Shown: one piece after another, positions 1-64,000 of the stretch
Numbering within the stretch: the stretch's first letter is position 1
Layout of the letters: every line of letters starts with the position of its first letter
Assembly: GCF_002982315.1 (NCBI RefSeq)
Contig: NZ_MWZD01000019.1
Location: 1-64,000 of the forward strand
Direction: 5' to 3'
From: Leucobacter massiliensis
GTDB lineage: Bacteria > Actinomycetota > Actinomycetes > Actinomycetales > Microbacteriaceae
DNA: 64,000 nt
Translations under genes and position numbers: made by a program
The notes under the pieces: model-generated
The model's input: the letters and a program-made list of their open reading frames with translations, nothing else
The model's database searches: none
Told to the model about the DNA's origin: nothing

Positions 1-3
1 TTG

Positions 4-50
4 AAAAAAAAAAAAAAGAAAAAAAAAAAAAAAAAAAAAAAAAGAAAAAA
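4..50. repeat. A-rich homopolymer tract at window edge
   Basis: Almost pure A over about 47 bases with two interrupting G residues, next to DNA of very high GC. It lies just 3-prime of where the TetR gene on the minus strand would terminate, so read on that strand it is a T-rich run. No stem was seen before it, so a terminator role is unproven. A contig-edge or low-complexity assembly artefact is equally possible. Confidence 0.6.
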
Positions 51-136
51 TGATGCGTCCTGAGGGTGTGGGTGTGCGAAGGAAGAGATGCGGTGCGCGG
101 GGAGCGATCCCGCGCCCGGAAGGGGCCGAAGCGGCC

Positions 137-240
137 GGGATCCCGAAGCTACCGGGGACCCTGAAGCCGCTCGGGATCCTGCGGCTGCTCGGGATCCTGC
201 TGCTGCTCGGGATCCTGAGCCCGGCCGGGATCCTGCGGCG
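137..240. repeat. Imperfect 18-bp tandem repeat coding DPE motifs
   Basis: Units containing CGGGATCCTG recur about every 18 bases. On the minus strand they encode the C-terminal tail of the TetR protein as repeats of the type QDPEQ/QDPER. Such in-frame tandem repeats usually arise by slippage and change tail length without a frameshift. Confidence 0.7.
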
Positions 241-859
241 GATCGCCGGCCGTCGGCCACGGGGGGCCGGGGACGCTGCCGGGGTCGCCGGGGTCGCCGT
301 CGAGCGGCATCGCGGCCAGGGCGCGCAGGGCCGCCGCGATCTCGTGGTGGGGGAGCGGATGCTCGTGCAGCCCGGCGTGCACGGTGACGCCGTCGATGTA
401 GGCGGCGATCGCGACCGCCCGGGCGGGGCCGATGTGCGGGGAGAGCATCTCGATGAGGCGGTCGCTCCAGCGCAGGGCGAGCGGGCGGAGGCGCGCGTCG
501 GTGACGCCGGTGGTCATCAGCGCGATGTCCGCCTGCACCACCCGGGTCTCGTGCAGGTAGCCGAGCAGATCGCGGGTGGCGCGATCCGGGTCGGCGATGA
601 GGTCGCGCAGGTGGGGCTCCATGGCCGCGAGCTCCTCGTCGATCTCGTCCGAGAGCTGCTGCAGGGCCGCCTCGCGCAGCGCGTCGATGGAGGCGAAGTG
701 CTGGGTGGTCGAGCCGAGGGGGACGCCGGCGCGGGCGGCGATGGCGCGGTGGGTGAGGGCGGCGACGCCGTCCTCGACGATGAGCTCGGCGGCGGCGGCG
801 AGGATCTCGCGGCGGCGCGCCTCGGGGTCGCGGCGGCGGGGGGTGGCTGGTGTCGTCAC
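149..859 (-). CDS. TetR/AcrR-family transcriptional regulator
   Basis: Predicted one-component repressor of about 236 residues. The N-terminal helix-turn-helix is clear (RRREILAAAAELIVEDG, then LTHRAIAARAGVPLGSTTQHF), followed by a ligand-binding helical domain. A TetR C-terminal domain precedes a low-complexity tail of Asp-Pro-Glu repeats that is not part of the family fold. I chose the GTG at 859 because GGGAGG lies five bases upstream; an in-frame ATG at 916 has no such site and would overlap the operator. It is divergent from the RraA-like gene, with the palindromic operator at 917-938 between them, so autoregulation plus control of that neighbour is likely. The inducer is unknown. Confidence 0.85.
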   Translation of the reverse strand: MTTPATPRRRDPEARRREILAAAAELIVEDGVAALTHRAIAARAGVPLGSTTQHFASIDALREAALQQLSDEIDEELAAMEPHLRDLIADPDRATRDLLGYLHETRVVQADIALMTTGVTDARLRPLALRWSDRLIEMLSPHIGPARAVAIAAYIDGVTVHAGLHEHPLPHHEIAAALRALAAMPLDGDPGDPGSVPGPPWPTAGDPPQDPGRAQDPEQQQDPEQPQDPERLQGPR

Positions 860-916
860 GGTGGCCTCCCGGGTGCGCCTGAGCGGCCGCGCGGGACGGC
901 AGCCATTAGTGGACAT

Positions 917-938
917 ATGTACATGTACATTTGTACAT
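917..938. promoter_or_regulatory. Overlapping palindromes, probable TetR operator
   Basis: ATGTACATGTACAT (917-930) is a perfect palindrome. It overlaps ATGTACATTTGTACAT (923-938), which is palindromic around a 2-bp centre. The pair sits in the divergent intergenic region between the TetR gene and the rraA-like gene, the usual position for a TetR-family operator. Assignment to this regulator is by position. Confidence 0.65.
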
Positions 939-1056
939 TAATGTGCGTCGCGCGGCAACTTTGCGCCGCGTGGCGTCGGCTGTCACGTTTGTCGGTGCTT
1001 GCGGGTAGCGTGGGTCACATCCGGCCTCCCGGCCCGGAACCGAGGGGAGAACCACC

Positions 1057-1527
1057 ATGTCGCAGATCAGCACTGCCGACCTGTACGACGAGCGGGGCCA
1101 TGAGCTGCACTCGGTGTCGCTCCAGTTCCAGAACATCGGCGGCATGAGCGGATTCGCGGGCTCGGTCCGCACGGTCCGCTGCTTCCGCGACAACGCACTG
1201 CTCAAGGAAGTGCTCAGCGGGCCTGGCGAGGGTTCCGTGCTCGTCATCGACGGCGGCGGCTCGCTGGAGTCGGCGCTCGTGGGCGACGTGATCGCGAGCC
1301 TCGCCGTCGACAACGGCTGGGCGGGGCTCATCGTCCACGGCGCGATCCGCGACCGCGTGGCGATCGGCACCCTGCCCTTCGGGGTGAAGGCGCTCGGCTC
1401 CAACCCCGCCAAGTCGGGCAAGACCGGCGAGGGCGAGCTCGACGTGCCCGTGGAGATCGGCGGCGTGACCTTCCGGCCCGGCGCGCTCGTGTGGTGCGAC
1501 GAGGACGGGATCCTCGTCGAGGCGTGA
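1057..1527 (+). CDS. rraA: RraA-family protein (HMG/CHA aldolase fold)
   Basis: A 156-residue protein of the RraA fold, close to the usual family length of about 160. Recognisable segments are [15 protein letters not shown], the loop [11 protein letters not shown] and [11 protein letters not shown]. Family members inhibit RNase E in some bacteria, but many actinobacterial members are class II 4-hydroxy-4-methyl-2-oxoglutarate/oxaloacetate aldolases. The glycine-rich loop and GAIRD arginine match the metal and substrate site of the aldolases, so an enzymatic role is possible. The start has a GGGGAG site upstream. It is divergent from the TetR gene. Confidence 0.85.
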
Positions 1528-1610
1528 CCGCCGCGGGGGTCTGAGGGGGTTCCGGGCGTCACTTTTCTGGGGTCGCCCCCCGGGTGTTTTGGGCTGCCTG
1601 GGCCTGGGCT

Positions 1611-2504
1611 TCAGAGCTCGGGGAGGATCCGCAGCAGATGCTGCACGCCGCGGGTGCCCGCCCCGGCGGCCTGCACGCGCGAGCGCAGCTCCTCGTCGCT
1701 CGTCACCACCGTGACGACCCCGCCGAGCGCGGCGGCCACGGCGGCCTCGTCCACGATCGTGTCGTCCCCCAGGCCGGGGGCGTCGACCACGCGCACGTGC
1801 GCGCTGCCCGCGATCCCGCGCGCCACGCCCTCCACCACCATCACCCACTCCGGGTAGGCGCGATCCAGCCCTGGCACGCGCGTCTCCGGCAGGTCGAGGA
1901 AGCCGGCCCGGATCCCGTGCGGCTCGACCGCGAGCGCCTCCAGCCGGTCGCGCAGGCGCTCCGCCGCGCCGCGGCGATCCTTCCACCAGCCGTCCGGCAC
2001 GCTGCCCACCACGTTCGCCGCGTCGACGACGACCGTGGGAGGGGCGGAGAGCAGGGGGCGCAGCAGCGGCCAGTGCTCGGCGAAGGCGGGGTGCAGGGGG
2101 AGGGATGCGACGTCGGGCGCGGGCACCCAGGCGAGGGCGTGGCTCTCGGCGTCCGTGATCCGCGGCTCGAAGGGGGTGGCAACCGTCGCGATGAGCGTCG
2201 TGTAGGTCCAGCCGGTGCGGTCGAGCAGGTGGGTGTAGCGGGGGGTGACGGCCCCGTCGGGGATGCCCGCCTCCTCCTGCGACTCGCGGATCGCGCCGTC
2301 CACTGCGCTCTCGCCCTCGTGGCGGGCCCCGCCCGGGATCCCCCAGGTGTCGCCGTGGTCGCTCCACGTGGCGCGGTGCTGCAGCAGGACGGCGCCCAGT
2401 GCCGTGTCGTAGGCGAGCAGCCCCGCCGCCCCGAAACGCCCCCAGTACCGGCCCCCATCGGCCGCGGTCACCCAGGCGTCGCCGGGATCTCGAAGCTCGC
2501 TCAT
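1611..2504 (-). CDS. NUDIX hydrolase fused to PIN/NYN-like domain
   Basis: A 297-residue two-domain protein. Residues about 20-140 form a NUDIX domain; the NUDIX box runs from G59 to I81 (GARHEG, then RESQEEAG) with the expected RE and EE catalytic glutamates, predicting hydrolysis of a nucleoside diphosphate-X substrate. From about residue 155 a second domain starts with VVVDAANVVG and ends with VVTSDEELRSRV. That spacing of early and late aspartates is typical of the NYN/PIN-like nuclease fold. The start is ATG 2504, with no longer start needed. The substrate is unknown, and nuclease activity of the second domain is inferred. Confidence 0.8.
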   Translation of the reverse strand: MSELRDPGDAWVTAADGGRYWGRFGAAGLLAYDTALGAVLLQHRATWSDHGDTWGIPGGARHEGESAVDGAIRESQEEAGIPDGAVTPRYTHLLDRTGWTYTTLIATVATPFEPRITDAESHALAWVPAPDVASLPLHPAFAEHWPLLRPLLSAPPTVVVDAANVVGSVPDGWWKDRRGAAERLRDRLEALAVEPHGIRAGFLDLPETRVPGLDRAYPEWVMVVEGVARGIAGSAHVRVVDAPGLGDDTIVDEAAVAAALGGVVTVVTSDEELRSRVQAAGAGTRGVQHLLRILPEL

Positions 2505-2610
2505 GGATTCAGCGTATCGGGGAGCGGCCGGGCGTGGGCGGGATCTTGCGCGGGGTGACGGGAGCGCGCCACGCCTTTCGTTCCCCGGGCGATGGGGTGA
2601 GAATGGGGGT

Positions 2611-3048
2611 ATGAGCGAGAACGAGAAGCCGAACGAGGTGCTGTCGGAGCAGGAGTGCTGGGAGCGCCTGAAGACGCAGGCAGTCGGCCGCCTGGTGACG
2701 CGCGTGGGCGAGGTGATCGACATCGTGCCGATCAACTACGTCGTCGACGGGCGCTCGATCGTGTTCCGCACCGCGGCGGGCAGCAAGCTCGTCGAGCTGA
2801 CCATCAACAGCTCCGTGCTGTTCGAGGTCGACGAGATCGGGGAGGACGCGGCCTGGAGCGTGGTCGTCCGCGGCAACGCCCGGGCGCTGGAGCACTCCGA
2901 CGAGGTCCTGGCCGCCTCGCAGCTGCCGCTGCGCCCCTACCTCCCCACCTACAAGCCCACCTTCGTCCGCATCGACGTCGACGAGGTCACCGGCCGCGAC
3001 TACCGCTACGGCGAGGAAGCGCCGCTGGAGGACCACCAGGAGGGGTGA
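2611..3048 (+). CDS. Pyridoxamine 5'-phosphate oxidase-fold protein
   Basis: A 145-residue single-domain protein of the PPOX split-barrel family. The pattern is typical: CWERLKTQAVGRLVTRVGEVIDIVPINYVVDG, then IVFRTAAGSKL, then WSVVVRGNARAL. Related actinobacterial proteins bind F420, FMN or heme. Which cofactor binds here cannot be told from sequence, and it is unlikely to be true PdxH because it is far too short. The ATG at 2611 follows a GA-rich stretch. It is divergent from the NUDIX gene. Confidence 0.85.
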   Translation: MSENEKPNEVLSEQECWERLKTQAVGRLVTRVGEVIDIVPINYVVDGRSIVFRTAAGSKLVELTINSSVLFEVDEIGEDAAWSVVVRGNARALEHSDEVLAASQLPLRPYLPTYKPTFVRIDVDEVTGRDYRYGEEAPLEDHQEG

Positions 3049-3515
3049 GGCTTGGGTTGGTCGGGCGGGGTCTGGCGGGGTCGCCTGGCTCTGGCCGGCT
3101 TCGGCGTCGGGCGCTAGCTTCCCGTGCCGACACGGCGCTGAAGCCCGGTGCTGGCTCCCTTCCTCGTCCCTCCCTCCGGTGCTGGTACGGGCGTTGGTGG
3201 TTCGTGCCGGTTCCCGGCTGTGAGCCCGGTTCCTATTGCGACCCCGGGCCAGCTCTTCACCGCACAGTCGTGCGCGCGCCTCAGTTGTGAGTAGACGCGG
3301 GCTCCGACAGCGCCACGGGTCCAGGTGCTGTCCCGGGCTCTTTCCCGGCTCCGTCCGCGCGCTCTCACCACAGTTTTCGCGAGTTATGAGATCGGCTCTC
3401 CGCGCTGACTCGCGTCCGTCTGTGCGCGTCCTCACCCAGGCTTCCGGCGGTGGTCATTTTCGCTCCCCGAGTATGGGTAAGATAGAGGGGTTGCTTCGCA
3501 AAGGCGTGGTGGCAA
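3049..3515. other. Gene-free stretch before the tRNA locus
   Basis: No convincing reading frame on either strand: the possible frames have poor composition, no ribosome-binding sites and no recognisable motifs. A TAAGAT hexamer at about 3478-3483 could be the -10 element of a promoter for the tRNA locus, but the -35 is weak. Confidence 0.4.
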
Positions 3516-3751
<236 letters not shown>

Positions 3752-3756
3752 CAGAA

Positions 3757-3791
3757 AAGCCCAGGTGAGAGCAGGTTTCTCACCTGGGCTT
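3757..3791 (+). terminator. Rho-independent-type terminator after tRNA-Pro
   Basis: A 14-bp stem, AAGCCCAGGTGAGA (3757-3770) with TCTCACCTGGGCTT (3778-3791), and a 7-base loop. It is followed by a loosely T-rich run and sits six bases after the tRNA. Confidence 0.8.
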
Positions 3792-3942
3792 CGTCGTTTC
3801 TGTTGTCCTTTTCGGAGGGGTTTATGGAAGCACCCGGCCGCGGGTGCTGATGCCTTCCGGGATGCCTCGATTGCGGCTCTTGCGACGAGCCGGGACCTGG
3901 CCGGGACCTGGGGCCCGTTTTGGGCCGCGATCGGCAGCCTTT

Positions 3943-5166
3943 TCATCGCCGAGGTGCCGTCGCCCGACTGGACGCTGCGGGGCTCTCACGATCGGGATTC
4001 TCGTGTCCGTCGAGGAACGCGTTGGCGCGTGCGGCAGCGTCGGTGAGGTGCCTGGTGTCGGGGTGGAGGTACCCGCGGGTCGTCTCGATCGATTTGTGGC
4101 CGAGGATGCCTTGGAGGACGTGGAGCGGGATGCCTGCGTCGGCGAGCCAGGTCGCTCCGGTGTGGCGGAGCCCGTGCCGGGTGAGGCTGGGGAGCTCGAG
4201 CTCGGTGACGAGCTGGTCCCACTTCGTCGCATCCCGCACCGATGCTGTGGTGAGCACGCCCCCGCGAGGACCAGTCAGTAGCCGCTCGTCGGGTTCACGG
4301 TCGTGCGTGAGGCGTTCCAGCACGGGAGCGAGGGCTTGCAGGATAGGGACGTGGCGGATGTCTCGGCCTTTGGTTTGTTTGGTGACGAGGCCGCCTGCGC
4401 CGGGGTAGGTTTGGCGGCGGATCGTGACGATGCGTTGATCCCAGTCGATGTCGCCGACTTGGAGGCCTGAGATCTCGGAGCCTCGCGCGGCGAGGAGAGC
4501 GCCGAGCATCACGAAATCGGAGTAGCTCTGATGCACCTCCCCACACCGATCCGCCAGAGTCGTGAGGGTCGCGAGGTCTTTGAGTGCGTGCACGCGTGGC
4601 GAGAAGTCGTTCTCTTTGAGGTTGAGGGCCGATTTACCGAGAGAGCGCCGGGAGCGGTTGCGGGCGGGATTGCTGGGCAGGAGATCGTCGCGGACGGCTT
4701 CATCGAGAACGCGGACGAGGGGTGCGATGGTGTTCTTTATCGTTGACGCGGAGTGCTGGGTCTCCCACTGGTCGATGGTGCGGTCGATCATCCCGGCCGT
4801 GATCTGGGACAACGGTAAATGCCCCAGCGCGGGGAGCACGCGGAGGCGGAGGCCGAGTTTGTAGCCGTCGACGGTGGAGGTGGGGTCAAGGCCACGCTGC
4901 CACCGGTCTCCGATCATGTCGACGTAGTCGGAGAGCAGGATACGTTTATCGATCCCGAGCTCGGCGGAGGCTTGTAGGTACTGGAAGAACTCGTCGGCTG
5001 CTTCCTCGTCGGGGACGACGAGTGCGCGGGTGACGCGTTTGCGGGTGTGTGGGTCGATCCAGCGGGCACGGGCGCGGATTCCGGAGGTGCGGTGTTCAAG
5101 ATCGGTGGTGACTTTCACCCCGATGGGTGGCACCGGGAGTGGGGCGGTGGGTTCAGGCGTGCTCAT
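3943..5166 (-). CDS. int: Tyrosine recombinase, ICE integrase
   Basis: A 407-residue tyrosine integrase predicted to catalyse site-specific integration and excision at the adjacent tRNA-Pro. An N-terminal AP2-like arm-binding region is followed by a SAM-like core-binding domain (about 75-170) and the catalytic domain. The visible catalytic set is R228 (LAARGSEISG), H331 and R334 (RHGLRHTG), H357 (LGHKS) and Y366 (TRGYLHP). It reads toward the tRNA, as is normal for tRNA-targeting integrases. Its start overlaps the end of the excisionase gene by 14 bases, implying co-expression. Confidence 0.95.
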   Translation of the reverse strand: MSTPEPTAPLPVPPIGVKVTTDLEHRTSGIRARARWIDPHTRKRVTRALVVPDEEAADEFFQYLQASAELGIDKRILLSDYVDMIGDRWQRGLDPTSTVDGYKLGLRLRVLPALGHLPLSQITAGMIDRTIDQWETQHSASTIKNTIAPLVRVLDEAVRDDLLPSNPARNRSRRSLGKSALNLKENDFSPRVHALKDLATLTTLADRCGEVHQSYSDFVMLGALLAARGSEISGLQVGDIDWDQRIVTIRRQTYPGAGGLVTKQTKGRDIRHVPILQALAPVLERLTHDREPDERLLTGPRGGVLTTASVRDATKWDQLVTELELPSLTRHGLRHTGATWLADAGIPLHVLQGILGHKSIETTRGYLHPDTRHLTDAAARANAFLDGHENPDRESPAASSRATAPRR

Positions 5167-5362
5167 CGGTATCGAGGGAGGTGAGCCATTGTTCGACCTG
5201 TTCGATGCGGTACCTCGTCACGCCGCCGATTCGGATGAACGGCGGCCCCTTCTTTTCCGCCCGCCACCTCGACAGTGTCGATTCCGATACCCGCAGGAAC
5301 GCCGCGATCTCGCGGCTGTCCCGCAGCGGTGAAACAAGGACGTCGCTGGTTTGCTCGGTCAT
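5153..5362 (-). CDS. xis: Excisionase-type helix-turn-helix protein
   Basis: A 69-residue protein with a single MerR-like winged helix: DSREIAAFLRVSESTLSRWRAE, then GGVTRYRIEQVEQWL. This is the layout of recombination directionality factors (HTH_17/AlpA type). It immediately precedes and overlaps the integrase, and its own ATG overlaps the stop of the gene upstream (ATGA). It probably biases the integrase toward excision and may also regulate the operon. Confidence 0.85.
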   Translation of the reverse strand: MTEQTSDVLVSPLRDSREIAAFLRVSESTLSRWRAEKKGPPFIRIGGVTRYRIEQVEQWLTSLDTDEHA

Positions 5363-6006
5363 GACTGTTCACTCCAATCGATGTTGACGATCTCCCGGAT
5401 CGTCGCGTCCTGTTCCGCAGTCCGCGCCTTGACCTGTTCTTCGACGAACGCCAGGAAATCCTTCGTCCGCTCAGTCACCGGTGCCTCTGCCGTGGAGGGT
5501 TCGGTCCAGCCGTCTGCTTCGCCTCCCGGCCACACGGTGATGCGGGTGGGGCGGTCACGGTCCAGGCGTGTCCCGGAGATCGTGACCCAGTCGCGGAGGC
5601 GTTCGCGGGCGACCTGGAAGTCGTGGTGCCAGGCGAGGGCCTGGTTGCCTTTGGCTTGTGGGTCGAAGCAGAACAGCCAGTGCTGCTTCAGGGCTGAAAG
5701 TTCCCAGAGGAGTTCCGGGTGGCGGTGCCACATCGGAGGGACCACCTGCGCGGGAAGGCCGTAGGTGTGGCGGAGCCAGTCCACCCATCCGTTGAGTTCG
5801 AGGAGTTCATGTTCGAGGTCACTGGGTGGGAGGGCGCGCCAGTTGATCGGGCGCGGCACCTGCCCCAGCGCCGCCGCGAGATCACTGGCGTAGGCCTGTT
5901 TCGCGAACTCGCGCGTCTTCTTCTCCACACCGGGCGGGAGGTCGCCGAAATCCGTGCCGTCGACGTCCGGCTCTGGCACACCTTGGGGTGGCTGCTCACT
6001 GTTCAT
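5359..6006 (-). CDS. Conserved hypothetical ICE protein
   Basis: A 215-residue acidic protein with many Trp residues in the middle (WVDWLRHTYG, MWHRHPELLW, QHWLFCFDP). No membrane segment, signal or catalytic motif is apparent. It heads the short operon running into xis and int, with an ATGA overlap to xis, so it may act in excision or its control; that is positional inference only. I chose ATG 6006 because the N-terminal extension beyond it reads poorly. Confidence 0.65.
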   Translation of the reverse strand: MNSEQPPQGVPEPDVDGTDFGDLPPGVEKKTREFAKQAYASDLAAALGQVPRPINWRALPPSDLEHELLELNGWVDWLRHTYGLPAQVVPPMWHRHPELLWELSALKQHWLFCFDPQAKGNQALAWHHDFQVARERLRDWVTISGTRLDRDRPTRITVWPGGEADGWTEPSTAEAPVTERTKDFLAFVEEQVKARTAEQDATIREIVNIDWSEQS

Positions 6007-6126
6007 CACATGCTCCTGAGTGAGAGACGCGCCGCTGCGGCGGCGCGAGAACGAAGAGGGGCGGGTGCGGCGACCTGGCGGAGGTGTGAGGATGGCCGCC
6101 GCACCCGGCTGGCATCGCCGCACCCG

Positions 6127-6618
6127 TCAGCGGGCGATGGCCTCGCGCTCCACCGAGCCCGTACCGGTCGCGACGGGTGGTTCAGGGGCCAGGTCTGCTT
6201 CACGCTGAGCGAGCTGCTGCTGTACCCGCTCCCGGCTAGGAGCTTCGCGCTGCGGTGTCTCGCGTTCGGGTGCGCCGCGGTCGACGGTGTAGCGGGTGAT
6301 GTTGTTGTCGTGGCCGATCCGGGAAGCGACGAACTGCTCCCGCTCCACGCCGTCGTCGCCGGTGTAGGTGCGGGTTTCGCCTTCGGCGATGAAGTTGTCG
6401 CCCTTGCGGAACTGCTCGTGCGCGAGCTCGGCGGACTTGCGGAACATCACCAGGTCGGTGAACTCCGGGTCGAGCTGGGTGAACGTGCCGTCCTGTTCGA
6501 ACCGGGCCTGCGGCTGCCCGACGCGCATGTAGACGCGTGCGTCGCCGTTACTGGTGAACGTCAGCTCCGGATCGGTGGCGACGAACCCTGCGAGGGACTG
6601 TTTGGTGCGGATGCTCAT
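6127..6618 (-). CDS. ssb: Single-stranded DNA-binding protein (element-borne)
   Basis: A 163-residue OB-fold protein: SIRTKQSLAGFVATDPELTFTS, then DLVMFRKSAELA and FRKGDNFIAEGETRTYTGDDGVERE. A disordered Arg/Glu-rich tail follows. It lacks the acidic DDIPF-like tip of chromosomal SSBs, which is common in plasmid and ICE versions. The likely role is coating single-stranded DNA during conjugal transfer or post-transfer replication. Its leader carries the shared AGGTGCG box and a hairpin. Confidence 0.85.
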   Translation of the reverse strand: MSIRTKQSLAGFVATDPELTFTSNGDARVYMRVGQPQARFEQDGTFTQLDPEFTDLVMFRKSAELAHEQFRKGDNFIAEGETRTYTGDDGVEREQFVASRIGHDNNITRYTVDRGAPERETPQREAPSRERVQQQLAQREADLAPEPPVATGTGSVEREAIAR

Positions 6619-6641
6619 CAGTGGGTACTCCTATCGGTTCA

Positions 6642-6680
6642 CCCCTGCACAGGACATGAGGGGGCTACGAGATAGGTGCG
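6642..6680 (-). promoter_or_regulatory. Shared leader element upstream of ssb
   Basis: Read on the minus strand, the box CGCACCT (6674-6680) comes first, then a hairpin with stem CCCCT/AGGGG (6642-6663), then the AGGAGT ribosome-binding site and the ATG at 6618. This is one of eleven leaders in the element with the same order. Confidence 0.6.
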
Positions 6681-6688
6681 GGCCGTGA

Positions 6689-6734
6689 TCGTGGCGACTG
6701 GACACCACGACTTTAGGATTGATAATGTAGTTGC
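6689..6734 (+). promoter_or_regulatory. Probable promoter of the 6735 operon
   Basis: A -10-like GATAAT at 6721-6726 lies nine bases before the ATG at 6735, so the transcript is probably leaderless or nearly so. An inverted repeat CGTGG-N9-CCACG at about 6690-6708 overlaps the expected -35 region and could be an operator. No ribosome-binding site is seen. Confidence 0.45.
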
Positions 6735-7160
6735 ATGAGTGAAAACAAGTTCTCTGTTGAAGATGCAACTCGTCTAGTCGCCGTGGGTGCGAAGGCTGCG
6801 CAGGATGCGCGGCGAGCCACGCGATGGTTCCGTGTCTTCGTGGTCATGCAGGCCGCGTATGCGCTGGCCTTTACGCTTTCGCTTGACATTGCCAAGGTGA
6901 ACTATTGGAAGGCGTTCGCGCCGTTCATGCTCGTCACGCTCTGTATTTGGATGATCGCGTTCCGATATCGAGAGTCGATCCCGCGCCACGGCTTGCGGAA
7001 TATGGGCATCGCGGTGGCGACTTGGTTCGCGCTTTACACCCTCATGCTTGACCCTGCGCTGCAATTGTTTGGCCTGTCTTCGCCGTGGTGGTGGGTGCTC
7101 GCCGGAATTGTTTCGATCACGCCGATTCTGGCGTGCCTGTTCGCGAGCTCACGCCGATGA
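6735..7160 (+). CDS. Small multi-pass membrane protein
   Basis: A 141-residue protein with four hydrophobic segments at about 30-50, 57-75, 87-107 and 117-136, and an N-terminal soluble stretch of charged residues. No catalytic motif is recognised. It is the first gene of a four-gene operon within the ICE, and its stop overlaps the start of the regulator (ATGA). It resembles regulator-linked membrane proteins of unknown function. Confidence 0.65.
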   Translation: MSENKFSVEDATRLVAVGAKAAQDARRATRWFRVFVVMQAAYALAFTLSLDIAKVNYWKAFAPFMLVTLCIWMIAFRYRESIPRHGLRNMGIAVATWFALYTLMLDPALQLFGLSSPWWWVLAGIVSITPILACLFASSRR

Positions 7161-7573
7161 CCACACCCAATACGACGGGGGCTGGGCAGCCTGAGTCCAA
7201 GTCTGGGGGCCACCCGCGCAAAGAGCTTGACTCGCTGATCCACTCCCCGGTGAGGTTCTCGTTACTGGCCGCGCTGCGGAACCTGGAAGATGTTGACTTC
7301 AGGTTTCTCGCAAACCTCCTGGAGGTGAGCGACTCCACACTCTCGCAAACCATCACCGTGCTCGCAGATGCTGACCTGGTGACCGTGCGTAAAGAAACCG
7401 TGGGCAGACGCACGCGCACCTGGGTTGGCATCACAACGACCGGGCGTACCGCGTTCGAACAACACCTTGCCACGCTGCAGGCCATTGTCGACTCAGGTAT
7501 CCCAGGCTCCTCAGGCAATAAAGGCAACGGCGGACAAGCCGCCGCCTCTGGACAACCAGGAGAATCCCAATGA
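7157..7573 (+). CDS. Winged-helix transcriptional regulator (MarR/HTH_34-like)
   Basis: A 138-residue protein with a winged helix at about 20-105: LIHSPVRFSLLAALRNLEDVDF, LANLLEVSDSTLSQTITVL, then the wing ADLVTVRKETVGRRTRTWV. This matches the small PF13601-type family of transcriptional regulators. The tail is Gly-rich and disordered. Its ATG overlaps the preceding stop, and its own stop overlaps the next start, so it is translationally coupled on both sides and probably autoregulates the operon. Confidence 0.8.
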   Translation: MTTPNTTGAGQPESKSGGHPRKELDSLIHSPVRFSLLAALRNLEDVDFRFLANLLEVSDSTLSQTITVLADADLVTVRKETVGRRTRTWVGITTTGRTAFEQHLATLQAIVDSGIPGSSGNKGNGGQAAASGQPGESQ

Positions 7574-8556
7574 CACCCCGCTTAGCTAGCGTCGACGACC
7601 TCCCCACGAGCGCAATCAGTCTTGCTGCTGCGTTTGAACATTATCCGTGGACGCGCCACGTGATTCCTGAAGAGAACTATGATCAGCGGCTACACGATCT
7701 ACAGTTGCTGTATCTCGAGTATGCGCACATGCATGGGATCGTCGCCGTAGTGGGCAACAGCGAGGGCGTGATCGCGCTCCTGCCGCCCGATGCTCCCGAA
7801 CCCGACCCAGGGATGATCGACGAGATCGTGCGCTTGCACGGCGACCGGATCGACAGACTCGACCACGCTGACTTACCTACTGATCCACCGACAGGAGCAT
7901 GGCGGCTCGAAACTCTTGGCGTGCATCCCAACTCCCAAGGCAGCGGGATCGCGTCTGCCCTGTTGTCGTTCGCGCTGACTGAAACGGCCAGGCGAGGCGG
8001 TGCATCAGTGGAGCTGGACACCTCTGACCCCCGCAACGTCCGCCTGTATGAGCGGCACGGATTTCAAACCATCACCCATACCGGCGCGGGCGGAGGACCT
8101 CCGGTGTGGAAGATGAGGGCGAACCTCCCTCATGCGCCAGGCAAGGGGCGTCCACCAGAAACAACGGCTGCCGAAGCTCTGAGTGCGTATCTGGCGGCTA
8201 CGAATACGCACGACTTTGACCAGATCGAGAAACTTCTCTCCTCTGATGCCGTTTATTTCTTCGGTGACGCAACCTGTATCGGTGTCACCCAGGTGCGCGA
8301 CTATTTCGAGCGGACCTGGGCGATGATCCCCGATGAGCACTATTGGGCCGAAGACATCGAATGGGTGGCTGACACCGAACAGGCAGCTGTGGCGACCTAC
8401 ACGTACCACTGGAAAGGCACCATAGGAGGCGAGATGCGCTCCGGTGCCGGGCGTGCCACGAACGTCTTCATGCGAACCGAGCACGGGTGGCGACTCACGC
8501 ACGAGCATCTCAGTTCCCTCCCACCCGGAGATCTACATCAGGAAACAGACGCATGA
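7570..8556 (+). CDS. GNAT acetyltransferase fused to SnoaL/NTF2-like domain
   Basis: A 328-residue fusion. Residues about 1-185 are a GNAT domain, with the acetyl-CoA loop at LETLGVHPNSQGSGIASALL and the C-terminal YERHGFQ strand. Residues about 200-320 are an NTF2-like cone domain (LSAYLAATNTHDFDQIEKLLSSDAVYFF, then RTEHGWRLTHEHLS) of the SnoaL/DUF4440 type. The substrate is unknown. It is coupled to the regulator upstream, and its TGA overlaps the ATG of the interrupted phosphatase gene, so the four genes form one operon. Confidence 0.82.
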   Translation: MTPRLASVDDLPTSAISLAAAFEHYPWTRHVIPEENYDQRLHDLQLLYLEYAHMHGIVAVVGNSEGVIALLPPDAPEPDPGMIDEIVRLHGDRIDRLDHADLPTDPPTGAWRLETLGVHPNSQGSGIASALLSFALTETARRGGASVELDTSDPRNVRLYERHGFQTITHTGAGGGPPVWKMRANLPHAPGKGRPPETTAAEALSAYLAATNTHDFDQIEKLLSSDAVYFFGDATCIGVTQVRDYFERTWAMIPDEHYWAEDIEWVADTEQAAVATYTYHWKGTIGGEMRSGAGRATNVFMRTEHGWRLTHEHLSSLPPGDLHQETDA

Positions 8557-8651
8557 GGACGCTGTATGTGGTCACCCACCCCGAAGCCACACACCACGTT
8601 GAAGCGCCCCGGGTCTGATGGAGGCTCTCAATCCAGTGAAGGATGAGAGTC

Positions 8652-8972
8652 ATGGCAGCACCACGGAAGTACAGCGAGGAGCTCAAGGAGCGCGCGACGC
8701 GGATGGCGCTGGACGCGCGCCAGAACCCCGCGACGAAGACCGGAGCGATCAAACGGATCGCCGACCAGCTCGATATCCATCCCGAGGCCTTGCGCACCTG
8801 GGTGAGGCAGGCCGAGATCGACGCCGGCGACGCGCCAGGCACCACGACCGCGGACACGCAGAAGATCGCCGACCTCGAACGAGAGGTCCGTGAGCTGCGG
8901 CGGGCGAACGAGATCTTGAAGACCGCGTCGGCTTTTTTCGCGGCCGCGGAGCTCGACCGCAAGCTGAGGTAA
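8652..8972 (+). CDS. IS3 transposase OrfA
   Basis: A DNA-binding protein of about 106 residues: an HTH (KERATRMALDARQNPATKTGAIKRIADQL, IHPEALRTWVRQAE) followed by a leucine-zipper-like segment ending ANEILKTASAFFAAAELDRK. I chose ATG 8652, although an upstream ATG at 8643 is possible. A GCTTTTTTC run at about 8931-8939 near the end is a plausible -1 slippery site that would fuse OrfA to OrfB. Confidence 0.9.
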   Translation: MAAPRKYSEELKERATRMALDARQNPATKTGAIKRIADQLDIHPEALRTWVRQAEIDAGDAPGTTTADTQKIADLEREVRELRRANEILKTASAFFAAAELDRKLR

Positions 8973-8977
8973 CCGGG

Positions 8978-9952
8978 GTGCCGGTCGCGGTGCTCGTCGA
9001 CTACATCGATGAGCACCGCGACCGGTTCGGGGTCGAGCCGATCTGCCATGTCCTGCGTGATGCGGGCCTGAAGATCGCCCCGAGCACCTACTACGCCGCC
9101 AAGACGCGCCCGCCCTCGGCCAGAGCGGTCAGAGACGAGCAACTGAAAGCGGACATCGCGGCTGTCCATGCCGACAATCTCGGCGTCTACGGGGCGCGGA
9201 AGGTCCACGCCGAGCTGAATCGAGAGGGCGTCTCGGTTGCCCGTTGCACCGTCGAGCGACTGATGCGCGAGCTCGAGCTGCAGGGGCTCCGGCGCGATAA
9301 GACGATCAAGACCACCTCGGGTGATACTGCGGAGACGGAGCGGCCAGCGGATCTCGTCGAACGAGCGTTCACCGCGACAGCACCGAATCAGCTCTGGGTC
9401 GCGGATCTGACCTACATCCGCACCCATGCCGGATGGGTCTACGCGGCGTTCGTGATCGACGTGTTCAGCAGGCTCGTCGTCGGCTGGCAGGTGTCCACGA
9501 GCCTACGCACGGAACTCGCGCTCGACGCGCTCGATATGGGGCTCTGGCAGCGCCGCAGAAACGGGCAGGACACGACCGGGCTCATCCACCACAGCGACCG
9601 AGGAGTCCAGTATCGCGCCATTCGCTACACCGAGCGCCTCGCCGAAGCCGATGCCGTTGCTTCCGTTGGAAGCAAAGGCGATTCGTATGACAACGCGATG
9701 GCCGAGGCGTTCAACTCGCTGTTCAAGGGCGAGTGCATCCGCAACCCAGCGATGCGTCCGAAGGGCGGCTGGGCATCCATCGGCGACGTCGAGATCGCCG
9801 TCGCCGAATACGTCGACTGGTTCAACCAGCGGCGTCTCCACGGCGAGATCGGGCACGTCCCGCCGGCCGAGTTCGAGCAGTCGCATTGGGCATCGCACGA
9901 CGCGGCCCGCTACGCTCACGAGCAGGTTCCGATCGGAGCCGGTTCCAGATAA
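8978..9952 (+). CDS. IS3 transposase OrfB, DDE integrase
   Basis: A 324-residue rve-type transposase, with an upstream HTH_21 region (YGARKVHAELNREG) and the catalytic core. The DDE triad is visible as D in WVADLTY, D in HHSDRG and E in MAEAFNSLFKGE. It starts at a GTG six bases after OrfA ends, but the frame is open upstream as expected for an OrfAB fusion made by -1 frameshifting. It looks intact and could be active. Confidence 0.93.
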   Translation: MPVAVLVDYIDEHRDRFGVEPICHVLRDAGLKIAPSTYYAAKTRPPSARAVRDEQLKADIAAVHADNLGVYGARKVHAELNREGVSVARCTVERLMRELELQGLRRDKTIKTTSGDTAETERPADLVERAFTATAPNQLWVADLTYIRTHAGWVYAAFVIDVFSRLVVGWQVSTSLRTELALDALDMGLWQRRRNGQDTTGLIHHSDRGVQYRAIRYTERLAEADAVASVGSKGDSYDNAMAEAFNSLFKGECIRNPAMRPKGGWASIGDVEIAVAEYVDWFNQRRLHGEIGHVPPAEFEQSHWASHDAARYAHEQVPIGAGSR

Positions 9953-10584
9953 CCGAGCCTCCACAAAACCCGGGGCGCTTCACGTCAACGGTTTAGTCGG
10001 AGGCTGGTACGACTCCGAGCTCACCGCCCAAGGGCTACAAGCGGCTGACCGGATCGGTGCCGCACTCGCAGCACGAATCCCACCCGGGGAAACTGTCGAG
10101 TTGTATTCATCAGACCTGCGGCGCACCGCGCAGACCGCCCAGGCCATCACCAACTATCTGGGCATCCCAGCGGTGGTCGATGCGCGGCTGCGGGAGAAAT
10201 CTTACGGAATCGCGGAAGGGAAACCGCAGTCATGGCTCAATGAACGCTTCCGCACGCCACCTCGTACCGGTGAACGGCTCCGCCACAATGAGGGAATTGC
10301 AGGAGCAGAAACCATGCACGGGTTCGCAACCCGCATCTACGAAGCCATGGACGAGATCCTCGACAAGCCGTGCGAACACCAGGTCATCTCCACTCACGGT
10401 GGAGCACTCACCTTTGTCGCAGCCGCGTTCTTGCGCCTGCCCATCGACGCTCTCCAACACATGCGGTTGCGCGCGGAGCCAGGAGGCATCACCGTGCTGC
10501 GAGAAGACGATTATTTCCACAACCGCACCCTCGTTGAACTGAACTCAGCGCTACTGCAGTAACCCTGAGAAAGAGGGCTTCCCG

Positions 10585-12351
10585 TCACCGTGATCCGCCC
10601 CGCAACGCCTGTTCGACGCTCTTGCGATCGGCGCGCAGTTGCTTCGAGTCCGAGCGCGACGGCCACGGGCGGAGGTTTGTGATGATCGGGCGGGCGGTGC
10701 GGAGCATTACGACACCGGTACCGAACGGGAGTGTCCGCAGCACGTCGGGTGGAAGGATCGGGACTCGACGGATCGAGCGCTGGCTGGAATGCGCACCGTA
10801 CGCGTCGGTGGTGATGGAGTCCGTGGTTTCGTCACGGTCACCGATGAGCGTGGCGAGGTCCTGGAGATCGCGACTGTTGGATGCTCCGCCGAGGATGATC
10901 TTCACGATCGAGGCATCCCAGATCGCGTTCGCTTGGTTCTCACCCCACTTCTCCCGCGCCTGCGCGAGTGACTGCAGCACCGGAAAGGGCGTGATGCCAG
11001 TGCCGCCACCTTCTGCCATCAACGTCGGCAGTGACGGCAGCGGGGCGAGATTCCCGATCTCATCCAAAGCCAGCAGCAACGGTGGGTCCATGCGTGCGCC
11101 CGGTGAGCGTGCGGCGATCTTCCTCGCGGTCTCGACGAGGTCTTCGATGAACGCCGCCACCAGCGCAGACGATGCGCCCGCCCCAGCACCCGTAGCAAGG
11201 AGATAGAGCGTCCCATTGCCGAGGAGGAACGTCTCGGGGTCGAACTCTTCACCCGGTGCAGGGCTGACGGCATCGAGAACGCGGGGGTCCGCGAGAGCGG
11301 AGAACGCGAGGGACACGCCCTGCCAGATGGAGTCACGGGTGCGAGGATCAGCCTGCACCATCGCATCCAAGCTGTCTGCCCACCCTTCCGCCGCCCCCGC
11401 ATGCGAGGAGAGGACCCGGACTGCGTCTGCTGCGAGGGTGGGGTTGAGCGCCCATTGATAGAGGGTCTTCGCATCGCGTCCGTCGAGGGCCGCCGCGTGG
11501 AGGAGGCCTTGGATTGCGGCGGTGGTTTTTCCTTCCCAGAAGCCCGCGTCTTGGACCCCGCCGAATCCGGTCGCGGTGGCGAGGCCTTTCGCGCGGATCA
11601 TCGCCGTCAGCGGGTCCTGACAACCCCGCACGGGCGACCACCGCATCCCTGCAGGCAGGCCAGGGGCGAGCTGTTGCGAGTCGAACACCGCCACTGGCCC
11701 TTTCCGTTCCCTGGCCTTCATCGTGGCGGTGAGGTTGTCAGGACGAGTGCTGGTCGTGATGACGGCTCCTGGTGCGTCGAGGATCGCGTTGATCACCACA
11801 TGCAGGCCCTTCCCGGAACGGGGCGGGCCGATCAGAAGAATCGAGTCCTCCACAGTCGCCCACACCTGCCCGCCCTTCGCCGTCCCGAGCAGATACCCGA
11901 CCTCCTCTGGCCTGGGCTTCTCGGTGAGCGACGGGCGCAGTGTGGCGGATTTCTTCACGAGGGCTTTCGCGGAAGCGACCTGTGCGACTTCACCCGCGGT
12001 TGCCGTCCCCGCGAGCCGGTGCGGATCCGTCTTCGACCGAGACCGGTAGATCGCCCGCGCGACGAAGAACCCCGCCGCACCGAGCAAGGCAAGGAACACG
12101 AGCACGATGAACCAGTAGAGGACAGGGTTGAGTCCCTTTGCACCGAGAGCGACACCGGGATCGGTGGGGTGCGCGAGAACCGCGAGCCCGCTGGTGAACC
12201 CACCAGCAGGTTCTGGCAGGCCGGTCAGGAACGCCGTGACCGAGCCAGCGATACGCAGGAGCCCGGTGAACGCGGCGGCAGCGACGAGCGCACCGAGTGC
12301 GAGGTTGACGAAGAGATCGTTGGCGGGTTTCGCTTGCACAGGTCCAGACAC
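10585..12351 (-). CDS. traG: TraG/VirD4-type conjugal coupling ATPase
   Basis: A 588-residue type IV coupling protein that would deliver the relaxase-DNA complex to the transfer channel. Two N-terminal membrane segments (about 13-45 and 75-100) precede the ATPase. Walker A is GPPRSGKG at 175-182, and Walker B is LLLALDEIG at about 425. A TraM-recognition-like C-terminal part follows (SLAQAREKWGENQANAIWD). It carries the shared leader (box plus hairpin) and has no close upstream partner, so it is likely transcribed from its own start. Confidence 0.92.
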   Translation of the reverse strand: MSGPVQAKPANDLFVNLALGALVAAAAFTGLLRIAGSVTAFLTGLPEPAGGFTSGLAVLAHPTDPGVALGAKGLNPVLYWFIVLVFLALLGAAGFFVARAIYRSRSKTDPHRLAGTATAGEVAQVASAKALVKKSATLRPSLTEKPRPEEVGYLLGTAKGGQVWATVEDSILLIGPPRSGKGLHVVINAILDAPGAVITTSTRPDNLTATMKARERKGPVAVFDSQQLAPGLPAGMRWSPVRGCQDPLTAMIRAKGLATATGFGGVQDAGFWEGKTTAAIQGLLHAAALDGRDAKTLYQWALNPTLAADAVRVLSSHAGAAEGWADSLDAMVQADPRTRDSIWQGVSLAFSALADPRVLDAVSPAPGEEFDPETFLLGNGTLYLLATGAGAGASSALVAAFIEDLVETARKIAARSPGARMDPPLLLALDEIGNLAPLPSLPTLMAEGGGTGITPFPVLQSLAQAREKWGENQANAIWDASIVKIILGGASNSRDLQDLATLIGDRDETTDSITTDAYGAHSSQRSIRRVPILPPDVLRTLPFGTGVVMLRTARPIITNLRPWPSRSDSKQLRADRKSVEQALRGGSR

Positions 12352-12364
12352 GACACAGCACCTT

Positions 12365-12409
12365 CCCGACCCCAGAGGTGGAAGAGGCGGGGTCGGGAGA
12401 ACAGGTACG
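12365..12409 (-). promoter_or_regulatory. Shared leader element upstream of traG
   Basis: On the minus strand, CGTACCT (12403-12409) is followed by a 9-bp stem, CCCGACCCC/GGGGTCGGG (12365-12397), ending 13 bases before the start codon. An IS5 element inserted 11 bases upstream of the box, leaving the leader intact. Confidence 0.65.
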
Positions 12410-12420
12410 GGCCAGAGTTA

Positions 12421-13347
12421 GGGCGTGCTGCTAAAGGTTGATTCGTGGTGTGCGGGTGACGCTTGGAGCGTGTCGCGTGCTGAGATCTCCGATGAGGCCT
12501 GGGCTGTGATCGGGCCGCTGTTTCCTGCCGTGAAAACGACGGGGCGTCCGCCGGTGGATCGCCGCGCTGTAGTTGACGCGACCGCGTGGCGATACCGGAC
12601 CGGCGCGCCATGGCGGGATGTCCCTGAGCGATTCGGGAACTGGAACACGATCTACAAGAACGTCAACCGGTGGTCCGCACAGGGCGTCTGGGCACGGGTG
12701 CTCGAGAAGACGCAGTCGCTCGCGCATCAACGAGGCGAACTGGACCGGGTCGCTTCGATCGACTCGACCATCGTGCGCGTGCACCAGCACGGCGCGACCC
12801 TGAAGCGCGACACAGGGGGCTCGGTCGAACTACAAGAAGTTCGGCGCCGAGCCTCCTGACCACGCGATCGGCCGCTCCCGCGGTGGGCTGACGAGCAAGA
12901 ACCACCTGGTCTGCGACGGGCGAGCCCGGGCGCTGGCGTTCGTGCTGACGCCCGGGCAGGCGGCGGACACGAGCATGCTGATCGACACGCTCTCCGAGAT
13001 CCGCGTCCCCGGACGCACCGGCAGACCGCGGTCGCGGCCGGAGCGAGTGCTCGCCGACAAGGGCTACCCGTCGAAAGCGAACCGGGCCTGGCTGCGCGAA
13101 CAAGGCATCGCAACGACGATCCCCGAACGCGACGACCAGATCGCCCACCGCCGCAAGCACCCCGGCCGCCCCATCGACTTCGGGCGGGAGCAGAAGGAGC
13201 GCTACAAGCGCCGCAACGTCGTCGAACGCTGCTTCAACAAGCTCAAGCAGTGGCGCGGCATCGCGATGCTCTCAGACAAGACTGCCCGCAACTACCACTC
13301 CGCCATCTGCCTCGCCGCGACACTCCAATGGGTTTAGCAACACCCCC
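12421..13347. mobile_element. IS5-family (IS427-like) insertion sequence, 927 bp
   Basis: The inverted ends are GGGCGTGCTGCTAAA on the left and the complement of GGGGGTGTTGCTAAA on the right. A TA dinucleotide is duplicated at 12419-12420 and 13348-13349. Two frames encode the transposase with a shift between them, as in IS427-group elements. It lies between the traG leader and the 3-prime end of the SUKH-like gene. Confidence 0.92.
12425..13337 (+). CDS. IS5-family transposase, two frames joined by frameshift
   Basis: Frame 1 (12425-12859) carries the DUF4096-type N-terminus (ISDEAWAVIGPLFP, WRYRTGAPWRDVPERFG) and the first catalytic D in SIDSTIVRVHQHG. Frame 2, open from before 12820 to 13337, carries NYKKFGAEPPDHAIGRSRGG, the second D in LADKGYPS and E in VVERCFNKLKQWRG. 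The change of frame coincides with a GGGGG run at about 12814, consistent with programmed frameshifting in IS427-type elements. The protein looks complete if shifted. Confidence 0.9.
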
Positions 13348-13880
13348 TAGTCGCCTGGCGTCGGGTCAGTGACGTCGGCGGCACCGAACAGCAAGCTGTC
13401 GAAGACCTGGTCGCGCCGGGCCGGCCGCGCGGTGGTGTACCTCAGCAGATCTTCGAAGTGAGAGAACACGACGACCGCTTCTTCGAACTCTGGCTCGGAA
13501 CCGTGGACGACTGCTCCGTCGTCTCGCACCGCCAGGTACTCGTATCCGTTGCGAACGGAAAGCAGGATAGGTGCGTGGCGCCTCCAGAAACGGGAGACCG
13601 CGACCGCCTCATCATCCGTCGTCGCAGCCTGGATGCTCAGCAGTTCACACTCGTTCCACGCGAACGCCCCCTCCGCCCCGGTCGAGTAGTCGTCGCGGGA
13701 CAAGAACCACACCGTCTCGTCTGAGCTCGACAGGAGTGAGAACGAGGACACCCAGCGGATCACCGTTTCGGGTGCCGCGCGCAGCGGGGAGGGAACGTCG
13801 TTCTCCATCGACGTCGGCGGCTCAAACGTCCACCCGGCTTCCTGCAAGCTTCCGGCGGCACTTCGGAAGAGTTCCGTCAT
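13347..13880 (-). CDS. SMI1/KNR4 (SUKH)-like protein, possible immunity protein
   Basis: A 177-residue acidic protein. The pattern of an N-terminal WTFEPP segment, a central WFLSRDDYSTG, then WRRHAPILLSVRNGYEYLAVRDDGAVVHG and FSHFEDLLRYTT is that of SUKH-superfamily proteins, many of which are immunity proteins of contact-dependent toxins. No partner toxin gene is seen nearby. The IS5 insertion fell in its stop codon: the TAG now used borrows one base from the IS end, where the original would have been TAA. It sits between two inverted IS5 copies. Confidence 0.6.
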   Translation of the reverse strand: MTELFRSAAGSLQEAGWTFEPPTSMENDVPSPLRAAPETVIRWVSSFSLLSSSDETVWFLSRDDYSTGAEGAFAWNECELLSIQAATTDDEAVAVSRFWRRHAPILLSVRNGYEYLAVRDDGAVVHGSEPEFEEAVVVFSHFEDLLRYTTARPARRDQVFDSLLFGAADVTDPTPGD

Positions 13881-13918
13881 GCTCCCAGCCTACCGATCCG
13901 CCTGGCATAGGCAGGCGG

Positions 13919-14257
13919 TCACCAGGTCGCGCCGGTATTGGCCCATTCCAGTGTCGACAACTTCGCCTCGATCTTCTCGAGCACCCGTGCCCAGACGCCC
14001 TGTGCGGACCACCGGTTGAAGTTCTTGTAGATCGTGTTCCAGTTCCCGAATCGCTCAGGGACATCCCGCCATGGCGCGCCGGTCCGGTATCGCCACGCGG
14101 TCGCGTCAACTACAGCGCGGCGATCCACCGGCGGACGCCCCGTCGACTTCACGGCAGGAAACAGCGGCCCGATCACAGCCCAGGCCTCATCGGAGATCTC
14201 AGCACGCGACACGCTCCAAGCGTCACCCGCACACCACGAATCAACCTTTAGCAACAC
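13919..14257 (-). pseudogene. Truncated second copy of the IS5 transposase
   Basis: This frame repeats the first 95 or so residues of the IS5 transposase with two substitutions (T to S, V to F). It then departs into unrelated sequence ending STLEWANTGATW, losing all catalytic residues except those upstream of the first D. The tail after 13972 is probably pre-existing DNA read in frame by chance. Confidence 0.88.
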
Positions 14258-14261
14258 GCCC
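13972..14261. repeat. 290-bp inverted partial copy of the IS5 element
   Basis: It matches bases 12421-12710 in inverted orientation with only a few differences, and includes the intact outer inverted repeat at 14261. The inner part and other end are missing. With the full IS it brackets the SUKH-like gene in a composite-transposon-like arrangement. Confidence 0.92.
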
Positions 14262-14809
14262 TAGTCGATGGTTTGGATCGACGTCGTGCCTGAGATTCGT
14301 CCGAGCAGGATGACCTCGCCGCTGCTGAGCGCGGGCTTCTCGCCTCGGTCGATCAAGGCGCGGGCGTTCCCGGTGTGATCGGCTGATGAGTGACGAACGA
14401 CGATCGCCACGGCGACATCCTCACCGGGGACAAACCCTTCTGCTTTGAACTCCAACAAGCTCGGAACCGACACTGGTGCTCCGGCTGTTTCGGGCGGAGC
14501 GAACGGAGATCGAGGCTGCGGAGCGGGTGGCGTGAGGATGTCTGCCCGAATACTGCCGTCGAGCTCCCGCACCTCCACCCTCGTCGGCGCACCAAACCGG
14601 GTGACGAGCTCGGTCACTGTTGCAGCGATCTCACTACGGGTGATCGGGGTGGCGGCAAGTTTGTCGCCGTTGACCGTCACGACCAAGCTCGTGTCAGAAA
14701 GCGCTTCGAGGAGGATCTGCGGCAACACAGCAGGAACGACCCGTGAAAGGCTTTCACTGGAGGACGGGGTGTCGGATTTGCGTGCGCGGAGACGTCGTCG
14801 AAGGTTCAT
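14261..14809 (-). CDS. Hypothetical conjugation-operon protein
   Basis: A 182-residue protein with an Arg-rich N-terminus (MNLRRRLRARKS), a helical middle (IAATVTELVTRFG) and a C-terminal beta-rich region (VPSLLEFKAEGFVPGEDVAVAIVV). No catalytic motif. Its ATG overlaps the stop of the preceding gene, so it is translated with the VirB4 operon. Its stop codon also lies at an IS junction (TA plus the terminal IS base), so the natural C-terminus may have been longer. Confidence 0.6.
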   Translation of the reverse strand: MNLRRRLRARKSDTPSSSESLSRVVPAVLPQILLEALSDTSLVVTVNGDKLAATPITRSEIAATVTELVTRFGAPTRVEVRELDGSIRADILTPPAPQPRSPFAPPETAGAPVSVPSLLEFKAEGFVPGEDVAVAIVVRHSSADHTGNARALIDRGEKPALSSGEVILLGRISGTTSIQTID

Positions 14810-15333
14810 GTCAGGAAGGTGCGGCCCGGCCCCGACCGGTTCAGGTCTCCGCGATCGACCGCTTCCATCGTGAGGGCCTCTGCGCGCTCGGCCAACTGGT
14901 ACGTGTTCTTCGCCCAGTTCTCGGTCACGCGCAGCAGTTGCTCGTAATCATCGGACGCGATCTCGCCCTCAGCGATGGTCATCCACGGATACGAACCATC
15001 CATACTCGGCACGTGAACTTCTGATTCCCACGACCAGGACGTCGGAACCCTTTCGTCGTCTCGCCAATCAGTACCCATGTACAGCTCGGTGACCGCGAAC
15101 CTCGACGCGTGTCCCTCGAGCGGGTAGAAGACGTAGTGGCCAGCCCCGAACGTCACCGGGTCTTCGAACGCGAGAAAGACGTGCTTGTCGTACCGGGTGC
15201 CGAGCTCATTCATCCCATCGTGCAGCGCCATCATGTTCCGGGACAACTGCTCCTCGGTGAGCCTGCCCGGTGCACCCGCGACTGCTGGGGAGCTTTGCTG
15301 CGACTCGAAGTCCTCGTTCTCATCCACGATCAC
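14806..15333 (-). CDS. Hypothetical conjugation-operon protein
   Basis: A 175-residue, very acidic, mostly helical protein: NMMALHDGMNELGTRYDKHVFLAF, then SWSWESEVHVPSMDGSYPW and YEQLLRVTENWAKNTYQLAERAEAL. No membrane segment or known motif. I chose the GTG at 15333 because it overlaps the TGA of the VirB4-like gene (GTGA); the longer frame upstream is the antisense of virB4 and unlikely. It is coupled on both sides, so it probably belongs to the transfer apparatus. Confidence 0.65.
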   Translation of the reverse strand: MIVDENEDFESQQSSPAVAGAPGRLTEEQLSRNMMALHDGMNELGTRYDKHVFLAFEDPVTFGAGHYVFYPLEGHASRFAVTELYMGTDWRDDERVPTSWSWESEVHVPSMDGSYPWMTIAEGEIASDDYEQLLRVTENWAKNTYQLAERAEALTMEAVDRGDLNRSGPGRTFLT

Positions 15334-16847
15334 GCCTCGCCAGCCGCATCCGCTACTTGCGTGCGTGGCGCTTGTGTCATTCGCTGGGTGGTGTCGAAGG
15401 CCCTCAGCTCCTCGGGATGGAGCTGATGCTGCACGACGTAACTGGACTCCTTGATCCGCCACAGGCCCTGGCCCGTTCCCAAGGACGGGAGCAGTTTCTG
15501 CTCGGTACCGGTGAGCCCGAGAGTTTTGCCAGTGGTTCCGATCTGGTCGGACTCTTGCCGGTAGATGATCCGTGATTCCGCGTTCGCCAGCAGACTGTTG
15601 GCAAGGGATCGCATGGCAGAGCCCTGATCACCGACATTGTCGAGGTCGGTGAGCTTGTGAAAGATGAGCAGGTTCGCGATCCCGTAATGGCGGGCGAGCC
15701 GCCAATGCGCATCCATCCGCTTCAGCAACGCCGGGTGAGACATCAGCCGCCACGCCTCGTCGTACACGACCCACCGCTGTCCACCGTTCGGATCCAGCAG
15801 GGCGGATTCCATCCACGCCGACGAACAGGTCATCAGCACCGAGATCAGAGTCGAGTTCTCCACCACCCGCGACAGATCAAGCGTGATCATCGGCAACGTC
15901 GGATCGAACGTCACCGTCGACGGCCCATCGAAGAGGCCTGCCAGGTCACCGGAGACCAGGCGACGCAACGCATGCCCGACCATCCTGCCGTCCTCAGCGA
16001 GCCGCTCATCATCCCCAGCGTCAGGGCGGAGGATGCGGTCGACGACCATCGGCAGGATCGGAACCGACGCAGACGACACCACCGCCTGCAGCGCGATATC
16101 GATCACCGTGTGCTCCAACGGAGACAAAGACCGCTCCAACACGGTCTCAGCCAACGCACCGATCAAATCCCGACGACGCGAGGCGACCGTCGACGCCCAC
16201 TCACTGTCGGAGAGCCCAGCAGGACGGTACCCCTCATCGAGCGGATTCAGGCGGTTCTTCAACCCATGCCCGAGAACGATCGCTTTCCCGCCGACCGCTT
16301 CTGCGACGGCGGTGTGTTCGCCTTTCGGATCACCGGGAACATACACGCGCCTGCCGAACGGGATCGACCTGGTGTACAGGCTCTTCGCCAGTGACGATTT
16401 CCCGGAACCGACGATCCCTGCAAGGACGAGGTTCGGGGCGGTGATGATGCCTCGCTGATACAGCACCCACGGGTCGTACACGAACGACCCGCCGGAGTAC
16501 ATGTCCTGCCCAACGAACACCCCCTGCGACCCGAGCCCGCCCTCAGCCAGGAACGGGTACGCGCCCTGCAGCGCAGCAGACGTGTCCTGATGCGCGGGCA
16601 CCCGGAACCGCCGATACGAACGCAACCCCTCAGGCCCCGCCTCCCCGCTTTTGGGGAGGTAGTTCGTGGAACGCGCTTCCGCACGCTCCGCCGTGAGCTT
16701 CGCTTTTTCCGTGGCGCGCTGCTCGGTGTGTTCGCGGGCGATGACCTGGCGGGCCGCGCGCTCACGCGCCCTGCGATGTTTACGTCCGGTGCCGTCCTCG
16801 ACGAGGACGGTCGAGTAGAGCTTTTTCTGTCCGGGTTGGGTTCCCAT
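15330..16847 (-). CDS. virB4: VirB4-type conjugation ATPase
   Basis: A 505-residue ATPase that powers assembly of the type IV channel. A charged, coiled-coil N-terminal stretch (about 25-60) precedes the motor domain. Walker A is GIVGSGKSS at 144-152, and Walker B is WVVYDEAWRL at about 360. The later motifs ANLLIFHKLTDLDNVGDQG and the C-terminal Gln-Arg region are typical of VirB4/TraC C-terminal domains. The usual N-terminal VirB4 domain is absent; the SCO6880-type protein upstream supplies that half in actinobacterial systems. Confidence 0.88.
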   Translation of the reverse strand: MGTQPGQKKLYSTVLVEDGTGRKHRRARERAARQVIAREHTEQRATEKAKLTAERAEARSTNYLPKSGEAGPEGLRSYRRFRVPAHQDTSAALQGAYPFLAEGGLGSQGVFVGQDMYSGGSFVYDPWVLYQRGIITAPNLVLAGIVGSGKSSLAKSLYTRSIPFGRRVYVPGDPKGEHTAVAEAVGGKAIVLGHGLKNRLNPLDEGYRPAGLSDSEWASTVASRRRDLIGALAETVLERSLSPLEHTVIDIALQAVVSSASVPILPMVVDRILRPDAGDDERLAEDGRMVGHALRRLVSGDLAGLFDGPSTVTFDPTLPMITLDLSRVVENSTLISVLMTCSSAWMESALLDPNGGQRWVVYDEAWRLMSHPALLKRMDAHWRLARHYGIANLLIFHKLTDLDNVGDQGSAMRSLANSLLANAESRIIYRQESDQIGTTGKTLGLTGTEQKLLPSLGTGQGLWRIKESSYVVQHQLHPEELRAFDTTQRMTQAPRTQVADAAGEA

Positions 16848-16877
16848 GGTTTGACGCCTTCCTGCGCGAGGGTTGCG

Positions 16878-16897
16878 GTGACACCGGACAGGTACGC
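16878..16897 (-). promoter_or_regulatory. Shared leader element upstream of virB4
   Basis: On the minus strand, CGTACCT (16891-16897) is followed by a short GGTG-T-CACC inverted repeat (16878-16886), then the start at 16847. This hairpin is weaker than in most other leaders. Confidence 0.45.
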
Positions 16898-16904
16898 CTT
16901 GGTC

Positions 16905-18365
16905 TCATACGCCGCGACACAGCGGCAACGCCGCCGCGACGAACGCCTGCGCCTGCTGGCCCAGGAGCCGCCTGGTCTCGCACGATGCTTGGATCGCTGC
17001 TTGCTCGATCGCGGACACCGCGGCCTCGAGTTCGTCTTCCGTGGGGGCGGAGATGGCGAGGAGGCCGGTGTAGCGGAGGACGCCGTGGCCGCTGGTGAGG
17101 TCTGCCTCCTGTTGGAGGACGTCTTGGTATTCGGCGGTCTGCTGGGCATCTTCGATCTGCCCGACTTTCTGCCGCTGGGCCGCATCTGAGATGTATTCGG
17201 TCTTCTTCTTGCGGATATCGCGGGCTGCCTGGTCAGAGCGGATCGGGTCACACAGCAGTGTGAATGCGCGCCTAATGCCGGAGGACAGCAGCACTGGGGC
17301 AAGGAAGCCTGGGTAGACAAGGGAGCGTGGCCACTCGCTGACCCACAACACTGCGTGATGCGCACTATCGGAGCGCAGCCCATCCCAGGTTTCTTCGACG
17401 GCGACAGGGCCAGCCGCGGCGAGGTCTTGCCCGATCTCGCCGGAACGTTCCAGGGTCGCGGCGATTGCCGGATCGTAGGCGGAGCGGAGCATGATGGCGA
17501 GCTGGCCCGGCGTGTACCAGGCGGTGGGTTTGAGATCCGCGGAGCGCAGCGCGGTAGTGAGGGTGTCCATCTCCTGTCTCAAGACGACGGCTGCTCCTTT
17601 GAGGCTGCCGCCTGCGGTACGGATCGCGCGGGCTGCTGCCCGCATATCCAGGGACAGCGAGATGGTGGAGATGTGCCGTTCACCAGCGGGGCCTGCCCGG
17701 TCGATGAGCTCCCGATAGGTGCGGGCGACCCAGGAATCGTCGTCGTTGCCGTGCTCGGCCCACCACTGTGCAAGCCCCGACCCTGAGTCAGGGACGGTGC
17801 GCTCGAGCACCTGCAGGCGGGCGATGCGGGTGGAGCGGCATGCAGTGGACAGGACGCGTCCCCAGGCGTGCACGCGACGTTCCTGGTCGCCGGGGTCGAG
17901 GAGGATGAACGACGGATGGGTCACCTCCACCAGCGCAGTCAACGTCTGCGCGTGCGGATCGTGCACCATCACCGCCCCGGTCTCCGGATCCTCGTACTGG
18001 CGAAGCGGTGCCGCATCCCCCGGGAGCGCGAGCGTCCCCGCGGGCCGGGGCTTCACGACGCGCCGCCGGTACCTGGTCTGCCCCAGCGCCTGGCGGAGGA
18101 GCCAGTGCAGGGTGATCGGTACCCATTCGACGAGTTTCCTGCCGCTGATGGGAACCCAGGTGAGGGCGATCGCGGTGCCCCAGATAGGTGAGGTGTACAG
18201 CGCCGCGGGGCCGCCGGTGTACAGGGACGCGATGAAGACGGCGACGGCGACCGAGAGCGCAATGACCTGTGGGAGGGAGAGGCCGAGGATGATGCCGCGT
18301 TTGGTGAGGCGGGAGAACTTCACCGGGGACAGTTCGAACTCGTTCTGCGTGGATGCGGTACTCAT
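16905..18365 (-). CDS. SCO6880-family type IV secretion protein
   Basis: A 486-residue protein of the actinobacterial SCO6880 family: an N-terminal PrgI-like part with two membrane segments (about 25-65), then a soluble domain resembling the N-terminal half of VirB4. Recognisable stretches are SRLTKRGIILGLSLPQVIAL and RHISTISLSLDMRAAARAIRTAGGS. It is thought to link the membrane platform to the VirB4 motor encoded just downstream. I chose ATG 18365, which has AGGAGG nine bases upstream, over an in-frame ATG at 18416. Confidence 0.85.
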   Translation of the reverse strand: MSTASTQNEFELSPVKFSRLTKRGIILGLSLPQVIALSVAVAVFIASLYTGGPAALYTSPIWGTAIALTWVPISGRKLVEWVPITLHWLLRQALGQTRYRRRVVKPRPAGTLALPGDAAPLRQYEDPETGAVMVHDPHAQTLTALVEVTHPSFILLDPGDQERRVHAWGRVLSTACRSTRIARLQVLERTVPDSGSGLAQWWAEHGNDDDSWVARTYRELIDRAGPAGERHISTISLSLDMRAAARAIRTAGGSLKGAAVVLRQEMDTLTTALRSADLKPTAWYTPGQLAIMLRSAYDPAIAATLERSGEIGQDLAAAGPVAVEETWDGLRSDSAHHAVLWVSEWPRSLVYPGFLAPVLLSSGIRRAFTLLCDPIRSDQAARDIRKKKTEYISDAAQRQKVGQIEDAQQTAEYQDVLQQEADLTSGHGVLRYTGLLAISAPTEDELEAAVSAIEQAAIQASCETRRLLGQQAQAFVAAALPLCRGV

Positions 18366-18404
18366 GCGGTTCCTCCTGAAGGCGACGTTGGGTGCGTGCA
18401 GGTC

Positions 18405-18491
18405 AGGTACGGACACGAAGAAGCGGGCGGTAACCCGGTGCTGGGTTACCGCCCGCGTGACGGACGTGCGTCTTCTCTCCTTTCAGGTGCG
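18405..18491 (-). promoter_or_regulatory. Double-box leader with strong hairpin upstream of SCO6880-type gene
   Basis: On the minus strand the order is box CGCACCT (18485-18491), a perfect 14-bp stem GCGGGCGGTAACCC/GGGTTACCGCCCGC with a 6-base loop (18423-18456), box CGTACCT (18405-18411), then AGGAGG and the start. The stem lacks a U run, so it is not a simple terminator. It could end or process transcripts coming from the VirB6-like gene. Confidence 0.65.
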
Positions 18492-18499
18492 AGGTATGT

Positions 18500-19948
18500 T
18501 CACGACTTCGGTGCGGGCTTCGGCGGCGGAGGCGCATCCCCACCCGCAGGTTTCGCAGGAGGCGTCTTCGGTGCAGCTCCCGAGGACGGTGGGCTCGGCT
18601 GGGCGGGCGGCGTGGAGCGATCCGGTGGTGGTGGCGGGGTCTGTGCTTCGCTTGCGGCCCCGGCGTGGTTGTCCGCGGTGCGACCAATAGCGCCGCCGAG
18701 TTTCGGCCCTGCTTCCGCGGCTCCCTTGGCGATCTTCGCCCCAGCAACCGCGGCGATCCCGATCGGCCCTGCCGCAGCTCCGGCACCGGCACCGCCCGCG
18801 GCTGCAGCACCGCCACCGGATCCTGCTGCCGCGCCACCGGACCCGGCAGCGCCCGCGGAGCCGAACGCCGCACCACCACCTGCGGAACCTGCACCGCCGC
18901 CCGCAGGCGCAGATGGCTTACCGCTCGGTGGAGGTGGCGCATTGCCGCCTCCACCGCTTCCGCCACCCTTTTCGCCGCCGTCGAGTACCTTCTGCGGGCC
19001 TGCACCGTCTGGTTTCCCTGGCAACGGCATGGGCCGGTTCATGGCTTGCTTGGACTCTTGTTCGGCGGACATGACGTGGTACATGTCGAAGCCGACGAAG
19101 CTGATGAACTTGTAGACCATGTACGGGGCGAACGCGGCGATGAACATCAGCACGATCCCCGCGATCGGATCCGCGATCGAGGATAGATCCAGGTCGATGG
19201 GTACGTTGACCTGGTTGATGGCGACGAGAAACACCACCACGATCACCAGCTTGGAGAAGATCAGCGCGAGCACAAAAGATGCCCACTTCCCAAACCATCC
19301 CTTCGTCGCATCCCACGACGCTCCCGACAGGGCGATCGGTGCCATGACGACCGCGACGAGGATCAAGGCCTTCCGGATGAGGAGTGAGAACCAGACGATT
19401 GCTGCGGCACAGATCGCGAGGAAGCTGAGGAAGATCGTGATGATTGCCCCGGCTCCTGGTGCGGTGAGGTTGATCGCGGTGAGCCCAGCGACGAGCACAC
19501 CGATCTTCCCGCCCATCTCTTCCAACGTTGTGCCGGTGGCTTGGATGATGCCGATGCTCAGCTGGTCGACGACCTCGAGGAGAGTTGCGGTGAGGGTGAT
19601 CACCAGGAACGACCCCAACACGCTCTTTGCGAGCCCGAGAGCTGCGCGGGAGAGTGCGGTGGGGTCGCGCCGGATTAGGCCGGTGATGAGTTGGAGGCAG
19701 AAGAAGATCAGCATGATGAAGATCGCGATCCCGAAGATCACGTTATACACACCGATGTAGCCCGCCCCGGTGACATCGACCAGGGTCGTGGAGTCGAACA
19801 GCGCCCACACGCCCTGGAAGATCCAGGACGCGGCCTGCCCGATGGCTTGTGCGAGCCAGTCGAAAGGGGCTGCCACGAGGGTGGCGGCCCCTTCGCCGAC
19901 GGCGTCGCAGACGTTACTGATGATGGGGACGTCGCAGATTCCAGCCAC
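18500..19948 (-). CDS. VirB6/TrbL-like conjugal membrane protein
   Basis: A 482-residue inner-membrane protein, probably the channel platform. About six hydrophobic segments lie between residues 60 and 285 (for example IGVYNVIFGIAIFIMLIFF, AIITIFLSFLAICAAAIVWF, IVVVFLVAINQ). A long low-complexity cytoplasmic tail from about 305 is extremely rich in Gly, Ala and Pro. The start is a GTG at 19948 with GGGAGGGG upstream. Its neighbours are the pilin genes upstream and the SCO6880-type gene downstream. Confidence 0.82.
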   Translation of the reverse strand: MAGICDVPIISNVCDAVGEGAATLVAAPFDWLAQAIGQAASWIFQGVWALFDSTTLVDVTGAGYIGVYNVIFGIAIFIMLIFFCLQLITGLIRRDPTALSRAALGLAKSVLGSFLVITLTATLLEVVDQLSIGIIQATGTTLEEMGGKIGVLVAGLTAINLTAPGAGAIITIFLSFLAICAAAIVWFSLLIRKALILVAVVMAPIALSGASWDATKGWFGKWASFVLALIFSKLVIVVVFLVAINQVNVPIDLDLSSIADPIAGIVLMFIAAFAPYMVYKFISFVGFDMYHVMSAEQESKQAMNRPMPLPGKPDGAGPQKVLDGGEKGGGSGGGGNAPPPPSGKPSAPAGGGAGSAGGGAAFGSAGAAGSGGAAAGSGGGAAAAGGAGAGAAAGPIGIAAVAGAKIAKGAAEAGPKLGGAIGRTADNHAGAASEAQTPPPPPDRSTPPAQPSPPSSGAAPKTPPAKPAGGDAPPPPKPAPKS

Positions 19949-19984
19949 GGGGTTCCCCTCCCTTCTACGGGTAGAGGTGGTGGG

Positions 19985-20308
19985 TTAGGAGACGGTCTGG
20001 CCGACGTTCCAGAAGAAGTTGATGAGCGTCACGCTCGCGCCGGTGATGATCGCCGCGCCGCAGGAGATCAGCACCCCGACCTTCCCTCGCGATGCCAGGT
20101 GCGGGTTGGAGGAGTTCGACCCGAAGCCCCACACCACCGCGGAGACGATGAGGGCGAGGACGGACAGGATCAGCCCGATCGTCATCACTGCGCCGACGAC
20201 GGTGCGCAGGGCACCGATTCCGGGGAGGCCGGAGTCGTTCGGGGTGATGTTGATGTTCGCGGGCAGGACTGCGGCGACGGTGGTGAGGGTGTCGAGGACG
20301 GCAAGCAT
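19985..20308 (-). CDS. VirB2-like pilin subunit (DUF6112 type), copy 1
   Basis: A 107-residue protein with two hydrophobic helices (about 33-62 and 75-101) joined by a short polar loop SNSSNPHLASRGK. This is the VirB2 prepilin layout. The N-terminal 28 residues (LDTLTTVAAVLPANINITP) are a short leader-like segment. It is paralogous to the next gene, sharing the loop-GKVGVL pattern. AAGGAG precedes the ATG, and the leader has a double hairpin. Confidence 0.75.
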   Translation of the reverse strand: MLAVLDTLTTVAAVLPANINITPNDSGLPGIGALRTVVGAVMTIGLILSVLALIVSAVVWGFGSNSSNPHLASRGKVGVLISCGAAIITGASVTLINFFWNVGQTVS

Positions 20309-20333
20309 GGTGGGGCTCCTTCACAGGCTTCGG

Positions 20334-20378
20334 CCCGCAACGAGATAGCTGCGGGGTCACCCGTCAGGTGCGACCCCG
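20334..20378 (-). promoter_or_regulatory. Shared leader element upstream of pilin copy 1
   Basis: On the minus strand, a stem GGGGT/ACCCC (20354-20378) holds the box CGCACCT (20367-20373) and an inner CACC/GGGTG pairing. A second stem CCCGCA/TGCGGG (20334-20356) partly competes with the first: both use the bases at 20354-20356. Mutually exclusive stems are what a switch or attenuator would need. Confidence 0.65.
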
Positions 20379-20412
20379 AAACACCCGACTCGAAGCCCGG
20401 GGATACGGGGTG

Positions 20413-20706
20413 TTAGAGGGTGTCGCCGAGGTTCAGGAGGAAGTTCATCCAGGCGACTCCGGCTCCAGCGAGAACGGCGGCACCGAGGGCGACGAAGACC
20501 CCGACTTTGCCTTTCGTCGCGACACCGGGGTTGCCATTCGAGGACGCGATTGCCCAGATGATCGCGGAGACCACGAGCATGAGCACGGACACGATGAGCA
20601 CGATCGTGAGCAGCGCGCCGACGATGGGGATCAGGGTGCTGCGACCTCCCACCCCGGAGAGATCCGGGTAGACGTTCACGGAATCCATTAGAGCGGCGGC
20701 AAGCAT
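20413..20706 (-). CDS. VirB2-like pilin subunit (DUF6112 type), copy 2
   Basis: A 97-residue protein with two hydrophobic helices around 25-52 and 66-92, and the loop SSNGNPGVATKGKVGVFVALG, parallel to copy 1. Either the two form a mixed pilus or one is the pilin and the other a minor core subunit. ATG 20706 has GAGGAGG six bases upstream; it is preferred over an upstream ATG lacking a site. Confidence 0.75.
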   Translation of the reverse strand: MLAAALMDSVNVYPDLSGVGGRSTLIPIVGALLTIVLIVSVLMLVVSAIIWAIASSNGNPGVATKGKVGVFVALGAAVLAGAGVAWMNFLLNLGDTL

Positions 20707-20734
20707 GTGGGGCCTCCTCGACGAGATCAACACG

Positions 20735-20753
20735 GGCGTGCCGTTCAGGTGCG
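20735..20753 (-). promoter_or_regulatory. Shared leader element upstream of pilin copy 2
   Basis: On the minus strand, the box CGCACCT (20747-20753) is followed by a small ACGG-CACGC-CCGT hairpin, then GAGGAGG and the ATG at 20706. Confidence 0.5.
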
Positions 20754-20793
20754 AGCGGCGGGAGGGAGTTCCTCAATCGGAGAGAATGAGAGG

Positions 20794-22410
20794 GTGGCGT
20801 ACGAAAATGAGATCCGAGACGTTCTAGCCAGGCGCCTCACTGTGATCGAGGCAGATTTGGTTCTAGTCGATGTGAACTTTCACCTTCAGAACGCTGAGGG
20901 AACGCGAGGATTCGTCGACATCTTGGCTCGCGACACCACTGACATGCTTGTCGTCATCGAACTGAAACGCTCAGACAGCGCCGCGCGGGAGGCTCTGCAT
21001 GAGGTTGGCAAGTACATGGAGCTACTCTCGCGGGAAAAGGGAATCCCCTCGAGTAATATTCGCGCCATCATTGTTTCCACCGAGTGGAACGAACTGCTGG
21101 TTCCGTTTAGCTACTACGCGAGTAAAGAAGACTTCCCAATCACTGGTTACGAGCTATTTGTAGATGTCGACGGTGTCACGCCGATTCACACAATCAAGGT
21201 TACGCCGCTGGTTCCTCCAGGTGAGCGCGTTCTGACTCGGTCTCAACGCCTTATTGCCTCCCGCAATGCCGCGTCGGTTAATTCTGTATGGACAACCGTG
21301 TCAAAGACTTTAACTGCTCTGGGTGTCTCTGATTTTGTCGGAGAGGTAATTACTCGCGACACCGAGGACGAAACGTCGACTCAGCTAGTGCTTACCCTTG
21401 GAACGATTATCTGGAACGAATCGCGTTTGGCTGCGATTGAAGTACTGGAGAAAGACTGGGCGACGGGAGATATGGAGTTCGATGAATATCCGAGTGAGGA
21501 GCTCGCTCTCGAGGCAACACAGATCTCAAATCGTACACTGCTGTTCGAGTATTGCGATCCCGATCGAGTGTCTTCACTTAAGGATGCGCACCGCTGGGAA
21601 CACGTAGCTTGGCTGAGATCCGGAGTGTTCGAAGATGAGAGGTTGTTTCCTTCGGAACATCTCGAAAGCCACACCATGGGATGGAAGAAAGGGCTCTCAG
21701 ACTCGAGGCTGTCGGTTACGGTGCGACCAGCAAACAAAGTTCAATGGAGTGAATTTCGGGAGAACGTCGATCTCGTTCTTGGAGCCAACCATGAGTGGAA
21801 GACCATCATCAATAGGTGGATGGACGAGAAACTGCCGGAGTTTCAGGATGGGATCGTTCAAGCCCACATCTACAACCCGATGGATTTCCTGCAGATCATC
21901 GCTCACGCCGGATGGGACGTGGAACTACAAGAGCTGACGCCCGGGCTGGCCATAACATTTCGAATCGAGCAAGAACCGATGAGAGCTGTCGGGCTAATCG
22001 GCGCCCTCTCCTGGGATGGTAAGCATCGAGATCTAACCGTGCCGTTTTCTAGGAGCTACCCGAATATTGGAGTTTGGGCTGATGCCCGTCAGTCCGGGCA
22101 GGTTGCCGAGATTGACATCGATCTGACCACTTCCATTGGCTTGCGCTATTCGACCTGGGAGAAGCACGCTTCCGCGGAGTCTCCGGAACTATTGACCCTC
22201 AACGGTTCGAAGTTTTCGCGGTCACCCGAGCGCGTCAATTTTCTGGGAAAGCGAGGCTACGAGGGTATTCAACCGTTGCAGGACTTCATCGAGTCACATG
22301 GGCCGCAACTGGCGCGCTTCTCGCGGAAGATCCGATCAACCTTGCTGTTCGACCCTGCGACAGCAACCCAGATGCACATGATCGACAACACCGTGAAGTG
22401 GGAGTGGTGA
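20794..22410 (+). CDS. NucS-like PD-(D/E)XK endonuclease with large unknown C-terminal region
   Basis: A 538-residue protein. Residues about 1-120 match the C-terminal nuclease domain of NucS/EndoMS and DUF91 proteins: TRGFVDILARD supplies the Asp and VVIELKRSDS the E-x-K. GKYMELLSREKG and the later YYASK follow as in that family. The remaining 400 residues are unassigned and mixed alpha/beta. It is the only plus-strand gene in the transfer cluster, visibly richer in A/T than its neighbours, and starts at a GTG after AGAGG. I infer transferred cargo, possibly anti-phage or anti-plasmid, and not a transfer gene. Confidence 0.65.
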   Translation: MAYENEIRDVLARRLTVIEADLVLVDVNFHLQNAEGTRGFVDILARDTTDMLVVIELKRSDSAAREALHEVGKYMELLSREKGIPSSNIRAIIVSTEWNELLVPFSYYASKEDFPITGYELFVDVDGVTPIHTIKVTPLVPPGERVLTRSQRLIASRNAASVNSVWTTVSKTLTALGVSDFVGEVITRDTEDETSTQLVLTLGTIIWNESRLAAIEVLEKDWATGDMEFDEYPSEELALEATQISNRTLLFEYCDPDRVSSLKDAHRWEHVAWLRSGVFEDERLFPSEHLESHTMGWKKGLSDSRLSVTVRPANKVQWSEFRENVDLVLGANHEWKTIINRWMDEKLPEFQDGIVQAHIYNPMDFLQIIAHAGWDVELQELTPGLAITFRIEQEPMRAVGLIGALSWDGKHRDLTVPFSRSYPNIGVWADARQSGQVAEIDIDLTTSIGLRYSTWEKHASAESPELLTLNGSKFSRSPERVNFLGKRGYEGIQPLQDFIESHGPQLARFSRKIRSTLLFDPATATQMHMIDNTVKWEW

Positions 22411-22437
22411 CGGCGGCATATTTCGCTCGATAGCGCA

Positions 22438-23607
22438 TCACGGCCGACAGCCGGGGCCGCCGCCTGCGGGGGCTTCGATGCCCTCAACGCCGCGCTCGGC
22501 GAGCCACGGCTCAGCGTCGACCGCTCGCGATCCGGCTCCGCCGGGGTGGACTTGGAAGTGCAGATGAGGGCCGGTCGAATGGCCGCTGCTGCCAACGTCG
22601 CCAATGTGTTGCCCTGCGATGACGCGGTCGCCTGCGGTGACGTGGATGCCGTGCGCCCACATGTGGATGTATTTTGTGGCGACTTTCTCCCCGCCGATGG
22701 TGTGCTCGATCGTGATCTGACCGGAAAACCCATCGACCATGCCCGCATAGGTCACGACCCCATCCGCGAGAGCGAAGATCGCCGTACCGTCAGCGGCAGC
22801 CCAGTCGGTGCCGGAGTGGAAACTCGCCTCACCGGTGATCGGGTCGGTGCGTGGCCCGAATGTCGAGGTGCGCATGTAGGTGCCCGTCGGCAGCGGAAAC
22901 ACCAGACGGCTCGTCTCCGGGGTATCCGCATCCCCAGGCGTGCCGCTGCCATTCCCGCCTCCGCGAACGGTGAGGGCATCGAGGATGGTGCGCGCCACGG
23001 GCTCATAGTTCTGGTACCTGTCCGGGTAAGCAGAGACCTCGACGGCTTGTGCGGCTTCACTTTTGTCCATCTGCTGCCACCCCGGAATGTCGAGCAGTCC
23101 CCGCGGTGAGGGATAGTTCGGCCCGTCGGGGCCGCCGTAGAACGCGCGTGCTTGGTAGGTGGTGTCCATGAGCTCCGCGACGGTGCCCCACCCGGCCTGT
23201 GGGCGCATCTGGAACAGGCCCAGACTGTCGTGATCAGCCCCGTTGCCATCATTCGGATAGTCCCCCGATTCGGGGTAGGTGCCGGTGTTCGCGAGTTGGC
23301 GGAGTGTGGACTCCGTTAGCGCCGCCATGAGTGCGATGAGGATCCCATCCCGCCCTACACCGGGAGTGTTCGCGCCGGTGGTGATGATCGTCCCGGCGTG
23401 AGTGAGCTGCTGCTTGTTCAGCGTGAACGTGTACCCGTCCTTCATCGTCACTTCCAGAGAATCCGGGATCGGCCCGAGCACCACATCGGAGGCGACACAA
23501 TTCGCCTGGTTCGTGACCGCGGAGTTCATGACCACCCCGATAGTCAGGAGCCCGAGCATCGGCGCGAGCAAGACGAGAACAAGCCCTGCGATGGCTGCTT
23601 TCTTCAC
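22438..23607 (-). CDS. Conjugal peptidoglycan hydrolase: lysozyme-like plus M23 peptidase
   Basis: A 389-residue envelope protein, with an N-terminal signal/anchor (VLVLLAPMLGLLTIGVVM). A lysozyme-like/transglycosylase-like region (about 80-210) contains MAALTESTLRQLANTG and SLGLFQMRPQAGWG. A C-terminal M23 endopeptidase (about 240-365) has metal ligands in SFHSGTDWA and HLHFQVHPG. It would open the cell wall for the type IV channel. It follows the TcpC-like gene by 15 bases and starts with GTG. Confidence 0.88.
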   Translation of the reverse strand: MKKAAIAGLVLVLLAPMLGLLTIGVVMNSAVTNQANCVASDVVLGPIPDSLEVTMKDGYTFTLNKQQLTHAGTIITTGANTPGVGRDGILIALMAALTESTLRQLANTGTYPESGDYPNDGNGADHDSLGLFQMRPQAGWGTVAELMDTTYQARAFYGGPDGPNYPSPRGLLDIPGWQQMDKSEAAQAVEVSAYPDRYQNYEPVARTILDALTVRGGGNGSGTPGDADTPETSRLVFPLPTGTYMRTSTFGPRTDPITGEASFHSGTDWAAADGTAIFALADGVVTYAGMVDGFSGQITIEHTIGGEKVATKYIHMWAHGIHVTAGDRVIAGQHIGDVGSSGHSTGPHLHFQVHPGGAGSRAVDAEPWLAERGVEGIEAPAGGGPGCRP

Positions 23608-23622
23608 GACTGCCCCCTTGCC

Positions 23623-24312
23623 CTATCGGAGGGGGTTGTCGAGCTCGGACAGGCGCAGCAGATGGCAGCGATCGAACACCGGCGTACAGGAGACGAACGC
23701 GGTGAACGCCACCGTATGCGCGCTGTCGACAGGATCGTCGTACCAGACGCCCTCCCGCACCCTGGTGCCCTCGACCGTGTACGCGTACGTGCCCTCGGTG
23801 ATCTGCCCGCCAGAGGCGGTGACGGCTTCATCCCACTGGGCGGGGATGAAGATGCGGTCGATCTCGATCGACTGCCGGGTGCGGTACTCCGCCAGATCCC
23901 GCCACGTCGACGCAGAGGGGAAGTAACCGTCGAGGTCAGCGATGAGGCCCGGAGTCTCGGTGCCCGAGGGGTCCGCGTCCTCGATCAACACTGCTCGGTG
24001 ATCCGACGGGGTCAGCAGCGTGAATGTGTCCCACGTGAACAGTGCCTCAGCGACCGAACGAACGTAGACCTCCGGGTCATTCGTCCGGGCCAGCTTCGGC
24101 AGCTGTGCTTCTCCGGGCTGTTCGTTCGATGACGGCGGACCAGATGACGATCCCGGCGTTGTTGTCCCTGATGTGGCGTAGGGTGTGGGGCCGGTGATGA
24201 GCCCGTAGATGCCGATCCCGGCGAGGATCGCGATGATCAGGCCGGTGGCGGTGAGGGCGATGATCAGGCGACGCTTGCGGCGCTGCTGATCATCCACAAC
24301 AGGTGCAGACAT
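23623..24312 (-). CDS. TcpC/VirB8-like conjugal transfer protein
   Basis: A 229-residue bitopic membrane protein: a basic cytoplasmic tip (DDQQRRKRR), one membrane helix at about 15-38, a Ser/Gly/Pro linker, then a periplasmic-side domain with an NTF2-like pattern (DPEVYVRSVAEALFTWDTF, EGTYAYTVEGTRVREGVWYDD). That is the layout of TcpC/VirB8 assembly factors. I chose ATG 24312 because GGAGG sits six bases upstream; the longer frame would overlap the leader hairpin. Confidence 0.7.
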   Translation of the reverse strand: MSAPVVDDQQRRKRRLIIALTATGLIIAILAGIGIYGLITGPTPYATSGTTTPGSSSGPPSSNEQPGEAQLPKLARTNDPEVYVRSVAEALFTWDTFTLLTPSDHRAVLIEDADPSGTETPGLIADLDGYFPSASTWRDLAEYRTRQSIEIDRIFIPAQWDEAVTASGGQITEGTYAYTVEGTRVREGVWYDDPVDSAHTVAFTAFVSCTPVFDRCHLLRLSELDNPLR

Positions 24313-24337
24313 TTGAAGCCTCCGAACAGAGAGAAGG

Positions 24338-24371
24338 GCGGGCAGAGTCACCCATCAGGTGCGCTGCCCGC
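24338..24371 (-). promoter_or_regulatory. Shared leader element upstream of the TcpC-like gene
   Basis: On the minus strand, an 8-bp stem GCGGGCAG/CTGCCCGC encloses the box CGCACCT (24357-24363) and an inner CACC-TGATG-GGTG hairpin. The ATG lies 26 bases downstream. This is the best-formed example in the set. Confidence 0.7.
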
Positions 24372-24394
24372 CCAGAAACCCCCGGACCGCTCGG

Positions 24395-25540
24395 CTATGC
24401 AGGGCTCGTCGCGCCCAGCGGCTCGAGCTCCTCGGCCGCTTCGTCGTGCGTGGTGTCGCGTGCAGCCTGCGCATGCTGGAGGAAGTCGTTGGCCGAGGTG
24501 ACGTAGGTGGCGACGAGATCGAACTGTTCCTCGTCGGCGTAGCTGCCGAAGTCGATGGGGTTATAGCGGTCCCACCAGCCGTGCTCACGGCGCAGCAGAT
24601 CCACGAGCTTGCGGATCGCATGCTTCTCCCGCAGCAACGGGTCTACGTCTTTCCACCCTGCGACCTGAGAGCTCGAGGCTTCCTTGCGCAGTTGGTGGAT
24701 GCGGGCCACGGCGCGGGTAGCTTCTTTGAACGCGTCCTTGGGGTGGTCTTGCGCGGTCACGAGCTCAAGTTCTGACTTTGCCGCCGCACGAACGGCGTCC
24801 GATTCGTCTGGATCGTGCACCCAGTCGGTGAGGGTGCGGATTGTCTGCGCGAGTTTGACGCGCAGGTACCGGCCGTTGACCTTCCCGTCTGCGTTCAGTT
24901 CCAGCAGCGCCTCGGCTGCTGCTTGCCGGATCTCGGGATGCTCGTCATCACTCGCGGCGATCTGTTTGAGATCGACGACCTGGTCCAGCATCGAATGGGA
25001 GTCCCGGCCGGTGACCGCCTTAGCAGCCTGTACGCGTGCCTTCCCGCCGCCAGAAATTGCTGCGGCCTGCGGGGGTGTTGAATCAACACCCCCGGTGATT
25101 CCAGCCGAATCGTCGTCTTCCAGAGATTGTGTAAGGCGTTGATCGCGGGTGCTGGAGCCGAACTGAGTGGCTGCTTCACGGCGTTGCGCTTCTTCGGCGT
25201 AGAGGACTTTGAGTTCCTCATACAGTTCGGCCTGTTCGATCGGGGTGAGCATCTTGTGCAGCGTGTTCTCATCTTGAATCGCCAAAACGGTGGACAGTTT
25301 GTCGGAGACGCCCTGCACCACCCACACCGGAACCGCGCGATGCCCAAGTTCACGCATCACCGCCAGTCTCCTGTTGCCTGAGATCAGTACGTTCCCGGCG
25401 GTGATCACGATGGGCGAGAGAAGCCCGAACCGGCGAACCGATTCGGTGAGCTCCTCCAGATCCCCCAGGTCACGCCGGTAGGAGTGGCCCTCGGTGATCT
25501 GATCGATGGCGTGTTCCAGCACCAGATGCCCGCGACTCAT
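24395..25540 (-). CDS. parB: ParB/Spo0J-family protein
   Basis: A 381-residue protein with an N-terminal ParB nuclease-like/CTPase domain: ITEGHSYRRDLGDLEELTESVRRFGLLSPIVI, and the GNRRLAVMRELG segment corresponding to the conserved GERR box. A central helical region and HEAT-like segments (about 190-260) follow, then an acidic tail. No ParA is present in the window. It may act in replication control or segregation of the excised circle. Its ATG overlaps the previous stop (ATGA). Confidence 0.82.
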   Translation of the reverse strand: MSRGHLVLEHAIDQITEGHSYRRDLGDLEELTESVRRFGLLSPIVITAGNVLISGNRRLAVMRELGHRAVPVWVVQGVSDKLSTVLAIQDENTLHKMLTPIEQAELYEELKVLYAEEAQRREAATQFGSSTRDQRLTQSLEDDDSAGITGGVDSTPPQAAAISGGGKARVQAAKAVTGRDSHSMLDQVVDLKQIAASDDEHPEIRQAAAEALLELNADGKVNGRYLRVKLAQTIRTLTDWVHDPDESDAVRAAAKSELELVTAQDHPKDAFKEATRAVARIHQLRKEASSSQVAGWKDVDPLLREKHAIRKLVDLLRREHGWWDRYNPIDFGSYADEEQFDLVATYVTSANDFLQHAQAARDTTHDEAAEELEPLGATSPA

Positions 25541-26382
25541 GCAGCACCTCCTTGCCCTTCCTGCAGGTCAGGTACGGACGCCATCCGGCGGGATGATTCC
25601 ACGAGGTCTTCATCGCGGAGAAGGTCGGCGACATCGTCACCGAGGAGCACACGAGCGAAGAGGCCATAGTCCCCGCGCTTGCGCCTGCCGGTCTTGGTGC
25701 CGACGACAAGACGAACCAAGGATGCCCAGGCTTCTGGGGTGTAGCCGAGACGGATCGCGATGTGCAGTTCCTTCGACACGATCTCCAGCGCCGAACTCGA
25801 GGACGACAGACCAGCGATGCGGTGGGCGATGTAGTCCACGGCTTGCTCGACGGGGCGGGCAGGCCAGTCAGTGAGGACAAGAAAGACGCAAGTCGCGCGG
25901 ATCACCCGATCCACCGAATGATCCTCACCCTCATGGTTTCGCGCGTAGAGCGAATGCGCGTGGGGGTGCACGTCGTAGAAGAACTCTTCATAGTGTCCCG
26001 CCCGCATCGGCTCCTCAGCGGGGCGTTTTGAGGGTCGGCGTGCTTTGTCTTGGCTGGTCATGTTCCGGTCCGCGTGGACTTCGGCGGCGATGCCGAGCGC
26101 GACGGCACGGGTGATCACTGCCCAAGGGTCGTCGGCGCGGAGCGTGGTGGGTTGCCGCATCGCGAGGAACGCCTCGTATGCAGCGTCCTCTGGCGCGCGC
26201 CGCCATGCTTTCGCGATGGGCGTGTACTTGTGAGTGACGTAGACCATGAGCTCGGCCGCGACCGGGCTCGACGCCCAGGCATTGTGCTCATTGAGTTCCG
26301 TGATGAGTGCCCGCAGTCCTTCACCGGTAGTAAAGTCCGGCGCCGGTGTGGGGTTCTGGTGTTTTGAGAATGGGGGTGTCAT
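25537..26382 (-). CDS. Hypothetical ICE protein upstream of parB
   Basis: A 281-residue soluble protein, helical, with several aromatic clusters (EEFFYDVHPHAHSLYARNHEG) and a basic stretch near 120-135 (KARRPSKRP). No motif I can assign. It starts at an ATG with AGGAGT upstream. The stop overlaps the parB start, so the two are co-translated and may cooperate in maintenance of the element. Confidence 0.6.
   Translation of the reverse strand: MTPPFSKHQNPTPAPDFTTGEGLRALITELNEHNAWASSPVAAELMVYVTHKYTPIAKAWRRAPEDAAYEAFLAMRQPTTLRADDPWAVITRAVALGIAAEVHADRNMTSQDKARRPSKRPAEEPMRAGHYEEFFYDVHPHAHSLYARNHEGEDHSVDRVIRATCVFLVLTDWPARPVEQAVDYIAHRIAGLSSSSSALEIVSKELHIAIRLGYTPEAWASLVRLVVGTKTGRRKRGDYGLFARVLLGDDVADLLRDEDLVESSRRMASVPDLQEGQGGAA
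25570..25576 (-). promoter_or_regulatory. Shared leader box before parB, inside upstream gene
   Basis: CGTACCT on the minus strand, followed by GACCTGCAGG, lies within the last codons of the upstream gene and 30 bases before the parB ATG. The surrounding sequence closely repeats that before the SCO6880-type gene (CCGTACCTGACCTGCA). Confidence 0.45.
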
Positions 26383-26630
26383 GGTGACTCCTGAGATGAG
26401 AGAAGATCCGTCGGTAGAGAGGTGTGACACCCACCCGACACGCATCCCCTCATCCCGCCGTCGCAGCGGAGACCACCCCCTGCCATAGGCAAAGGAGTAC
26501 CGTCAGGCCTACCCGAAGCGGGCAGCCCGTCAGGGGTTCGTCTGGCGTCAGTTGGACGTCGGCGAGGAGTGTGAGAGTTCGTCGTGGTAGGTGGTGGCCG
26601 GTGCTCGGGTAGCGCCGGAGCCGGAATCGT

Positions 26631-27080
26631 TCATCGGCTCACCCCTGTCCTCCCGAGCCGCAACTCTTGCGTCTGCGCTGGGACCGTGGTGTCTGGATCG
26701 ATCTGCTGCTGCCTGCGTGTTAAATGTTCGGCGAGCTGTGCTCGCCCCTCGCGGATGCCCTCAAGGGTGGCGTCACGCAGCCGCGTGTTCAGCTCGGCAC
26801 CTTTGCCGACGATCGCGCCACCTGCGCGCGCAGCGACATCAGTGGGACGAACCCACTCCACCCCGGTACGCCCTCGCGCTGAGGTCTGCCTGGTGAGGGT
26901 GGGGTCGCCGTGTGTGGCGAACTCCGATGCTCGCTCCGCCTCCCGCGTCTCCATGCCGGGTGTCGCGTTGGGTACCTCGGGCAGGTCGCTTGCTGGGAAA
27001 CGAGGGTCTGGCAGTTCGGCTCGAAGCTGAGCGGCGTTCTCAGCCGCGTCGCGTGGGTTTACGGGTGTCGAGTCAGTCAT
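26631..27080 (-). CDS. Hypothetical ICE protein
   Basis: A 149-residue protein rich in Glu, Arg, Ala and Thr with no hydrophobic core; probably disordered or coiled (LNTRLRDATLEGIREGRAQLAEHLTRRQQQ). Its ATG overlaps the end of the DUF2637 gene by eight bases, implying coupling. Function unknown. Confidence 0.55.
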   Translation of the reverse strand: MTDSTPVNPRDAAENAAQLRAELPDPRFPASDLPEVPNATPGMETREAERASEFATHGDPTLTRQTSARGRTGVEWVRPTDVAARAGGAIVGKGAELNTRLRDATLEGIREGRAQLAEHLTRRQQQIDPDTTVPAQTQELRLGRTGVSR

Positions 27081-27804
27081 GAGATGCTCCGTTCTCTCGA
27101 CGGTCAGGTGCGCTCAGCCAGCGGCCCACCGTTGTCGGATGCACCCCAAGCTCTGTGGCGATCTGCCGTCTCGAAACCCCATGAGACGCTAACGCGACCG
27201 CCTGCTCACGCCCAGCGGAGCCCTTCTTCTTGGCTCGGGCAAATGCTGGCGCAGAAGGCCCGGCACCGGCGTTGCTTGAACTTCTTGCTGCGGAGAGCAC
27301 CGGTGTCGATGCCGCTCTTCGCCTGTTTACCGTCGGAGTCTCAGAGGTCCGCTGTGGGGCTTCGTTACGCGTGAGCTCGACGGTCAAATGGGTCATTGCG
27401 AGCAGCACCAAGGGTGGGACTGAGGCGACAAGGGCTGCGATGATCGCGGGCACACGAGTGTCTGAGGCGACGACGGCGTGGGTGATGTTCGCCGCGACAC
27501 TCACCCCAGCACCGGAAGCGAGCAGGAGCCAGGCGAACCGGCGTGCGGCGGGCGCGGAGTTGCGCAGCGCGACGACGGAGATCGTCGCTTCCAAGATCAC
27601 CCCGTCAACGATCAGCGGCCACACCCACGCCTGCCCCGCCGGTACCCCCGACAGGACCGCGAGGTCCTGCAGCGTCGTAAACGACAACCAGAACGCACCG
27701 AGGGCGAGAAGGATCGTGCCCGTGACGGCTAGGACAATCACGCCGCGTGACACCCCAGACCGTCCCACCTCTGCGGCGCGTACGTGCAGGTCCGGGGCGC
27801 TCAC
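27073..27804 (-). CDS. DUF2637 membrane protein with C-terminal helix-turn-helix
   Basis: A 243-residue protein. Four membrane helices between about 20 and 140 form a DUF2637 domain (LALGAFWLSFTTLQDLAVLSGV, WVWPLIVDGVILEATISV, SGAGVSVAANITHAVVAS). A basic linker is followed by an HTH (EQAVALASHGVSRRQIATELGVHPTTVGRWL). DUF2637 proteins of Streptomyces ICEs (SpdB-like) assist intramycelial spread, and the HTH suggests a membrane-tethered DNA-binding protein. It starts at a GTG two bases after the primase gene ends. Confidence 0.82.
   Translation of the reverse strand: MSAPDLHVRAAEVGRSGVSRGVIVLAVTGTILLALGAFWLSFTTLQDLAVLSGVPAGQAWVWPLIVDGVILEATISVVALRNSAPAARRFAWLLLASGAGVSVAANITHAVVASDTRVPAIIAALVASVPPLVLLAMTHLTVELTRNEAPQRTSETPTVNRRRAASTPVLSAARSSSNAGAGPSAPAFARAKKKGSAGREQAVALASHGVSRRQIATELGVHPTTVGRWLSAPDRRENGASHD
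27089..27112 (-). promoter_or_regulatory. Shared leader element inside the end of the DUF2637 gene
   Basis: On the minus strand, the box CGCACCT (27106-27112) is followed by a CCGT-N7-ACGG hairpin (27089-27103) and then the ATG at 27080. The hairpin's 3-prime arm contributes to the GGAG ribosome-binding site, so pairing could block translation. Confidence 0.55.
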
Positions 27805-27806
27805 GA

Positions 27807-28688
27807 TTACCGCCTCATCCCGGCAAACGAGCGCCCCATTATCGGCTCAGCTACGGCAGCATCCGGATTCAGCGCGGTGGTGCGGTGGGCTGACTGGATA
27901 GTTGTTGCGATCTCCCGCGCTTCAAGCCCGGTGCGGGTAGCGGCGGGCTCGAGCAACGCATACGAGTCGCCATCGCTCAGTCCGCTCTCGGCGAGACGGC
28001 ACGCAGCCCAGAACAGGCCCGCATTCCGATTCCCCTCTGTCAGCGTCCCCACCCACGCTACGAGCCCCTCCATCGAACCATCACGGCCCGGCCCGTCAGA
28101 GCTCGGCCTGGTTCGTGGCGCTGGGGTCGGGGTGAGAAGATCCCGTATCGCTGCCGAGTCGACTGGGCGCGGGTTCCTGCCGCGGGCGATCACCTCGTAA
28201 CGCCGCGGCCCGTGTTCAGTGTTGACTACGGACGGTGGGGCGATGATGTAGCCGCCGGTGCCACGGAGGTCGACATGTGCTCGGCCACGCGACCAGGATC
28301 TCGCCTCGCGCTCGGGGCTGCTCGGGTAGTAGAGATGCAGGCCACCCGACGGCGAACGCACCGCAGCGTCCCATCCATCGACGAGGTTCTCCCGACGCAG
28401 CGTCCGCAGGACGGGAAAGCCGGAGCCTGTGGCGTGCACGTCGACATCGAGGACATCGATACCGACGCCGGTGGGGATCCCGATGTTTGCCTCCGGATGA
28501 TACCGCCACCACGCACCCACTTGTTCGAGATCCGTGGTGGCGTCGTGGAACCCGTGCTCGGTGAGGGGTCGCTTCCCGCCCGGCACGCACGGGAACACCG
28601 CCACTCCTGCTGAGGCATATGCGGCTGCCGCGTGTGAGAAGCGCAGTGGCAGTCGGGTGGGAAGGAGTCTGGGTGTGGGGTCGGTCAT
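27807..28688 (-). CDS. Bifunctional primase/polymerase (AEP-type)
   Basis: A 293-residue protein with an archaeo-eukaryotic primase domain: PCVPGGKRPLTEHGFHDATTD at the start, NIGIPTGVGIDVLDVDVH with the catalytic D-x-D pair, then SPSGGLHLYY and a conserved histidine region (HVDLRGTGGYIIAPPS). A C-terminal helical PriCT-like part follows. It would prime replication of the transferred or excised element. AAAGGAGGTG precedes the ATG. It is followed closely by the DUF2637 gene. Confidence 0.9.
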   Translation of the reverse strand: MTDPTPRLLPTRLPLRFSHAAAAYASAGVAVFPCVPGGKRPLTEHGFHDATTDLEQVGAWWRYHPEANIGIPTGVGIDVLDVDVHATGSGFPVLRTLRRENLVDGWDAAVRSPSGGLHLYYPSSPEREARSWSRGRAHVDLRGTGGYIIAPPSVVNTEHGPRRYEVIARGRNPRPVDSAAIRDLLTPTPAPRTRPSSDGPGRDGSMEGLVAWVGTLTEGNRNAGLFWAACRLAESGLSDGDSYALLEPAATRTGLEAREIATTIQSAHRTTALNPDAAVAEPIMGRSFAGMRR

Positions 28689-28875
28689 CGGTCGGGCACC
28701 TCCTTTGGTGACACAGCGCGAGCAGTCATCGATGCTCAGCGTGCGGTGTCATGCGGAAGGTGCGGCGGCAACAGTGCCGTCATCACCCTGGGTTGCAGAG
28801 TCCGCTCTCGAGCATTCCCTAGTCCCATCAACCACTACCCGGCCCGAGCCGTGGCCGTCGAGTGTTTTCGTGAGA

Positions 28876-28915
28876 GATGCGTCAAATCGTCAAGAAGATG
28901 CGTCGAATCGTCGAA
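28876..28915. repeat. Direct repeat pair upstream of the primase gene
   Basis: GATGCGTCAAATCGTCAA (28876-28893) and GATGCGTCGAATCGTCGA (28897-28914) form a 21-bp-period tandem repeat. They lie in a 268-bp gene-free gap between the primase start and the end of the interrupted gene. Placement suggests an iteron-like or operator function. The rest of the gap shows no gene. Confidence 0.55.
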
Positions 28916-28956
28916 CACGCCCACCTCAGCCTCCACCGCACAAACAGCAGGTGGTG

Positions 28957-30147
28957 CTACAGATCGCGCCCGACACCCCGTCCAGGATCAGACTGTTCTG
29001 GTCCGTCGCGGTCGCTGTCCAGCTGCTGTTCACGCTCAGCAAGGAGATCACTGAGCAGCACCCCACGCTCAAGCCGCGACGCATGCTCCACCCCTCCCAG
29101 GTCGGACGGCAGCGCGCCTGTGCGCCCGGTAGCGGTGACGTGCTCGTTCACGCGGTGAAGCACCTCGGTCAGGGGTTCGTGCTCGGTGTGGTGTTCGAGG
29201 ATCCAGGCGATTTGATTCATTGCCGTGCTGTCGTGCTCTGCTGCTGGGAACGCCGCAGATGCCGTCGCCCCGTCGTCGCCGGGCACAGGGCCGACGACGA
29301 GCCGGAACTCACCTTCTCCGTCGATTCCGCTCGCCTCGTACACGCCCGCGGGCATCCAGTCGTGCGCCTCCGACGCGCGACCCGCGAACAGCTCACCGTC
29401 TACAGGATCATCGGCATCCAGCACTCGAACATCTGGGTCGGCCGCGTTGAGCATCGTCTCCAACTGTTCGCGTTCCTGTCGGTCCAGTGGCACCACACGC
29501 AGCCCGGAGTCGCCGCTGTCGACGAGCCCGCGGAGGGTGTGGATGACGGCGAGATCGGCCGGTGCCCAAGCACGGGCGAACTGCTCCGGCAGATACGAGG
29601 TGCGCGGCCCACCCCCACTGAGCGCCTCTCGAAGCACGTGGTCTCGGCGCAGAGCCGTCGCGACGAATTCACTGCGCCATTGCGAGTGATCCCACCGGTA
29701 CTGCATATCGTTGTACTCGCCCTCATACGCAGGAGCGACCGCGACCAGATAGTCGTCCTTGACCGGTTGCGCCGGCAGCGGTTCTCGCTCCAGCATGTCG
29801 ATCACGGCATCTCGCACCCGCTCCGCAGCCACGACCTGCGCCTGCTGCTGATGGGCCTGTTCAAGGTCTTCCAGCCGCTCCAACAGCTCGGGCAGACGAG
29901 CTGCCGCATACGCCAACTGCAAACAGGTCTCGCGCTACTGCTCATGCGCATCCTCAAACCCGTCAACGTCTCTGCCACCATCAGGCAGCATGAACGCATC
30001 ATGACGCGGTTCTGGTGGGAACATGCGCGCCACGATCTCCGGAACCCCGGACCCTTCGAACGCCTCCCACCCAGCACCCGGATTATGCTCTGGATGCTCG
30101 CCCAGTAGCCCGGGTTCGGTTGGCGGTAATGAATGATCTTCGGGCAT
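28957..30147 (-). pseudogene. Hypothetical ICE gene interrupted by in-frame TAG
   Basis: One 396-codon frame is broken only by TAG at codon 71 (29935-29937). Upstream it reads from MPEDHSLPPTEPG to GFEDAHEQ; downstream it continues in the same frame as RETCLQLAYAAARLPELLERLEDLEQAHQQ, a natural helical continuation. CAG to TAG is the simplest explanation. The downstream piece alone would need a TTG start without a ribosome-binding site. The family is not recognised: acidic, helical N-terminal half, likely soluble. Confidence 0.7.
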
Positions 30148-30316
30148 GACAGCAGACTCCATCACGAATGAGTAGACGGTAGCGAAATGAACACGAACAG
30201 CGGCGGCAGTGCCGCGTTCTATTGGTAGGCATACGAATCGGTGAAAAGCCCCGGTTACGGTAGGCATGCGCGGTGAGGTCAAGAACACGCGCGAAAACGA
30301 CAAGCTGAGATCGTGC

Positions 30317-30778
30317 TCACCGTTCGAGCGTCGTCCTTGCAGGTGGCTCTTCCCTGATTCGGGGGGAAGGTTCCTCTGCGAGGGCTTGTTCTCGTTCCTG
30401 GAGGGCCTGCTCGAGGTAGCGGTTCACGAAGCCGTGGTTGGTTCCGTCCGCTCCGCCAGCAATGGGGATCTGGTGGAACGAGAACGACGGGTGCGGTGTC
30501 GCATCACGCAGCCCCTCCAGCCAGTCATCGACATCACGGGGCTCCACCCAGTCCTGGGGCGGCGGGTTCGACTGCAAGAACTCCGTCGCCCCCGCATACG
30601 CGTCGGAGTCCTCAAGCATCTCGTGGATCGTCACCGCCATCGTCCGCGCCAGCGAAACTGGGCTCCGATCCGCGATCACTGTCGGCTCCACATCAGGGTC
30701 GTCCGACCACACGATCACACCCAGCCACAACGAACGCGGCAGGGGTAGCTGGCTTCTATCGGCAGGTTCAGAGGTCAT
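30317..30778 (-). CDS. Hypothetical ICE protein
   Basis: A 153-residue acidic protein. The N-terminus SLWLGVIVWSDDPDVEPTVIADRSPVSLARTMAVTIHEML and the Trp/Asp-rich centre suggest a compact alpha/beta domain. The C-terminal third is Glu/Arg-rich. No known motif. It has a very clear leader hairpin. Confidence 0.6.
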   Translation of the reverse strand: MTSEPADRSQLPLPRSLWLGVIVWSDDPDVEPTVIADRSPVSLARTMAVTIHEMLEDSDAYAGATEFLQSNPPPQDWVEPRDVDDWLEGLRDATPHPSFSFHQIPIAGGADGTNHGFVNRYLEQALQEREQALAEEPSPRIREEPPARTTLER

Positions 30779-30800
30779 CGTGGAGTCCTTCCAAGCGAGA

Positions 30801-30840
30801 GCTCGCGCCCTTCATGCGCGAGCGTTACGGGATAGGTGCG
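30801..30840 (-). promoter_or_regulatory. Shared leader element upstream of the 30317 gene
   Basis: On the minus strand, the box CGCACCT (30834-30840) is followed by an 8-bp stem GCTCGCGC/GCGCGAGC with a 7-base loop (30801-30823). GGAAGGA and the ATG at 30778 come next. Confidence 0.68.
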
Positions 30841-30850
30841 GAGAGGCCAG

Positions 30851-31933
30851 CTACACCTCCAGTCGTGAACGAATCAACGGAATGAACGATGGATCCTTCT
30901 CCACACCGATCACCCCGTAGTGGGCTTCAACGGCCGCCTGCAACGTCGTCCCGGAACCGGAGAACGGTTCGAGCACCAGCCCTCGCGGAGGGGTGACGAG
31001 CGTGATCAGCCAACGCATGAGCGCTAGCGGTTTCACGGTCGAATGGGAGACCCCGAACGCGCGGGGCCGCTCTTCGCGACCGGGTTTGTGATCGAAACGG
31101 AAGATCGGGAACTTCCGTGACAGCGACTCGCCCTGCCAGGTGCCCGTCAGCACGTCGAGCGCGTCGGCCTGCCCCTGATCGAAGACGACATTCGTCGGCC
31201 ACCGATCGTCTGCGAACCTGCCCCCGTCGACGTTGATAGCACCGACGCCATGCTGAAGAACATTGCCGACGACGGTGCCCGCGAACGGTTTCCTGGCGAT
31301 GATGATGGGCTCGAATGCGGGCCGCAACGCGGTACCCCATCCGTCCCATTGCTGGGCGTCATCGGTGACCGGGGTGCCTTTGGATAGGACGGTGCGGGTT
31401 GCACCGAGCACCCCGTCATGGTCGGTGGTCTGCACGATCCGATCGGTGCGGTGTGCACCAAGGTGCTTATCGATCGCGTGCGCGAGGTCCATGCTCTTGG
31501 GCATTCCGGTGGTGTGCAGCCACGCGATCTGGTCACGGATCTCGAACCCTGCATTCTCGATTCCGCGCACCATACGATGCCACGTGCGTGCACCACCGAA
31601 CGCTGCAACATACGCACCCGGCTTCAGCACGTGCAATGCTCCTGCAGCCCACGCCGTGCACCAGGCTTCGAACACTTCCGGTGCAGTCATTGCAGACGTG
31701 TCCATGTGTGGGAGGGACTCGCGAAACCCGGACGCGCCGTCCCAGGAGTGACCGTTAAAGCTCAACCCGTAGGGCGGGTCGGTCACAAGAGCGTCGATGC
31801 TCGCCTCAGGCAGGAGCGGGAGGAGCTCGACAGCGTCACCGAGATATACGGTGGTCTGCTCTTCGGCTATGACGGGGGCAGGTAGTTCAGCGAGCCTCGG
31901 CGCGGGGGCGGGCGGCGGGGTGGGGTCTGGCAT
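30851..31933 (-). CDS. N6-adenine or N4-cytosine DNA methyltransferase, beta class
   Basis: A 360-residue SAM-dependent methyltransferase. The catalytic motif IV TDPPYG lies at 51-56, near the N-terminus, and the SAM-binding FSGSGTT comes near residue 330, which is the beta-class order. The intervening region holds the target recognition domain. DPPY is compatible with either adenine or cytosine amino methylation. No restriction endonuclease is adjacent, so it probably protects the ICE on entry or regulates it epigenetically. I chose ATG 31933 after TAGGGAG. Confidence 0.9.
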   Translation of the reverse strand: MPDPTPPPAPAPRLAELPAPVIAEEQTTVYLGDAVELLPLLPEASIDALVTDPPYGLSFNGHSWDGASGFRESLPHMDTSAMTAPEVFEAWCTAWAAGALHVLKPGAYVAAFGGARTWHRMVRGIENAGFEIRDQIAWLHTTGMPKSMDLAHAIDKHLGAHRTDRIVQTTDHDGVLGATRTVLSKGTPVTDDAQQWDGWGTALRPAFEPIIIARKPFAGTVVGNVLQHGVGAINVDGGRFADDRWPTNVVFDQGQADALDVLTGTWQGESLSRKFPIFRFDHKPGREERPRAFGVSHSTVKPLALMRWLITLVTPPRGLVLEPFSGSGTTLQAAVEAHYGVIGVEKDPSFIPLIRSRLEV

Positions 31934-31949
31934 GGTGGGTGGCTCCCTA

Positions 31950-32005
31950 CTGTTCGGGGCCTGTCCGCCTTCGTGTGCGACGAACAGGATCACCCAGCAG
32001 GTACG
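31950..32005 (-). promoter_or_regulatory. Shared leader element upstream of the methyltransferase
   Basis: On the minus strand, the box CGTACCT (31999-32005), with the following GCTGGGT able to pair back to ACC, precedes a CTGTTCG/CGAACAG stem (31950-31987). The ribosome-binding site lies immediately after. Confidence 0.6.
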
Positions 32006-32225
32006 GGCCACGCCGACAACCCTGTCGCGCCACAACCCCACCGTCAGAATCAAGCCAGCGGCGCTTGCCTCACTCGAATCAGCCACCCGGAGTCGATCTG
32101 GCTTCGCTGATTCCCGGTGCTCTCATTCCTCCACACACGATCGGCAATCAACGAACGCGTAGCCATCCTTCGTTTGGCTAGGACGCGAAAATTCATGATC
32201 TGGCCTGGTTGCTGCCGAGGGTCGC

Positions 32226-33107
32226 TCAGAGAGTCACGCGCGTTGACGATGAAGGGGGATGTCCGAATACAGTCCGGTAAGACCGCGATGCCTGGGAAAG
32301 ATCGATCCAGCCCACAGCTCGCGCGGCGGCGGCTACGCCCCGATCTTCTTGCGTGAGAATCTCATGCATTCGATAAGCGCGTGCCTCGCGCAGGAACTTC
32401 GATGGCGGAAGGCCAGTGTGGCGGACAAAGAGTCGTGTGAGGTGCGCCGGCGAAAGGCTCACTCGCTCCGCTAAGAGAGAGACGGTCCAGTGTTGATCGA
32501 GATGATCTTCCAATAGTGCGATAGCTTTCCCAACCTGCGGGTGCACATGCACTGGGTCCTTCATCGTCTCTCCATCGCCAAGAACGAGACTAAGTACACG
32601 TGCAAGATGCGCCATACGATCCAGATCGTTCTTCGCAACCAGAGTCCCGAGGTGGGCGAGTGTGCCGAGGTGTTCGCGGATTTCTATGCCATGACGAGGC
32701 GCGAATGTGAGAAGACGAGGCTGCGAACCTGCGAAGAGGTCTCCTAGCAACTTTCCGCTATACGGAAGCCATTGAACTTGCTCGAGCGCAAACTGCTGAT
32801 CGACATACAGAGTTACGGTTTCGACAGCAGTAGAAGGAACACATGTGTACTGTCTCCTAGGCGGCAATACGGCCATCCCGCCCCGTCTCAGAGAGATCGA
32901 ACCGTTGTCGAAGACGATCTCTGTGCTGCCACGAACGGTGTATACGAGCTTCACGTCTTCCGATTGAGTCGGACCTGCCTTCCGGCTCGCGTGGGCGCGG
33001 AGTACCCGCATTGGGCCGAGTCCGTCCCCTTCATTGTTCGGCAAAGGACTCGCGACGCAACCCCGAACTATTGAGGACGCTGATAGATCAGCGGAGACCG
33101 AATCCAT
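32226..33107 (-). CDS. AraC-family transcriptional regulator
   Basis: A 293-residue regulator. An N-terminal cupin-like sensor (about 40-150: DVKLVYTVRGSTEIVFDNG, RRGGMAVLPPRRQYTCV) is followed by the double HTH of AraC/XylS at about 195-290 (WTVSLLAERVSLSPAHLTRLFVRHTG, REARAYRMHEILTQEDRGVAAAARAVGW). The GC content is lower than its neighbours. It opens the metabolic island, and its target is not evident; the MerB-like gene ends 16 bases upstream of its start on the same strand. Confidence 0.88.
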   Translation of the reverse strand: MDSVSADLSASSIVRGCVASPLPNNEGDGLGPMRVLRAHASRKAGPTQSEDVKLVYTVRGSTEIVFDNGSISLRRGGMAVLPPRRQYTCVPSTAVETVTLYVDQQFALEQVQWLPYSGKLLGDLFAGSQPRLLTFAPRHGIEIREHLGTLAHLGTLVAKNDLDRMAHLARVLSLVLGDGETMKDPVHVHPQVGKAIALLEDHLDQHWTVSLLAERVSLSPAHLTRLFVRHTGLPPSKFLREARAYRMHEILTQEDRGVAAAARAVGWIDLSQASRSYRTVFGHPPSSSTRVTL

Positions 33108-33122
33108 GGAGCGACCCTTGTG

Positions 33123-33797
33123 CTAGCCCGGGAATCCCCAAAATGAGCCGTGGAGTCCGACGCTGCGGAAGTAGTCGGTCGCGGCTGTCGGATCGCGGCG
33201 AATGTAGGGGGTGCCCAGGCGTCCTTCGTACCAGTGGGCGGCGAGGTTCCACAGAGTCTTGAGGCTCATGATGTAGCCGCGTTGGTGGCCGTGGCGGTCG
33301 AGCCAGGTGTTGACGCAGGTCTCGTCGCAGAAGATGAGCTGGTTGTCGCAGGCGTGGGCGGCGTCGGGCCAGATCTGGTCGGCGGGGGTAAGGAAGTGCG
33401 CGACCTGGTCGCCCGTTGGCGGTGCTTGGTTGGTGACCGTCCAGGCGTGTGGGGTGTCGCAGGCAGGACAGGTGGTCGCGACGAGGACGGAAGGCGAGTC
33501 GGGGACGAGGTGCGGGATGGCGAAGGAGTCCCAGGCGCAGCCTCCCCACCAAAGGGTATGCGGTCCCATGACGGAGAACCCGAAGGAGCGGGTTGCGAAC
33601 GGGTGCGCCATCTCGACCTGTCCGTTTTTGAGGACGAGGTTGCGGGTGTCGGCAAGTTCCGTGAGTGCCTGCTGATACACGTCCGCTGACAGGTCGAGGC
33701 TGGCGGCGAGTTCGTCGCGGGGAGGAAGAGCGCCGGTCCGGGCGAGGTGAGTGTAGATCGTATGCCGTACGCGTTCGGCGGTATCTGAGATCGTCAT
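33123..33797 (-). CDS. Organomercurial lyase (MerB)-like protein
   Basis: A 224-residue protein resembling alkylmercury lyase. GGCAWDSFAIP contains C87 and D90, with the same CxxD spacing as the catalytic Cys96 and Asp99 of MerB. LIFCDETCVNTW supplies Cys at 157 and 161 near the third catalytic cysteine. An N-terminal winged helix (about 10-60) is also MerB-like. No merA, merR or transport gene lies nearby. Instead it closes an operon with an old yellow enzyme and an SDR, so it may cleave another carbon-heteroatom substrate or be a decoupled resistance gene. Confidence 0.72.
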   Translation of the reverse strand: MTISDTAERVRHTIYTHLARTGALPPRDELAASLDLSADVYQQALTELADTRNLVLKNGQVEMAHPFATRSFGFSVMGPHTLWWGGCAWDSFAIPHLVPDSPSVLVATTCPACDTPHAWTVTNQAPPTGDQVAHFLTPADQIWPDAAHACDNQLIFCDETCVNTWLDRHGHQRGYIMSLKTLWNLAAHWYEGRLGTPYIRRDPTAATDYFRSVGLHGSFWGFPG

Positions 33798-33888
33798 CGT
33801 TGACTCCTGAGGGTGATGTGTGCCGCATACGAGGACCGGTGGACGGGGAAGCCGCTTGGCTGGCACAGTGGCAGCCTCCCCGGTCGGG

Positions 33889-34602
33889 TCAGTTGTTGGC
33901 GGCGAGCTGTGGGTAGACGGCTTCGAGCGGGGCTGACAGGCCTGCCTTAAGGTTGACCGAGTTCTCATCGGCGAGGACTTCGTACCCGCCTGCTTCGAGG
34001 GTGTCGAAGACCTGGGTGACGAGGTCGGCGGGATCGACCTTGGGGCCTTGTGCGTTGGCGGCCATCGCGGTGTCGACGTAGCCGACGTGCACGCCGACGA
34101 CCTGAACGCCCTTGGGCTGCAGTTCCAGGCGGAGGGAGTTCGTCGCGGACCACAGGGCGGCCTTGGTGGCCGAGTAGATGCCGGCGACGGCCCACCAGGA
34201 TAGTGCAGAGTGAATGTCGATGATCGCGGTGTTTCCTCCCTTGCCTGCGAGGATCGGCGCGAAGGCTCGGGCGAGGAACAGGGGGCCGAGGAAGTTGGTC
34301 TCGACGTTCTGACGGATCTCTTCATCCGTGTGGGTGAGGATGCCTGCCGAGGAGACCGATGCACCTGCATTGTTGATCAGGACCGTGACATCGGTCGCTT
34401 CAGAAGCGGCTGCCTGGATGGAGGCGGGGTCGGTGACGTCGAGGGTGAGTGGCACGATGCGCTCGTCGTCCCACTGGCGGGGGTTCCGGGCGGTGGCATA
34501 CACCTTTGCTGCGCCGCGGGCGAGGGCTTCACGGACGAAGTGGCCGCCGATGCCGCCGTTCGCTCCGGTGATGACGACGACAGCGCCGTTGAGAGACGTC
34601 AT
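33889..34602 (-). CDS. Short-chain dehydrogenase/reductase
   Basis: A 237-residue classical SDR. It has the Rossmann motif TGANGGIG, the NNAG motif, a catalytic Ser region (IIDIHSALSWWAVAG) and YSATK, in which Tyr and Lys are the catalytic pair. Acidic residues after beta-2 are absent (YATARNPRQW), suggesting NADP(H). AAGGAG precedes the ATG. It lies between the OYE and MerB-like genes with short gaps, so one operon. Confidence 0.9.
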   Translation of the reverse strand: MTSLNGAVVVITGANGGIGGHFVREALARGAAKVYATARNPRQWDDERIVPLTLDVTDPASIQAAASEATDVTVLINNAGASVSSAGILTHTDEEIRQNVETNFLGPLFLARAFAPILAGKGGNTAIIDIHSALSWWAVAGIYSATKAALWSATNSLRLELQPKGVQVVGVHVGYVDTAMAANAQGPKVDPADLVTQVFDTLEAGGYEVLADENSVNLKAGLSAPLEAVYPQLAANN

Positions 34603-34692
34603 GGAATGGATCTCCTTGATCGTGTGATGGTTCGGGTGGTCGAGAAGTTGTGGCCGGGCGGGCGTCGGGTACCGCCCGGCCAGCTCCGCCGG

Positions 34693-35784
34693 TCAGGCGT
34701 CGGTGAGCGTCGGGTAGTCGGTGTACCCGTGCGCGCCCCCGGTGTAGAGTGTCGCCGGGTCGAGGTCGTTGAGCGGCGCATCGGTACGAAGACGCTCGAC
34801 GATGTCGGGGTTCGCGAGCGCGAACCGGCCCAGCGGGGCGATGTCAGCAAGCCCGGCGTCGATGTCGGCGGCGATCCCATCACGCTCGCGCCCGTAGCGG
34901 ACCACGAGCACGGCGGTCGGCCAGACTTCGCGGAAGGACGAGAGAAGCTCGTAGTCGCCGAGGTGGTGCACGTGCAGGTACACCAGGTTCAGCTTCGCAA
35001 GCTCGCCGACGAGGTAGCGGTACTGCGCACGCACGGCCTCGGTGTCGCCCTCGTCGAGCCCACCGAGGGGGAATGCTGGGGAGATGCGGATACCGGTGCG
35101 GTCCGCGCCGATCTCCTCTGCCACGGCCTTCGCGACCTCGATCACGAACCGGGCGCGGTTCTCAACAGAGCCGCCATACTCGTCGCTGCGCTGATTGGCG
35201 TTGGGGGCGAGGAATTGGTGGAGCAGGTAGCCGTTGGCGGCGTGGATCTCCACCCCGTCGGCGCCGGCGGCGATCGCGGAGGCGGCGGCGTGGCGGAACT
35301 CGCCGATCACATCCTGGATCTCCGCCGCAGACAGCTCGCGCGGCACCGGCGTCTTCTTCGGGCCTTCCGCCGTGAACATTTCCTGCTCGGCAGAGATTGC
35401 GGACGGGGCGACGGGCTGACGGTGATGCGGCGTGTTGTCGGGGTGGGAGATGCGCCCGACATGCATGAGCTGAATGAACAGGTGCCCACCCTGCTGATGC
35501 ACGGCATCGGCGACCTTGGCCCAGCCGGCCACGTGCTCGGGCGCGTAAATGCCGGGGGTGTTCAGGTATCCCTGCCCGTCTGCGGAGGGCTGCGTGCCCT
35601 CGGTGATGACCAGCCCGAGCGACGCCCGCTGACTGTAGTACTCCGCCGCCAGCTCGCCCGGCGTGCCGTCGGGGTTGGCGCGGTTGCGGGTCATGGGGGC
35701 CAGCGCGAGCCGATGCGCAAGCTCAATCCCGCCGAGGGTGAACGGCTGCCAGACGGAGTCCAAAGAGGTCATAACCGGTGTCAT
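34693..35784 (-). CDS. Old yellow enzyme-family alkene reductase, copy 1
   Basis: A 363-residue FMN-dependent ene-reductase: PFTLGGIELAHRLALAPMTRNRA at the start, GLVITEGTQPS, LFIQLMHVGRISH with active-site residues, and GVEIHAANGYLLHQFLAPNANQRSDEYGG, containing the H-x-x-N pair that binds substrate carbonyls. The C-terminal ADIAPLGRFALANPDIVERL completes the barrel. It would reduce activated C=C bonds (enones, quinones, nitro-alkenes). The first ATG lies immediately after an AAAGGA, so translation may start at the ATG at 35772. It is first in the operon, divergent from TetR copy 1. Confidence 0.92.
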   Translation of the reverse strand: MTPVMTSLDSVWQPFTLGGIELAHRLALAPMTRNRANPDGTPGELAAEYYSQRASLGLVITEGTQPSADGQGYLNTPGIYAPEHVAGWAKVADAVHQQGGHLFIQLMHVGRISHPDNTPHHRQPVAPSAISAEQEMFTAEGPKKTPVPRELSAAEIQDVIGEFRHAAASAIAAGADGVEIHAANGYLLHQFLAPNANQRSDEYGGSVENRARFVIEVAKAVAEEIGADRTGIRISPAFPLGGLDEGDTEAVRAQYRYLVGELAKLNLVYLHVHHLGDYELLSSFREVWPTAVLVVRYGRERDGIAADIDAGLADIAPLGRFALANPDIVERLRTDAPLNDLDPATLYTGGAHGYTDYPTLTDA

Positions 35785-35888
35785 TCCTTTATATCGAGGA
35801 GGGTGTCACTTCTCAGCTGAGCATGCGTGGTGTGCCCGGCTGGGCGTGGGAGAATGAGGGGAACCAGATTCGAGCCCACACAACAGTG

Positions 35889-35914
35889 ACTATACTCAGA
35901 ACTGAGTTTAGTCA
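35889..35914. promoter_or_regulatory. TetR operator, 26-bp near-perfect palindrome
   Basis: GACTA-T-ACTCAGAACTGAGT-T-TAGTC: the core ACTCAGAACTGAGT is at 35895-35908, and the GACTA/TAGTC arms at the outside match with one mismatch each side. It lies between the divergent OYE operon and TetR copy 1. The same core reappears at 58896-58909 before the second TetR. Confidence 0.8.
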
Positions 35915-35938
35915 TAGTTTATTCCAGGAGGATGAGCC

Positions 35939-36541
35939 ATGCCAGTGGCGACCGAGCCGCTCGGGCGACGCGAGCGGAACAAGCAGGCCAAGCTCGACCG
36001 CATCACCGCCGCCGCGAGTGCACTCTTCGCAGAGCATGGCGTCGACGAGGTCACGACGCAGCAGATCGCCGATGCGGCCGACATCGGCACCGGTACCCTG
36101 TTTTTGTATGCCAAGACCAAGGGCGAACTGTTGCTGCTTGTGCAGAATGCCCACTACGCCACCGCGCTGAAGCATGGACGCTCTGCCGCGGCACGGGAGT
36201 CCACGGCCGTGGATGCTGTGGTGGCGCTGCTGGCTCCGGTGGTGGCGTGTAACCGGGTGCAGGTCGACAACGGGCGCACCTACCTGCGGGAAATGGTCTT
36301 TGGTGACCCGGCCGAGCCTCACCACGCCGAGGCTCTTACTATCGTGGCGCAGACCGAAGAGGCCGCCGCTGGTCTTCTTGCCCAGCATCTCGGACTGGAC
36401 GAGACTGGTGCCGCCACTTTGGCTCGGGTGATTTCCGCGATCCTGTTCCTGACCATGGCCTCCAGCGAGCATGTCGACAGCAGTATCGAGGAGATCGTCG
36501 CAGCAATCCGTACCCAGGTCGCTGCAATCCTTCCCCAATGA
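35939..36541 (+). CDS. TetR-family regulator, copy 1
   Basis: A 200-residue TetR: RRERNKQAKLDRITAAASALFAEHGVDEVTTQQIADAADIGTGTLFLYAKTKGEL forms the HTH and first helices, then an all-helical ligand domain with GRTYLREMVFGDPAEPHH. It is a clear paralog of the TetR at 58942 (shared ALFAEHG/TLFAEHG, YLYA-TK, NGRTYLxExVFGDPxEPH). CAGGAGG lies upstream. It probably represses itself and the divergent OYE-SDR-MerB-like operon via the palindrome at 35889-35914. Confidence 0.9.
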   Translation: MPVATEPLGRRERNKQAKLDRITAAASALFAEHGVDEVTTQQIADAADIGTGTLFLYAKTKGELLLLVQNAHYATALKHGRSAAARESTAVDAVVALLAPVVACNRVQVDNGRTYLREMVFGDPAEPHHAEALTIVAQTEEAAAGLLAQHLGLDETGAATLARVISAILFLTMASSEHVDSSIEEIVAAIRTQVAAILPQ

Positions 36542-36626
36542 CTGCCAATTCATCTTCACGATTGACACCGGTGTGTTGGTAATGGACGTAACCATTCATT
36601 CGCCCCTGATTCGGTGCAATCTGCCC

Positions 36627-37112
36627 TCAGGCGTCTCCCTGAGCCGGCCTGGGTGCGGTGCGGATGAACTGCACCGCCTCCGCGGGAACGATTCGCCCTG
36701 AGGGGTCCACGAGCTCGGCGTGCACGCGCCGCTGCCCTTCAGTGGTCAGCGGGATGACCCGCAGTTCCGGGTCCTGGGGAACATGAGTGTGCCCCCACTG
36801 CTGCATCGCCACGAGCACCGTCTTCAGTTCCTCGCCCGCTGGGGTCAGGTGATAGGCGTCCCGGGTGCGCTGCCCGGGTTCCTGGTAAGGGGTCCTCTCC
36901 ATCACGCCGTGCTCGACGAGCGAGGCAAGCCGGGCGGTCAGCACGTCGGAGGCTATTCCCAGCGTGTCACGGAACTGTGCGAAGGTGCGCGCTCCCAGCA
37001 GGGCTTCGCGGACCAGGAGGAAACTCCAGGTGTCGGTGAGCACCCCGAGGCTGCGGATGATCGCGCACGGGTGCTCGATCGCGTGAGCAAGGGTCGGAGA
37101 GGGGCGTGGCAT
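36627..37112 (-). CDS. HxlR-family transcriptional regulator
   Basis: A 161-residue winged-helix protein of the HxlR family: CAIIRSLGVLTDTWSFLLVREALLGARTFAQFRDTLG, IASDVLTARLASLVEHGVMERTPY, then YHLTPAGEEL. Members of this family commonly sense electrophiles or aldehydes through cysteines; here the only candidate is C17. It lies downstream of OYE copy 2 on the same strand and probably regulates the divergent tautomerase-OYE and AKR operons. Confidence 0.88.
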   Translation of the reverse strand: MPRPSPTLAHAIEHPCAIIRSLGVLTDTWSFLLVREALLGARTFAQFRDTLGIASDVLTARLASLVEHGVMERTPYQEPGQRTRDAYHLTPAGEELKTVLVAMQQWGHTHVPQDPELRVIPLTTEGQRRVHAELVDPSGRIVPAEAVQFIRTAPRPAQGDA

Positions 37113-37174
37113 GTGCTCAACTCTAGCCTGACTCCGCACAACCAATCCAGGTGTCGAGTGCTCGGCACCTGGCT

Positions 37175-38317
37175 CTAGAGGAGATGCTTCTCGTCTTCCT
37201 TCGCGTACGGGCGGATCTCGTCGAGGTGGCCGTCGCGGACCTTGCTCGTCCACTCGCCGTCGGAGAGCACAGCTCGCCCGAGACCTACAAGGTCGAACTC
37301 CCCCCGCTCGAACAACTCCACCAGACGCGCCAGGCTCAGCGACCCCGCTGCGGTGTCGTTCTCCAGGAACGGGGCCGCAACGCCGATCGAGCCGAGAGCG
37401 ATAGTCGGCAATCCGGTGAGGTGCTTCGTCCACCCCGCCAGGGTGCGGTCCTCGCCATCGAACGCGGGGAGCCAGTAGCGGCGGGTGGAGACATGGAACC
37501 CAGAGACGCCGGCTGCCACGAGTGGGTCGAGGATGGTTCCGAGTTCTGCGGGGGTGGCGGCGATGCGGGCGTCGAAGTCGGCGCCCTTCCACTGCGAGTA
37601 GCGGAACACAACCAGGAAGTCTGGGCCGACCGCGTCCCGCACCGCGGCGACGACCTCGGCGCTCAGACGGGCGCGGGAAGCAATGCTGCCGCCGTAGGGG
37701 TCGGTGCGCTGGTTCGTTCTCGACCACAGGAACGCGTCGAGCAGGTAGCCGTGGGCGCCGTGCAGCTCGACCCCGTCGAATCCGATCTGCTTCGCGGTCG
37801 CAGCCGCACGGGCGAAGGAGGCGATGATCGCATCGATCTCAGCCAGGGACGCCTCCTCGCCTCGGGGTGATCCGTCGAAGCCGATCCCGGAAGGTCCCAC
37901 GATCGGCGCGTCCGGGTGCGGCGCGGCGCCTTCGCGGCGCGCGAGCCCGAGATGCCACAACTGCGGGAAGATCCGCCCGCCCTCGGCGTGTACCGCTTCC
38001 ACCACTCGACGCCACCCGGCTGTGGCGTCGTCGCCATAGATGCGGGGGACACGGTCGCTGGAACCGGCGGAGGGGTGATCGATGTAGGTGCCCTCGGTCA
38101 CGATTAGGCCCAGGTGGGCTGCACGGCGGCGGTAGTACTCGACCACGTCATCACCGGGGATGCCACCGGGTGAGAAGCTGCGCGTCATCGGCGCCATCAC
38201 GAACCGATTCTTCAGCTCCACCCCCGATAGCGTGAACGGGGTGAACAGGGGAGCAGGGTCGACGCCGTCGAGCAGCGTCGAGGTAAGCGGGGCGTGAGTT
38301 GTCGCGGGGTGTGTCAT
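37175..38317 (-). CDS. Old yellow enzyme-family reductase, copy 2
   Basis: A 380-residue FMN ene-reductase: LFTPFTLSGVELKNRFVMAPMTRSFS, LIVTEGTYIDHP, RIFPQLWHLGLARRE, and GVELHGAHGYLLDAFLWSRTNQRTDPYGG, with the H-G-A-H active-site variant in which His replaces Asn of the other copy. That change implies a different substrate range. The C-terminus reads FDLVGLGRAVLSDGEW. I chose ATG 38317, preceded by GGAGG. Confidence 0.9.
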   Translation of the reverse strand: MTHPATTHAPLTSTLLDGVDPAPLFTPFTLSGVELKNRFVMAPMTRSFSPGGIPGDDVVEYYRRRAAHLGLIVTEGTYIDHPSAGSSDRVPRIYGDDATAGWRRVVEAVHAEGGRIFPQLWHLGLARREGAAPHPDAPIVGPSGIGFDGSPRGEEASLAEIDAIIASFARAAATAKQIGFDGVELHGAHGYLLDAFLWSRTNQRTDPYGGSIASRARLSAEVVAAVRDAVGPDFLVVFRYSQWKGADFDARIAATPAELGTILDPLVAAGVSGFHVSTRRYWLPAFDGEDRTLAGWTKHLTGLPTIALGSIGVAAPFLENDTAAGSLSLARLVELFERGEFDLVGLGRAVLSDGEWTSKVRDGHLDEIRPYAKEDEKHLL

Positions 38318-38407
38318 GTGTCCTCCAACCGCAAGATGGTCATGGTCGTTCCGCAGATGACGCCCGGTGACAGTGCCGGGCCGAAGCATATTGGGGTGCG
38401 CCCCGCG

Positions 38408-38815
38408 TCAGGTCGGCGCACCATCCGGGTCGGGAGCGAGTTGCAGATGCCCGCGGCCGAAGGAGAAGTTCTCTTTCGGGACCGGTACTAGCGCGATGAA
38501 GACGTCGTCGCCGGAGATTCCAAGCGCGGCGGTGGTCTTCGTGCAGATCGCCGCGGTGAGTGCGCGCTTGTCCGCCAGGGGTCGTTCGGCGGTGAACAGC
38601 ACGGTGATGATCACCGCGTCAGCGGTGCGCTGCATGTCCATGTAGCCAGGGTCCAGGAACAGCTCGTCCGGTCCGTGGCTCGTGATGGACACGAACTGAT
38701 CCTCAGCCGGGATGCCCAGCGCCTCGTAAAGCGCCCCCGGCAATGCCTGCCCGAGCGTGCGCTTCTGCTCCGCCGAGAACCTGCCCGCTGGAACATGCAC
38801 TTCGAACACCGGCAT
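38408..38815 (-). CDS. Tautomerase-superfamily protein
   Basis: A 135-residue protein starting MPVFEVHVPAG, so Pro would be the N-terminal catalytic residue after Met removal, as in 4-oxalocrotonate tautomerase/MIF folds. Two beta-alpha-beta halves are visible (about 1-60 and 65-125). The length equals that of fused-type tautomerases. It is first gene of the minus-strand operon with OYE copy 2 and HxlR; it may isomerise an enol or unsaturated acid made in this island. Confidence 0.82.
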   Translation of the reverse strand: MPVFEVHVPAGRFSAEQKRTLGQALPGALYEALGIPAEDQFVSITSHGPDELFLDPGYMDMQRTADAVIITVLFTAERPLADKRALTAAICTKTTAALGISGDDVFIALVPVPKENFSFGRGHLQLAPDPDGAPT

Positions 38816-38885
38816 GCCGGACTCCTTCCTCGCTTCGTCTCACCCGCGACGCGTGTCTGACTGCGTGACGGATCACGTCAGGCTG

Positions 38886-38898
38886 GGTTGTCATAACC
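38886..38898. promoter_or_regulatory. Inverted repeat between divergent operons, possible HxlR site
   Basis: GGTT-GTCAT-AACC lies between the tautomerase (minus) and aldo-keto reductase (plus) starts. A related ACAACC half-site occurs upstream of the HxlR gene at about 37137. Assignment to HxlR is inference. Confidence 0.4.
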
Positions 38899-38968
38899 AA
38901 CTTAGCATCGATAGGCTCGAAGGAGCCAGAGACTTCGGGCGGTCGCCCACGACGGACAGGAACGACGC

Positions 38969-40024
38969 ATGCGATACACCACGTTCGGACGCCGCACTGG
39001 CTTGCGGGTCAGTGAGTACGCCCTGGGTACGGGGAATTTCGGCACCGGGTGGGGCGCGGGTACGGAGCGAAACGAGGCGAAGGCGATCTTCGACCGGTTC
39101 GTCGAGGCCGGTGGGAACTTCATCGACACCGCCGACACCTACCAGGCTGGTCAATCCGAGCAGCTCGTGGGCGAGTTCATCCACCGGGGCCGGGACGACC
39201 TGGTGCTCGCGACGAAGTTCACCGTCGGTGCCTCACCCGAGCGGAAGCTGCAGCGCACGGGCAACGCCCGCAAGAACCTGCGGATCTCGGTCGAGGAGAG
39301 CCTGACTCGGCTGAACACGGACTACATCGATGTGCTGTGGGTGCACTACCCGGACGCACTCACCCCGGTTGAGGAGCTGCTGCGTGGGCTGGACGATCTC
39401 GTGTCGCAAGGCAAGATCCTCTACGTCGCGTTCTCCAATTTCCCCGCCTGGCGCGTTTCCCGAGCATCGCTGCTCGCGGACGTGTCGGGGTGGGCGCCGG
39501 TGGCGGGTATCCAGGTGGAGTACAGCCTGGTCGAGCGCACCGCTGAGCGGGAGCTACTGCCGATGGCTGAAGCCCTCGGTCTGGGTGTCACGCTCTGGTC
39601 GCCGCTGGGTGGGGGACTGCTCACCGGAAAGTACCGGCAGTCGAGCGAGGGACGCCTGAGTGATTGGGGCAACCTCGTGCACACGGAGACCGACGCGCAG
39701 ACCACCGCCACCGTCGACGCGGTCATCGACATCGCTGAGCGGGTCGGGCGCACGCCCGCGCAGGTTGCTACCGCCTGGGTGCGCGAGCGCGCCCGCCGCC
39801 TGGTAACCCCGGGCATTCCGATCATCGGCCCCCGGCGACTGTCTCAGCTCGACGACTACCTCGCCGCCCTCACCCTCGACCTCGACGACGCGCAGTGCGA
39901 CCGGCTCGACGAGGTCAGCCAAATCCCGCTCGGCATCCCGCACCAGGCCAACCAGAAAGCATTGAATGGGCTCCAGGGTGGGCAATCGTCAGAGTTCGAC
40001 GCCCCCGTCGTGCCGGTCGCATAA
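38969..40024 (+). CDS. Aldo/keto reductase
   Basis: A 351-residue (beta/alpha)8 reductase of the YajO/AKR11-12 type: LRVSEYALGTGNFGTGWG, DTADTYQAGQSEQLVGEF with the catalytic Asp and Tyr, DLVLATKF with Lys, YIDVLWVHYPD with the active-site His, and a C-terminal cofactor site around GIPIIGPRRLSQLDDYLAAL. NADPH-dependent carbonyl reduction is expected. It is first gene of a plus-strand operon with thioesterase, MFS and phzF. Confidence 0.9.
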   Translation: MRYTTFGRRTGLRVSEYALGTGNFGTGWGAGTERNEAKAIFDRFVEAGGNFIDTADTYQAGQSEQLVGEFIHRGRDDLVLATKFTVGASPERKLQRTGNARKNLRISVEESLTRLNTDYIDVLWVHYPDALTPVEELLRGLDDLVSQGKILYVAFSNFPAWRVSRASLLADVSGWAPVAGIQVEYSLVERTAERELLPMAEALGLGVTLWSPLGGGLLTGKYRQSSEGRLSDWGNLVHTETDAQTTATVDAVIDIAERVGRTPAQVATAWVRERARRLVTPGIPIIGPRRLSQLDDYLAALTLDLDDAQCDRLDEVSQIPLGIPHQANQKALNGLQGGQSSEFDAPVVPVA

Positions 40025-40034
40025 GGAATCGCAG

Positions 40035-40565
40035 ATGACATCACACAGCAGCGAGACGCCGGCCAGCGCGGAGCGCTCACGTACGATTCACTACCACGCG
40101 CCCGACACCGACAAGCAAGCCCTATTCGCCAGATCCGGGCTCGAACAACTCCAGGCCGTCGCCACAGGCAAGATCCCGGGGCCGCCGATCAGTGGCCACA
40201 TTGGCCTCGATACTGTGTCGCTCGCAGAAGGGGACGTGGTGATGACCGCTGTCCCGGACGAGTCGCACTACAACCTCATCGGGTCCGTCCATGGTGGCTT
40301 CTTTGCCACTGTGCTCGATACTGTCTGCGGGTGCGCGGTGCACACCACGCTGCCCGCCGGCGTCGGGTACACGAGCCTGGAGATCAAAGTGTCGTTCCTG
40401 CGTCCGATCACAGCTGACACCGGCCCCGTCACCGCCCACGGCTGGGTCACCAAACGCGGAAAGGGCGTCGCGTTCGCCGACGCCGACATCCGCGACCAGA
40501 ACGGCCGGGTCCTCGCCACCGCGTCCAGCACCTGCCTGATCATCCACCCCCGCGCCGCCTCGTGA
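40035..40565 (+). CDS. PaaI-family hotdog thioesterase
   Basis: A 176-residue hotdog-fold protein: HYNLIGSVHGGFFATVLDTVCGCAV contains the HGG motif and acidic residue of the PaaI/YbgC-like active site, and LEIKVSFLRPITADTG follows. It would hydrolyse an acyl- or aryl-CoA thioester. ATG 40035 has AAGGA upstream, ten bases after the aldo-keto reductase. Its TGA overlaps the GTG of the MFS gene. Confidence 0.87.
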   Translation: MTSHSSETPASAERSRTIHYHAPDTDKQALFARSGLEQLQAVATGKIPGPPISGHIGLDTVSLAEGDVVMTAVPDESHYNLIGSVHGGFFATVLDTVCGCAVHTTLPAGVGYTSLEIKVSFLRPITADTGPVTAHGWVTKRGKGVAFADADIRDQNGRVLATASSTCLIIHPRAAS

Positions 40566-41815
40566 CCGGAAGGGACGCCACCGGAACACGAGAGCGGACG
40601 GGGCCGTCGGGCTGGTTCGGTAAGCGGGGCGCATTCTGGGCGGCAGCGTCCGTCCTTGCACTCGCCCTGTGGTCTTCGGGCGCGCCCAGCGTGCTCTACC
40701 CGATCTAAGCGCAGCGCTGGGATCTCTCCCCAATGGGGGTGACGACCGTGTTCGCGACCTACCAGCTTGCGCTCATGGTTGTGCTGCCCCTGTTCGGGAA
40801 TCTCTCGGACCTGTTTGGGCGCCGTCGCATCATGATTACCGGCATCGCCCTCATCGGGGCTTCCGCGCTCGTGTTCGCGTTCGCCCCGCACGTCGGGTTT
40901 CTCTACGTCGGCCGTATTCTGCAAGGCGCTGGGGCGGGTTTGGCGATGGGGGCGGCGACCGCGTCGCTCATCGAGAACAACACCACGTCTAGCCCCCGCT
41001 TCGCCAGCACGATGGCGACGGTGGCCACCTCGACCGGGCTGACCTTGGCGTTGTTCATCAGTGGGTTCTTTGCCGAGTATCTCCCGCTGCCGCTGGTGTG
41101 GAGCTACATCGTTTTGCTCGCCCTGGCCGCCGCCTCTATTGCCGCGCTCCTGTTCTCGCCCGACGACAAACCGGCGACGCGGGAACGGTGGAGCCCACAG
41201 GCCCCGTTCGTACCCGCAGGTATCCGCATCGGGTTCGTCATCGCGACTCTCTCGGTCGCGCTGGCCTATTGCGTGGGAGCGATCTTCCTGTCCCTCGGGG
41301 CGCATATGATCGACCAGTTCACCCACACCGAGAACACCGCCATTGTCGGTGCCCTCCTCGCCGCGTCCTCCGCCTCCATCGGCCTCACCGGGCTGTTCCT
41401 GGCCCGCTTTCACGCCCGGACCCTGATCTGGGCGGGCACCATCTTCACCCTCGTCAGTCTGGGATTGATGGCCGCAGCTTCCGTCCTGCAATCCATGCCG
41501 CTGTTCCTGGGTTGGTGCCTGATCGGCGGCATCGCCTACTCGCTTGCGTTCACCGGAGGTCTCGGCCTCATCAATCGCATCGCCCCCGAACACCACCGCG
41601 GCGCCACCCTCTCCCTGCTCTACCTCCTCGCCTACACCCTCCAAGCCGCCACTGCGATCGGCGTTGGCGCCCTCGCTACCACGACCAACCTCGGAACAGC
41701 GGTCGGCGCCGCTGCAGCCGCACTGGGTGCACTCTGTGTCGTTGTCATCACTCTCGCGGGTATGCAAGCCGTCACGGCACGTCGAATCGTGTCGAAACCG
41801 GACGGTCAGAAATGA
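40562..41815 (+). pseudogene. MFS transporter gene with in-frame TAA at codon 49
   Basis: A GTG at 40562 overlaps the preceding stop and opens a 417-codon MFS frame: AAASVLALALWSSGAPSVLYPI, then TAA (40706-40708), then AQRWDLSPMGVTTVFATYQLALMVVLPLFGNLSDLFGRRR. Comparable transporters read SPLYPxY at this position, so Tyr was probably the ancestral residue. The remainder (from 40733) has 10-11 membrane helices and the motif-A GNLSDLFGRRR. Without readthrough the first helix would be lost. Likely efflux of an island substrate. Confidence 0.8.
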
Positions 41816-42234
41816 ATCAGATCGACCTGACCTGGCTCGATGAAAGGACCAGCATGATATCTGCACGTTATTTCCCGAATCGGGAGGGCTGAGCGATGAG
41901 GCGCTCTCTGCGATTCTCTCAAGTTGACGTCTTTGCCCCGCACGCCTGGATGGGAAACCCCGTGGCTGTCGTTCACGACGCTGACGAGCTCGACGACGTC
42001 ACACTCGCGGCGCTCGCACGATGGACGAACCTCTCCGAGACCACCTTCCTCCTTCGTCCCACGACCGAAGAAGCCGACTATCGTCTGCGGATCTTCACTC
42101 CTGCGGGCGAGCTCCCGTTCGCCGGACACCCGACCCTCGGTAGCGCCCACGCTTGGCTCGCCGCAGGCGGAACTGTCAAGGGTGACAGCATCGTCCAGGA
42201 ATGCGGAATAGGTCTCGTCCCAGTGAAACCGGCC

Positions 42235-42264
42235 TGTTACTCGCCCCAATAAATGTCGTGATTC
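42235..42264 (+). repeat. Left terminal inverted repeat of the Tn552-like transposon
   Basis: Starts TGTTACTCGC and includes ATAAATGTCGTG. A second motif, ATCGTC, follows about 22 bases further in (near 42286), mirrored at the right end, suggesting a second transposase-binding site. Confidence 0.88.
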
Positions 42265-42379
42265 TATGGGCGTCTCTTGTCGCAGCTATCGTCTGCCCGG
42301 GATAGCTTGGAATCGGATGAAGGCCTGGCATAGCATCGTTCTATGCATTTCTCTCATACCCCTAGTGGTCTGGTTCGTC

Positions 42380-42838
42380 TCAGAGCGTCCTCGTCATGAA
42401 GACACTGTGCGGGTCTTCCGAGTAGCGCCCAAATGGGCCCGAATCTTGAAATCCAGCCTTACGATACAAGGCGTGAGCTGCCGCAAAGAAAGACGCGGCA
42501 CCTGTTTCAAGTGAGACGCGACTGAGGCCTCTACTGCTCGCGTCTACTAAGGCATGTTCCAAGAGTTTGGCCGCGATGCCTTGTCTCCGGCACCTTGGGG
42601 CAGTCCGCATGGCCTTAAGCTCAGCATGTTTCAAATCAATCTCAACTAGTGCAACCGTTCCGACAATCTCGTCGTCGATGTGTGCAGTCCAGAGCCGAAC
42701 GGTGGGTGTCTGCAGCGTCTCGAGGTCGAGCGCGTGTCTCGACTCATTTGGCGCGGTCGGCTTCATATCTGTTATGTGATCTCGTATGAACGATGTCAGA
42801 GCTGGATCGTTGAAGTCCGCCAATTTGATGGAGATCAC
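42380..42838 (-). CDS. GNAT-family N-acetyltransferase
   Basis: A 152-residue GNAT: VGTVALVEIDLKHAELKAMRTAPRCRRQGIAAKLLEHAL carries the Q/R-x-x-G-x-G/A acetyl-CoA loop, and YRKAGF closes the fold. The substrate is unknown. AT-richer than the ABC genes. Its ATG overlaps the stop of the peptidase E gene, so the two are co-translated near the left end of the transposon. Confidence 0.87.
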   Translation of the reverse strand: MISIKLADFNDPALTSFIRDHITDMKPTAPNESRHALDLETLQTPTVRLWTAHIDDEIVGTVALVEIDLKHAELKAMRTAPRCRRQGIAAKLLEHALVDASSRGLSRVSLETGAASFFAAAHALYRKAGFQDSGPFGRYSEDPHSVFMTRTL

Positions 42839-43470
42839 GTGTCTCTTCTTCCCGGCGAGGTGATGATTTCTGAGCCTTCAGTGGTGACTTGGAGTGCTTG
42901 GTCGTCGCGCAGAGCGAGTAGCTGATACCGGTCGCTATAGGTGGATAGGATGCGTTCAATCAGTTCTGGGGGATAGGGCGGGAGCTGGCCGTCTGCGTGT
43001 GGGATGATGACCTGATTGATGAGGTGCAGACCAGCGTCGCTGTGTAGCCTCGGTGCCGCTTGCCGGTTGTCCATCAGCTCGGCAGGGGTCACTGACGGGC
43101 CCGTGATGATCGAACCTGCACTGCAGCCGATGTAGGGCAGCCCGGCGCGCACGTGTTCAGTGAGTATGTCTCCGGAACCATTGGAGCGAAAGGCTTCGAG
43201 CAAGACGAACGTTTCACCGCTCGCTACATAGACCGCATCCAGCGAGTCGAGCAATTCGGCGAACTTCGTTGAATTGGTGTATCGTGCTCGAATCTCAACG
43301 ACCTCGTACCCGAGGGCTTCTACGCCTGCGCGCTCGACCGCAGCGAAGGGCATCCCATCGGCGGCGTCTGAGATGTAGCCGAGCCGTAGGGGGCGGGAGA
43401 GGTCGCCCACGCACTGATTCAAGAAGTCGGGCACCGCGCCGACATTGATCGAGAGTAAGAGCAAGTTCAT
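42835..43470 (-). CDS. Peptidase E-like (S51) protein
   Basis: A 211-residue protein with the class I glutamine-amidotransferase-like fold of aspartyl dipeptidase: YVASGETFVLLEAF, the nucleophile elbow GCSAGS with Ser118, and HLINQVIIPHADGQ with the catalytic His. Some mobile S51 homologs modify or cleave peptide antibiotics (MccF-like immunity is a relative), so with the GNAT next door a peptide-detoxification pair is conceivable. Confidence 0.8.
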   Translation of the reverse strand: MNLLLLSINVGAVPDFLNQCVGDLSRPLRLGYISDAADGMPFAAVERAGVEALGYEVVEIRARYTNSTKFAELLDSLDAVYVASGETFVLLEAFRSNGSGDILTEHVRAGLPYIGCSAGSIITGPSVTPAELMDNRQAAPRLHSDAGLHLINQVIIPHADGQLPPYPPELIERILSTYSDRYQLLALRDDQALQVTTEGSEIITSPGRRDT

Positions 43471-43685
43471 CCATTAAAGCTACCAACCACCACGCGCCAA
43501 GGTCATTGGAGGATCGACTTGTGACGAACTGGCAGAGTTGCGTTAGCGGCACTCTCCCCTGGTCGACAGCCGATCCGTTCGGTCTATGCCTTTCTCAAGC
43601 CACTCATCCCCCGTAGACCCGAGGGAGCAAGGAGTCCAGCATGACCAACAGCCCCCATAGAGTTCTCCCGACTCGACGGGCGTCG

Positions 43686-44933
43686 TCAGCGGCGCCGCTT
43701 CTGGGCGCTCGCCTCGTCGTGGAGGGTTGCCCGGATGGTGAAGCCAGCGAGCACGAAAACGAGCGAGATTGCGAGCCACGCACCCGGCGCATCGTTTCCG
43801 GCCACGTCCACGATGGCGCCCGATGCCCATGTCAGGCCGAGCGCTAGGAAGCCGCCGAGGGTGCTGAGCATGCCGAAGTAGCTGCCCAGGTTCCCCTCGC
43901 CAGCGGTGCGGGCGACGCGGTCTCGGAGCGCGGGCATGATGAGCATCTGGCCCAGCTGCAGCAGGACCGTCCACACGATCAGCGCTCCGATGAGCGGCGC
44001 AGACCCGTCCTGGACGGGGAGGAGGAACGCGCTGCCGGGCACCGCGAAGGCAATGGCGGTGAGGAGGAGCCCGCCGACCAGCGAGGTTTTCGTCGGTAGA
44101 TTCCTGGTGAGCATGCGCAGCGGAGCCTGTCCCGCGATGACGACGAGCGCCGAACCGATGTAGAACGCGCCGATCATCTCGGGTGCAATGTGCGCGGGAA
44201 GGAAGACGTAGAAGAGGTTCTGCGCGCCGAGGTAGAGACTCCCCGGGATGGCGATGGCGAGAAAGGCCCGGTTCTTCAGCGGCAGAATCATCCCCTTTCG
44301 CACGCTCACCGGCGTCGCATTGACCCGCAGCGCGCGGGGAAGGAGAACCGCGAAAGCGATCAGCAGCGCCGCGAAGATCAGGGAGGCGGCGAGGGAGGTC
44401 CAGATGAATGGAACGAACACGAGCGCCGTGCCGATGACCGGACCGAGCGCTGTGCCGATGCGGCTGAATACCTGCTCGATCGCAAACAGCTCGGTCCGTC
44501 GGAGCACGCCCTCGTTCTCCAGCCGTGCGCCGTAGCTGGCGTTGGCCGACTCCACCGCCGGCGCGAAGGCCGCGGCGGCCACGCCGACCAGAAGTATGCC
44601 GATCAGCAGGAGGCCAGGATGCGTGGCGATGCCGACGGTGAGGAGGCCCACGATGCGCAGCGCGATGCCGGTGAGCACCATCGGTCTCACGCCGAAGCGG
44701 TCGCTCAAGGCGCCGCCCAGGGCGAACAGGCCCTGCTGGGCCGCCATCCGAGCACCGAGGATGAGGCCGACGAGGGCCGCGCCAAGGTGCAGGTTTTCGG
44801 TCATGTGCACGGCCAGGAAAGGAATGACCAGTGAGAACCCGGCGTTGAATCCGGCCATCGCGAAGAGGATCAGGCGAACCTGGGCCGGGAGCGCGCGGAA
44901 GGTTCGCAGGATGCCGCGTTTCGTGCGGCTCAC
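43686..44933 (-). CDS. MFS transporter in siderophore operon
   Basis: A 415-residue protein with 12 predicted membrane helices, starting RLILFAMAGFNAGFSLVIPFLAVHMTENLHLG and with motif A as GGALSDRFGVRP. It belongs to the drug/siderophore exporter type of MFS. It starts with GTG overlapping the stop of the ABC ATPase gene, so it is translated with the uptake system; it probably exports a siderophore or recycles a carrier. Confidence 0.85.
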   Translation of the reverse strand: MSRTKRGILRTFRALPAQVRLILFAMAGFNAGFSLVIPFLAVHMTENLHLGAALVGLILGARMAAQQGLFALGGALSDRFGVRPMVLTGIALRIVGLLTVGIATHPGLLLIGILLVGVAAAAFAPAVESANASYGARLENEGVLRRTELFAIEQVFSRIGTALGPVIGTALVFVPFIWTSLAASLIFAALLIAFAVLLPRALRVNATPVSVRKGMILPLKNRAFLAIAIPGSLYLGAQNLFYVFLPAHIAPEMIGAFYIGSALVVIAGQAPLRMLTRNLPTKTSLVGGLLLTAIAFAVPGSAFLLPVQDGSAPLIGALIVWTVLLQLGQMLIMPALRDRVARTAGEGNLGSYFGMLSTLGGFLALGLTWASGAIVDVAGNDAPGAWLAISLVFVLAGFTIRATLHDEASAQKRRR

Positions 44934-45754
44934 GTCGCTTCGGCGCCGCCGACAGCGACGACCATGGGCGTTCCGGCGACCGGGTCCGGCACGATGACCG
45001 TTTCCAGGTCGAAGACCTCTCGGACCATGCTGGGGGTGATCACCTCGGCGGGCGGTCCGACGGCGGCGACGCGCCCGTCCTTGAGTGCGATCATGTGCGT
45101 GCCGTAGCGGGCCGCCTGGTTGAGGTCGTGCAGCACCGCGGCGACGGTCGTGCCCTGCCTGTTCTGCCGGGCGATCAGCTCGAGCACGCTGACCTGATGG
45201 GCGATGTCGAGGTATGTGGTGGGTTCGTCAAGCAGCAGGATGGGGGCCTCGCGAGCGAGCGCCATCGCGATCCACGCCCGCTGGCGCTGACCGCCGGAGA
45301 GGGCGTCCAGCGGGCGTTCTGAGAGCTCGGACATGCCAGCCGAGGCGAGAGCCGAGGTCACCGCGCGCTCGTCGTCGTCGGACCAGCGCCGCAGCATGCT
45401 CTGATGGGCGTAGCGTCCGCGGGCGACGAGCTCCGCGACCCGGATCCCCTCGGGCGCGGTGCTGGACTGCGGGAGTAACCCGATGGTGCGCGCCACCTCC
45501 TTCGTGCTGGAGGTCGCGATGGAGGAGCCGTCGAGCAGGATCGCGCCGTTTCGTGGCTTCTCCACCCGCGCGAGCGCCCGAAGGAGCGTGGATTTGCCGC
45601 ACCCGTTCGCGCCGACGATGACGGTGAAGGAACCGTCGGGGATGCTGATCGACACATCGTGGATGACGGTCGTCTCGGCGTAGCCGAGTCGGACTGCGTC
45701 GGTGCGCAGGCGCGCGGGGGCGAGCGAAGGGGTGGGCGTCAGGGGCGTGTTCAT
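44930..45754 (-). CDS. Siderophore ABC transporter, ATP-binding protein
   Basis: A 274-residue FhuC/FepC-type ATPase. Walker A is GANGCGKST at 48-56, the signature is LSGGQRQR at about 147, and Walker B is ILLLDEPTTYLDIAHQ, with the YLD-AHQ pattern typical of iron-siderophore and cobalamin importers. Its ATG overlaps the stop of the upstream permease. It powers uptake through the two FecCD-type permeases. Confidence 0.92.
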   Translation of the reverse strand: MNTPLTPTPSLAPARLRTDAVRLGYAETTVIHDVSISIPDGSFTVIVGANGCGKSTLLRALARVEKPRNGAILLDGSSIATSSTKEVARTIGLLPQSSTAPEGIRVAELVARGRYAHQSMLRRWSDDDERAVTSALASAGMSELSERPLDALSGGQRQRAWIAMALAREAPILLLDEPTTYLDIAHQVSVLELIARQNRQGTTVAAVLHDLNQAARYGTHMIALKDGRVAAVGPPAEVITPSMVREVFDLETVIVPDPVAGTPMVVAVGGAEAT

Positions 45755-46797
45755 CGTGTCCGTGGGAAGAGGAGAAGTGAAAGGAGATAGGCGCCGCCGA
45801 TCACGATCGTGATGATGCCGACCGGTAGCGGGTGCGGGAAGCCGTGTTGGGCCACGATGTCGGCCCAGGTTAACAGCATGGCTCCCGCACAGGCCGAGGC
45901 TGCGAGCGAGATCCCCGGCGCCCGGGTCAGGCGCTGGCCGATCGCCGGGGCCGCGAGGGCGATAAAAGCGATGGGCCCGGCGAACGCGGTCACCGCGGCA
46001 ACCAGCAGGACCGCGCACGCGATCAACGTGACGCGCATGGACGTCACGCGCAGTCCCGATGAGGCGGCGATCTCGTCACCGAGCTCCAACTGCGCAAGTG
46101 ATCGTCCCGTCGCCGCGAGGACAGTGCCGGCGACGGTAATCGCTGAGGCGGTGAGAAGGAGTTGCGGCGCGAGGATCCTCGACAGCGTGCCGACGCCCCA
46201 CGCCGAGGCGGAGAAAGCGATCTCCATCTCGGCCGTACGCAGTATCCAGGCGTTCACCCCCGCGAGCGCCGCGGAGACGCCGATGCCCACGACCACCAGC
46301 CGGGTCCCGCGCAGCCCCCGTCGCATCGAGAGGGCCATGATCACGGACGCGGTGGCCAGCCCGCCGGCGAGCGCACCGGTGGCGATGCCCAGTAGCGACG
46401 ATCCGAACGTCACCATCACGAGGAGCGCACCCGTGTAGGAGCCCGTGGTGAAGCCGATGATGTCTGGCGTCGCGAGAGGATTTCGGGTGATCGCCTGGAA
46501 GATCGCGCCGGCTGCACCCAGTGCGAGGCCGAAGAGAGCCGCGGCGAGGGCGCGCGGCAGCCTCCACTCGAGGACGACCGTCCGGGTGAAGCCCGCGTCC
46601 GCTCCGGTGAGCGCGGCGACGAGCTGATCGGGCGGGATCGGATAGTCACCGAGGCTCAGGGCAACCGCCGTGCCGAGGAGCGTGAGGAGAAGCATTGCGA
46701 GGCAGGCCAGCACGAGCCGACGCGGCGTCCTCCCGCGCGCCCGTCCGATCCGCAGGTGCAGATACGCGCGCCCTGCGCTGGCGGTGGTGGCGTTCAT
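45751..46797 (-). CDS. FecCD-family siderophore permease
   Basis: A 348-residue permease with about ten membrane helices. EWRLPRALAAALFGLALGAAGAIFQAITRNPLATPDIIG is the classic FecCD signature, and AGPIAFIALAAPAIGQRL lies near the ATPase-coupling loop. It overlaps the second permease and the ATPase by four bases at each side. Confidence 0.92.
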   Translation of the reverse strand: MNATTASAGRAYLHLRIGRARGRTPRRLVLACLAMLLLTLLGTAVALSLGDYPIPPDQLVAALTGADAGFTRTVVLEWRLPRALAAALFGLALGAAGAIFQAITRNPLATPDIIGFTTGSYTGALLVMVTFGSSLLGIATGALAGGLATASVIMALSMRRGLRGTRLVVVGIGVSAALAGVNAWILRTAEMEIAFSASAWGVGTLSRILAPQLLLTASAITVAGTVLAATGRSLAQLELGDEIAASSGLRVTSMRVTLIACAVLLVAAVTAFAGPIAFIALAAPAIGQRLTRAPGISLAASACAGAMLLTWADIVAQHGFPHPLPVGIITIVIGGAYLLSLLLFPRTR

Positions 46798-47858
46798 CGG
46801 GCGGCCACGCTTCCGCGATACGCGATGAGGGCGAGGCCGGTACCGCCGAGCACCGCGGTGATTACGCCGACGGGGATCTCCGAGGGGGCGATGACGGTGC
46901 GGCCGACGATGTCCGCGGCCAGCATCAGTGATGCCCCGTACAGCGCCGAGCACGGGATCAGCCAGGCTTCGTGCGGACCGGTGAATCGTCGAACGGCGTG
47001 CGGGACGATCAGCCCGATAAACCCGATCGGACCCGCGGCGGCAACGCTCGCCCCGGAGAGCACAGAGACCGACGTCCAGGACAGCAGCCGCACCCGTCCC
47101 GGGTCGATGCCCATCGAGACGGCGATATGGTCACCGAGCGCAATCGCGTCGAGGCGTCTGCTCAGGAACAGTGCCACGAGCACCCCGGCCGCGATCGCGG
47201 GGGCGATCGCGGCCACGGTGTCGAGGTCTCGTCCGGAGAGCGAGCCGCTCTCCCAGTTCCGCATCTGATCGAAGGCGTCCGGCCAGATCCTAGTCATCGC
47301 GAGCGTGCTCCCGCTGAGTACGGCGGCGATTGCCACCCCCGCGAGCGTCAGCCCGAGCGCATGGGAGGTCTGTCCGCCCCGGCCCTGGACGGCGCTGAGG
47401 AGATACACCGCCGCGCTCACGAGGAGGGCGCCCGCGAAGGCAAACCAGATGTACCCCTTCGCCTCGCTGACCCCGAACACGCCGACGGCTACTGCGACGG
47501 CGATTCCGGCACCGGCGTTGACGCCCAGGATCCCGGGATCGCCGAGCGGGTTTCGAGTCGCGGCTTGGATGACACAGCCGGCGACCGAGATCCCCGCGCC
47601 CGCAAGGAGCGCCACCAGCGATCGGGGGATGCGGACATCGCGCATGACGATGTCCGCATCGCTCCCCGAGAACGCCGTCACGGCCTGCCACGCTTCGACC
47701 GGGCTGAACGTCCGGGAGCCGATGCAGACGCTGCAGACCAGTAGCACCAGCACCAGCGCGACACCGAGCACGATGCCCGCGGCGCGGCGTCCGGCGGCGC
47801 CGCCGCGGCTCAGCGCACCCGAAGGAGGGCGCCCGGAGGCAGGAGCGAGCCTGCTCAC
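46794..47858 (-). CDS. FecCD-family siderophore permease
   Basis: A 354-residue permease, partner of the preceding one: IPRSLVALLAGAGISVAGCVIQAATRNPLGDPGILGVNAGAG, then AGPIGFIGLIVPHAVRRF. GTG start overlapping the stop of the binding-protein gene (GTGA). It would form the heterodimeric channel. Confidence 0.92.
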   Translation of the reverse strand: MSRLAPASGRPPSGALSRGGAAGRRAAGIVLGVALVLVLLVCSVCIGSRTFSPVEAWQAVTAFSGSDADIVMRDVRIPRSLVALLAGAGISVAGCVIQAATRNPLGDPGILGVNAGAGIAVAVAVGVFGVSEAKGYIWFAFAGALLVSAAVYLLSAVQGRGGQTSHALGLTLAGVAIAAVLSGSTLAMTRIWPDAFDQMRNWESGSLSGRDLDTVAAIAPAIAAGVLVALFLSRRLDAIALGDHIAVSMGIDPGRVRLLSWTSVSVLSGASVAAAGPIGFIGLIVPHAVRRFTGPHEAWLIPCSALYGASLMLAADIVGRTVIAPSEIPVGVITAVLGGTGLALIAYRGSVAAR

Positions 47859-48865
47859 TCCTCGGTGCCGGCGGGAGTCTCCCGGATCTGCGAAACGAAC
47901 CGGTCCAGCACATAGGGAATCGTGACAGGGTTCGGCATCGAGACGGCATCCGACGTCACGGCGTCGAGTCCGATCACGTTGCCCTCGCGCACGACATCGA
48001 GGTTGTGGAACGTCGGCATGTTCTCCAGCTGCGCGCGACGCTTGTCCCAGTTGTCGACGAAGAGGACGTCCAACGAGTTCAGCTCGGAGAGGTTCTCCGC
48101 GGACAGGTCGAAACGCAGCGCGTTGTCGGCGCTCCTGAGGTTTTCGGGGAACTCGAAACCGAGGGAATCGACCAACTGGCCGCGGGCGGCCTCATTGCTG
48201 AAGACACTCACCGTGTCGTCGTCCCACACGACGACCAGCGCAGCCTTGAGGCCCGCCAGGTCGGAGTTCTTCTCCGCGGTGGACTTCATGAGCGCTTCGG
48301 TCTCAGCGACAAGCTTCTCCGCCTCGGTGGCCTTACCGACCGCCGTGCCGACCTGCCTGGTCAGGGACTGCCACGGCAGTACCCAGTCGGTCTCGTCGGC
48401 GGAGTGCAACACGGTCGGAGCGATCGACGACAGCTGCTGATACCGCGTCTCATCGATCGCGTTGTTGACCGCGACAATGACGTCAGGGTCCGAGGCGGCG
48501 ACCTTCTCGATCGAGAACTCGCTCGTACCGCTCTCCAGCGGCGTGGGGGCATCGCCGGTCACGAGCGGCATCGCCCACTCGCCTACCCCGGTGTCCGTCG
48601 AGCCGTTCCAAACCGGGGCGAGAACCGGCTGCACCCCGAGGGCCAGAAGGATGTCGGTGTCGCCGATGCCCACCGACGCCACGCGCGTCGGTGGCTCGGA
48701 AATCGTCGTCTCACCCAGCTTGTGCTCGATAGTGACGGGAAAACCCTCGTGCGAGGCGGCAGACTGTGCGGCGGTGTCCGTGGCGGCCCCCGTCGCACAG
48801 CTGCTGAGTGCGATCAGTGCCACGAGGGCGGAGGCAAAGGCTAGAGGACGTCGAGAAACGCGCAT
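47855..48865 (-). CDS. Siderophore-binding lipoprotein (FecB type)
   Basis: A 336-residue substrate-binding lipoprotein. The signal peptide ends in the lipobox LSSC with Cys23. The periplasmic-binding fold of class III begins TIEHKLGETTISEPPTRVASVGIGDTDILLALG and continues with SDPDVIVAVNNAIDE. It is anchored on the outer face of the membrane and delivers a ferric siderophore to the permeases. First gene of the operon, directly downstream of the iron box. Confidence 0.92.
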   Translation of the reverse strand: MRVSRRPLAFASALVALIALSSCATGAATDTAAQSAASHEGFPVTIEHKLGETTISEPPTRVASVGIGDTDILLALGVQPVLAPVWNGSTDTGVGEWAMPLVTGDAPTPLESGTSEFSIEKVAASDPDVIVAVNNAIDETRYQQLSSIAPTVLHSADETDWVLPWQSLTRQVGTAVGKATEAEKLVAETEALMKSTAEKNSDLAGLKAALVVVWDDDTVSVFSNEAARGQLVDSLGFEFPENLRSADNALRFDLSAENLSELNSLDVLFVDNWDKRRAQLENMPTFHNLDVVREGNVIGLDAVTSDAVSMPNPVTIPYVLDRFVSQIRETPAGTEE

Positions 48866-48891
48866 TTTGAGAGAAATCCTTCAGATGATAC

Positions 48892-48905
48892 TTAGGGCAA
48901 CCTAA
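48892..48905. promoter_or_regulatory. DtxR/IdeR-like iron box
   Basis: TTAGGGCAACCTAA is an inverted repeat (TTAGG-N4-CCTAA) 27 bases upstream of the binding-protein start. It resembles the DtxR/IdeR half-sites of Actinobacteria. Iron-repressed expression of the uptake operon is the expected consequence. Confidence 0.72.
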
Positions 48906-49299
48906 TCATCGTAGCGGGGTTGACTGCCATGCAGGACTACTGAGCGTTCTAGTAACTCATCTCCTACGACGCGAGCACGGCGGCTGCGATCATTTCAAAC
49001 TCGATTGGGGAGAGGGGCTCGATACCACTATGGGGGAAAGTCAGATTTCGCGACGCTCGCGGAGCACACAACTCAGTACGAATTTGCTTACGGTGGACTA
49101 GGGAGATCGGAGAGTGTCAACCTTCGACGTGACATGCACGGTGACTCGCCATCTGTGAACTTGAAGTCGTTGAAGCAAAAGTCACAAACGACCGTTCATA
49201 AGACAGTTGACTCTGTCCCACACCAGATCGGCGAGTCATGTCTCATGACCCGTGTCGGCAATCTATGTAAAGAAGGCAGCGTTCGCGTTACACTGAGGC
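48906..49299. other. Gene-free region, probable res site of the transposon
   Basis: About 390 bases, AT-richer than the surroundings, between the siderophore operon and the divergent resolvase gene. No plausible gene is seen. Resolvase recombination sites normally sit directly upstream of the resolvase gene, so the segment at about 49140-49290 is the best candidate. I could not define the individual resolvase-binding subsites by eye. Confidence 0.45.
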
Positions 49300-49866
49300 A
49301 TGGCCACGATCGGTTACGCCCGAGTCTCAACCCGAGACCAGAATCCGGACGGCCAAACGGATGCGCTCAATGCGGCGGGCTGCGACAAGATTTTCGTCGA
49401 GCACGCATCCGGCACCCTGTCGAAGCGGCCGGCACTGACGGAAGCCCTCGGGTATCTGCGCGAGGGAGACTCGCTCGTCGTGACGAAACTTGACCGGCTC
49501 GGCCGGTCGGTGAGAAACCTCAAACAGGTCGCGGACGAGCTTCAACAGCGCGGAGTTGGTCTGAAAGCACTCTCGCAGGGCATCGACACGACAACGCCGG
49601 GAGGCCGCCTGTTCTTTCACATGCTCGCTGCAATCGCGGAGTTCGAACACGACCTCATCGTCGAACGCACCCACGACGGCCTCGCGGCCGCCCGCGCCCG
49701 TGGGCGGAAGGGCGGCCCGAAGTTCAAGATGACGCCGACGAAGATCCGGCAGGCCCGGGCGATGTACGACGAGGGCGGCCACACCGTGCAGGAGATCGCC
49801 GACACGTTCGGGGTGTCCCGGCCCACGATTTACCGGCACCTGGCCGAGCACGTCGAGAGGGCCTGA
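49300..49866 (+). CDS. Serine resolvase/invertase (BinR/TniR-like)
   Basis: A 188-residue small serine recombinase. The catalytic Ser10 lies in YARVSTRDQ, then LVVTKLDRLGRSVRNL carries the conserved Arg region, and a C-terminal HTH reads VQEIADTFGVSRPTIYRHL. It would resolve cointegrates formed by the transposase. Followed nine bases later by the transposase gene. Confidence 0.93.
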   Translation: MATIGYARVSTRDQNPDGQTDALNAAGCDKIFVEHASGTLSKRPALTEALGYLREGDSLVVTKLDRLGRSVRNLKQVADELQQRGVGLKALSQGIDTTTPGGRLFFHMLAAIAEFEHDLIVERTHDGLAAARARGRKGGPKFKMTPTKIRQARAMYDEGGHTVQEIADTFGVSRPTIYRHLAEHVERA

Positions 49867-49875
49867 CGAGGAATC

Positions 49876-51312
49876 ATGGCGCACCTCAGCAACCGGCAGA
49901 AAGCCGAGCTTGTGCGCCAACACCAGGACGGGGTGCCGTGGACGCGCCTTGCGGAACACTCCGGCGTTGCAGTACGGACCTTGCAACGCTGGGCAGCCCG
50001 GATGGAAATGGGACAGCTCTCGCGGGCACCTCGCCGCGATAAGGGTTCGACACGCCTCGACGCCGAGCTGGTGAAGGCGGTTGAGGCGCTTGCTGTGCGG
50101 CGTCCCGCTCCGACGATCGCGTATATCCACCGCCGTGTCGGTGATATCGCCAGGGGCCGAGGACTATCCGCCCCGGGATACACCACGGTCCGCGATATCG
50201 TGCACGGGCTCGACCCGGGCCTGAGGGCCCTCGCGGACGGCGGGGACGCGGCCTACCGAGACAAGTTCGAGCTGGTCTACCGCCGCACAACCGCCGCGCC
50301 GAATGAGCAGTGGCAGATGGACCACACTCTGCTGGATGTGATGATCCTCGATGACCGGCAGCAGCCCGTCCGTCCGTGGCTCACGATCGTGCTCGACGAC
50401 TACTCGCGAGCGATCGCAGGCTACGCCGTCAGCGTCGCAACACCCACAGCCGAGCATTCCGCGCTGGCGTTCCACCAGGCCATTGCCCGGAAACGAAACC
50501 CGAAGTGGGTGGTGTCGGGTCTCCCGGACATCCTTTACAGTGACCACGGGTCCGACTTCACCTCGACCAGGATCGAGCACGTGTGCCTCGACGTGCACGT
50601 GCGCTTGATTCACTCACGGATCGGAGTCCCGCAGGGGCGCGGCAAGATCGAACGGTTCTACCGAACGATCACGACCGAACTGCTGCCGCACCTGCCCGGC
50701 TTCATACCGCACGGCACCGGCGGATCGCCCATCAACGAACCCGCGTTGACCTTGCACCAGCTCGATGACGTTCTCGAGGGATTCATCGTCGACGAATACA
50801 ACGAACGCATCCACTCGTCGACGGGTGCTGCCCCGCACGAGCGATGGCGCAGTGACACTTTCATCCCTCGAACACCTGACCGCCCTGAAGATATCGATCT
50901 GCTTCTACTCACCGCAGCGACGACCCGCCGTGTGCAGCGTGACGGGATCCGGTTCGCGTCGACCCGGTACATCTCGCCGGTCCTCGCCGCATACGTCGGC
51001 GAAGACGTCACGGTGCGGTATGACCCTCGTGACCTTGGGGAGGTACGAATCTTCCACGACAACGCATTCCTCTGCTGCGCAATCGCCCCCGAACGCTCCT
51101 CCGAGACTGTCTCCTTCGCTGATCTGCAAACTGCGAGGAACGCGCGACGTCGTGCCCTGAAAAAGCAACTCCGCGAGCTCACCACTCACGCAGGGTCCCT
51201 TCCCGAAGACACTCGCCACCACCCCGAGATCACAACGACCCCCGACAGCACCCCCGACCAGCTCGCGACACCTCCCGCGCGACACGGATTGAGAACCTAT
51301 GCCAGTGACTGA
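49876..51312 (+). CDS. Mu/Tn552-type DDE transposase
   Basis: A 478-residue transposase. An N-terminal HTH (LAEHSGVAVRTLQRWAARM) and a second DNA-binding region precede an rve catalytic core: D in WQMDHTLLD, D in YSDHGSDF and E in GRGKIERFYR. A Mu-type C-terminal beta-barrel follows (RYISPVLAAYVGEDVTVRYDPRDLGEVRIF), then a disordered tail that probably contacts the ATPase. Apparently intact. Its end overlaps the ATPase start. Confidence 0.92.
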   Translation: MAHLSNRQKAELVRQHQDGVPWTRLAEHSGVAVRTLQRWAARMEMGQLSRAPRRDKGSTRLDAELVKAVEALAVRRPAPTIAYIHRRVGDIARGRGLSAPGYTTVRDIVHGLDPGLRALADGGDAAYRDKFELVYRRTTAAPNEQWQMDHTLLDVMILDDRQQPVRPWLTIVLDDYSRAIAGYAVSVATPTAEHSALAFHQAIARKRNPKWVVSGLPDILYSDHGSDFTSTRIEHVCLDVHVRLIHSRIGVPQGRGKIERFYRTITTELLPHLPGFIPHGTGGSPINEPALTLHQLDDVLEGFIVDEYNERIHSSTGAAPHERWRSDTFIPRTPDRPEDIDLLLLTAATTRRVQRDGIRFASTRYISPVLAAYVGEDVTVRYDPRDLGEVRIFHDNAFLCCAIAPERSSETVSFADLQTARNARRRALKKQLRELTTHAGSLPEDTRHHPEITTTPDSTPDQLATPPARHGLRTYASD

Positions 51313-52222
51313 TCCAGACGGCACGCCCCAGTCTCTTCTCTTCACGCCTGACGACGACGGACGCCGATTCCTCGGTGGTCATTTCGATGAGTTCACCGAT
51401 GCGCCTCCGCCCCACGCGGACACCTTGCCCGCGTTCGTAACCACCCGTGAACACCGACGGTTCGCCGAGTTCGCAGACACCGTCCGATCACATCGCTACA
51501 TCGGCCTCGGCTAAGGGCCACCCGGCGTTGGCAAGACACGCTCCGCACGCAACTACGCTGGCACCGACGAGTGGGAGCAGTGGTACCCGCTCTCCCGCAG
51601 CGAAGGCGCACTGCCGCCCGTGCCCGAAGCGGTGCAACGAAGTCGCACGGCGTTCTTCACACCTACCGTCGCTGCGACCATCAAGCAGATCGATCAAGGC
51701 CTGCCCCGGGCATGCCAGCAGATCTCCTGGGCGATCGACTACGCCCAGCACGGCCACGTTGATCCTTTCGTGCACGCGGAGTCGCAACACAGCGGAAACA
51801 CCGAACTGCTCATCATCGACGAAGCCGACCGACTCAAAACCGCCGGCTTAGAACAAATTCGTGACTTCTACGACCGCCACCGGATGGGCGTGATCCTCAT
51901 CGGCATGCCCGGCATCGAGAAACGCCTCGCCCGCTACCCCCAGCTCTACAGTCGCATTGGCTTCGCCCACGAATACCGAGCGCTGCGAAGCGACGAGCTC
52001 ACCGCCGTCATCGCGCAACGACTCCCGGCACCCGACCCAGACGACTCCGGTCTCGCACATACCGCAGCTCTCGCTGCAATCGTTCGCGCCACCAACGGCA
52101 ACTTTCGCCTCTCCGACAGGCTCGTCACCCAGGTCAACCGCATACTCACCATCAACAAGCAGACACACCTCATCCCAGAGGCCGTCGACGCCGCCCAAGA
52201 AGCACTCCTCATCGGACGATAA
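51299..52222 (+). pseudogene. TniB-like AAA ATPase gene with in-frame TAA at codon 72
   Basis: The ATG at 51299 opens a 307-codon frame: EFADTVRSHRYIGLG, TAA (51512-51514), then GPPGVGKTRSARNYAG. The stop falls right before the Walker A loop; family members have an aromatic or hydrophobic residue there, so TAC/TAT to TAA is likely. Downstream LLIIDEADRLK is Walker B, and GMPGIEKRLARYPQLYSRIGFAHEY is typical of TniB/TnsC-like target-selection ATPases. If real, the transposon is immobile unless complemented or read through. Confidence 0.85.
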
Positions 52223-52231
52223 GCGATGCGG

Positions 52232-52261
52232 GAAACACGACATTTATCGCCGCAAGTCACA
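52232..52261 (-). repeat. Right terminal inverted repeat of the Tn552-like transposon
   Basis: The complement starts TGTGACTTGC and includes ATAAATGTCGTG. It is flanked outside by ACCGGCC, the duplicated target. Confidence 0.88.
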
Positions 52262-52894
52262 ACCGGCCGGTGATGCGCTCGCGTTTCGCGCCCCGGAACT
52301 CCTCCGGGCCGGGCCTGTGGATGACAGCATCTTTGCTCGGGCGTGCGCGTCGATCGGTGTGACGCCGGCGCAGGTGCTCCGAGCGGAATGGATCGATAAC
52401 GGGCCTGGATGGATCGGGCTCGTTCTTGACTCCGTGGACACGGTGCGCAGCCTCACACCGAACTACGAGGCAATGGCGGGCCTAGCGGTGGGGGTCCTCG
52501 GTATCGACGCCACGGGTTCCACCGATGTCGAGGTTCGTGCCTTCGCCCCGTCGATCGGTGAAGATCCCGTCACTGGAAGTCTCAATGCCGCTTTCGCTGT
52601 CTGGCTCACTCGCGAGGGGTATCTGCCCGCCAATTACACCGTCCGTCAAGGCACCGCGCTCGGTCGACAAGGAGAGGTGTCGATCACGACCGACAGTCAA
52701 GGAATCTGGGTGGGCGGACGAAGCCAGACTGTGGTGAGCGGAGTGATCAGCCTTTAGCCCAACGTTACACGCAAGAGCACGGTCAATGAAGACGCCCCGT
52801 CCAAGGAGCCGATGACGACCGTCGCCAGTGTCGGAAGTCGGATGATCTCTGGCCTCTCAATGGGAGACGTCTGTTGTGGCGACGTCCTGAAGGC

Positions 52895-52929
52895 GTGAAG
52901 TCCCGCCGCGCAATGCGGCGGGACTTCAC
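52895..52929. terminator. Bidirectional terminator between phzF and thiolase
   Basis: A 15-bp perfect stem, GTGAAGTCCCGCCGC (52895-52909) with GCGGCGGGACTTCAC (52915-52929), and a 5-base loop lie between convergent genes. No long U run, as is usual in high-GC actinobacteria. Confidence 0.8.
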
Positions 52930-52939
52930 GCTCACGACA

Positions 52940-54109
52940 CTAAATCCGTTCGATGATGGTGGCGTTGGCTTGGCCTCCGGCTTCGCACATAACCTGGAGC
53001 CCGTATCGGCCTCCGGTCTGTTCCAGGGTGTTGAGGAGGGTGGTTGCCAGGCGTGCGCCGGAACCGCCGAGGGGGTGTCCGATCGCGATCGCCCCACCGT
53101 TGATGTTCACCTTCGACAAAGGCGCGCCGGTCTCGGCCTGCCAAGCGAGGACCACGGAAGCGAAGGCTTCGTTGACCTCGAACACATCGATGTCGTCGAT
53201 GCTGAGACCCGCGCGAGCGAGGACCTTGTGGGTGGCGGGGATGATGCCGGTGAGCATCATGATCGGGTCGTCTCCGGCGACGGCGAAGGAGTGCACGCGG
53301 GCGCGGGGACGCAGGCCGTGCTGTTCGGCGGCTTCTCGCGAGGTGATGAGCAGGGCGGCGGCACCGTCGTTGACGGGCGAGCTATTGCCGGCGGTGATCT
53401 TCCAATCGATCTGTGGGAACCGGCCTTCCCACGCGTCGTCCTGGAATGCCAGTCGAAGGCCGGCGAGTGTCTCTGTGGTGGTGTCGGGGCGGATGGTCTC
53501 GTCGGTGTCGAGGTGGTTCACGGCGACGGTCTCTGCGGTGAAGAGGCCGTCGTTCCAGGCGCGTGCGGCGCGTTGGTGGGATTCGGCGGCGTAGTCGTCG
53601 AGCTGGGAGCGGGAGAATCCCCACTTCGTCGCGATCAGTTCCGCGGAGATGCCCTGTGGGATGAGGCCCGGACTGTAGCGTTCGGTCACGGTGGGGCCGG
53701 CGAAGTTCTTCCCGGCGAACTGCGAGCCGATGGGGATGCGGGACATGGATTCCACCCCGGAGGCGACGGCGATGTCGTATGCGCCGGCGATGACGCCCTG
53801 CGCGGCGAAGTGCAGCGCCTGTTGACTGGACCCGCATTGCCGGTCCACGGTCACTCCGGGGACGCTTTCGGGGTATCCGGCGGCCAGGAGCGCCCAGCGG
53901 GCGGTGTTCCCGGACTGTTCGCCGACCTGCCCGACCGCGCCGCTGATGACGTCGTCGATGACGGCAGGGTCGATGCCGGTGCGTTCCACGAGGGCGCGCA
54001 GCGGGACAGCGTGCAGATCGACGGGATGGATCTCGGAGTAGGCGCCGCCGCCAGGCTTCCCTTTGGCGAGCGGGGTGCGGACGGCGTCGACGATGACGGC
54101 TTCGGTCAT
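52940..54109 (-). CDS. Acetyl-CoA acetyltransferase (thiolase)
   Basis: A 389-residue thiolase. The acyl-accepting Cys92 lies in DRQCGSSQQA; GHPLGGSGAR holds the catalytic His; MCEAGGQANA has the second active-site Cys; NEAFAS is the family signature. It would cleave a 3-ketoacyl-CoA or condense acyl-CoAs. Last gene of the six-gene operon that diverges from TetR copy 2, which suggests the operon feeds carbon from a degraded substrate into central metabolism. Confidence 0.93.
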   Translation of the reverse strand: MTEAVIVDAVRTPLAKGKPGGGAYSEIHPVDLHAVPLRALVERTGIDPAVIDDVISGAVGQVGEQSGNTARWALLAAGYPESVPGVTVDRQCGSSQQALHFAAQGVIAGAYDIAVASGVESMSRIPIGSQFAGKNFAGPTVTERYSPGLIPQGISAELIATKWGFSRSQLDDYAAESHQRAARAWNDGLFTAETVAVNHLDTDETIRPDTTTETLAGLRLAFQDDAWEGRFPQIDWKITAGNSSPVNDGAAALLITSREAAEQHGLRPRARVHSFAVAGDDPIMMLTGIIPATHKVLARAGLSIDDIDVFEVNEAFASVVLAWQAETGAPLSKVNINGGAIAIGHPLGGSGARLATTLLNTLEQTGGRYGLQVMCEAGGQANATIIERI

Positions 54110-54135
54110 GATGGCTCCTTCAAAATGTGGTGCGG

Positions 54136-55116
54136 CTAGCGGGTGAGATCGACGATCGTGCGGCCGCGGACCTGCCCGGCGAGGATACGCGGCGCGGTGT
54201 CGAGAACATCGGCGAGGCCGATCGTGGTGCTCATCCGGTCCAGGGCGTCCAGGTCGAGCTCGTGGCTGAGCAGATCCCAGGCGCGCTGCCGCAGCGGCAG
54301 GGGTGCGTCGACTGAGTTCGCGCCGGTGAGGGTGACCGCACGCAGGATGAACGGCAGCACCGTGACCGGCAGGTCCGCTCCCTGGGCGAGACCGTAGGCG
54401 ACCGCGATCCCGCCGTACCGGGTCTGCGCGAGAGCGTTCGCGAGAGTATGGGAACCCACCCCGTCCACCACCGCCGCCCAGCGTTGCTCCTGCAACGGTG
54501 CGGAGGCCGGCTCAGCCAGGTCCTGACGGTCGATGACCCTCGACGCACCGAGCCCTGTGAGGTAGGCGTGCTCCTGGGCCTTGCGGCCGGTGGAGGCGGT
54601 CACGGAGTAGCCGCGACGGGCGAGGAGGTTGATCGCGACCGACCCCACCCCACCGGCGGCACCGGTGACGAGGACTTCGCCGTCTCCGGCCTTCAAACCG
54701 TGATCCTCGATCGCGAGCACGGCGAGGGCCGCGGTGAACCCGGCGGTGCCGATCGCTGCGGCCTGCGCCGAGGTGATGCTCTCGGGCACCTTCACCAGCG
54801 ACGCCGCGGGAGCAGTGGCGTACTCGGCATACCCGCCGGGCCGGTTCTCCCCGGCACCGGCACCGTTCAGGGTCACCCGGTCGCCGGACGTGAACGCGTC
54901 CGTGGTGGTTTCGACAACAGTGCCGACAATGTCGATGCCGACGGTCAGCGGCCACGTTCTCACGAATCCGGGACGCCCGAGCACGGTGCTGCCGTCTTTG
55001 TAGTTCACGCTGGAGTGCGACACCTCGATCAGTACCTCCCCGTCGCCGGGACGGGGAGCATCGATGTCGGTGAGCACGGCGGGCTCATTCGGGGCAGGGG
55101 CAATGATGGCACGCAT
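54136..55116 (-). CDS. MDR-family reductase (AcuI/YhdH-like)
   Basis: A 326-residue medium-chain reductase without zinc ligands: VLIEVSHSSVNYKDGSTVLGRPG and TWPLTVGIDIVGTVV are the AcuI/YhdH (acrylyl-CoA reductase-like) pattern, and VLVTGAAGGVGSVAINLLARRGY is the NADPH-binding glycine loop. It reduces activated C=C bonds, possibly CoA-bound. 26 bases before the thiolase. Confidence 0.88.
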   Translation of the reverse strand: MRAIIAPAPNEPAVLTDIDAPRPGDGEVLIEVSHSSVNYKDGSTVLGRPGFVRTWPLTVGIDIVGTVVETTTDAFTSGDRVTLNGAGAGENRPGGYAEYATAPAASLVKVPESITSAQAAAIGTAGFTAALAVLAIEDHGLKAGDGEVLVTGAAGGVGSVAINLLARRGYSVTASTGRKAQEHAYLTGLGASRVIDRQDLAEPASAPLQEQRWAAVVDGVGSHTLANALAQTRYGGIAVAYGLAQGADLPVTVLPFILRAVTLTGANSVDAPLPLRQRAWDLLSHELDLDALDRMSTTIGLADVLDTAPRILAGQVRGRTIVDLTR

Positions 55117-55169
55117 CAGACGGTTTCCTTTCGAGGACAGACAGAGGAGACAACAGTTGAGGTGAGGGA

Positions 55170-55967
55170 TCAGCTCTCGTAATGCGGCAGGATCTGGCTA
55201 TCTTTGACGTAGGTGAGGGCGTCGGTGACGTCGTAGGCGTGGATCGCGGCGACGTGCGGGGCCAGCAGTGTCGAAAGCGCCGGGGCGTGATCGGTGTAGA
55301 AGCGGTCGCGGGCGGTGTCGTCGGTGAACCCGAGGATGATCGAGGCGTGCAGGTGCTGATCTGCGGGGTTGTCGTGGGCGACGTTTGGGGTGTCCCAGGT
55401 CTTCTCGTTCCACGGCAGGAACACCTGCGTTCGCAGCTCTGTGAGCTGACCGGTGGCGATGAGGGCGGGGGTGAGCTGCTTCTTGACGAACTTGTGGAAC
55501 GCGACCGTGCCTTCCTCTGTGCCGCGGCGAAGGTAGATGATCGCCCGTGACCCGGGCTTTTCGCCGGGGGCGACGTCGTACCAGCGGGAGGTGCCGGGAG
55601 GGCCGGCGTGGAGGAGGGTACTGCGGAAGATGTTGACCTCGTCCTCGAACGCCAGCGCGGTCTGCTTGCGTCCTGCCAGCGGTGACAGTGCGTTCTCGAA
55701 GGTGACTTCCGCGATCCCGTCGATCTTGCGATCGGCGGGGATTGCGGTCTCCACGCCGGGGGTGGCGGGCCAGCGGCCGGGGTTGTGTTCGGCGAGATGG
55801 ATCTGCCGATACTCCAGCTGTCCGGGGGTGGCGGCGATGATCGCGGAGTGCGGTCCCTTCCACCGGTCCATGCCGTCTTGGCGGGGCTTGTCGGTTCGCA
55901 TCCACAGCAGGATCGAGGAGGTGAAGTGCTTGGAGACGTTGGGCTTCGTTGGCGTGGTGTCGCTCAT
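55170..55967 (-). CDS. EthD/dimeric alpha-beta barrel-like protein
   Basis: A 265-residue protein with what look like two ferredoxin-like halves: SSILLWMRTDKPRQDGMDRWKGPHSAIIAA near the start, and LHASIILGFTDDTARDRFYTDHAPALSTLLAPHVAAIHAYDV at the end. EthD-type dimeric barrels occur beside ring-modifying enzymes in catabolic and polyketide clusters. No cofactor motif. The function in this operon is inferred only from company. Confidence 0.5.
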   Translation of the reverse strand: MSDTTPTKPNVSKHFTSSILLWMRTDKPRQDGMDRWKGPHSAIIAATPGQLEYRQIHLAEHNPGRWPATPGVETAIPADRKIDGIAEVTFENALSPLAGRKQTALAFEDEVNIFRSTLLHAGPPGTSRWYDVAPGEKPGSRAIIYLRRGTEEGTVAFHKFVKKQLTPALIATGQLTELRTQVFLPWNEKTWDTPNVAHDNPADQHLHASIILGFTDDTARDRFYTDHAPALSTLLAPHVAAIHAYDVTDALTYVKDSQILPHYES

Positions 55968-55997
55968 GATGGCTGCCTTCGTGGTCAGTGCTCGGGG

Positions 55998-56855
55998 TCA
56001 GTTGGTCAGGAACTTCGCGGCGATGGGGGCGAACTTCTCCCAGTACTGGAAGACGCCGCCGTGGCCGGAGTTCGGGTAGATGATCAGTTCACTGCCGGTG
56101 ATGCGCTGGTGCAGGTCCTCGGAAAGCACGGAGGGGACCATGCGATCGTTGTCGCCGTTAGCGATCAGCGTCGGGACGGTGATGACCGACAGGTCGGACG
56201 GGCCAGAACGCCCATAGCGCTGAATGGCCTTCAACTGACGGCTGAAGCCCTTGTTGCTCATCGGCTTGTCGCGATCCACGGTGCGCTCCTTGAGCCGCTC
56301 CACGAACGCCTTCCCTGCCTGCTTGCCGACCTTGTCGCGGTTGAAGAAGAGGAACTCCTTCGGGTCGGAACGGGCGACCACGGAACGGAGGATGTCCCAG
56401 TAGGTGGTGCCCACGACCTTGTCGATGTCCTTCCCGCCGCGCGGGCCGGTGCCGGTCAGGACGAGCTTGCGAACCAGGTCGGGGTGCGCGACGACGAGGT
56501 CCTGGGCGATCATGCCGCCCATCGAAAAGGAGAAGACGTCGATCTTGTCGAAGCCTAGACCCAGCGTGATGAACCGGTAGGCGTCGGCCGCGGCTTCCTC
56601 GAGAGTGTCAGGAACCTGCCCGGAGGAGGCCCCCACGCCGAGCAGGTCAAAAGCGATGACGCGGCGGGTCTTCGCGACGGCGTCGATGATGCGGGGGTCT
56701 CAGTTGTCGAGGGTCGCGGCGAGGTGGACGAAGAAGACCACGGGGATCTCTTCTCTCGGGCCGAGCTCACGGTAGGCGAAGGTGTCCCCGCCGACCGTCA
56801 CGGTCTTCGCCGGGGCCTTCGCGTACGAGGTGATGACGGGTTCGGTGGTGCTCAT
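55998..56855 (-). pseudogene. Alpha/beta hydrolase gene with in-frame TGA at codon 52
   Basis: A 285-codon frame from ATG 56855 (AAGGAGC upstream): FAYRELGPREEIPVVFFVHLAATLDN, TGA (56700-56702), DPRIIDAVAKTRRVIAFDLLGVGASSG. The intact paralog at 57961-58827 has NLDSWDPELVD here, so TGG to TGA is nearly certain. Downstream the nucleophile elbow is FSMGGMIAQ, and the terminal NSGHG holds the catalytic His. Without correction only a C-terminal fragment could be made. Confidence 0.88.
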
Positions 56856-56917
56856 GTGGATGCTCCTTGAAAGGTTCGGATACTGCGAGTGCGCAGTCGG
56901 CGGACTGGTGGCCGGCG

Positions 56918-57925
56918 TTATGCGGGCTGGTGGGCGCTGGTGATGACGGCCTTGCCGCGGATACTGCTCGAGCCCAGTGATTCGAGTGCGTGCACGGTCT
57001 GGTCGAAGGGGAACGTCGCACCGACGATGGGGCGGATGGCCCCGCTGTCGACGAGCTCGGCGATCTGTCGGAGCTGCTGCCCCGAGGCGCGCATGAGCAG
57101 GAACTCGTAAGACACGCCGAGCTGGCGCGCAAGGGCACGGGTCTTGTGGCTCAGCGCGGTGATCGCCAGGCGCAGCACCGGGTTCAGACCGGCTGCCTTC
57201 GCGAACTCGGGGGTGGGCGGACCGGAGATACCGACGGCCTTCCCGCCCCGCTTCAAAACGGTGAGCGATTTGGTGAGGTTGTCCCCGCCTAGGGGGTCGA
57301 GGACGAAATCGTAGCCGGACAGCTCGGCGGCGAAGTCCTGGGTGCGATAGTCGATGACCACGTCCGCGCCGAGCTCACGGACGAAGTCCGCGTTCTTGCC
57401 TGACACTGTCGTCGCCACCTGGGCGCCGAGATGCTTGGCGAGCTGGATCGCGACCGACCCGACGCCGCCCGCCCCGGCATGGATGAGTACCTTTTGCCCG
57501 GCCTGCACATTGCCCTTCTCCACCAGTGCCTGCCAGGCGGTGAGCGCCACGAGCGGGAGGGATGCTGCCTCCACGGTGCTGATCGATGTCGGCGCGAGGG
57601 CGACGTCTGTTTCGTCGACGGCGATGCGCTCGGCGAAGGTGCCGATGCGGTGATCCCGCGGCCGCGCGTAGACCCGGTCGCCGGCGGTGAAGCTGGTGAC
57701 GTTCGCCCCGGTGCTGATCACGGTGCCTGCCAGATCGTGGCCGAGGGTGAGCGGGGTTTTGTAAGGAAGGATCGCCTTGAACTCTCCCGCCCGGAGGCGC
57801 TCGTCGAGGTGGTTCAGCCCTGCAGCCTCCACCCGTATCAGGACGTCCCGGTCACCGATGGTGGGCTCGGGGATGTTTGCCTCGTGGACGGGCTGCTTGT
57901 ACTTGTCGAACACGAACGCTCGCAT
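56918..57925 (-). CDS. NADP-dependent quinone-oxidoreductase-like MDR protein
   Basis: A 335-residue zinc-independent medium-chain reductase: VLIRVEAAGLNHLDERLRAG, LTLGHDLAGTVISTGANV, and the glycine loop IHAGAGGVGSVAIQLAKHLGA. VDPLGG-like VLDPLGGDNL and a C-terminal membrane-like helix complete it. Likely reduces quinones or enones. In the operon controlled from the 58896 operator. Confidence 0.9.
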   Translation of the reverse strand: MRAFVFDKYKQPVHEANIPEPTIGDRDVLIRVEAAGLNHLDERLRAGEFKAILPYKTPLTLGHDLAGTVISTGANVTSFTAGDRVYARPRDHRIGTFAERIAVDETDVALAPTSISTVEAASLPLVALTAWQALVEKGNVQAGQKVLIHAGAGGVGSVAIQLAKHLGAQVATTVSGKNADFVRELGADVVIDYRTQDFAAELSGYDFVLDPLGGDNLTKSLTVLKRGGKAVGISGPPTPEFAKAAGLNPVLRLAITALSHKTRALARQLGVSYEFLLMRASGQQLRQIAELVDSGAIRPIVGATFPFDQTVHALESLGSSSIRGKAVITSAHQPA

Positions 57926-57960
57926 GATGCTTCTTCTCCTTGAATCTGAGTAGTGGTCGG

Positions 57961-58827
57961 TTAGCGCCGCAGGAATCTGGTGATGATGCCGGTGACGCTG
58001 TCACGGTTCTGGAAGGCGACACCATGACCGGAGTCGCTGAAGATCTGCATATCCGCTCCGGGATGCCGAGCCAGGAGTGCGTCGGCGTTGCCGACCGGGA
58101 CCATCCGATCCTGGTCTCCGTGCAGGATCAGTACCGGTTGCGTGAATGCCGATGCCGGTGGGCTCTGGTGGCCCCACCGCTTCACGGCACGCAACTGGGC
58201 GCGGAAGACACTGGGGGTGATGGGTTTGTCGCGCCCGGTGCGCCGCAACTTCAACCGTGCCTGATAGGCCTTTGCCGCCTCACGGCCGACGGGCGTGCGA
58301 GTGAAGAACAGCAGCGTCGTCGGGTTAGTGAAGGTCAGAATCCCGCGCAGGATCGTCCGCACGGTGACCCCGGTCATGACGGTCAGGCCGGGTCCGCCCT
58401 GCGGGCCGGTGCCGGCGAGGACCACCCGTTCCACCAGGTCGGGGGCTTGCCGGGCGATCTCCTGGGCGACCATGCCACCCATCGACAATCCGAGCAGGTC
58501 GACTCGGGAGAGCCCGAGCGCCCGGATCGCGGCGATCGCATCTGCAGCCATCTCCTCGAACCGGTCCCGCACCGTGCCATTGGAGGCGCCGACTCCGCGG
58601 TAGCCAAGAAAGATGACCCGGCGATGCTGGGCGAGCGGGTCGACGAGTTCGGGGTCCCAGCTGTCGAGGTTTGCGCCCAGATGCGTCAGTGCCACCAGTG
58701 GCACCCCGCCGTGCTCGGACCCGAGCTCGCGGTACACCACAGTGGCGTCGGCCGCGTCGACGGCCCGGGTTGATGCGTCGACGAAACGCACTGGCTGGTT
58801 GCTGGTGCCTTGCCGCGTGCCGGTCAT
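57961..58827 (-). CDS. Alpha/beta hydrolase
   Basis: A 288-residue hydrolase: VYRELGSEHGGVPLVALTHLGANLDSW (oxyanion region), nucleophile elbow LSMGGMVAQ, a catalytic Asp in LHGDQDRMVP and His in SDSGHGVAFQ. Fold and length match C-C bond or enol-lactone hydrolases such as PcaD/BphD-like enzymes, but the substrate cannot be read from sequence. First gene of the operon divergent from TetR copy 2; paralog of the interrupted hydrolase. Confidence 0.9.
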   Translation of the reverse strand: MTGTRQGTSNQPVRFVDASTRAVDAADATVVYRELGSEHGGVPLVALTHLGANLDSWDPELVDPLAQHRRVIFLGYRGVGASNGTVRDRFEEMAADAIAAIRALGLSRVDLLGLSMGGMVAQEIARQAPDLVERVVLAGTGPQGGPGLTVMTGVTVRTILRGILTFTNPTTLLFFTRTPVGREAAKAYQARLKLRRTGRDKPITPSVFRAQLRAVKRWGHQSPPASAFTQPVLILHGDQDRMVPVGNADALLARHPGADMQIFSDSGHGVAFQNRDSVTGIITRFLRR

Positions 58828-58891
58828 GACCGTTTCCTCCTGGTTCGACTGCTGACGGGGTTCTCAGGGGGTTCCATCCCCGTCCAGACCG

Positions 58892-58912
58892 AGTATACTC
58901 AATTCTGAGCGC
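58892..58912. promoter_or_regulatory. TetR operator copy 2
   Basis: TATACTCAATTCTGAGCGC contains CTCAATTCTGAG, matching the 35895 operator core with changes only in the three central bases. A further ACTCAGTTACT half-site follows at 58913. It lies between the divergent hydrolase operon and TetR copy 2. Confidence 0.72.
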
Positions 58913-58941
58913 ACTCAGTTACTTTGTCAAGGGAGATCGAC

Positions 58942-59571
58942 ATGGAATCTCGTTCAGGCACTCAGGGGCGTCGGGAGCGGGCCAAGGAGGACAAACGCCG
59001 CCGAATCATGGACGCCGCCCGCACCCTGTTCGCCGAACATGGCGTGGGAGGTGTGACAACGCAGCGGATCGCCGACCGCGCAGATGTCGCGATCGGGACG
59101 CTCTACCTGTACGCGGCGACCAAGGCGGAGCTGCTGATTCTGGTCCAAAACCAGAAGTTCGCCGACGCGATCGAAACCGGGCTTACTGCCGCGAACGCCG
59201 CCGCCGGTCGCGGCTCAGACACGATCGATGTGGTCCTCGCACTGGTCGAGCCGGTCGTGGCATGTATCCGCGAGCAGCCCGAGAACGGGCGCACCTACCT
59301 CCACGAACTCGTTTTCGGGGACCCGCTCGAACCCCACCGCCGCGACGGCCTCACACTGTCGCTGCGACTAGAAGAAGGCATCACCGGTGTCCTTAGCGCC
59401 GACCCCGCCATCAATGCGGCGGATGCGGGAACTCGCGCGCGGGTGGTCACCTCGATCATCCACGTCACTACCACCGCCACCGTGCACCTGCACACGGCCC
59501 TGCCCGGCATCCTCGATCAGATCCGCCAACAAGTCACCGCGGTGCTGCCCCGCACCGCTCACGCGGCATAA
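58942..59571 (+). CDS. TetR-family regulator, copy 2
   Basis: A 209-residue TetR paralogous to the one at 35939. [49 protein letters not shown]; ligand domain with [23 protein letters not shown] chose ATG 58942, preceded by AAGGGAG; an upstream ATG at 58924 lacks a site. It probably represses the divergent six-gene hydrolase-to-thiolase operon, and also itself and the lipoamide-dehydrogenase-like gene downstream. Confidence 0.9.
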
Positions 59572-59611
59572 CCACAACCCGCCACTCGTGCACACGAAGA
59601 AGGAGAACATC

Positions 59612-61027
59612 ATGAGCACCACCCCAAGCAGCAATCACTTCGACGTTGTCGTCCTCGGTGCCGGCCCCGGCGGCTACGTCGCCGCGATCCGCGCCGCCCA
59701 ACTCGGCAAGACCGTCGCCGTCATCGAGAAGCAGTACTGGGGTGGGGTGTGCCTGAACGTCGGCTGCATCCCTTCGAAGGCGCTGCTGCGCAACGCCGAA
59801 CTCGCCCACACCTTCGAGCGCCAGGCCGACGTCTTCGGCATCAGAGGCGAGGCCACCTTCGACTACCAAGCCGCCTACGACCGCTCCCGCACCGTCGCCG
59901 ACGGCCGCGTCAAAGGCGTGCACTTCCTGATGAAGAAGAACACCATCACCGAGATCGACGGCCACGGCACCTTCAACGGCCCCCACACCATCGACGTCAC
60001 CCTCACCGCCGGCGGCACCCAGACCGTCACCTTCGACGACGTCATCATCGCCACCGGCTCTACCGTCCGCCTCCTACCCGGCGTGGAACTCAGCGACAAC
60101 GTCGTCACCTATGAACAGCAGATCCTCGACCCCCAGCTACCGGAATCGATCGTGATTGTCGGAGCAGGAGCAATCGGCATGGAGTTCGCCTACGTCCTCG
60201 CCAACTACGGCGTACCGGTCACCATCATCGAGTTCCTCGACCGAGCCCTCCCCAACGAAGACCCCGAGGTATCCAAGGAGATCACCCGCCAGTACAAGAA
60301 GCTCGGCATCGACATCCTCACCTCCACCCGGGTCGACACGATCACCGACCACGGCGACCGGGTCACCGTCACCTACACCAGCGCCGACGGCGCCACCCAC
60401 ACCGTCGACACCGGCCGAGTACTCATGTCCGTCGGGTTCGCGCCGCGCACCACCGGGTACGGTCTCGAAACCACCGGCGTCGCAGTCACCGAACGCGGCG
60501 CGATCGGTATCGACGAGTACATGCACACCAACATACCGCACGTGTACGCGATCGGGGACGTCACCGCCAAGCTCCAGCTCGCACACGTCGCCGAAGCTCA
60601 AGGCGTTGTCGCCGCCGAGACCATTGCCGGGGCGGAGACCATGCCGCTCGGTCATTACCGGATGATGCCCCGCGCTACCTTCTCCCAGCCACAGGTCGCG
60701 TCCTTCGGCCTCACCGAGCAGCAGGCGCGTGACGAGGGCCATGACATCAAGGTTGCGAAGTTCCCGTTCACCGCCAACGGGAAAGCACAGGGTCTTGGTG
60801 AACCGGGAGGCTTCGTCAAGGTCATTGCCGAAGCCCAGTACGGTGAGCTCCTCGGCGCCCACATGATCGGTGCCGATGTTGCCGAACTCTTGCCCGAGCT
60901 CACCCTCGCCCAAAAGTTCGAGCTCCGAGACATCGACCTCGCCCGTAACATCCATACCCACCCCACCCTCGGCGAAGCGCTCCAAGAAGTGTTCCACGGA
61001 CTGACTGGACACATGATCAACCTGTGA
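59612..61027 (+). CDS. lpdA: Dihydrolipoyl dehydrogenase-like flavoprotein
   Basis: A 471-residue pyridine-nucleotide disulfide oxidoreductase: FAD motif [20 protein letters not shown], redox-active C47 and C52 in [16 protein letters not shown] motif [17 protein letters not shown], and C-terminal [10 protein letters not shown] with the catalytic His-Glu. The C-terminus lacks the vicinal cysteines of MerA. It has no E1/E2 partners here, so it may reduce another disulfide, a quinone or a thiol cofactor. Coupled to TetR copy 2 with AAGGAG upstream. Confidence 0.9.
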
Positions 61028-61291
61028 AAAACAGCAGCGCGGTCGACCCCCAACCAAGCTGGTTTCACCGTCTTGGAGCGTGCGGTGTTGTGTAAAGCGG
61101 GAGAATAGAGGCGCACGGAGATCTTGTTGTCACCCATCTGGTGAACTGATTTGCCAGAATCGTTGGGGCAGTCCGTTCGGCTGCAATGGCAAGAGCCACT
61201 CGGGCACCGCCGAGGGCACATCTCGCTAGAGATCATCGCGGATGCAACCACGCGGATGAGCAGACCGGCGCGACGTTCGCACCTTCTGAAC
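61028..61291. other. Gene-free gap before relaxase, oriT candidate
   Basis: About 264 bases between the end of the metabolic island and the MobF relaxase. It includes GTCACCCATCTGGTGAAC at about 61130, an inverted CACC-N5-GGTG like the hairpin cores of the ICE leaders. MobF relaxases normally nick close to their own gene, so oriT could be here, but no family nic sequence is recognised. Confidence 0.4.
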
Positions 61292-64000
61292 GTGACGGTC
61301 TCGATCCGGGTGATGACGGCCGGTGATGGGTACCGGTACCTACTGAACTCTGTCGTCATCGGTGATGGTGACCGAGACGCGGCCGCCGCATTGACGCGGT
61401 ACTACCAGGAATCTGGAACGCCGCCCGGCATCTGGTTTGGGAGTGGCCTGTCAGGGCTTTCCGGCGATCTTGCTGAAGACAGCTCGGTGTCAGAAGAGCA
61501 GTTGAGACGACTCATGGGGTACGGGCAGGACCCGATCTCGGGCGAACAGCTTGGCCGCCCGTACCGGAAGTTCGCGCCCTCTGGGGAGCGATCCCAGCGC
61601 CGCATCGAAAAGCTCTCCGAGAGCCTCACTGAAGAAGAGCGCGCGATAGAGGTCGGGTTGATTGAGGTTGAGGAGGCGGCGAAGTCGACTGGAGCGCCGG
61701 TTGCCGGTTTCGATCTCACGTTCTCGGTCCCGAAGTCCGTGTCCACGCTGTGGGCGGTCGCTGACGGTGGAATCCAAGCACTGATAGCGCAGGCGCATCA
61801 TGCCGCGATCCAAGACGTGATCGAGCTGTTAGAGCGGGACGTCGCGGCGACCCGGGTGGGCGCGAAGGGTCCGCGTGGCGCGGTCGCGCAAGTGCCGGTA
61901 CGGGGCGTGATTGCGGCGGCGTATGACCATTACGATTCACGGGCGTCGGATCCGCAGTTGCACACGCATGTCGTGGTCGCGAACCGGGTGCAGGCGGTAC
62001 GGGATGGGAAGTGGCGCACCCTCGACTCCCGTGCTTTGCATGCTGCAGTGACCGGGTTGTCGGAGCATTACAACGCTGTCCTCTCCGACCGGATCACTGC
62101 GCTGCTCGGTGTCTGTTGGGAGCCACGCGAACGCGGCACGGGCCGCTCCACCGCGTGGGAGATCACCGGTGTCTCGCAAGGGTTGATGGATGAGTTCTCT
62201 TCCCGGACCCGCGATATCGAGCAGGTCAAAGACCGCCTCGTCGCCGATTATGTCGAAAAGCATGGCAGGCAACCGTCACCGAAGCTGCTGTGGCAGTTCC
62301 GCCAACAGGCAACCCTCGAGACTCGACCACCGAAACAGCAACACTCATTGAGCGAGCTCACCGCGGATTGGCGTGACCGCGCCACACGGATACTTGGCGA
62401 AGACGCTCCGACTTGGGCTGCCGCGCTCCTCACGGGCAGCGTTGCTGATCCGTTGCTGCGGGCCGATGACATCCCGCTGGAAGATCTGAATGCTGTGGCT
62501 GCGGTGGTCGTGGAGCGGGTGGGTGATCGGCGGGCGACGTGGAAACGGTGGAACCTCCACGCCGAGGCCGTCAGACAGACGATGGGTTTGCGGTTCGCCA
62601 CCGCGCAGGACCGTGACGTCATCACGCAGCAGATTGTCGACGCGGCCGAACACGCTTCCCTCCGGTTGACGCCGCCGGAACTTGCGTCGAGCCCGCCCGT
62701 GTTCCAACAGCCTGATGGTGCGAGTGTGTTCCGTCCGAAAGCGTCCACGGTCTACTCCTCGGAACGGGTGCTCGCAGCGGAAGACCGGCTCCTCGCCGCT
62801 GCGGAGAGCCGCACAGCACCCACGGTGCCGCTCTCTTGGATTGAACAGGCAGCCCGGACGAAGAACAAGGACGGGTACGAGTTGTCGTCAGATCAGGAGC
62901 AGGCGATCGCGAAGATCGGAATCTCCGGCCGCACTCTCGATGTGCTCGTCGGCCCGGCAGGGACCGGGAAGACCACCACCATGCGAGCCCTCCACCAGGC
63001 ATGGGAGAGACGACACGGCAAAGGCTCAGTCATCGGGCTCGCACCATCAGCTGCCGCAGCCGAAGTACTCGCCGAGGACTTGGGTGTGGCGACGGAGAAC
63101 ACAGCGAAGTGGCTCCATGAACACCGCCACGGCAACTGGAACCTCACCGCCGGTCAGCTCGTCATCATCGACGAAGCCTCCCTCGCAGGAACCCTCGCCC
63201 TCGACACCATCACCACCCACGCCCAAGAAGTGGGCGCCAAGGTGCTGCTTGTCGGTGACTGGGCACAACTCGCTGCGGTCGACGCGGGCGGGGCATTCGG
63301 GATGCTGGTGCGTGAACGCGCCGATACCCCGGAGCTCACTGATGTGCGCCGGTTCCGAAACGACTGGGAGAAACACGCCTCCCTGGGCTTGCGGATCGGT
63401 GATACGGACGTCATCGACACCTACCTCGATCACGACCGCATCACCCCTGGCGGATACGAAGAGATCCTCGAGCAGGCCTACCAAGCCTGGCAAACAGATC
63501 AGGCAGCAGGGAAAGCCTCCGTGTTGATCGCCGAAACCCTCGACACCGTCTCCCAACTCAACACCCGAGCCCGCACCGACCGGATCCTCGCAGGCGAAGT
63601 CGCCCTCGACGGCGTCCGCCTGCATGACGGGAACGAGGCAGCTCGTGGAGACCTCGTCATCACCCGCAAGAACGATCGCCGACTTTCGCTCGGACGAGGA
63701 TGGGTGAAAAACGGCGACCGCTGGACCGTAACCCGAGCACACGACGATGGGTCCCTCACCGTCCGCCGAGCGCACTCGAAATGGCGAACCACGATCACCC
63801 TGCCCGCCGCATACGTTGCCGAGAACGTGGAACTCGGGTACGCGATCACCGCACACCGCGCCCAAGGCTCCACCGTGACGACAGCGCACGCGATCGTCTC
63901 GTCACCAGAAATGACCCGCGAATCGTTCTACGTCGCGATGACCCGCGGCCGCGAATCCAACCGCGCCTACATCGCCACCGACCAACACCACCTCGAAGAA
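61292..64000 (+). CDS. MobF-family conjugative relaxase-helicase, truncated by window end
   Basis: At least 903 residues, open at base 64000. The N-terminal TrwC relaxase domain starts MTAGDGYRYLL with the candidate nicking tyrosines, and has FDLTFSVPKSVSTLWAVAD and the metal-binding LHTHVVVANRVQ. A RecD/TraI-type helicase follows, with Walker A VLVGPAGTGKTTT at about residue 550, Walker B VIIDEASLAG and the late motifs GYAITAHRAQGSTV and YVAMTRGRESNRAY. It nicks, pilots and unwinds the transferred strand. I chose the GTG at 61292 because family members start about here; an in-frame ATG at 61256 is possible. Confidence 0.9.
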   Translation, partial: MTVSIRVMTAGDGYRYLLNSVVIGDGDRDAAAALTRYYQESGTPPGIWFGSGLSGLSGDLAEDSSVSEEQLRRLMGYGQDPISGEQLGRPYRKFAPSGERSQRRIEKLSESLTEEERAIEVGLIEVEEAAKSTGAPVAGFDLTFSVPKSVSTLWAVADGGIQALIAQAHHAAIQDVIELLERDVAATRVGAKGPRGAVAQVPVRGVIAAAYDHYDSRASDPQLHTHVVVANRVQAVRDGKWRTLDSRALHAAVTGLSEHYNAVLSDRITALLGVCWEPRERGTGRSTAWEITGVSQGLMDEFSSRTRDIEQVKDRLVADYVEKHGRQPSPKLLWQFRQQATLETRPPKQQHSLSELTADWRDRATRILGEDAPTWAAALLTGSVADPLLRADDIPLEDLNAVAAVVVERVGDRRATWKRWNLHAEAVRQTMGLRFATAQDRDVITQQIVDAAEHASLRLTPPELASSPPVFQQPDGASVFRPKASTVYSSERVLAAEDRLLAAAESRTAPTVPLSWIEQAARTKNKDGYELSSDQEQAIAKIGISGRTLDVLVGPAGTGKTTTMRALHQAWERRHGKGSVIGLAPSAAAAEVLAEDLGVATENTAKWLHEHRHGNWNLTAGQLVIIDEASLAGTLALDTITTHAQEVGAKVLLVGDWAQLAAVDAGGAFGMLVRERADTPELTDVRRFRNDWEKHASLGLRIGDTDVIDTYLDHDRITPGGYEEILEQAYQAWQTDQAAGKASVLIAETLDTVSQLNTRARTDRILAGEVALDGVRLHDGNEAARGDLVITRKNDRRLSLGRGWVKNGDRWTVTRAHDDGSLTVRRAHSKWRTTITLPAAYVAENVELGYAITAHRAQGSTVTTAHAIVSSPEMTRESFYVAMTRGRESNRAYIATDQHHLEE

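Follow-up and report, generated by a model that had tools for sequence, protein, structure and literature searches.

Organization of the Locus and Distribution of the Box

The window, the whole stretch of DNA analysed here, covers positions 1–64,000 of the forward strand of contig NZ_MWZD01000019.1 from Leucobacter massiliensis (GCF_002982315.1). The transfer genes of its conjugative element (ICE), including ssb, traG, a virB4-like gene, an SCO6880-type gene, two pilin-like genes and a parB-like gene, are read from the minus strand, and many of them are preceded by the box CGYACCT, which appears as AGGTRCG on the plus strand. All 12 AGGTRCG sites listed in the earlier note exist, with two positions to be shifted by one base (16891 to 16890 and 20367 to 20366). 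Absent from that list were boxes at 14817, before the gene at 14261–14809, and at 28758, before the prim-pol gene, as well as a CACACCT variant before the gene at 25537–26382 (hyp302). The sites are as follows, with C0 denoting the first C of CGYACCT, or of its variant.

6666..6691, minus strand: motif before ssb (C0 6680, start 6618)
12395..12420, minus strand: motif before traG (C0 12409, start 12351); box kept, G at −10 absent
14809..14834, minus strand: motif before hyp182 (14261–14809); start codon at +14, leaderless
16882..16907, minus strand: motif before the virB4-like gene (C0 16896, start 16847)
18397..18422, minus strand: proximal motif of the SCO6880-type gene (C0 18411, start 18365)
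18477..18502, minus strand: distal second motif of the SCO6880-type gene (C0 18491, 126 nt before it), present in a related locus (L002) too
20358..20383, minus strand: motif before pilin-like gene 2 (DUF6112; C0 20372, start 20308)
20739..20764, minus strand: motif before pilin-like gene 1 (DUF6112; C0 20753, start 20706)
24349..24374, minus strand: motif before the TcpC-like gene (C0 24363, start 24312); by eye, a 10-bp inverted repeat flanks it
25537..26382, minus strand: hyp302, 281 aa, candidate cognate factor; residues 20–107 sigma-2-like, C-terminal half unrecognised
25562..25587, minus strand: motif before the parB-like gene (C0 25576, start 25540), within the 3′ end of hyp302
26412..26437, minus strand: motif before hyp302 (CACACCT variant, a PWM match; C0 26426, 44 nt before the ATG)
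27098..27123, minus strand: motif before hyp149 (C0 27112, start 27080), within the end of the DUF2637 gene
28750..28775, minus strand: weaker motif before the prim-pol gene (C0 28764, start 28688)
30826..30851, minus strand: motif before hyp153 (C0 30840, start 30778)
31991..32016, minus strand: motif before the DNA methyltransferase gene (C0 32005, ATG at 31933)

AGGTRCG occurs 34 times on both strands of the 64 kb, a number that none of 100 dinucleotide shuffles reaches (15.9 ± 4.3). Between 5000 and 32100, 22 boxes point the same way as the genes and 3 the other way. For 13 of the 22, a start codon lies at +14 or one of 20 listed gene starts follows at 25–80 nt, where 0.93 are expected (binomial p 4e-13); three of the 20 starts are misplaced (hyp218, xis and, by 2 bases, the methyltransferase), and the distal box of the SCO6880-type gene, 126 nt from its start, is left out of the count.

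Form of the Motif and Its Register with Start Codons

The full motif, taken from a logo of 208 non-redundant sites, is G(-10)-N9-CGYACCTGNCNGGYRA, numbered from the C of CGYACCT as 0. It is strongly oriented. In 52 related actinobacterial loci and the first 36 kb of the window, occurrences of CGYACCT number 469 on the gene strand against 113 on the opposite one, and at a PWM score of at least 15 the matches number 223 against 4. Across 18 leader groups the opposite-strand box occurs once in total. Near-identical leaders and matches were removed before logos and counts at an identity of 0.75–0.8 (0.9 in the per-gene folding below), while the leader-group count and the counts by family are without redundancy removal.

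Two placements are seen. Mostly the motif lies 27–76 nt ahead of a gene that has a Shine-Dalgarno site. In the second, the start codon lies at +14 and the gene is leaderless; the one case in the window, hyp182, had been missed by the earlier note. Among 414 non-redundant matches, scored with positions +11 to +16 excluded, there are 17 ATG and 15 GTG at +14; offsets 15–40 average 3.0 and 4.3, respectively. ATG at +8 (12), ATG at +12 (7) and GTG at +12 (29) also exceed background, of which ATG at +8 and GTG at +12 probably arise from the letters of the motif itself. By family, leaderless genes make up 8/37 of hyp182 (six of these rows being close relatives), 5/49 of pilin1 and 2/43 of tcpC, and all 15 have the start codon at +14. 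Because these start codons sit where the motif carries a pyrimidine-purine step (13/14), transcription probably starts near +14. The occurrence of the motif both before Shine-Dalgarno genes and with a start codon at +14 is what leads to its reading as a promoter.

The G at −10, the box and the GG at 11/12 are spaced by about one helical turn each, and a partial dyad YACC-N5-GGTR is present, as would suit the operator of a repressor or activator bound beside ordinary promoters. Such an operator is nevertheless very improbable, since the motif is strongly oriented, the dyad letters do not covary, the profile shows no fixed −10 hexamer, and in the leaderless genes, with their start codon at +14, a promoter could not fit downstream. 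Nor is a −35 GGAAC seen in the profile, which has an extra G at −24; sigma-70 promoters are not known to combine an invariant G at this position with the lack of a −35 box.

Conservation across Related Loci and Comparison with an RNA-level Element

The motif precedes many gene families in the 52 related loci, among them ssb (30/31 genes), which gives good support to the earlier proposal that the genes of the transfer regulon share one regulator. Profile matches are absent for genes that follow closely behind another gene (trbL 0/49, M23 peptidase 0/42, DUF2637 0/26), although one DUF2637 leader carries an exact box. Of the 35 pilin2 boxes, five, in Nocardioides-type loci, reach into the 3′ end of the coding region ahead of them and may be chance occurrences.

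The earlier note had seen the conserved unit as a box with a hairpin, and a related possibility is that translation is controlled through CGYACCU in polycistronic leaders, bound there by a protein or small RNA with the help of hairpins. The fixed orientation, the position before ribosome-binding sites and, for parB and hyp149, the location of the box inside the gene upstream would all agree with this. In per-gene consensus folding of 11 genes, traG gives a clear, gene-specific conserved stem downstream of the box, with 10 pairs, 5 of them with compensatory changes (from 10 leaders, at a score cut-off relaxed to 6). Pilin2 and prim-pol give 5 pairs each, with 1 and 2 compensatory changes, parB 11 and hyp149 7 pairs without any, and the remaining six genes no pairs. 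The Shine-Dalgarno site is also slightly less accessible in read-through RNA than when upstream regions are swapped between genes (0.294 vs 0.342, p 0.0025, n = 131), a weak trend towards a hairpin that hides the ribosome-binding site in read-through transcripts and thereby insulates the gene, on which no claim is based. However, over 135 non-redundant leaders no covarying register is found between −25 and +44 (best z 3.9 in some 2,300 column pairs), the Rfam matches of the window at gathering thresholds are limited to a tRNA and ALIL, with no family at the leaders, and some genes start directly at +14 and have no leader. An RNA-level element is therefore quite unlikely, and the hairpin does not hold as a general feature, traG alone clearly keeping a stem. 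To judge from the sequences, what is kept is likely a linear motif with a probable start at +14, that is, a promoter. Pairing of the box with the anti-Shine-Dalgarno sequence or helix 45 of 16S rRNA, considered by eye, was dropped because the box does not follow Shine-Dalgarno variants. The spacing of the motif also suggested a sigma-54-like −24/−12 promoter, a pause site for RNA polymerase or a direct-repeat operator, none of which was adopted.

Co-occurrence of hyp302 with the Motif

The best candidate for the reader of this promoter is the uncharacterised hyp302, which 37 genomes encode, the host's own included, in a sample of 396 from the host order. Where hyp302 accompanies an SCO6880-type gene, in 45 loci of at least 15 kb, the median number of gene-orientation matches of score at least 14 is 5 (range 1–11), whereas 17 SCO6880-type control loci without hyp302 (L175–L191) have 0–1. 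The controls come from 15 of 24 matching genomes; the others are the host genome, one that has hyp302 (G168) and seven left out. In 16 of the 17 the SCO6880-type protein is only 29–43% identical. In L175 it is 68% identical and the genome yields no hyp302 (38/38 candidates scored), but this is not a clean control because its 20 kb also lack pilin, M23 and tcpC matches. Seven motif-bearing stretches lack hyp302 (L013, L030, L031, L036, L039, L045 and L050), and in all seven genomes it is encoded elsewhere, as the pairing of the two predicts. Few strong matches accompany hyp302 in four loci (one each in L015 and L126, none in L131 and L144).

Within the ICEs, parB and hyp302 occur together as a unit, mostly joined by hyp149 and prim-pol, and loci in which these genes come apart are therefore few. 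Six other loci, with a TrwC relaxase and a serine recombinase, share only hyp302 of 14 ICE families, plus the motif. They have the box at −27 of hyp302 (score at least 14 in 3/6), a small gene with ATG at +13/+14 (6/6) and sites before the recombinase too. No match to parB, hyp149, prim-pol or DUF2637 is found in these stretches of 9–19 kb each. Of the ParB-like, DUF2637 and Xis proteins that the earlier note put forward as regulators, the first two are thus missing there, and the neighbouring hyp302 is the better candidate. A seventh hyp302-only stretch (L125), whose hyp302 is very diverged, has no box at the hyp302 start.

Fold and Sequence of hyp302

The N-terminal domain of hyp302 is predicted by AlphaFold with a pLDDT of 88.2. 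In Foldseek it gives TM-scores of 0.59 to SigI1, 0.52 to T4 gp55 and 0.50 to region 2 of sigma-E, and about 18 of the 50 PDB matches listed are sigma chains; the lowest E-value among the matches listed is 2.4, and one non-sigma match reaches TM 0.51 at an rmsd of 8.7. By TM-score, the closest folds of the model among the matches listed thus appear to be sigma region 2. In hhalign, hyp302 aligns in register with ECF sigma-2 (p 0.0028, probability 11%), a value reached by none of 200 column shuffles, compared with p 0.027–0.89 for 14 other ICE families; further hyp302 comparisons are weaker (0.34, 0.91, 0.0089 and 0.045).

No sigma family in Pfam or NCBIfam matches any of 32 hyp302 members at E ≤ 1, the sole match in a PDB profile search is a designed protein (E 0.19), and no match at E 0.01 occurs in 50,697 phage records. 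Since no curated sigma profile matches, hyp302 is not classed in the sigma-70 family. The canonical polar residues of region 2.2 are presumably not kept, as judged by comparison with sigma sequences. No region 4 is found in the C-terminal half: against 14 putative sigma-4 sequences picked by pattern the p-value is 0.24, and the best of 40 shuffles scores better (0.065). The lack of a detected region 4 fits the absence of a −35 box.

The alignment keeps 32 of 43 homologues. The 11 others are for the greater part near-duplicates; L007 has a late start call and L037 a long false N-terminus. A combined alignment, in turn, omits the split or interrupted homologues L122, L132 and L141. A distant match, L096 (48 positions, one internal stop, no hyp302-like frame noticed in the list of reading frames) was dropped.

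Proposed Mechanism and Implications

We consider it fairly likely that an element-specific promoter has this box as its core, starts transcription at about +13/+14 and is read by the element-encoded, sigma-like hyp302. In this mechanism, hyp302, with its sigma-region-2-like N-domain and no recognisable region 4, would direct host RNA polymerase to bind the G(-10)-N9-CGYACCTGNCNGGYRA promoters of many transcription units in the transfer region, giving some leaderless mRNAs and mostly mRNAs with leaders of some 13–60 nt, and would activate its own gene through the motif before it. On somewhat less firm ground, but still the better bet, a new sigma-like family, combining a sigma-2-like with an unrelated C-terminal domain, may serve actinobacterial conjugative and mobilisable elements through private promoters that have no −35 box and from which transcription would begin some 14 bases beyond the C of CGYACCT, giving mRNAs with a short leader or none.

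The motif could also be such a promoter with another reader, a host sigma with an element activator or another element protein, and hyp302 could have a different role. The weak sequence evidence for sigma region 2 in hyp302 and the co-occurrence of several ICE genes with the motif speak for this. We regard it as unlikely in view of the six stretches that have the motif and hyp302 without a match to parB, hyp149, prim-pol or DUF2637, and of the sigma region 2 folds closest to hyp302 by TM-score among the matches listed. Across the whole host genome the short pattern shows no excess either (43 vs 50 for the reversed control), although the extended pattern, counted with the element included, is in slight, unexplained excess (124 vs 91).

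If reading by hyp302 is correct, a widespread family of actinobacterial conjugative elements runs its transfer genes by a private transcription programme, whose sigma-like reader escapes sequence searches, and this would offer an account of how their genes might be turned on together. The motif would then be a searchable mark for element genes and their starts, and a portable promoter-factor pair would be gained. No report of the motif or of such a factor appeared among the titles and abstract openings returned by a literature search.

Comparison with Known Systems

T4 late promoters, TATAAATA, have no −35 box. Their phage sigma, gp55 (structure 7d7c), would share with hyp302 a sigma-2-like domain (TM 0.52) and a private regulon on a mobile element; the motif here differs in being the GC-rich CGYACCT. 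ECF sigma factors recognise −10 boxes of the CGTA/CGTC type, similar to the CGYA core, and the in-register resemblance of hyp302 adds to the likeness; unlike them, hyp302 has no detected region 4, and the motif has the extra G at −24 and no visible −35 GGAAC. SetCD of the SXT/R391 elements is an activator. Its regulon and Tn916 resemble the present system in that transfer genes are under element-encoded control. In Tn916, transfer genes are expressed from Porf7 after excision, with antitermination (PMC11658703), whereas many units here have their own promoter copy. Conjugative transposons of Clostridioides difficile carry predicted sigma-factor-like genes, which were recognised by a −35-region helix-turn-helix (PMC3158075). 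The passages of that account covered here describe no element-wide promoter set. These transposons resemble this ICE as conjugative elements with predicted sigma-like genes.

Conservation of the Motif

All the boxes reported in the earlier note (CGYACCT in the minus-strand transcripts, AGGTRCG on the plus strand) were found again, two of them one base lower. Between positions 5000 and 32100 of the window, 22 boxes are in gene orientation and 3 in the opposite one, and 13 of the 22 either precede a listed gene start by 25-80 nt or have a start codon at +14 (counted from C0, the first C of the box), where 0.93 would be expected. Pfam identifies SSB, a TraG-type coupling protein, two DUF6112 proteins, an M23 peptidase, a ParB-like protein, DUF2637 with a helix-turn-helix, prim-pol and an N6/N4 methyltransferase in the transfer region; the putative names virB4-like, SCO6880-type, TcpC-like and pilin are taken over from the earlier note, and the putative trbL-like gene is assigned here. 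The window contains the following features:

25537-26382 (-), hyp302, a hypothetical gene adjoining parB and encoding 281 aa
14261-14809, hyp182, a hypothetical gene, leaderless
14809-14834, leaderless motif copy before hyp182, absent from the earlier note's list
12421-14260, insertion of ~1.8 kb that separates hyp182 from traG, reaches to about 12 nt upstream of the traG C0 and has, by eye, inverted ends that match each other
12352-12409, traG leader stem
8930-9082 (+), ALIL pseudoknot (RF01497), 51.6 bits vs a gathering score of 50
3530-3752, tRNA-Pro near the integrase gene, with part of its sequence recurring alongside it (by eye); likely an attachment site that may have served repeatedly

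In addition to the window, 52 loci were collected via the SCO6880-type protein from Leucobacter, Microbacterium, Nocardioides, Brachybacterium and others. With the window counted and near-duplicates retained, the exact box precedes ssb in 28/31, pilin2 in 35/48 (five of these boxes fall within the coding end of the preceding gene), tcpC in 31/43, pilin1 in 22/49, virB4 in 18/51, the SCO6880-type gene in 14/51, traG in 11/38, parB in 7/43, and trbL-like (0/49) and M23 (0/43) in none, and a single box turned up in the reverse orientation across all 18 leader groups. Built on 208 non-redundant sites, the profile is G(-10), C0 G1 Y2 A3 C4 C5 T6 G7, C9, G11 G12 Y13 R14, with flanks that vary slightly between clades; the first profile, at a score of at least 15, gave 223 sites on the gene strand vs 4 on the other. 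No motif was found by profile before DUF2637 (0/26), trbL (0/49) or M23 (0/42), genes that lie directly behind another gene. The whole genome of the window's host shows no excess of the short pattern over its reversed control (43 vs 50), and the extended pattern with one mismatch occurs 124 times vs 91 for its control. The traG box of the window lacks G(-10), as does that of locus L001, where there is no insertion at that place. In locus L015, whose hyp302 is 37% identical, several leaders have GGCACCT in place of CGCACCT, and it is possible that factor and promoter changed together.

Structure of the Leaders

The earlier note had also held that hairpins in most of the leaders keep their structure while their sequence changes. 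This stands clearly for one gene, traG, and falls away as a common leader feature, because no other gene, in per-gene consensus folding, yielded a clear stem supported by compensatory changes, no column pair around the box stands out among some 2,300 covariation tests, and Rfam finds nothing across the window beyond tRNA and the ALIL element. The traG stem, with compensatory changes in 5 of its 10 pairs over 10 leaders/relatives, overlaps both box and ribosome-binding site. The real upstream sequence leaves the Shine-Dalgarno site slightly less accessible than swapped upstream sequence does (0.294 vs 0.342; 79/131 genes; p 0.0025), a weak trend, and the hairpins may also help to guard against outside transcripts.

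Probable Position of the Transcription Start

In most genes a Shine-Dalgarno site is present and the motif precedes the start codon by 27-76 nt; elsewhere the start codon falls at +14 itself. Among 414 non-redundant hits (from both strands), scored over -11 to +10 only, 17 ATG and 15 GTG that open frames of at least 30 codons were found at +14, against means of 3.0 and 4.3 at offsets 15-40. Counts are also high for GTG at +12 (29) and for ATG at +8 (12), +12 (7) and +13 (6), the excess of GTG at +12 and ATG at +8 being probably made by the motif's own letters. The 15 leaderless members, all at +14, belong to hyp182 (8/37, six of the eight being close relatives), pilin1 (5/49) and tcpC (2/43). 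The start codons at +14 together with the YR at 13/14 suggest, at the sequence level, a transcription start near +14, which would place CGYACCTG at -14 to -7 with a nearly invariant A at -11. An A at -11 is a feature of bacterial -10 elements. That the motif is a real, conserved, element-wide promoter is highly probable.

Co-occurrence with hyp302

Where the SCO6880-type gene and hyp302 occur together, in 45 loci no shorter than 15 kb, the median is 5 motif matches (range 1-11), and 17 SCO6880-type control loci without hyp302 (L175-L191) have 0-1 matches of at least 14 in gene orientation. In the SCO6880-type protein, 16 of these controls are distant (29-43% identity), and the other, L175, is 68% identical. 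The L175 genome has no hyp302 among all 38 candidates scored, and its 20 kb are also without several other ICE genes. Seven motif-bearing stretches without hyp302, three of at least 15 kb (L030, L031, L036) and four smaller or cut (L013, L039, L045, L050), come from genomes in which searches found hyp302 in every case; that of L030 sits on the contig of the stretch itself, about 4.7 kb past its end. Two of these genomes, those of L030 (G781) and L050 (G786), have three hyp302 matches each and may hold several such elements. Co-occurrence alone cannot name the reader, because hyp302 in the ICEs is accompanied by parB and mostly also by prim-pol and hyp149, another hypothetical gene.

Six stretches (L131, L133-L137) have hyp302, match none of the other 13 ICE families compared and carry genes on both strands; they are another kind of element, with a TrwC relaxase, a serine recombinase and hyp302, that shares the motif. 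Pfam identifies TrwC relaxases in L135 and the serine recombinase in L136, those of the other stretches being assigned only through tblastn matches to these two. The box lies 27 nt before the hyp302 start in 6/6 (scores -1.9 to 15.2; 3/6 at least 14), a site lies 30-55 nt before the recombinase-like gene in 6/6 (5.4 to 16.6), and relaxase sites in L133, L135, L136 and L137 score 8.3 to 14.7; in L134 the relaxase gene was misplaced, and in L131 none was found. In 6/6, a small gene that follows hyp302 starts with ATG at +13 or +14. In L133 and L137 the relaxase leader forms, as judged by eye, a long hairpin that covers the ribosome-binding site. A seventh stretch with a very diverged hyp302 (L125) has no box at the hyp302 start, and neither L131 nor L144, which holds hyp302 and part of the ICE, has a motif match of at least 14.

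With the own genome included, hyp302 matches occur in 7/396 genomes sampled over the phylum and in 37/396 sampled over the order; one phylum match (L096) was judged spurious. Phage records gave no match, and one plasmid was matched by 40% of hyp302. The homologues in L141, L132 and L122 are split or interrupted, possibly in decayed elements.

Possible Relation of hyp302 to Sigma Factors

hyp302 has no Pfam or NCBIfam match, and its alignment gave nothing in the PDB but a designed protein (E 0.19). The alignment of 32 homologues has an N-terminal pattern resembling sigma region 2, PEDAAYEAFLAMR ... DPWAVITRAV. Compared with 20 ECF sigma-2 domains, the hyp302 profile matches in register with p 0.0028 (0/200 column shuffles as good); 14 other ICE families gave p 0.027-0.89 and other versions of the hyp302/sigma comparison p 0.34, 0.91, 0.0089 and 0.045. 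Foldseek matches of the full-length model (pLDDT 72.7) include numerous sigma-factor and TFIIB-like chains, none of them strong. The N-terminal domain, modelled from 57 sequences (pLDDT 88.2, pTM 0.79), has a lowest E-value of 2.4 among the PDB matches listed, where the best low-rmsd TM-scores are those of SigI1 (0.59, 3.0 Å) and T4 gp55 (0.52); sigma-E region 2 gives 0.50 at rmsd 6.6 and one non-sigma model in the same list 0.51 at rmsd 8.7. Sigma chains account for about 18 of the best 50 of 65 matches, several of them taken to be such from their chain letters. In the viral structure library, phage sigma factors are among the better TM-scores, with E above 1.

No sigma region 4 was found in the C-terminal half; its absence would agree with a promoter that has no -35 box. 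Since curated profiles and region 4 were both tested for and neither was found, hyp302 is not filed in the sigma-70 family. Once made, hyp302 would recruit host RNA polymerase to its element's promoters, that of its own gene among them, and would switch on the transfer units together. hyp302 is predicted to be the most likely reader, working like an element-encoded sigma factor; the whole claim, an element-wide promoter most probably read by a sigma-like protein that sequence searches fail to recognise, appears reasonably likely.
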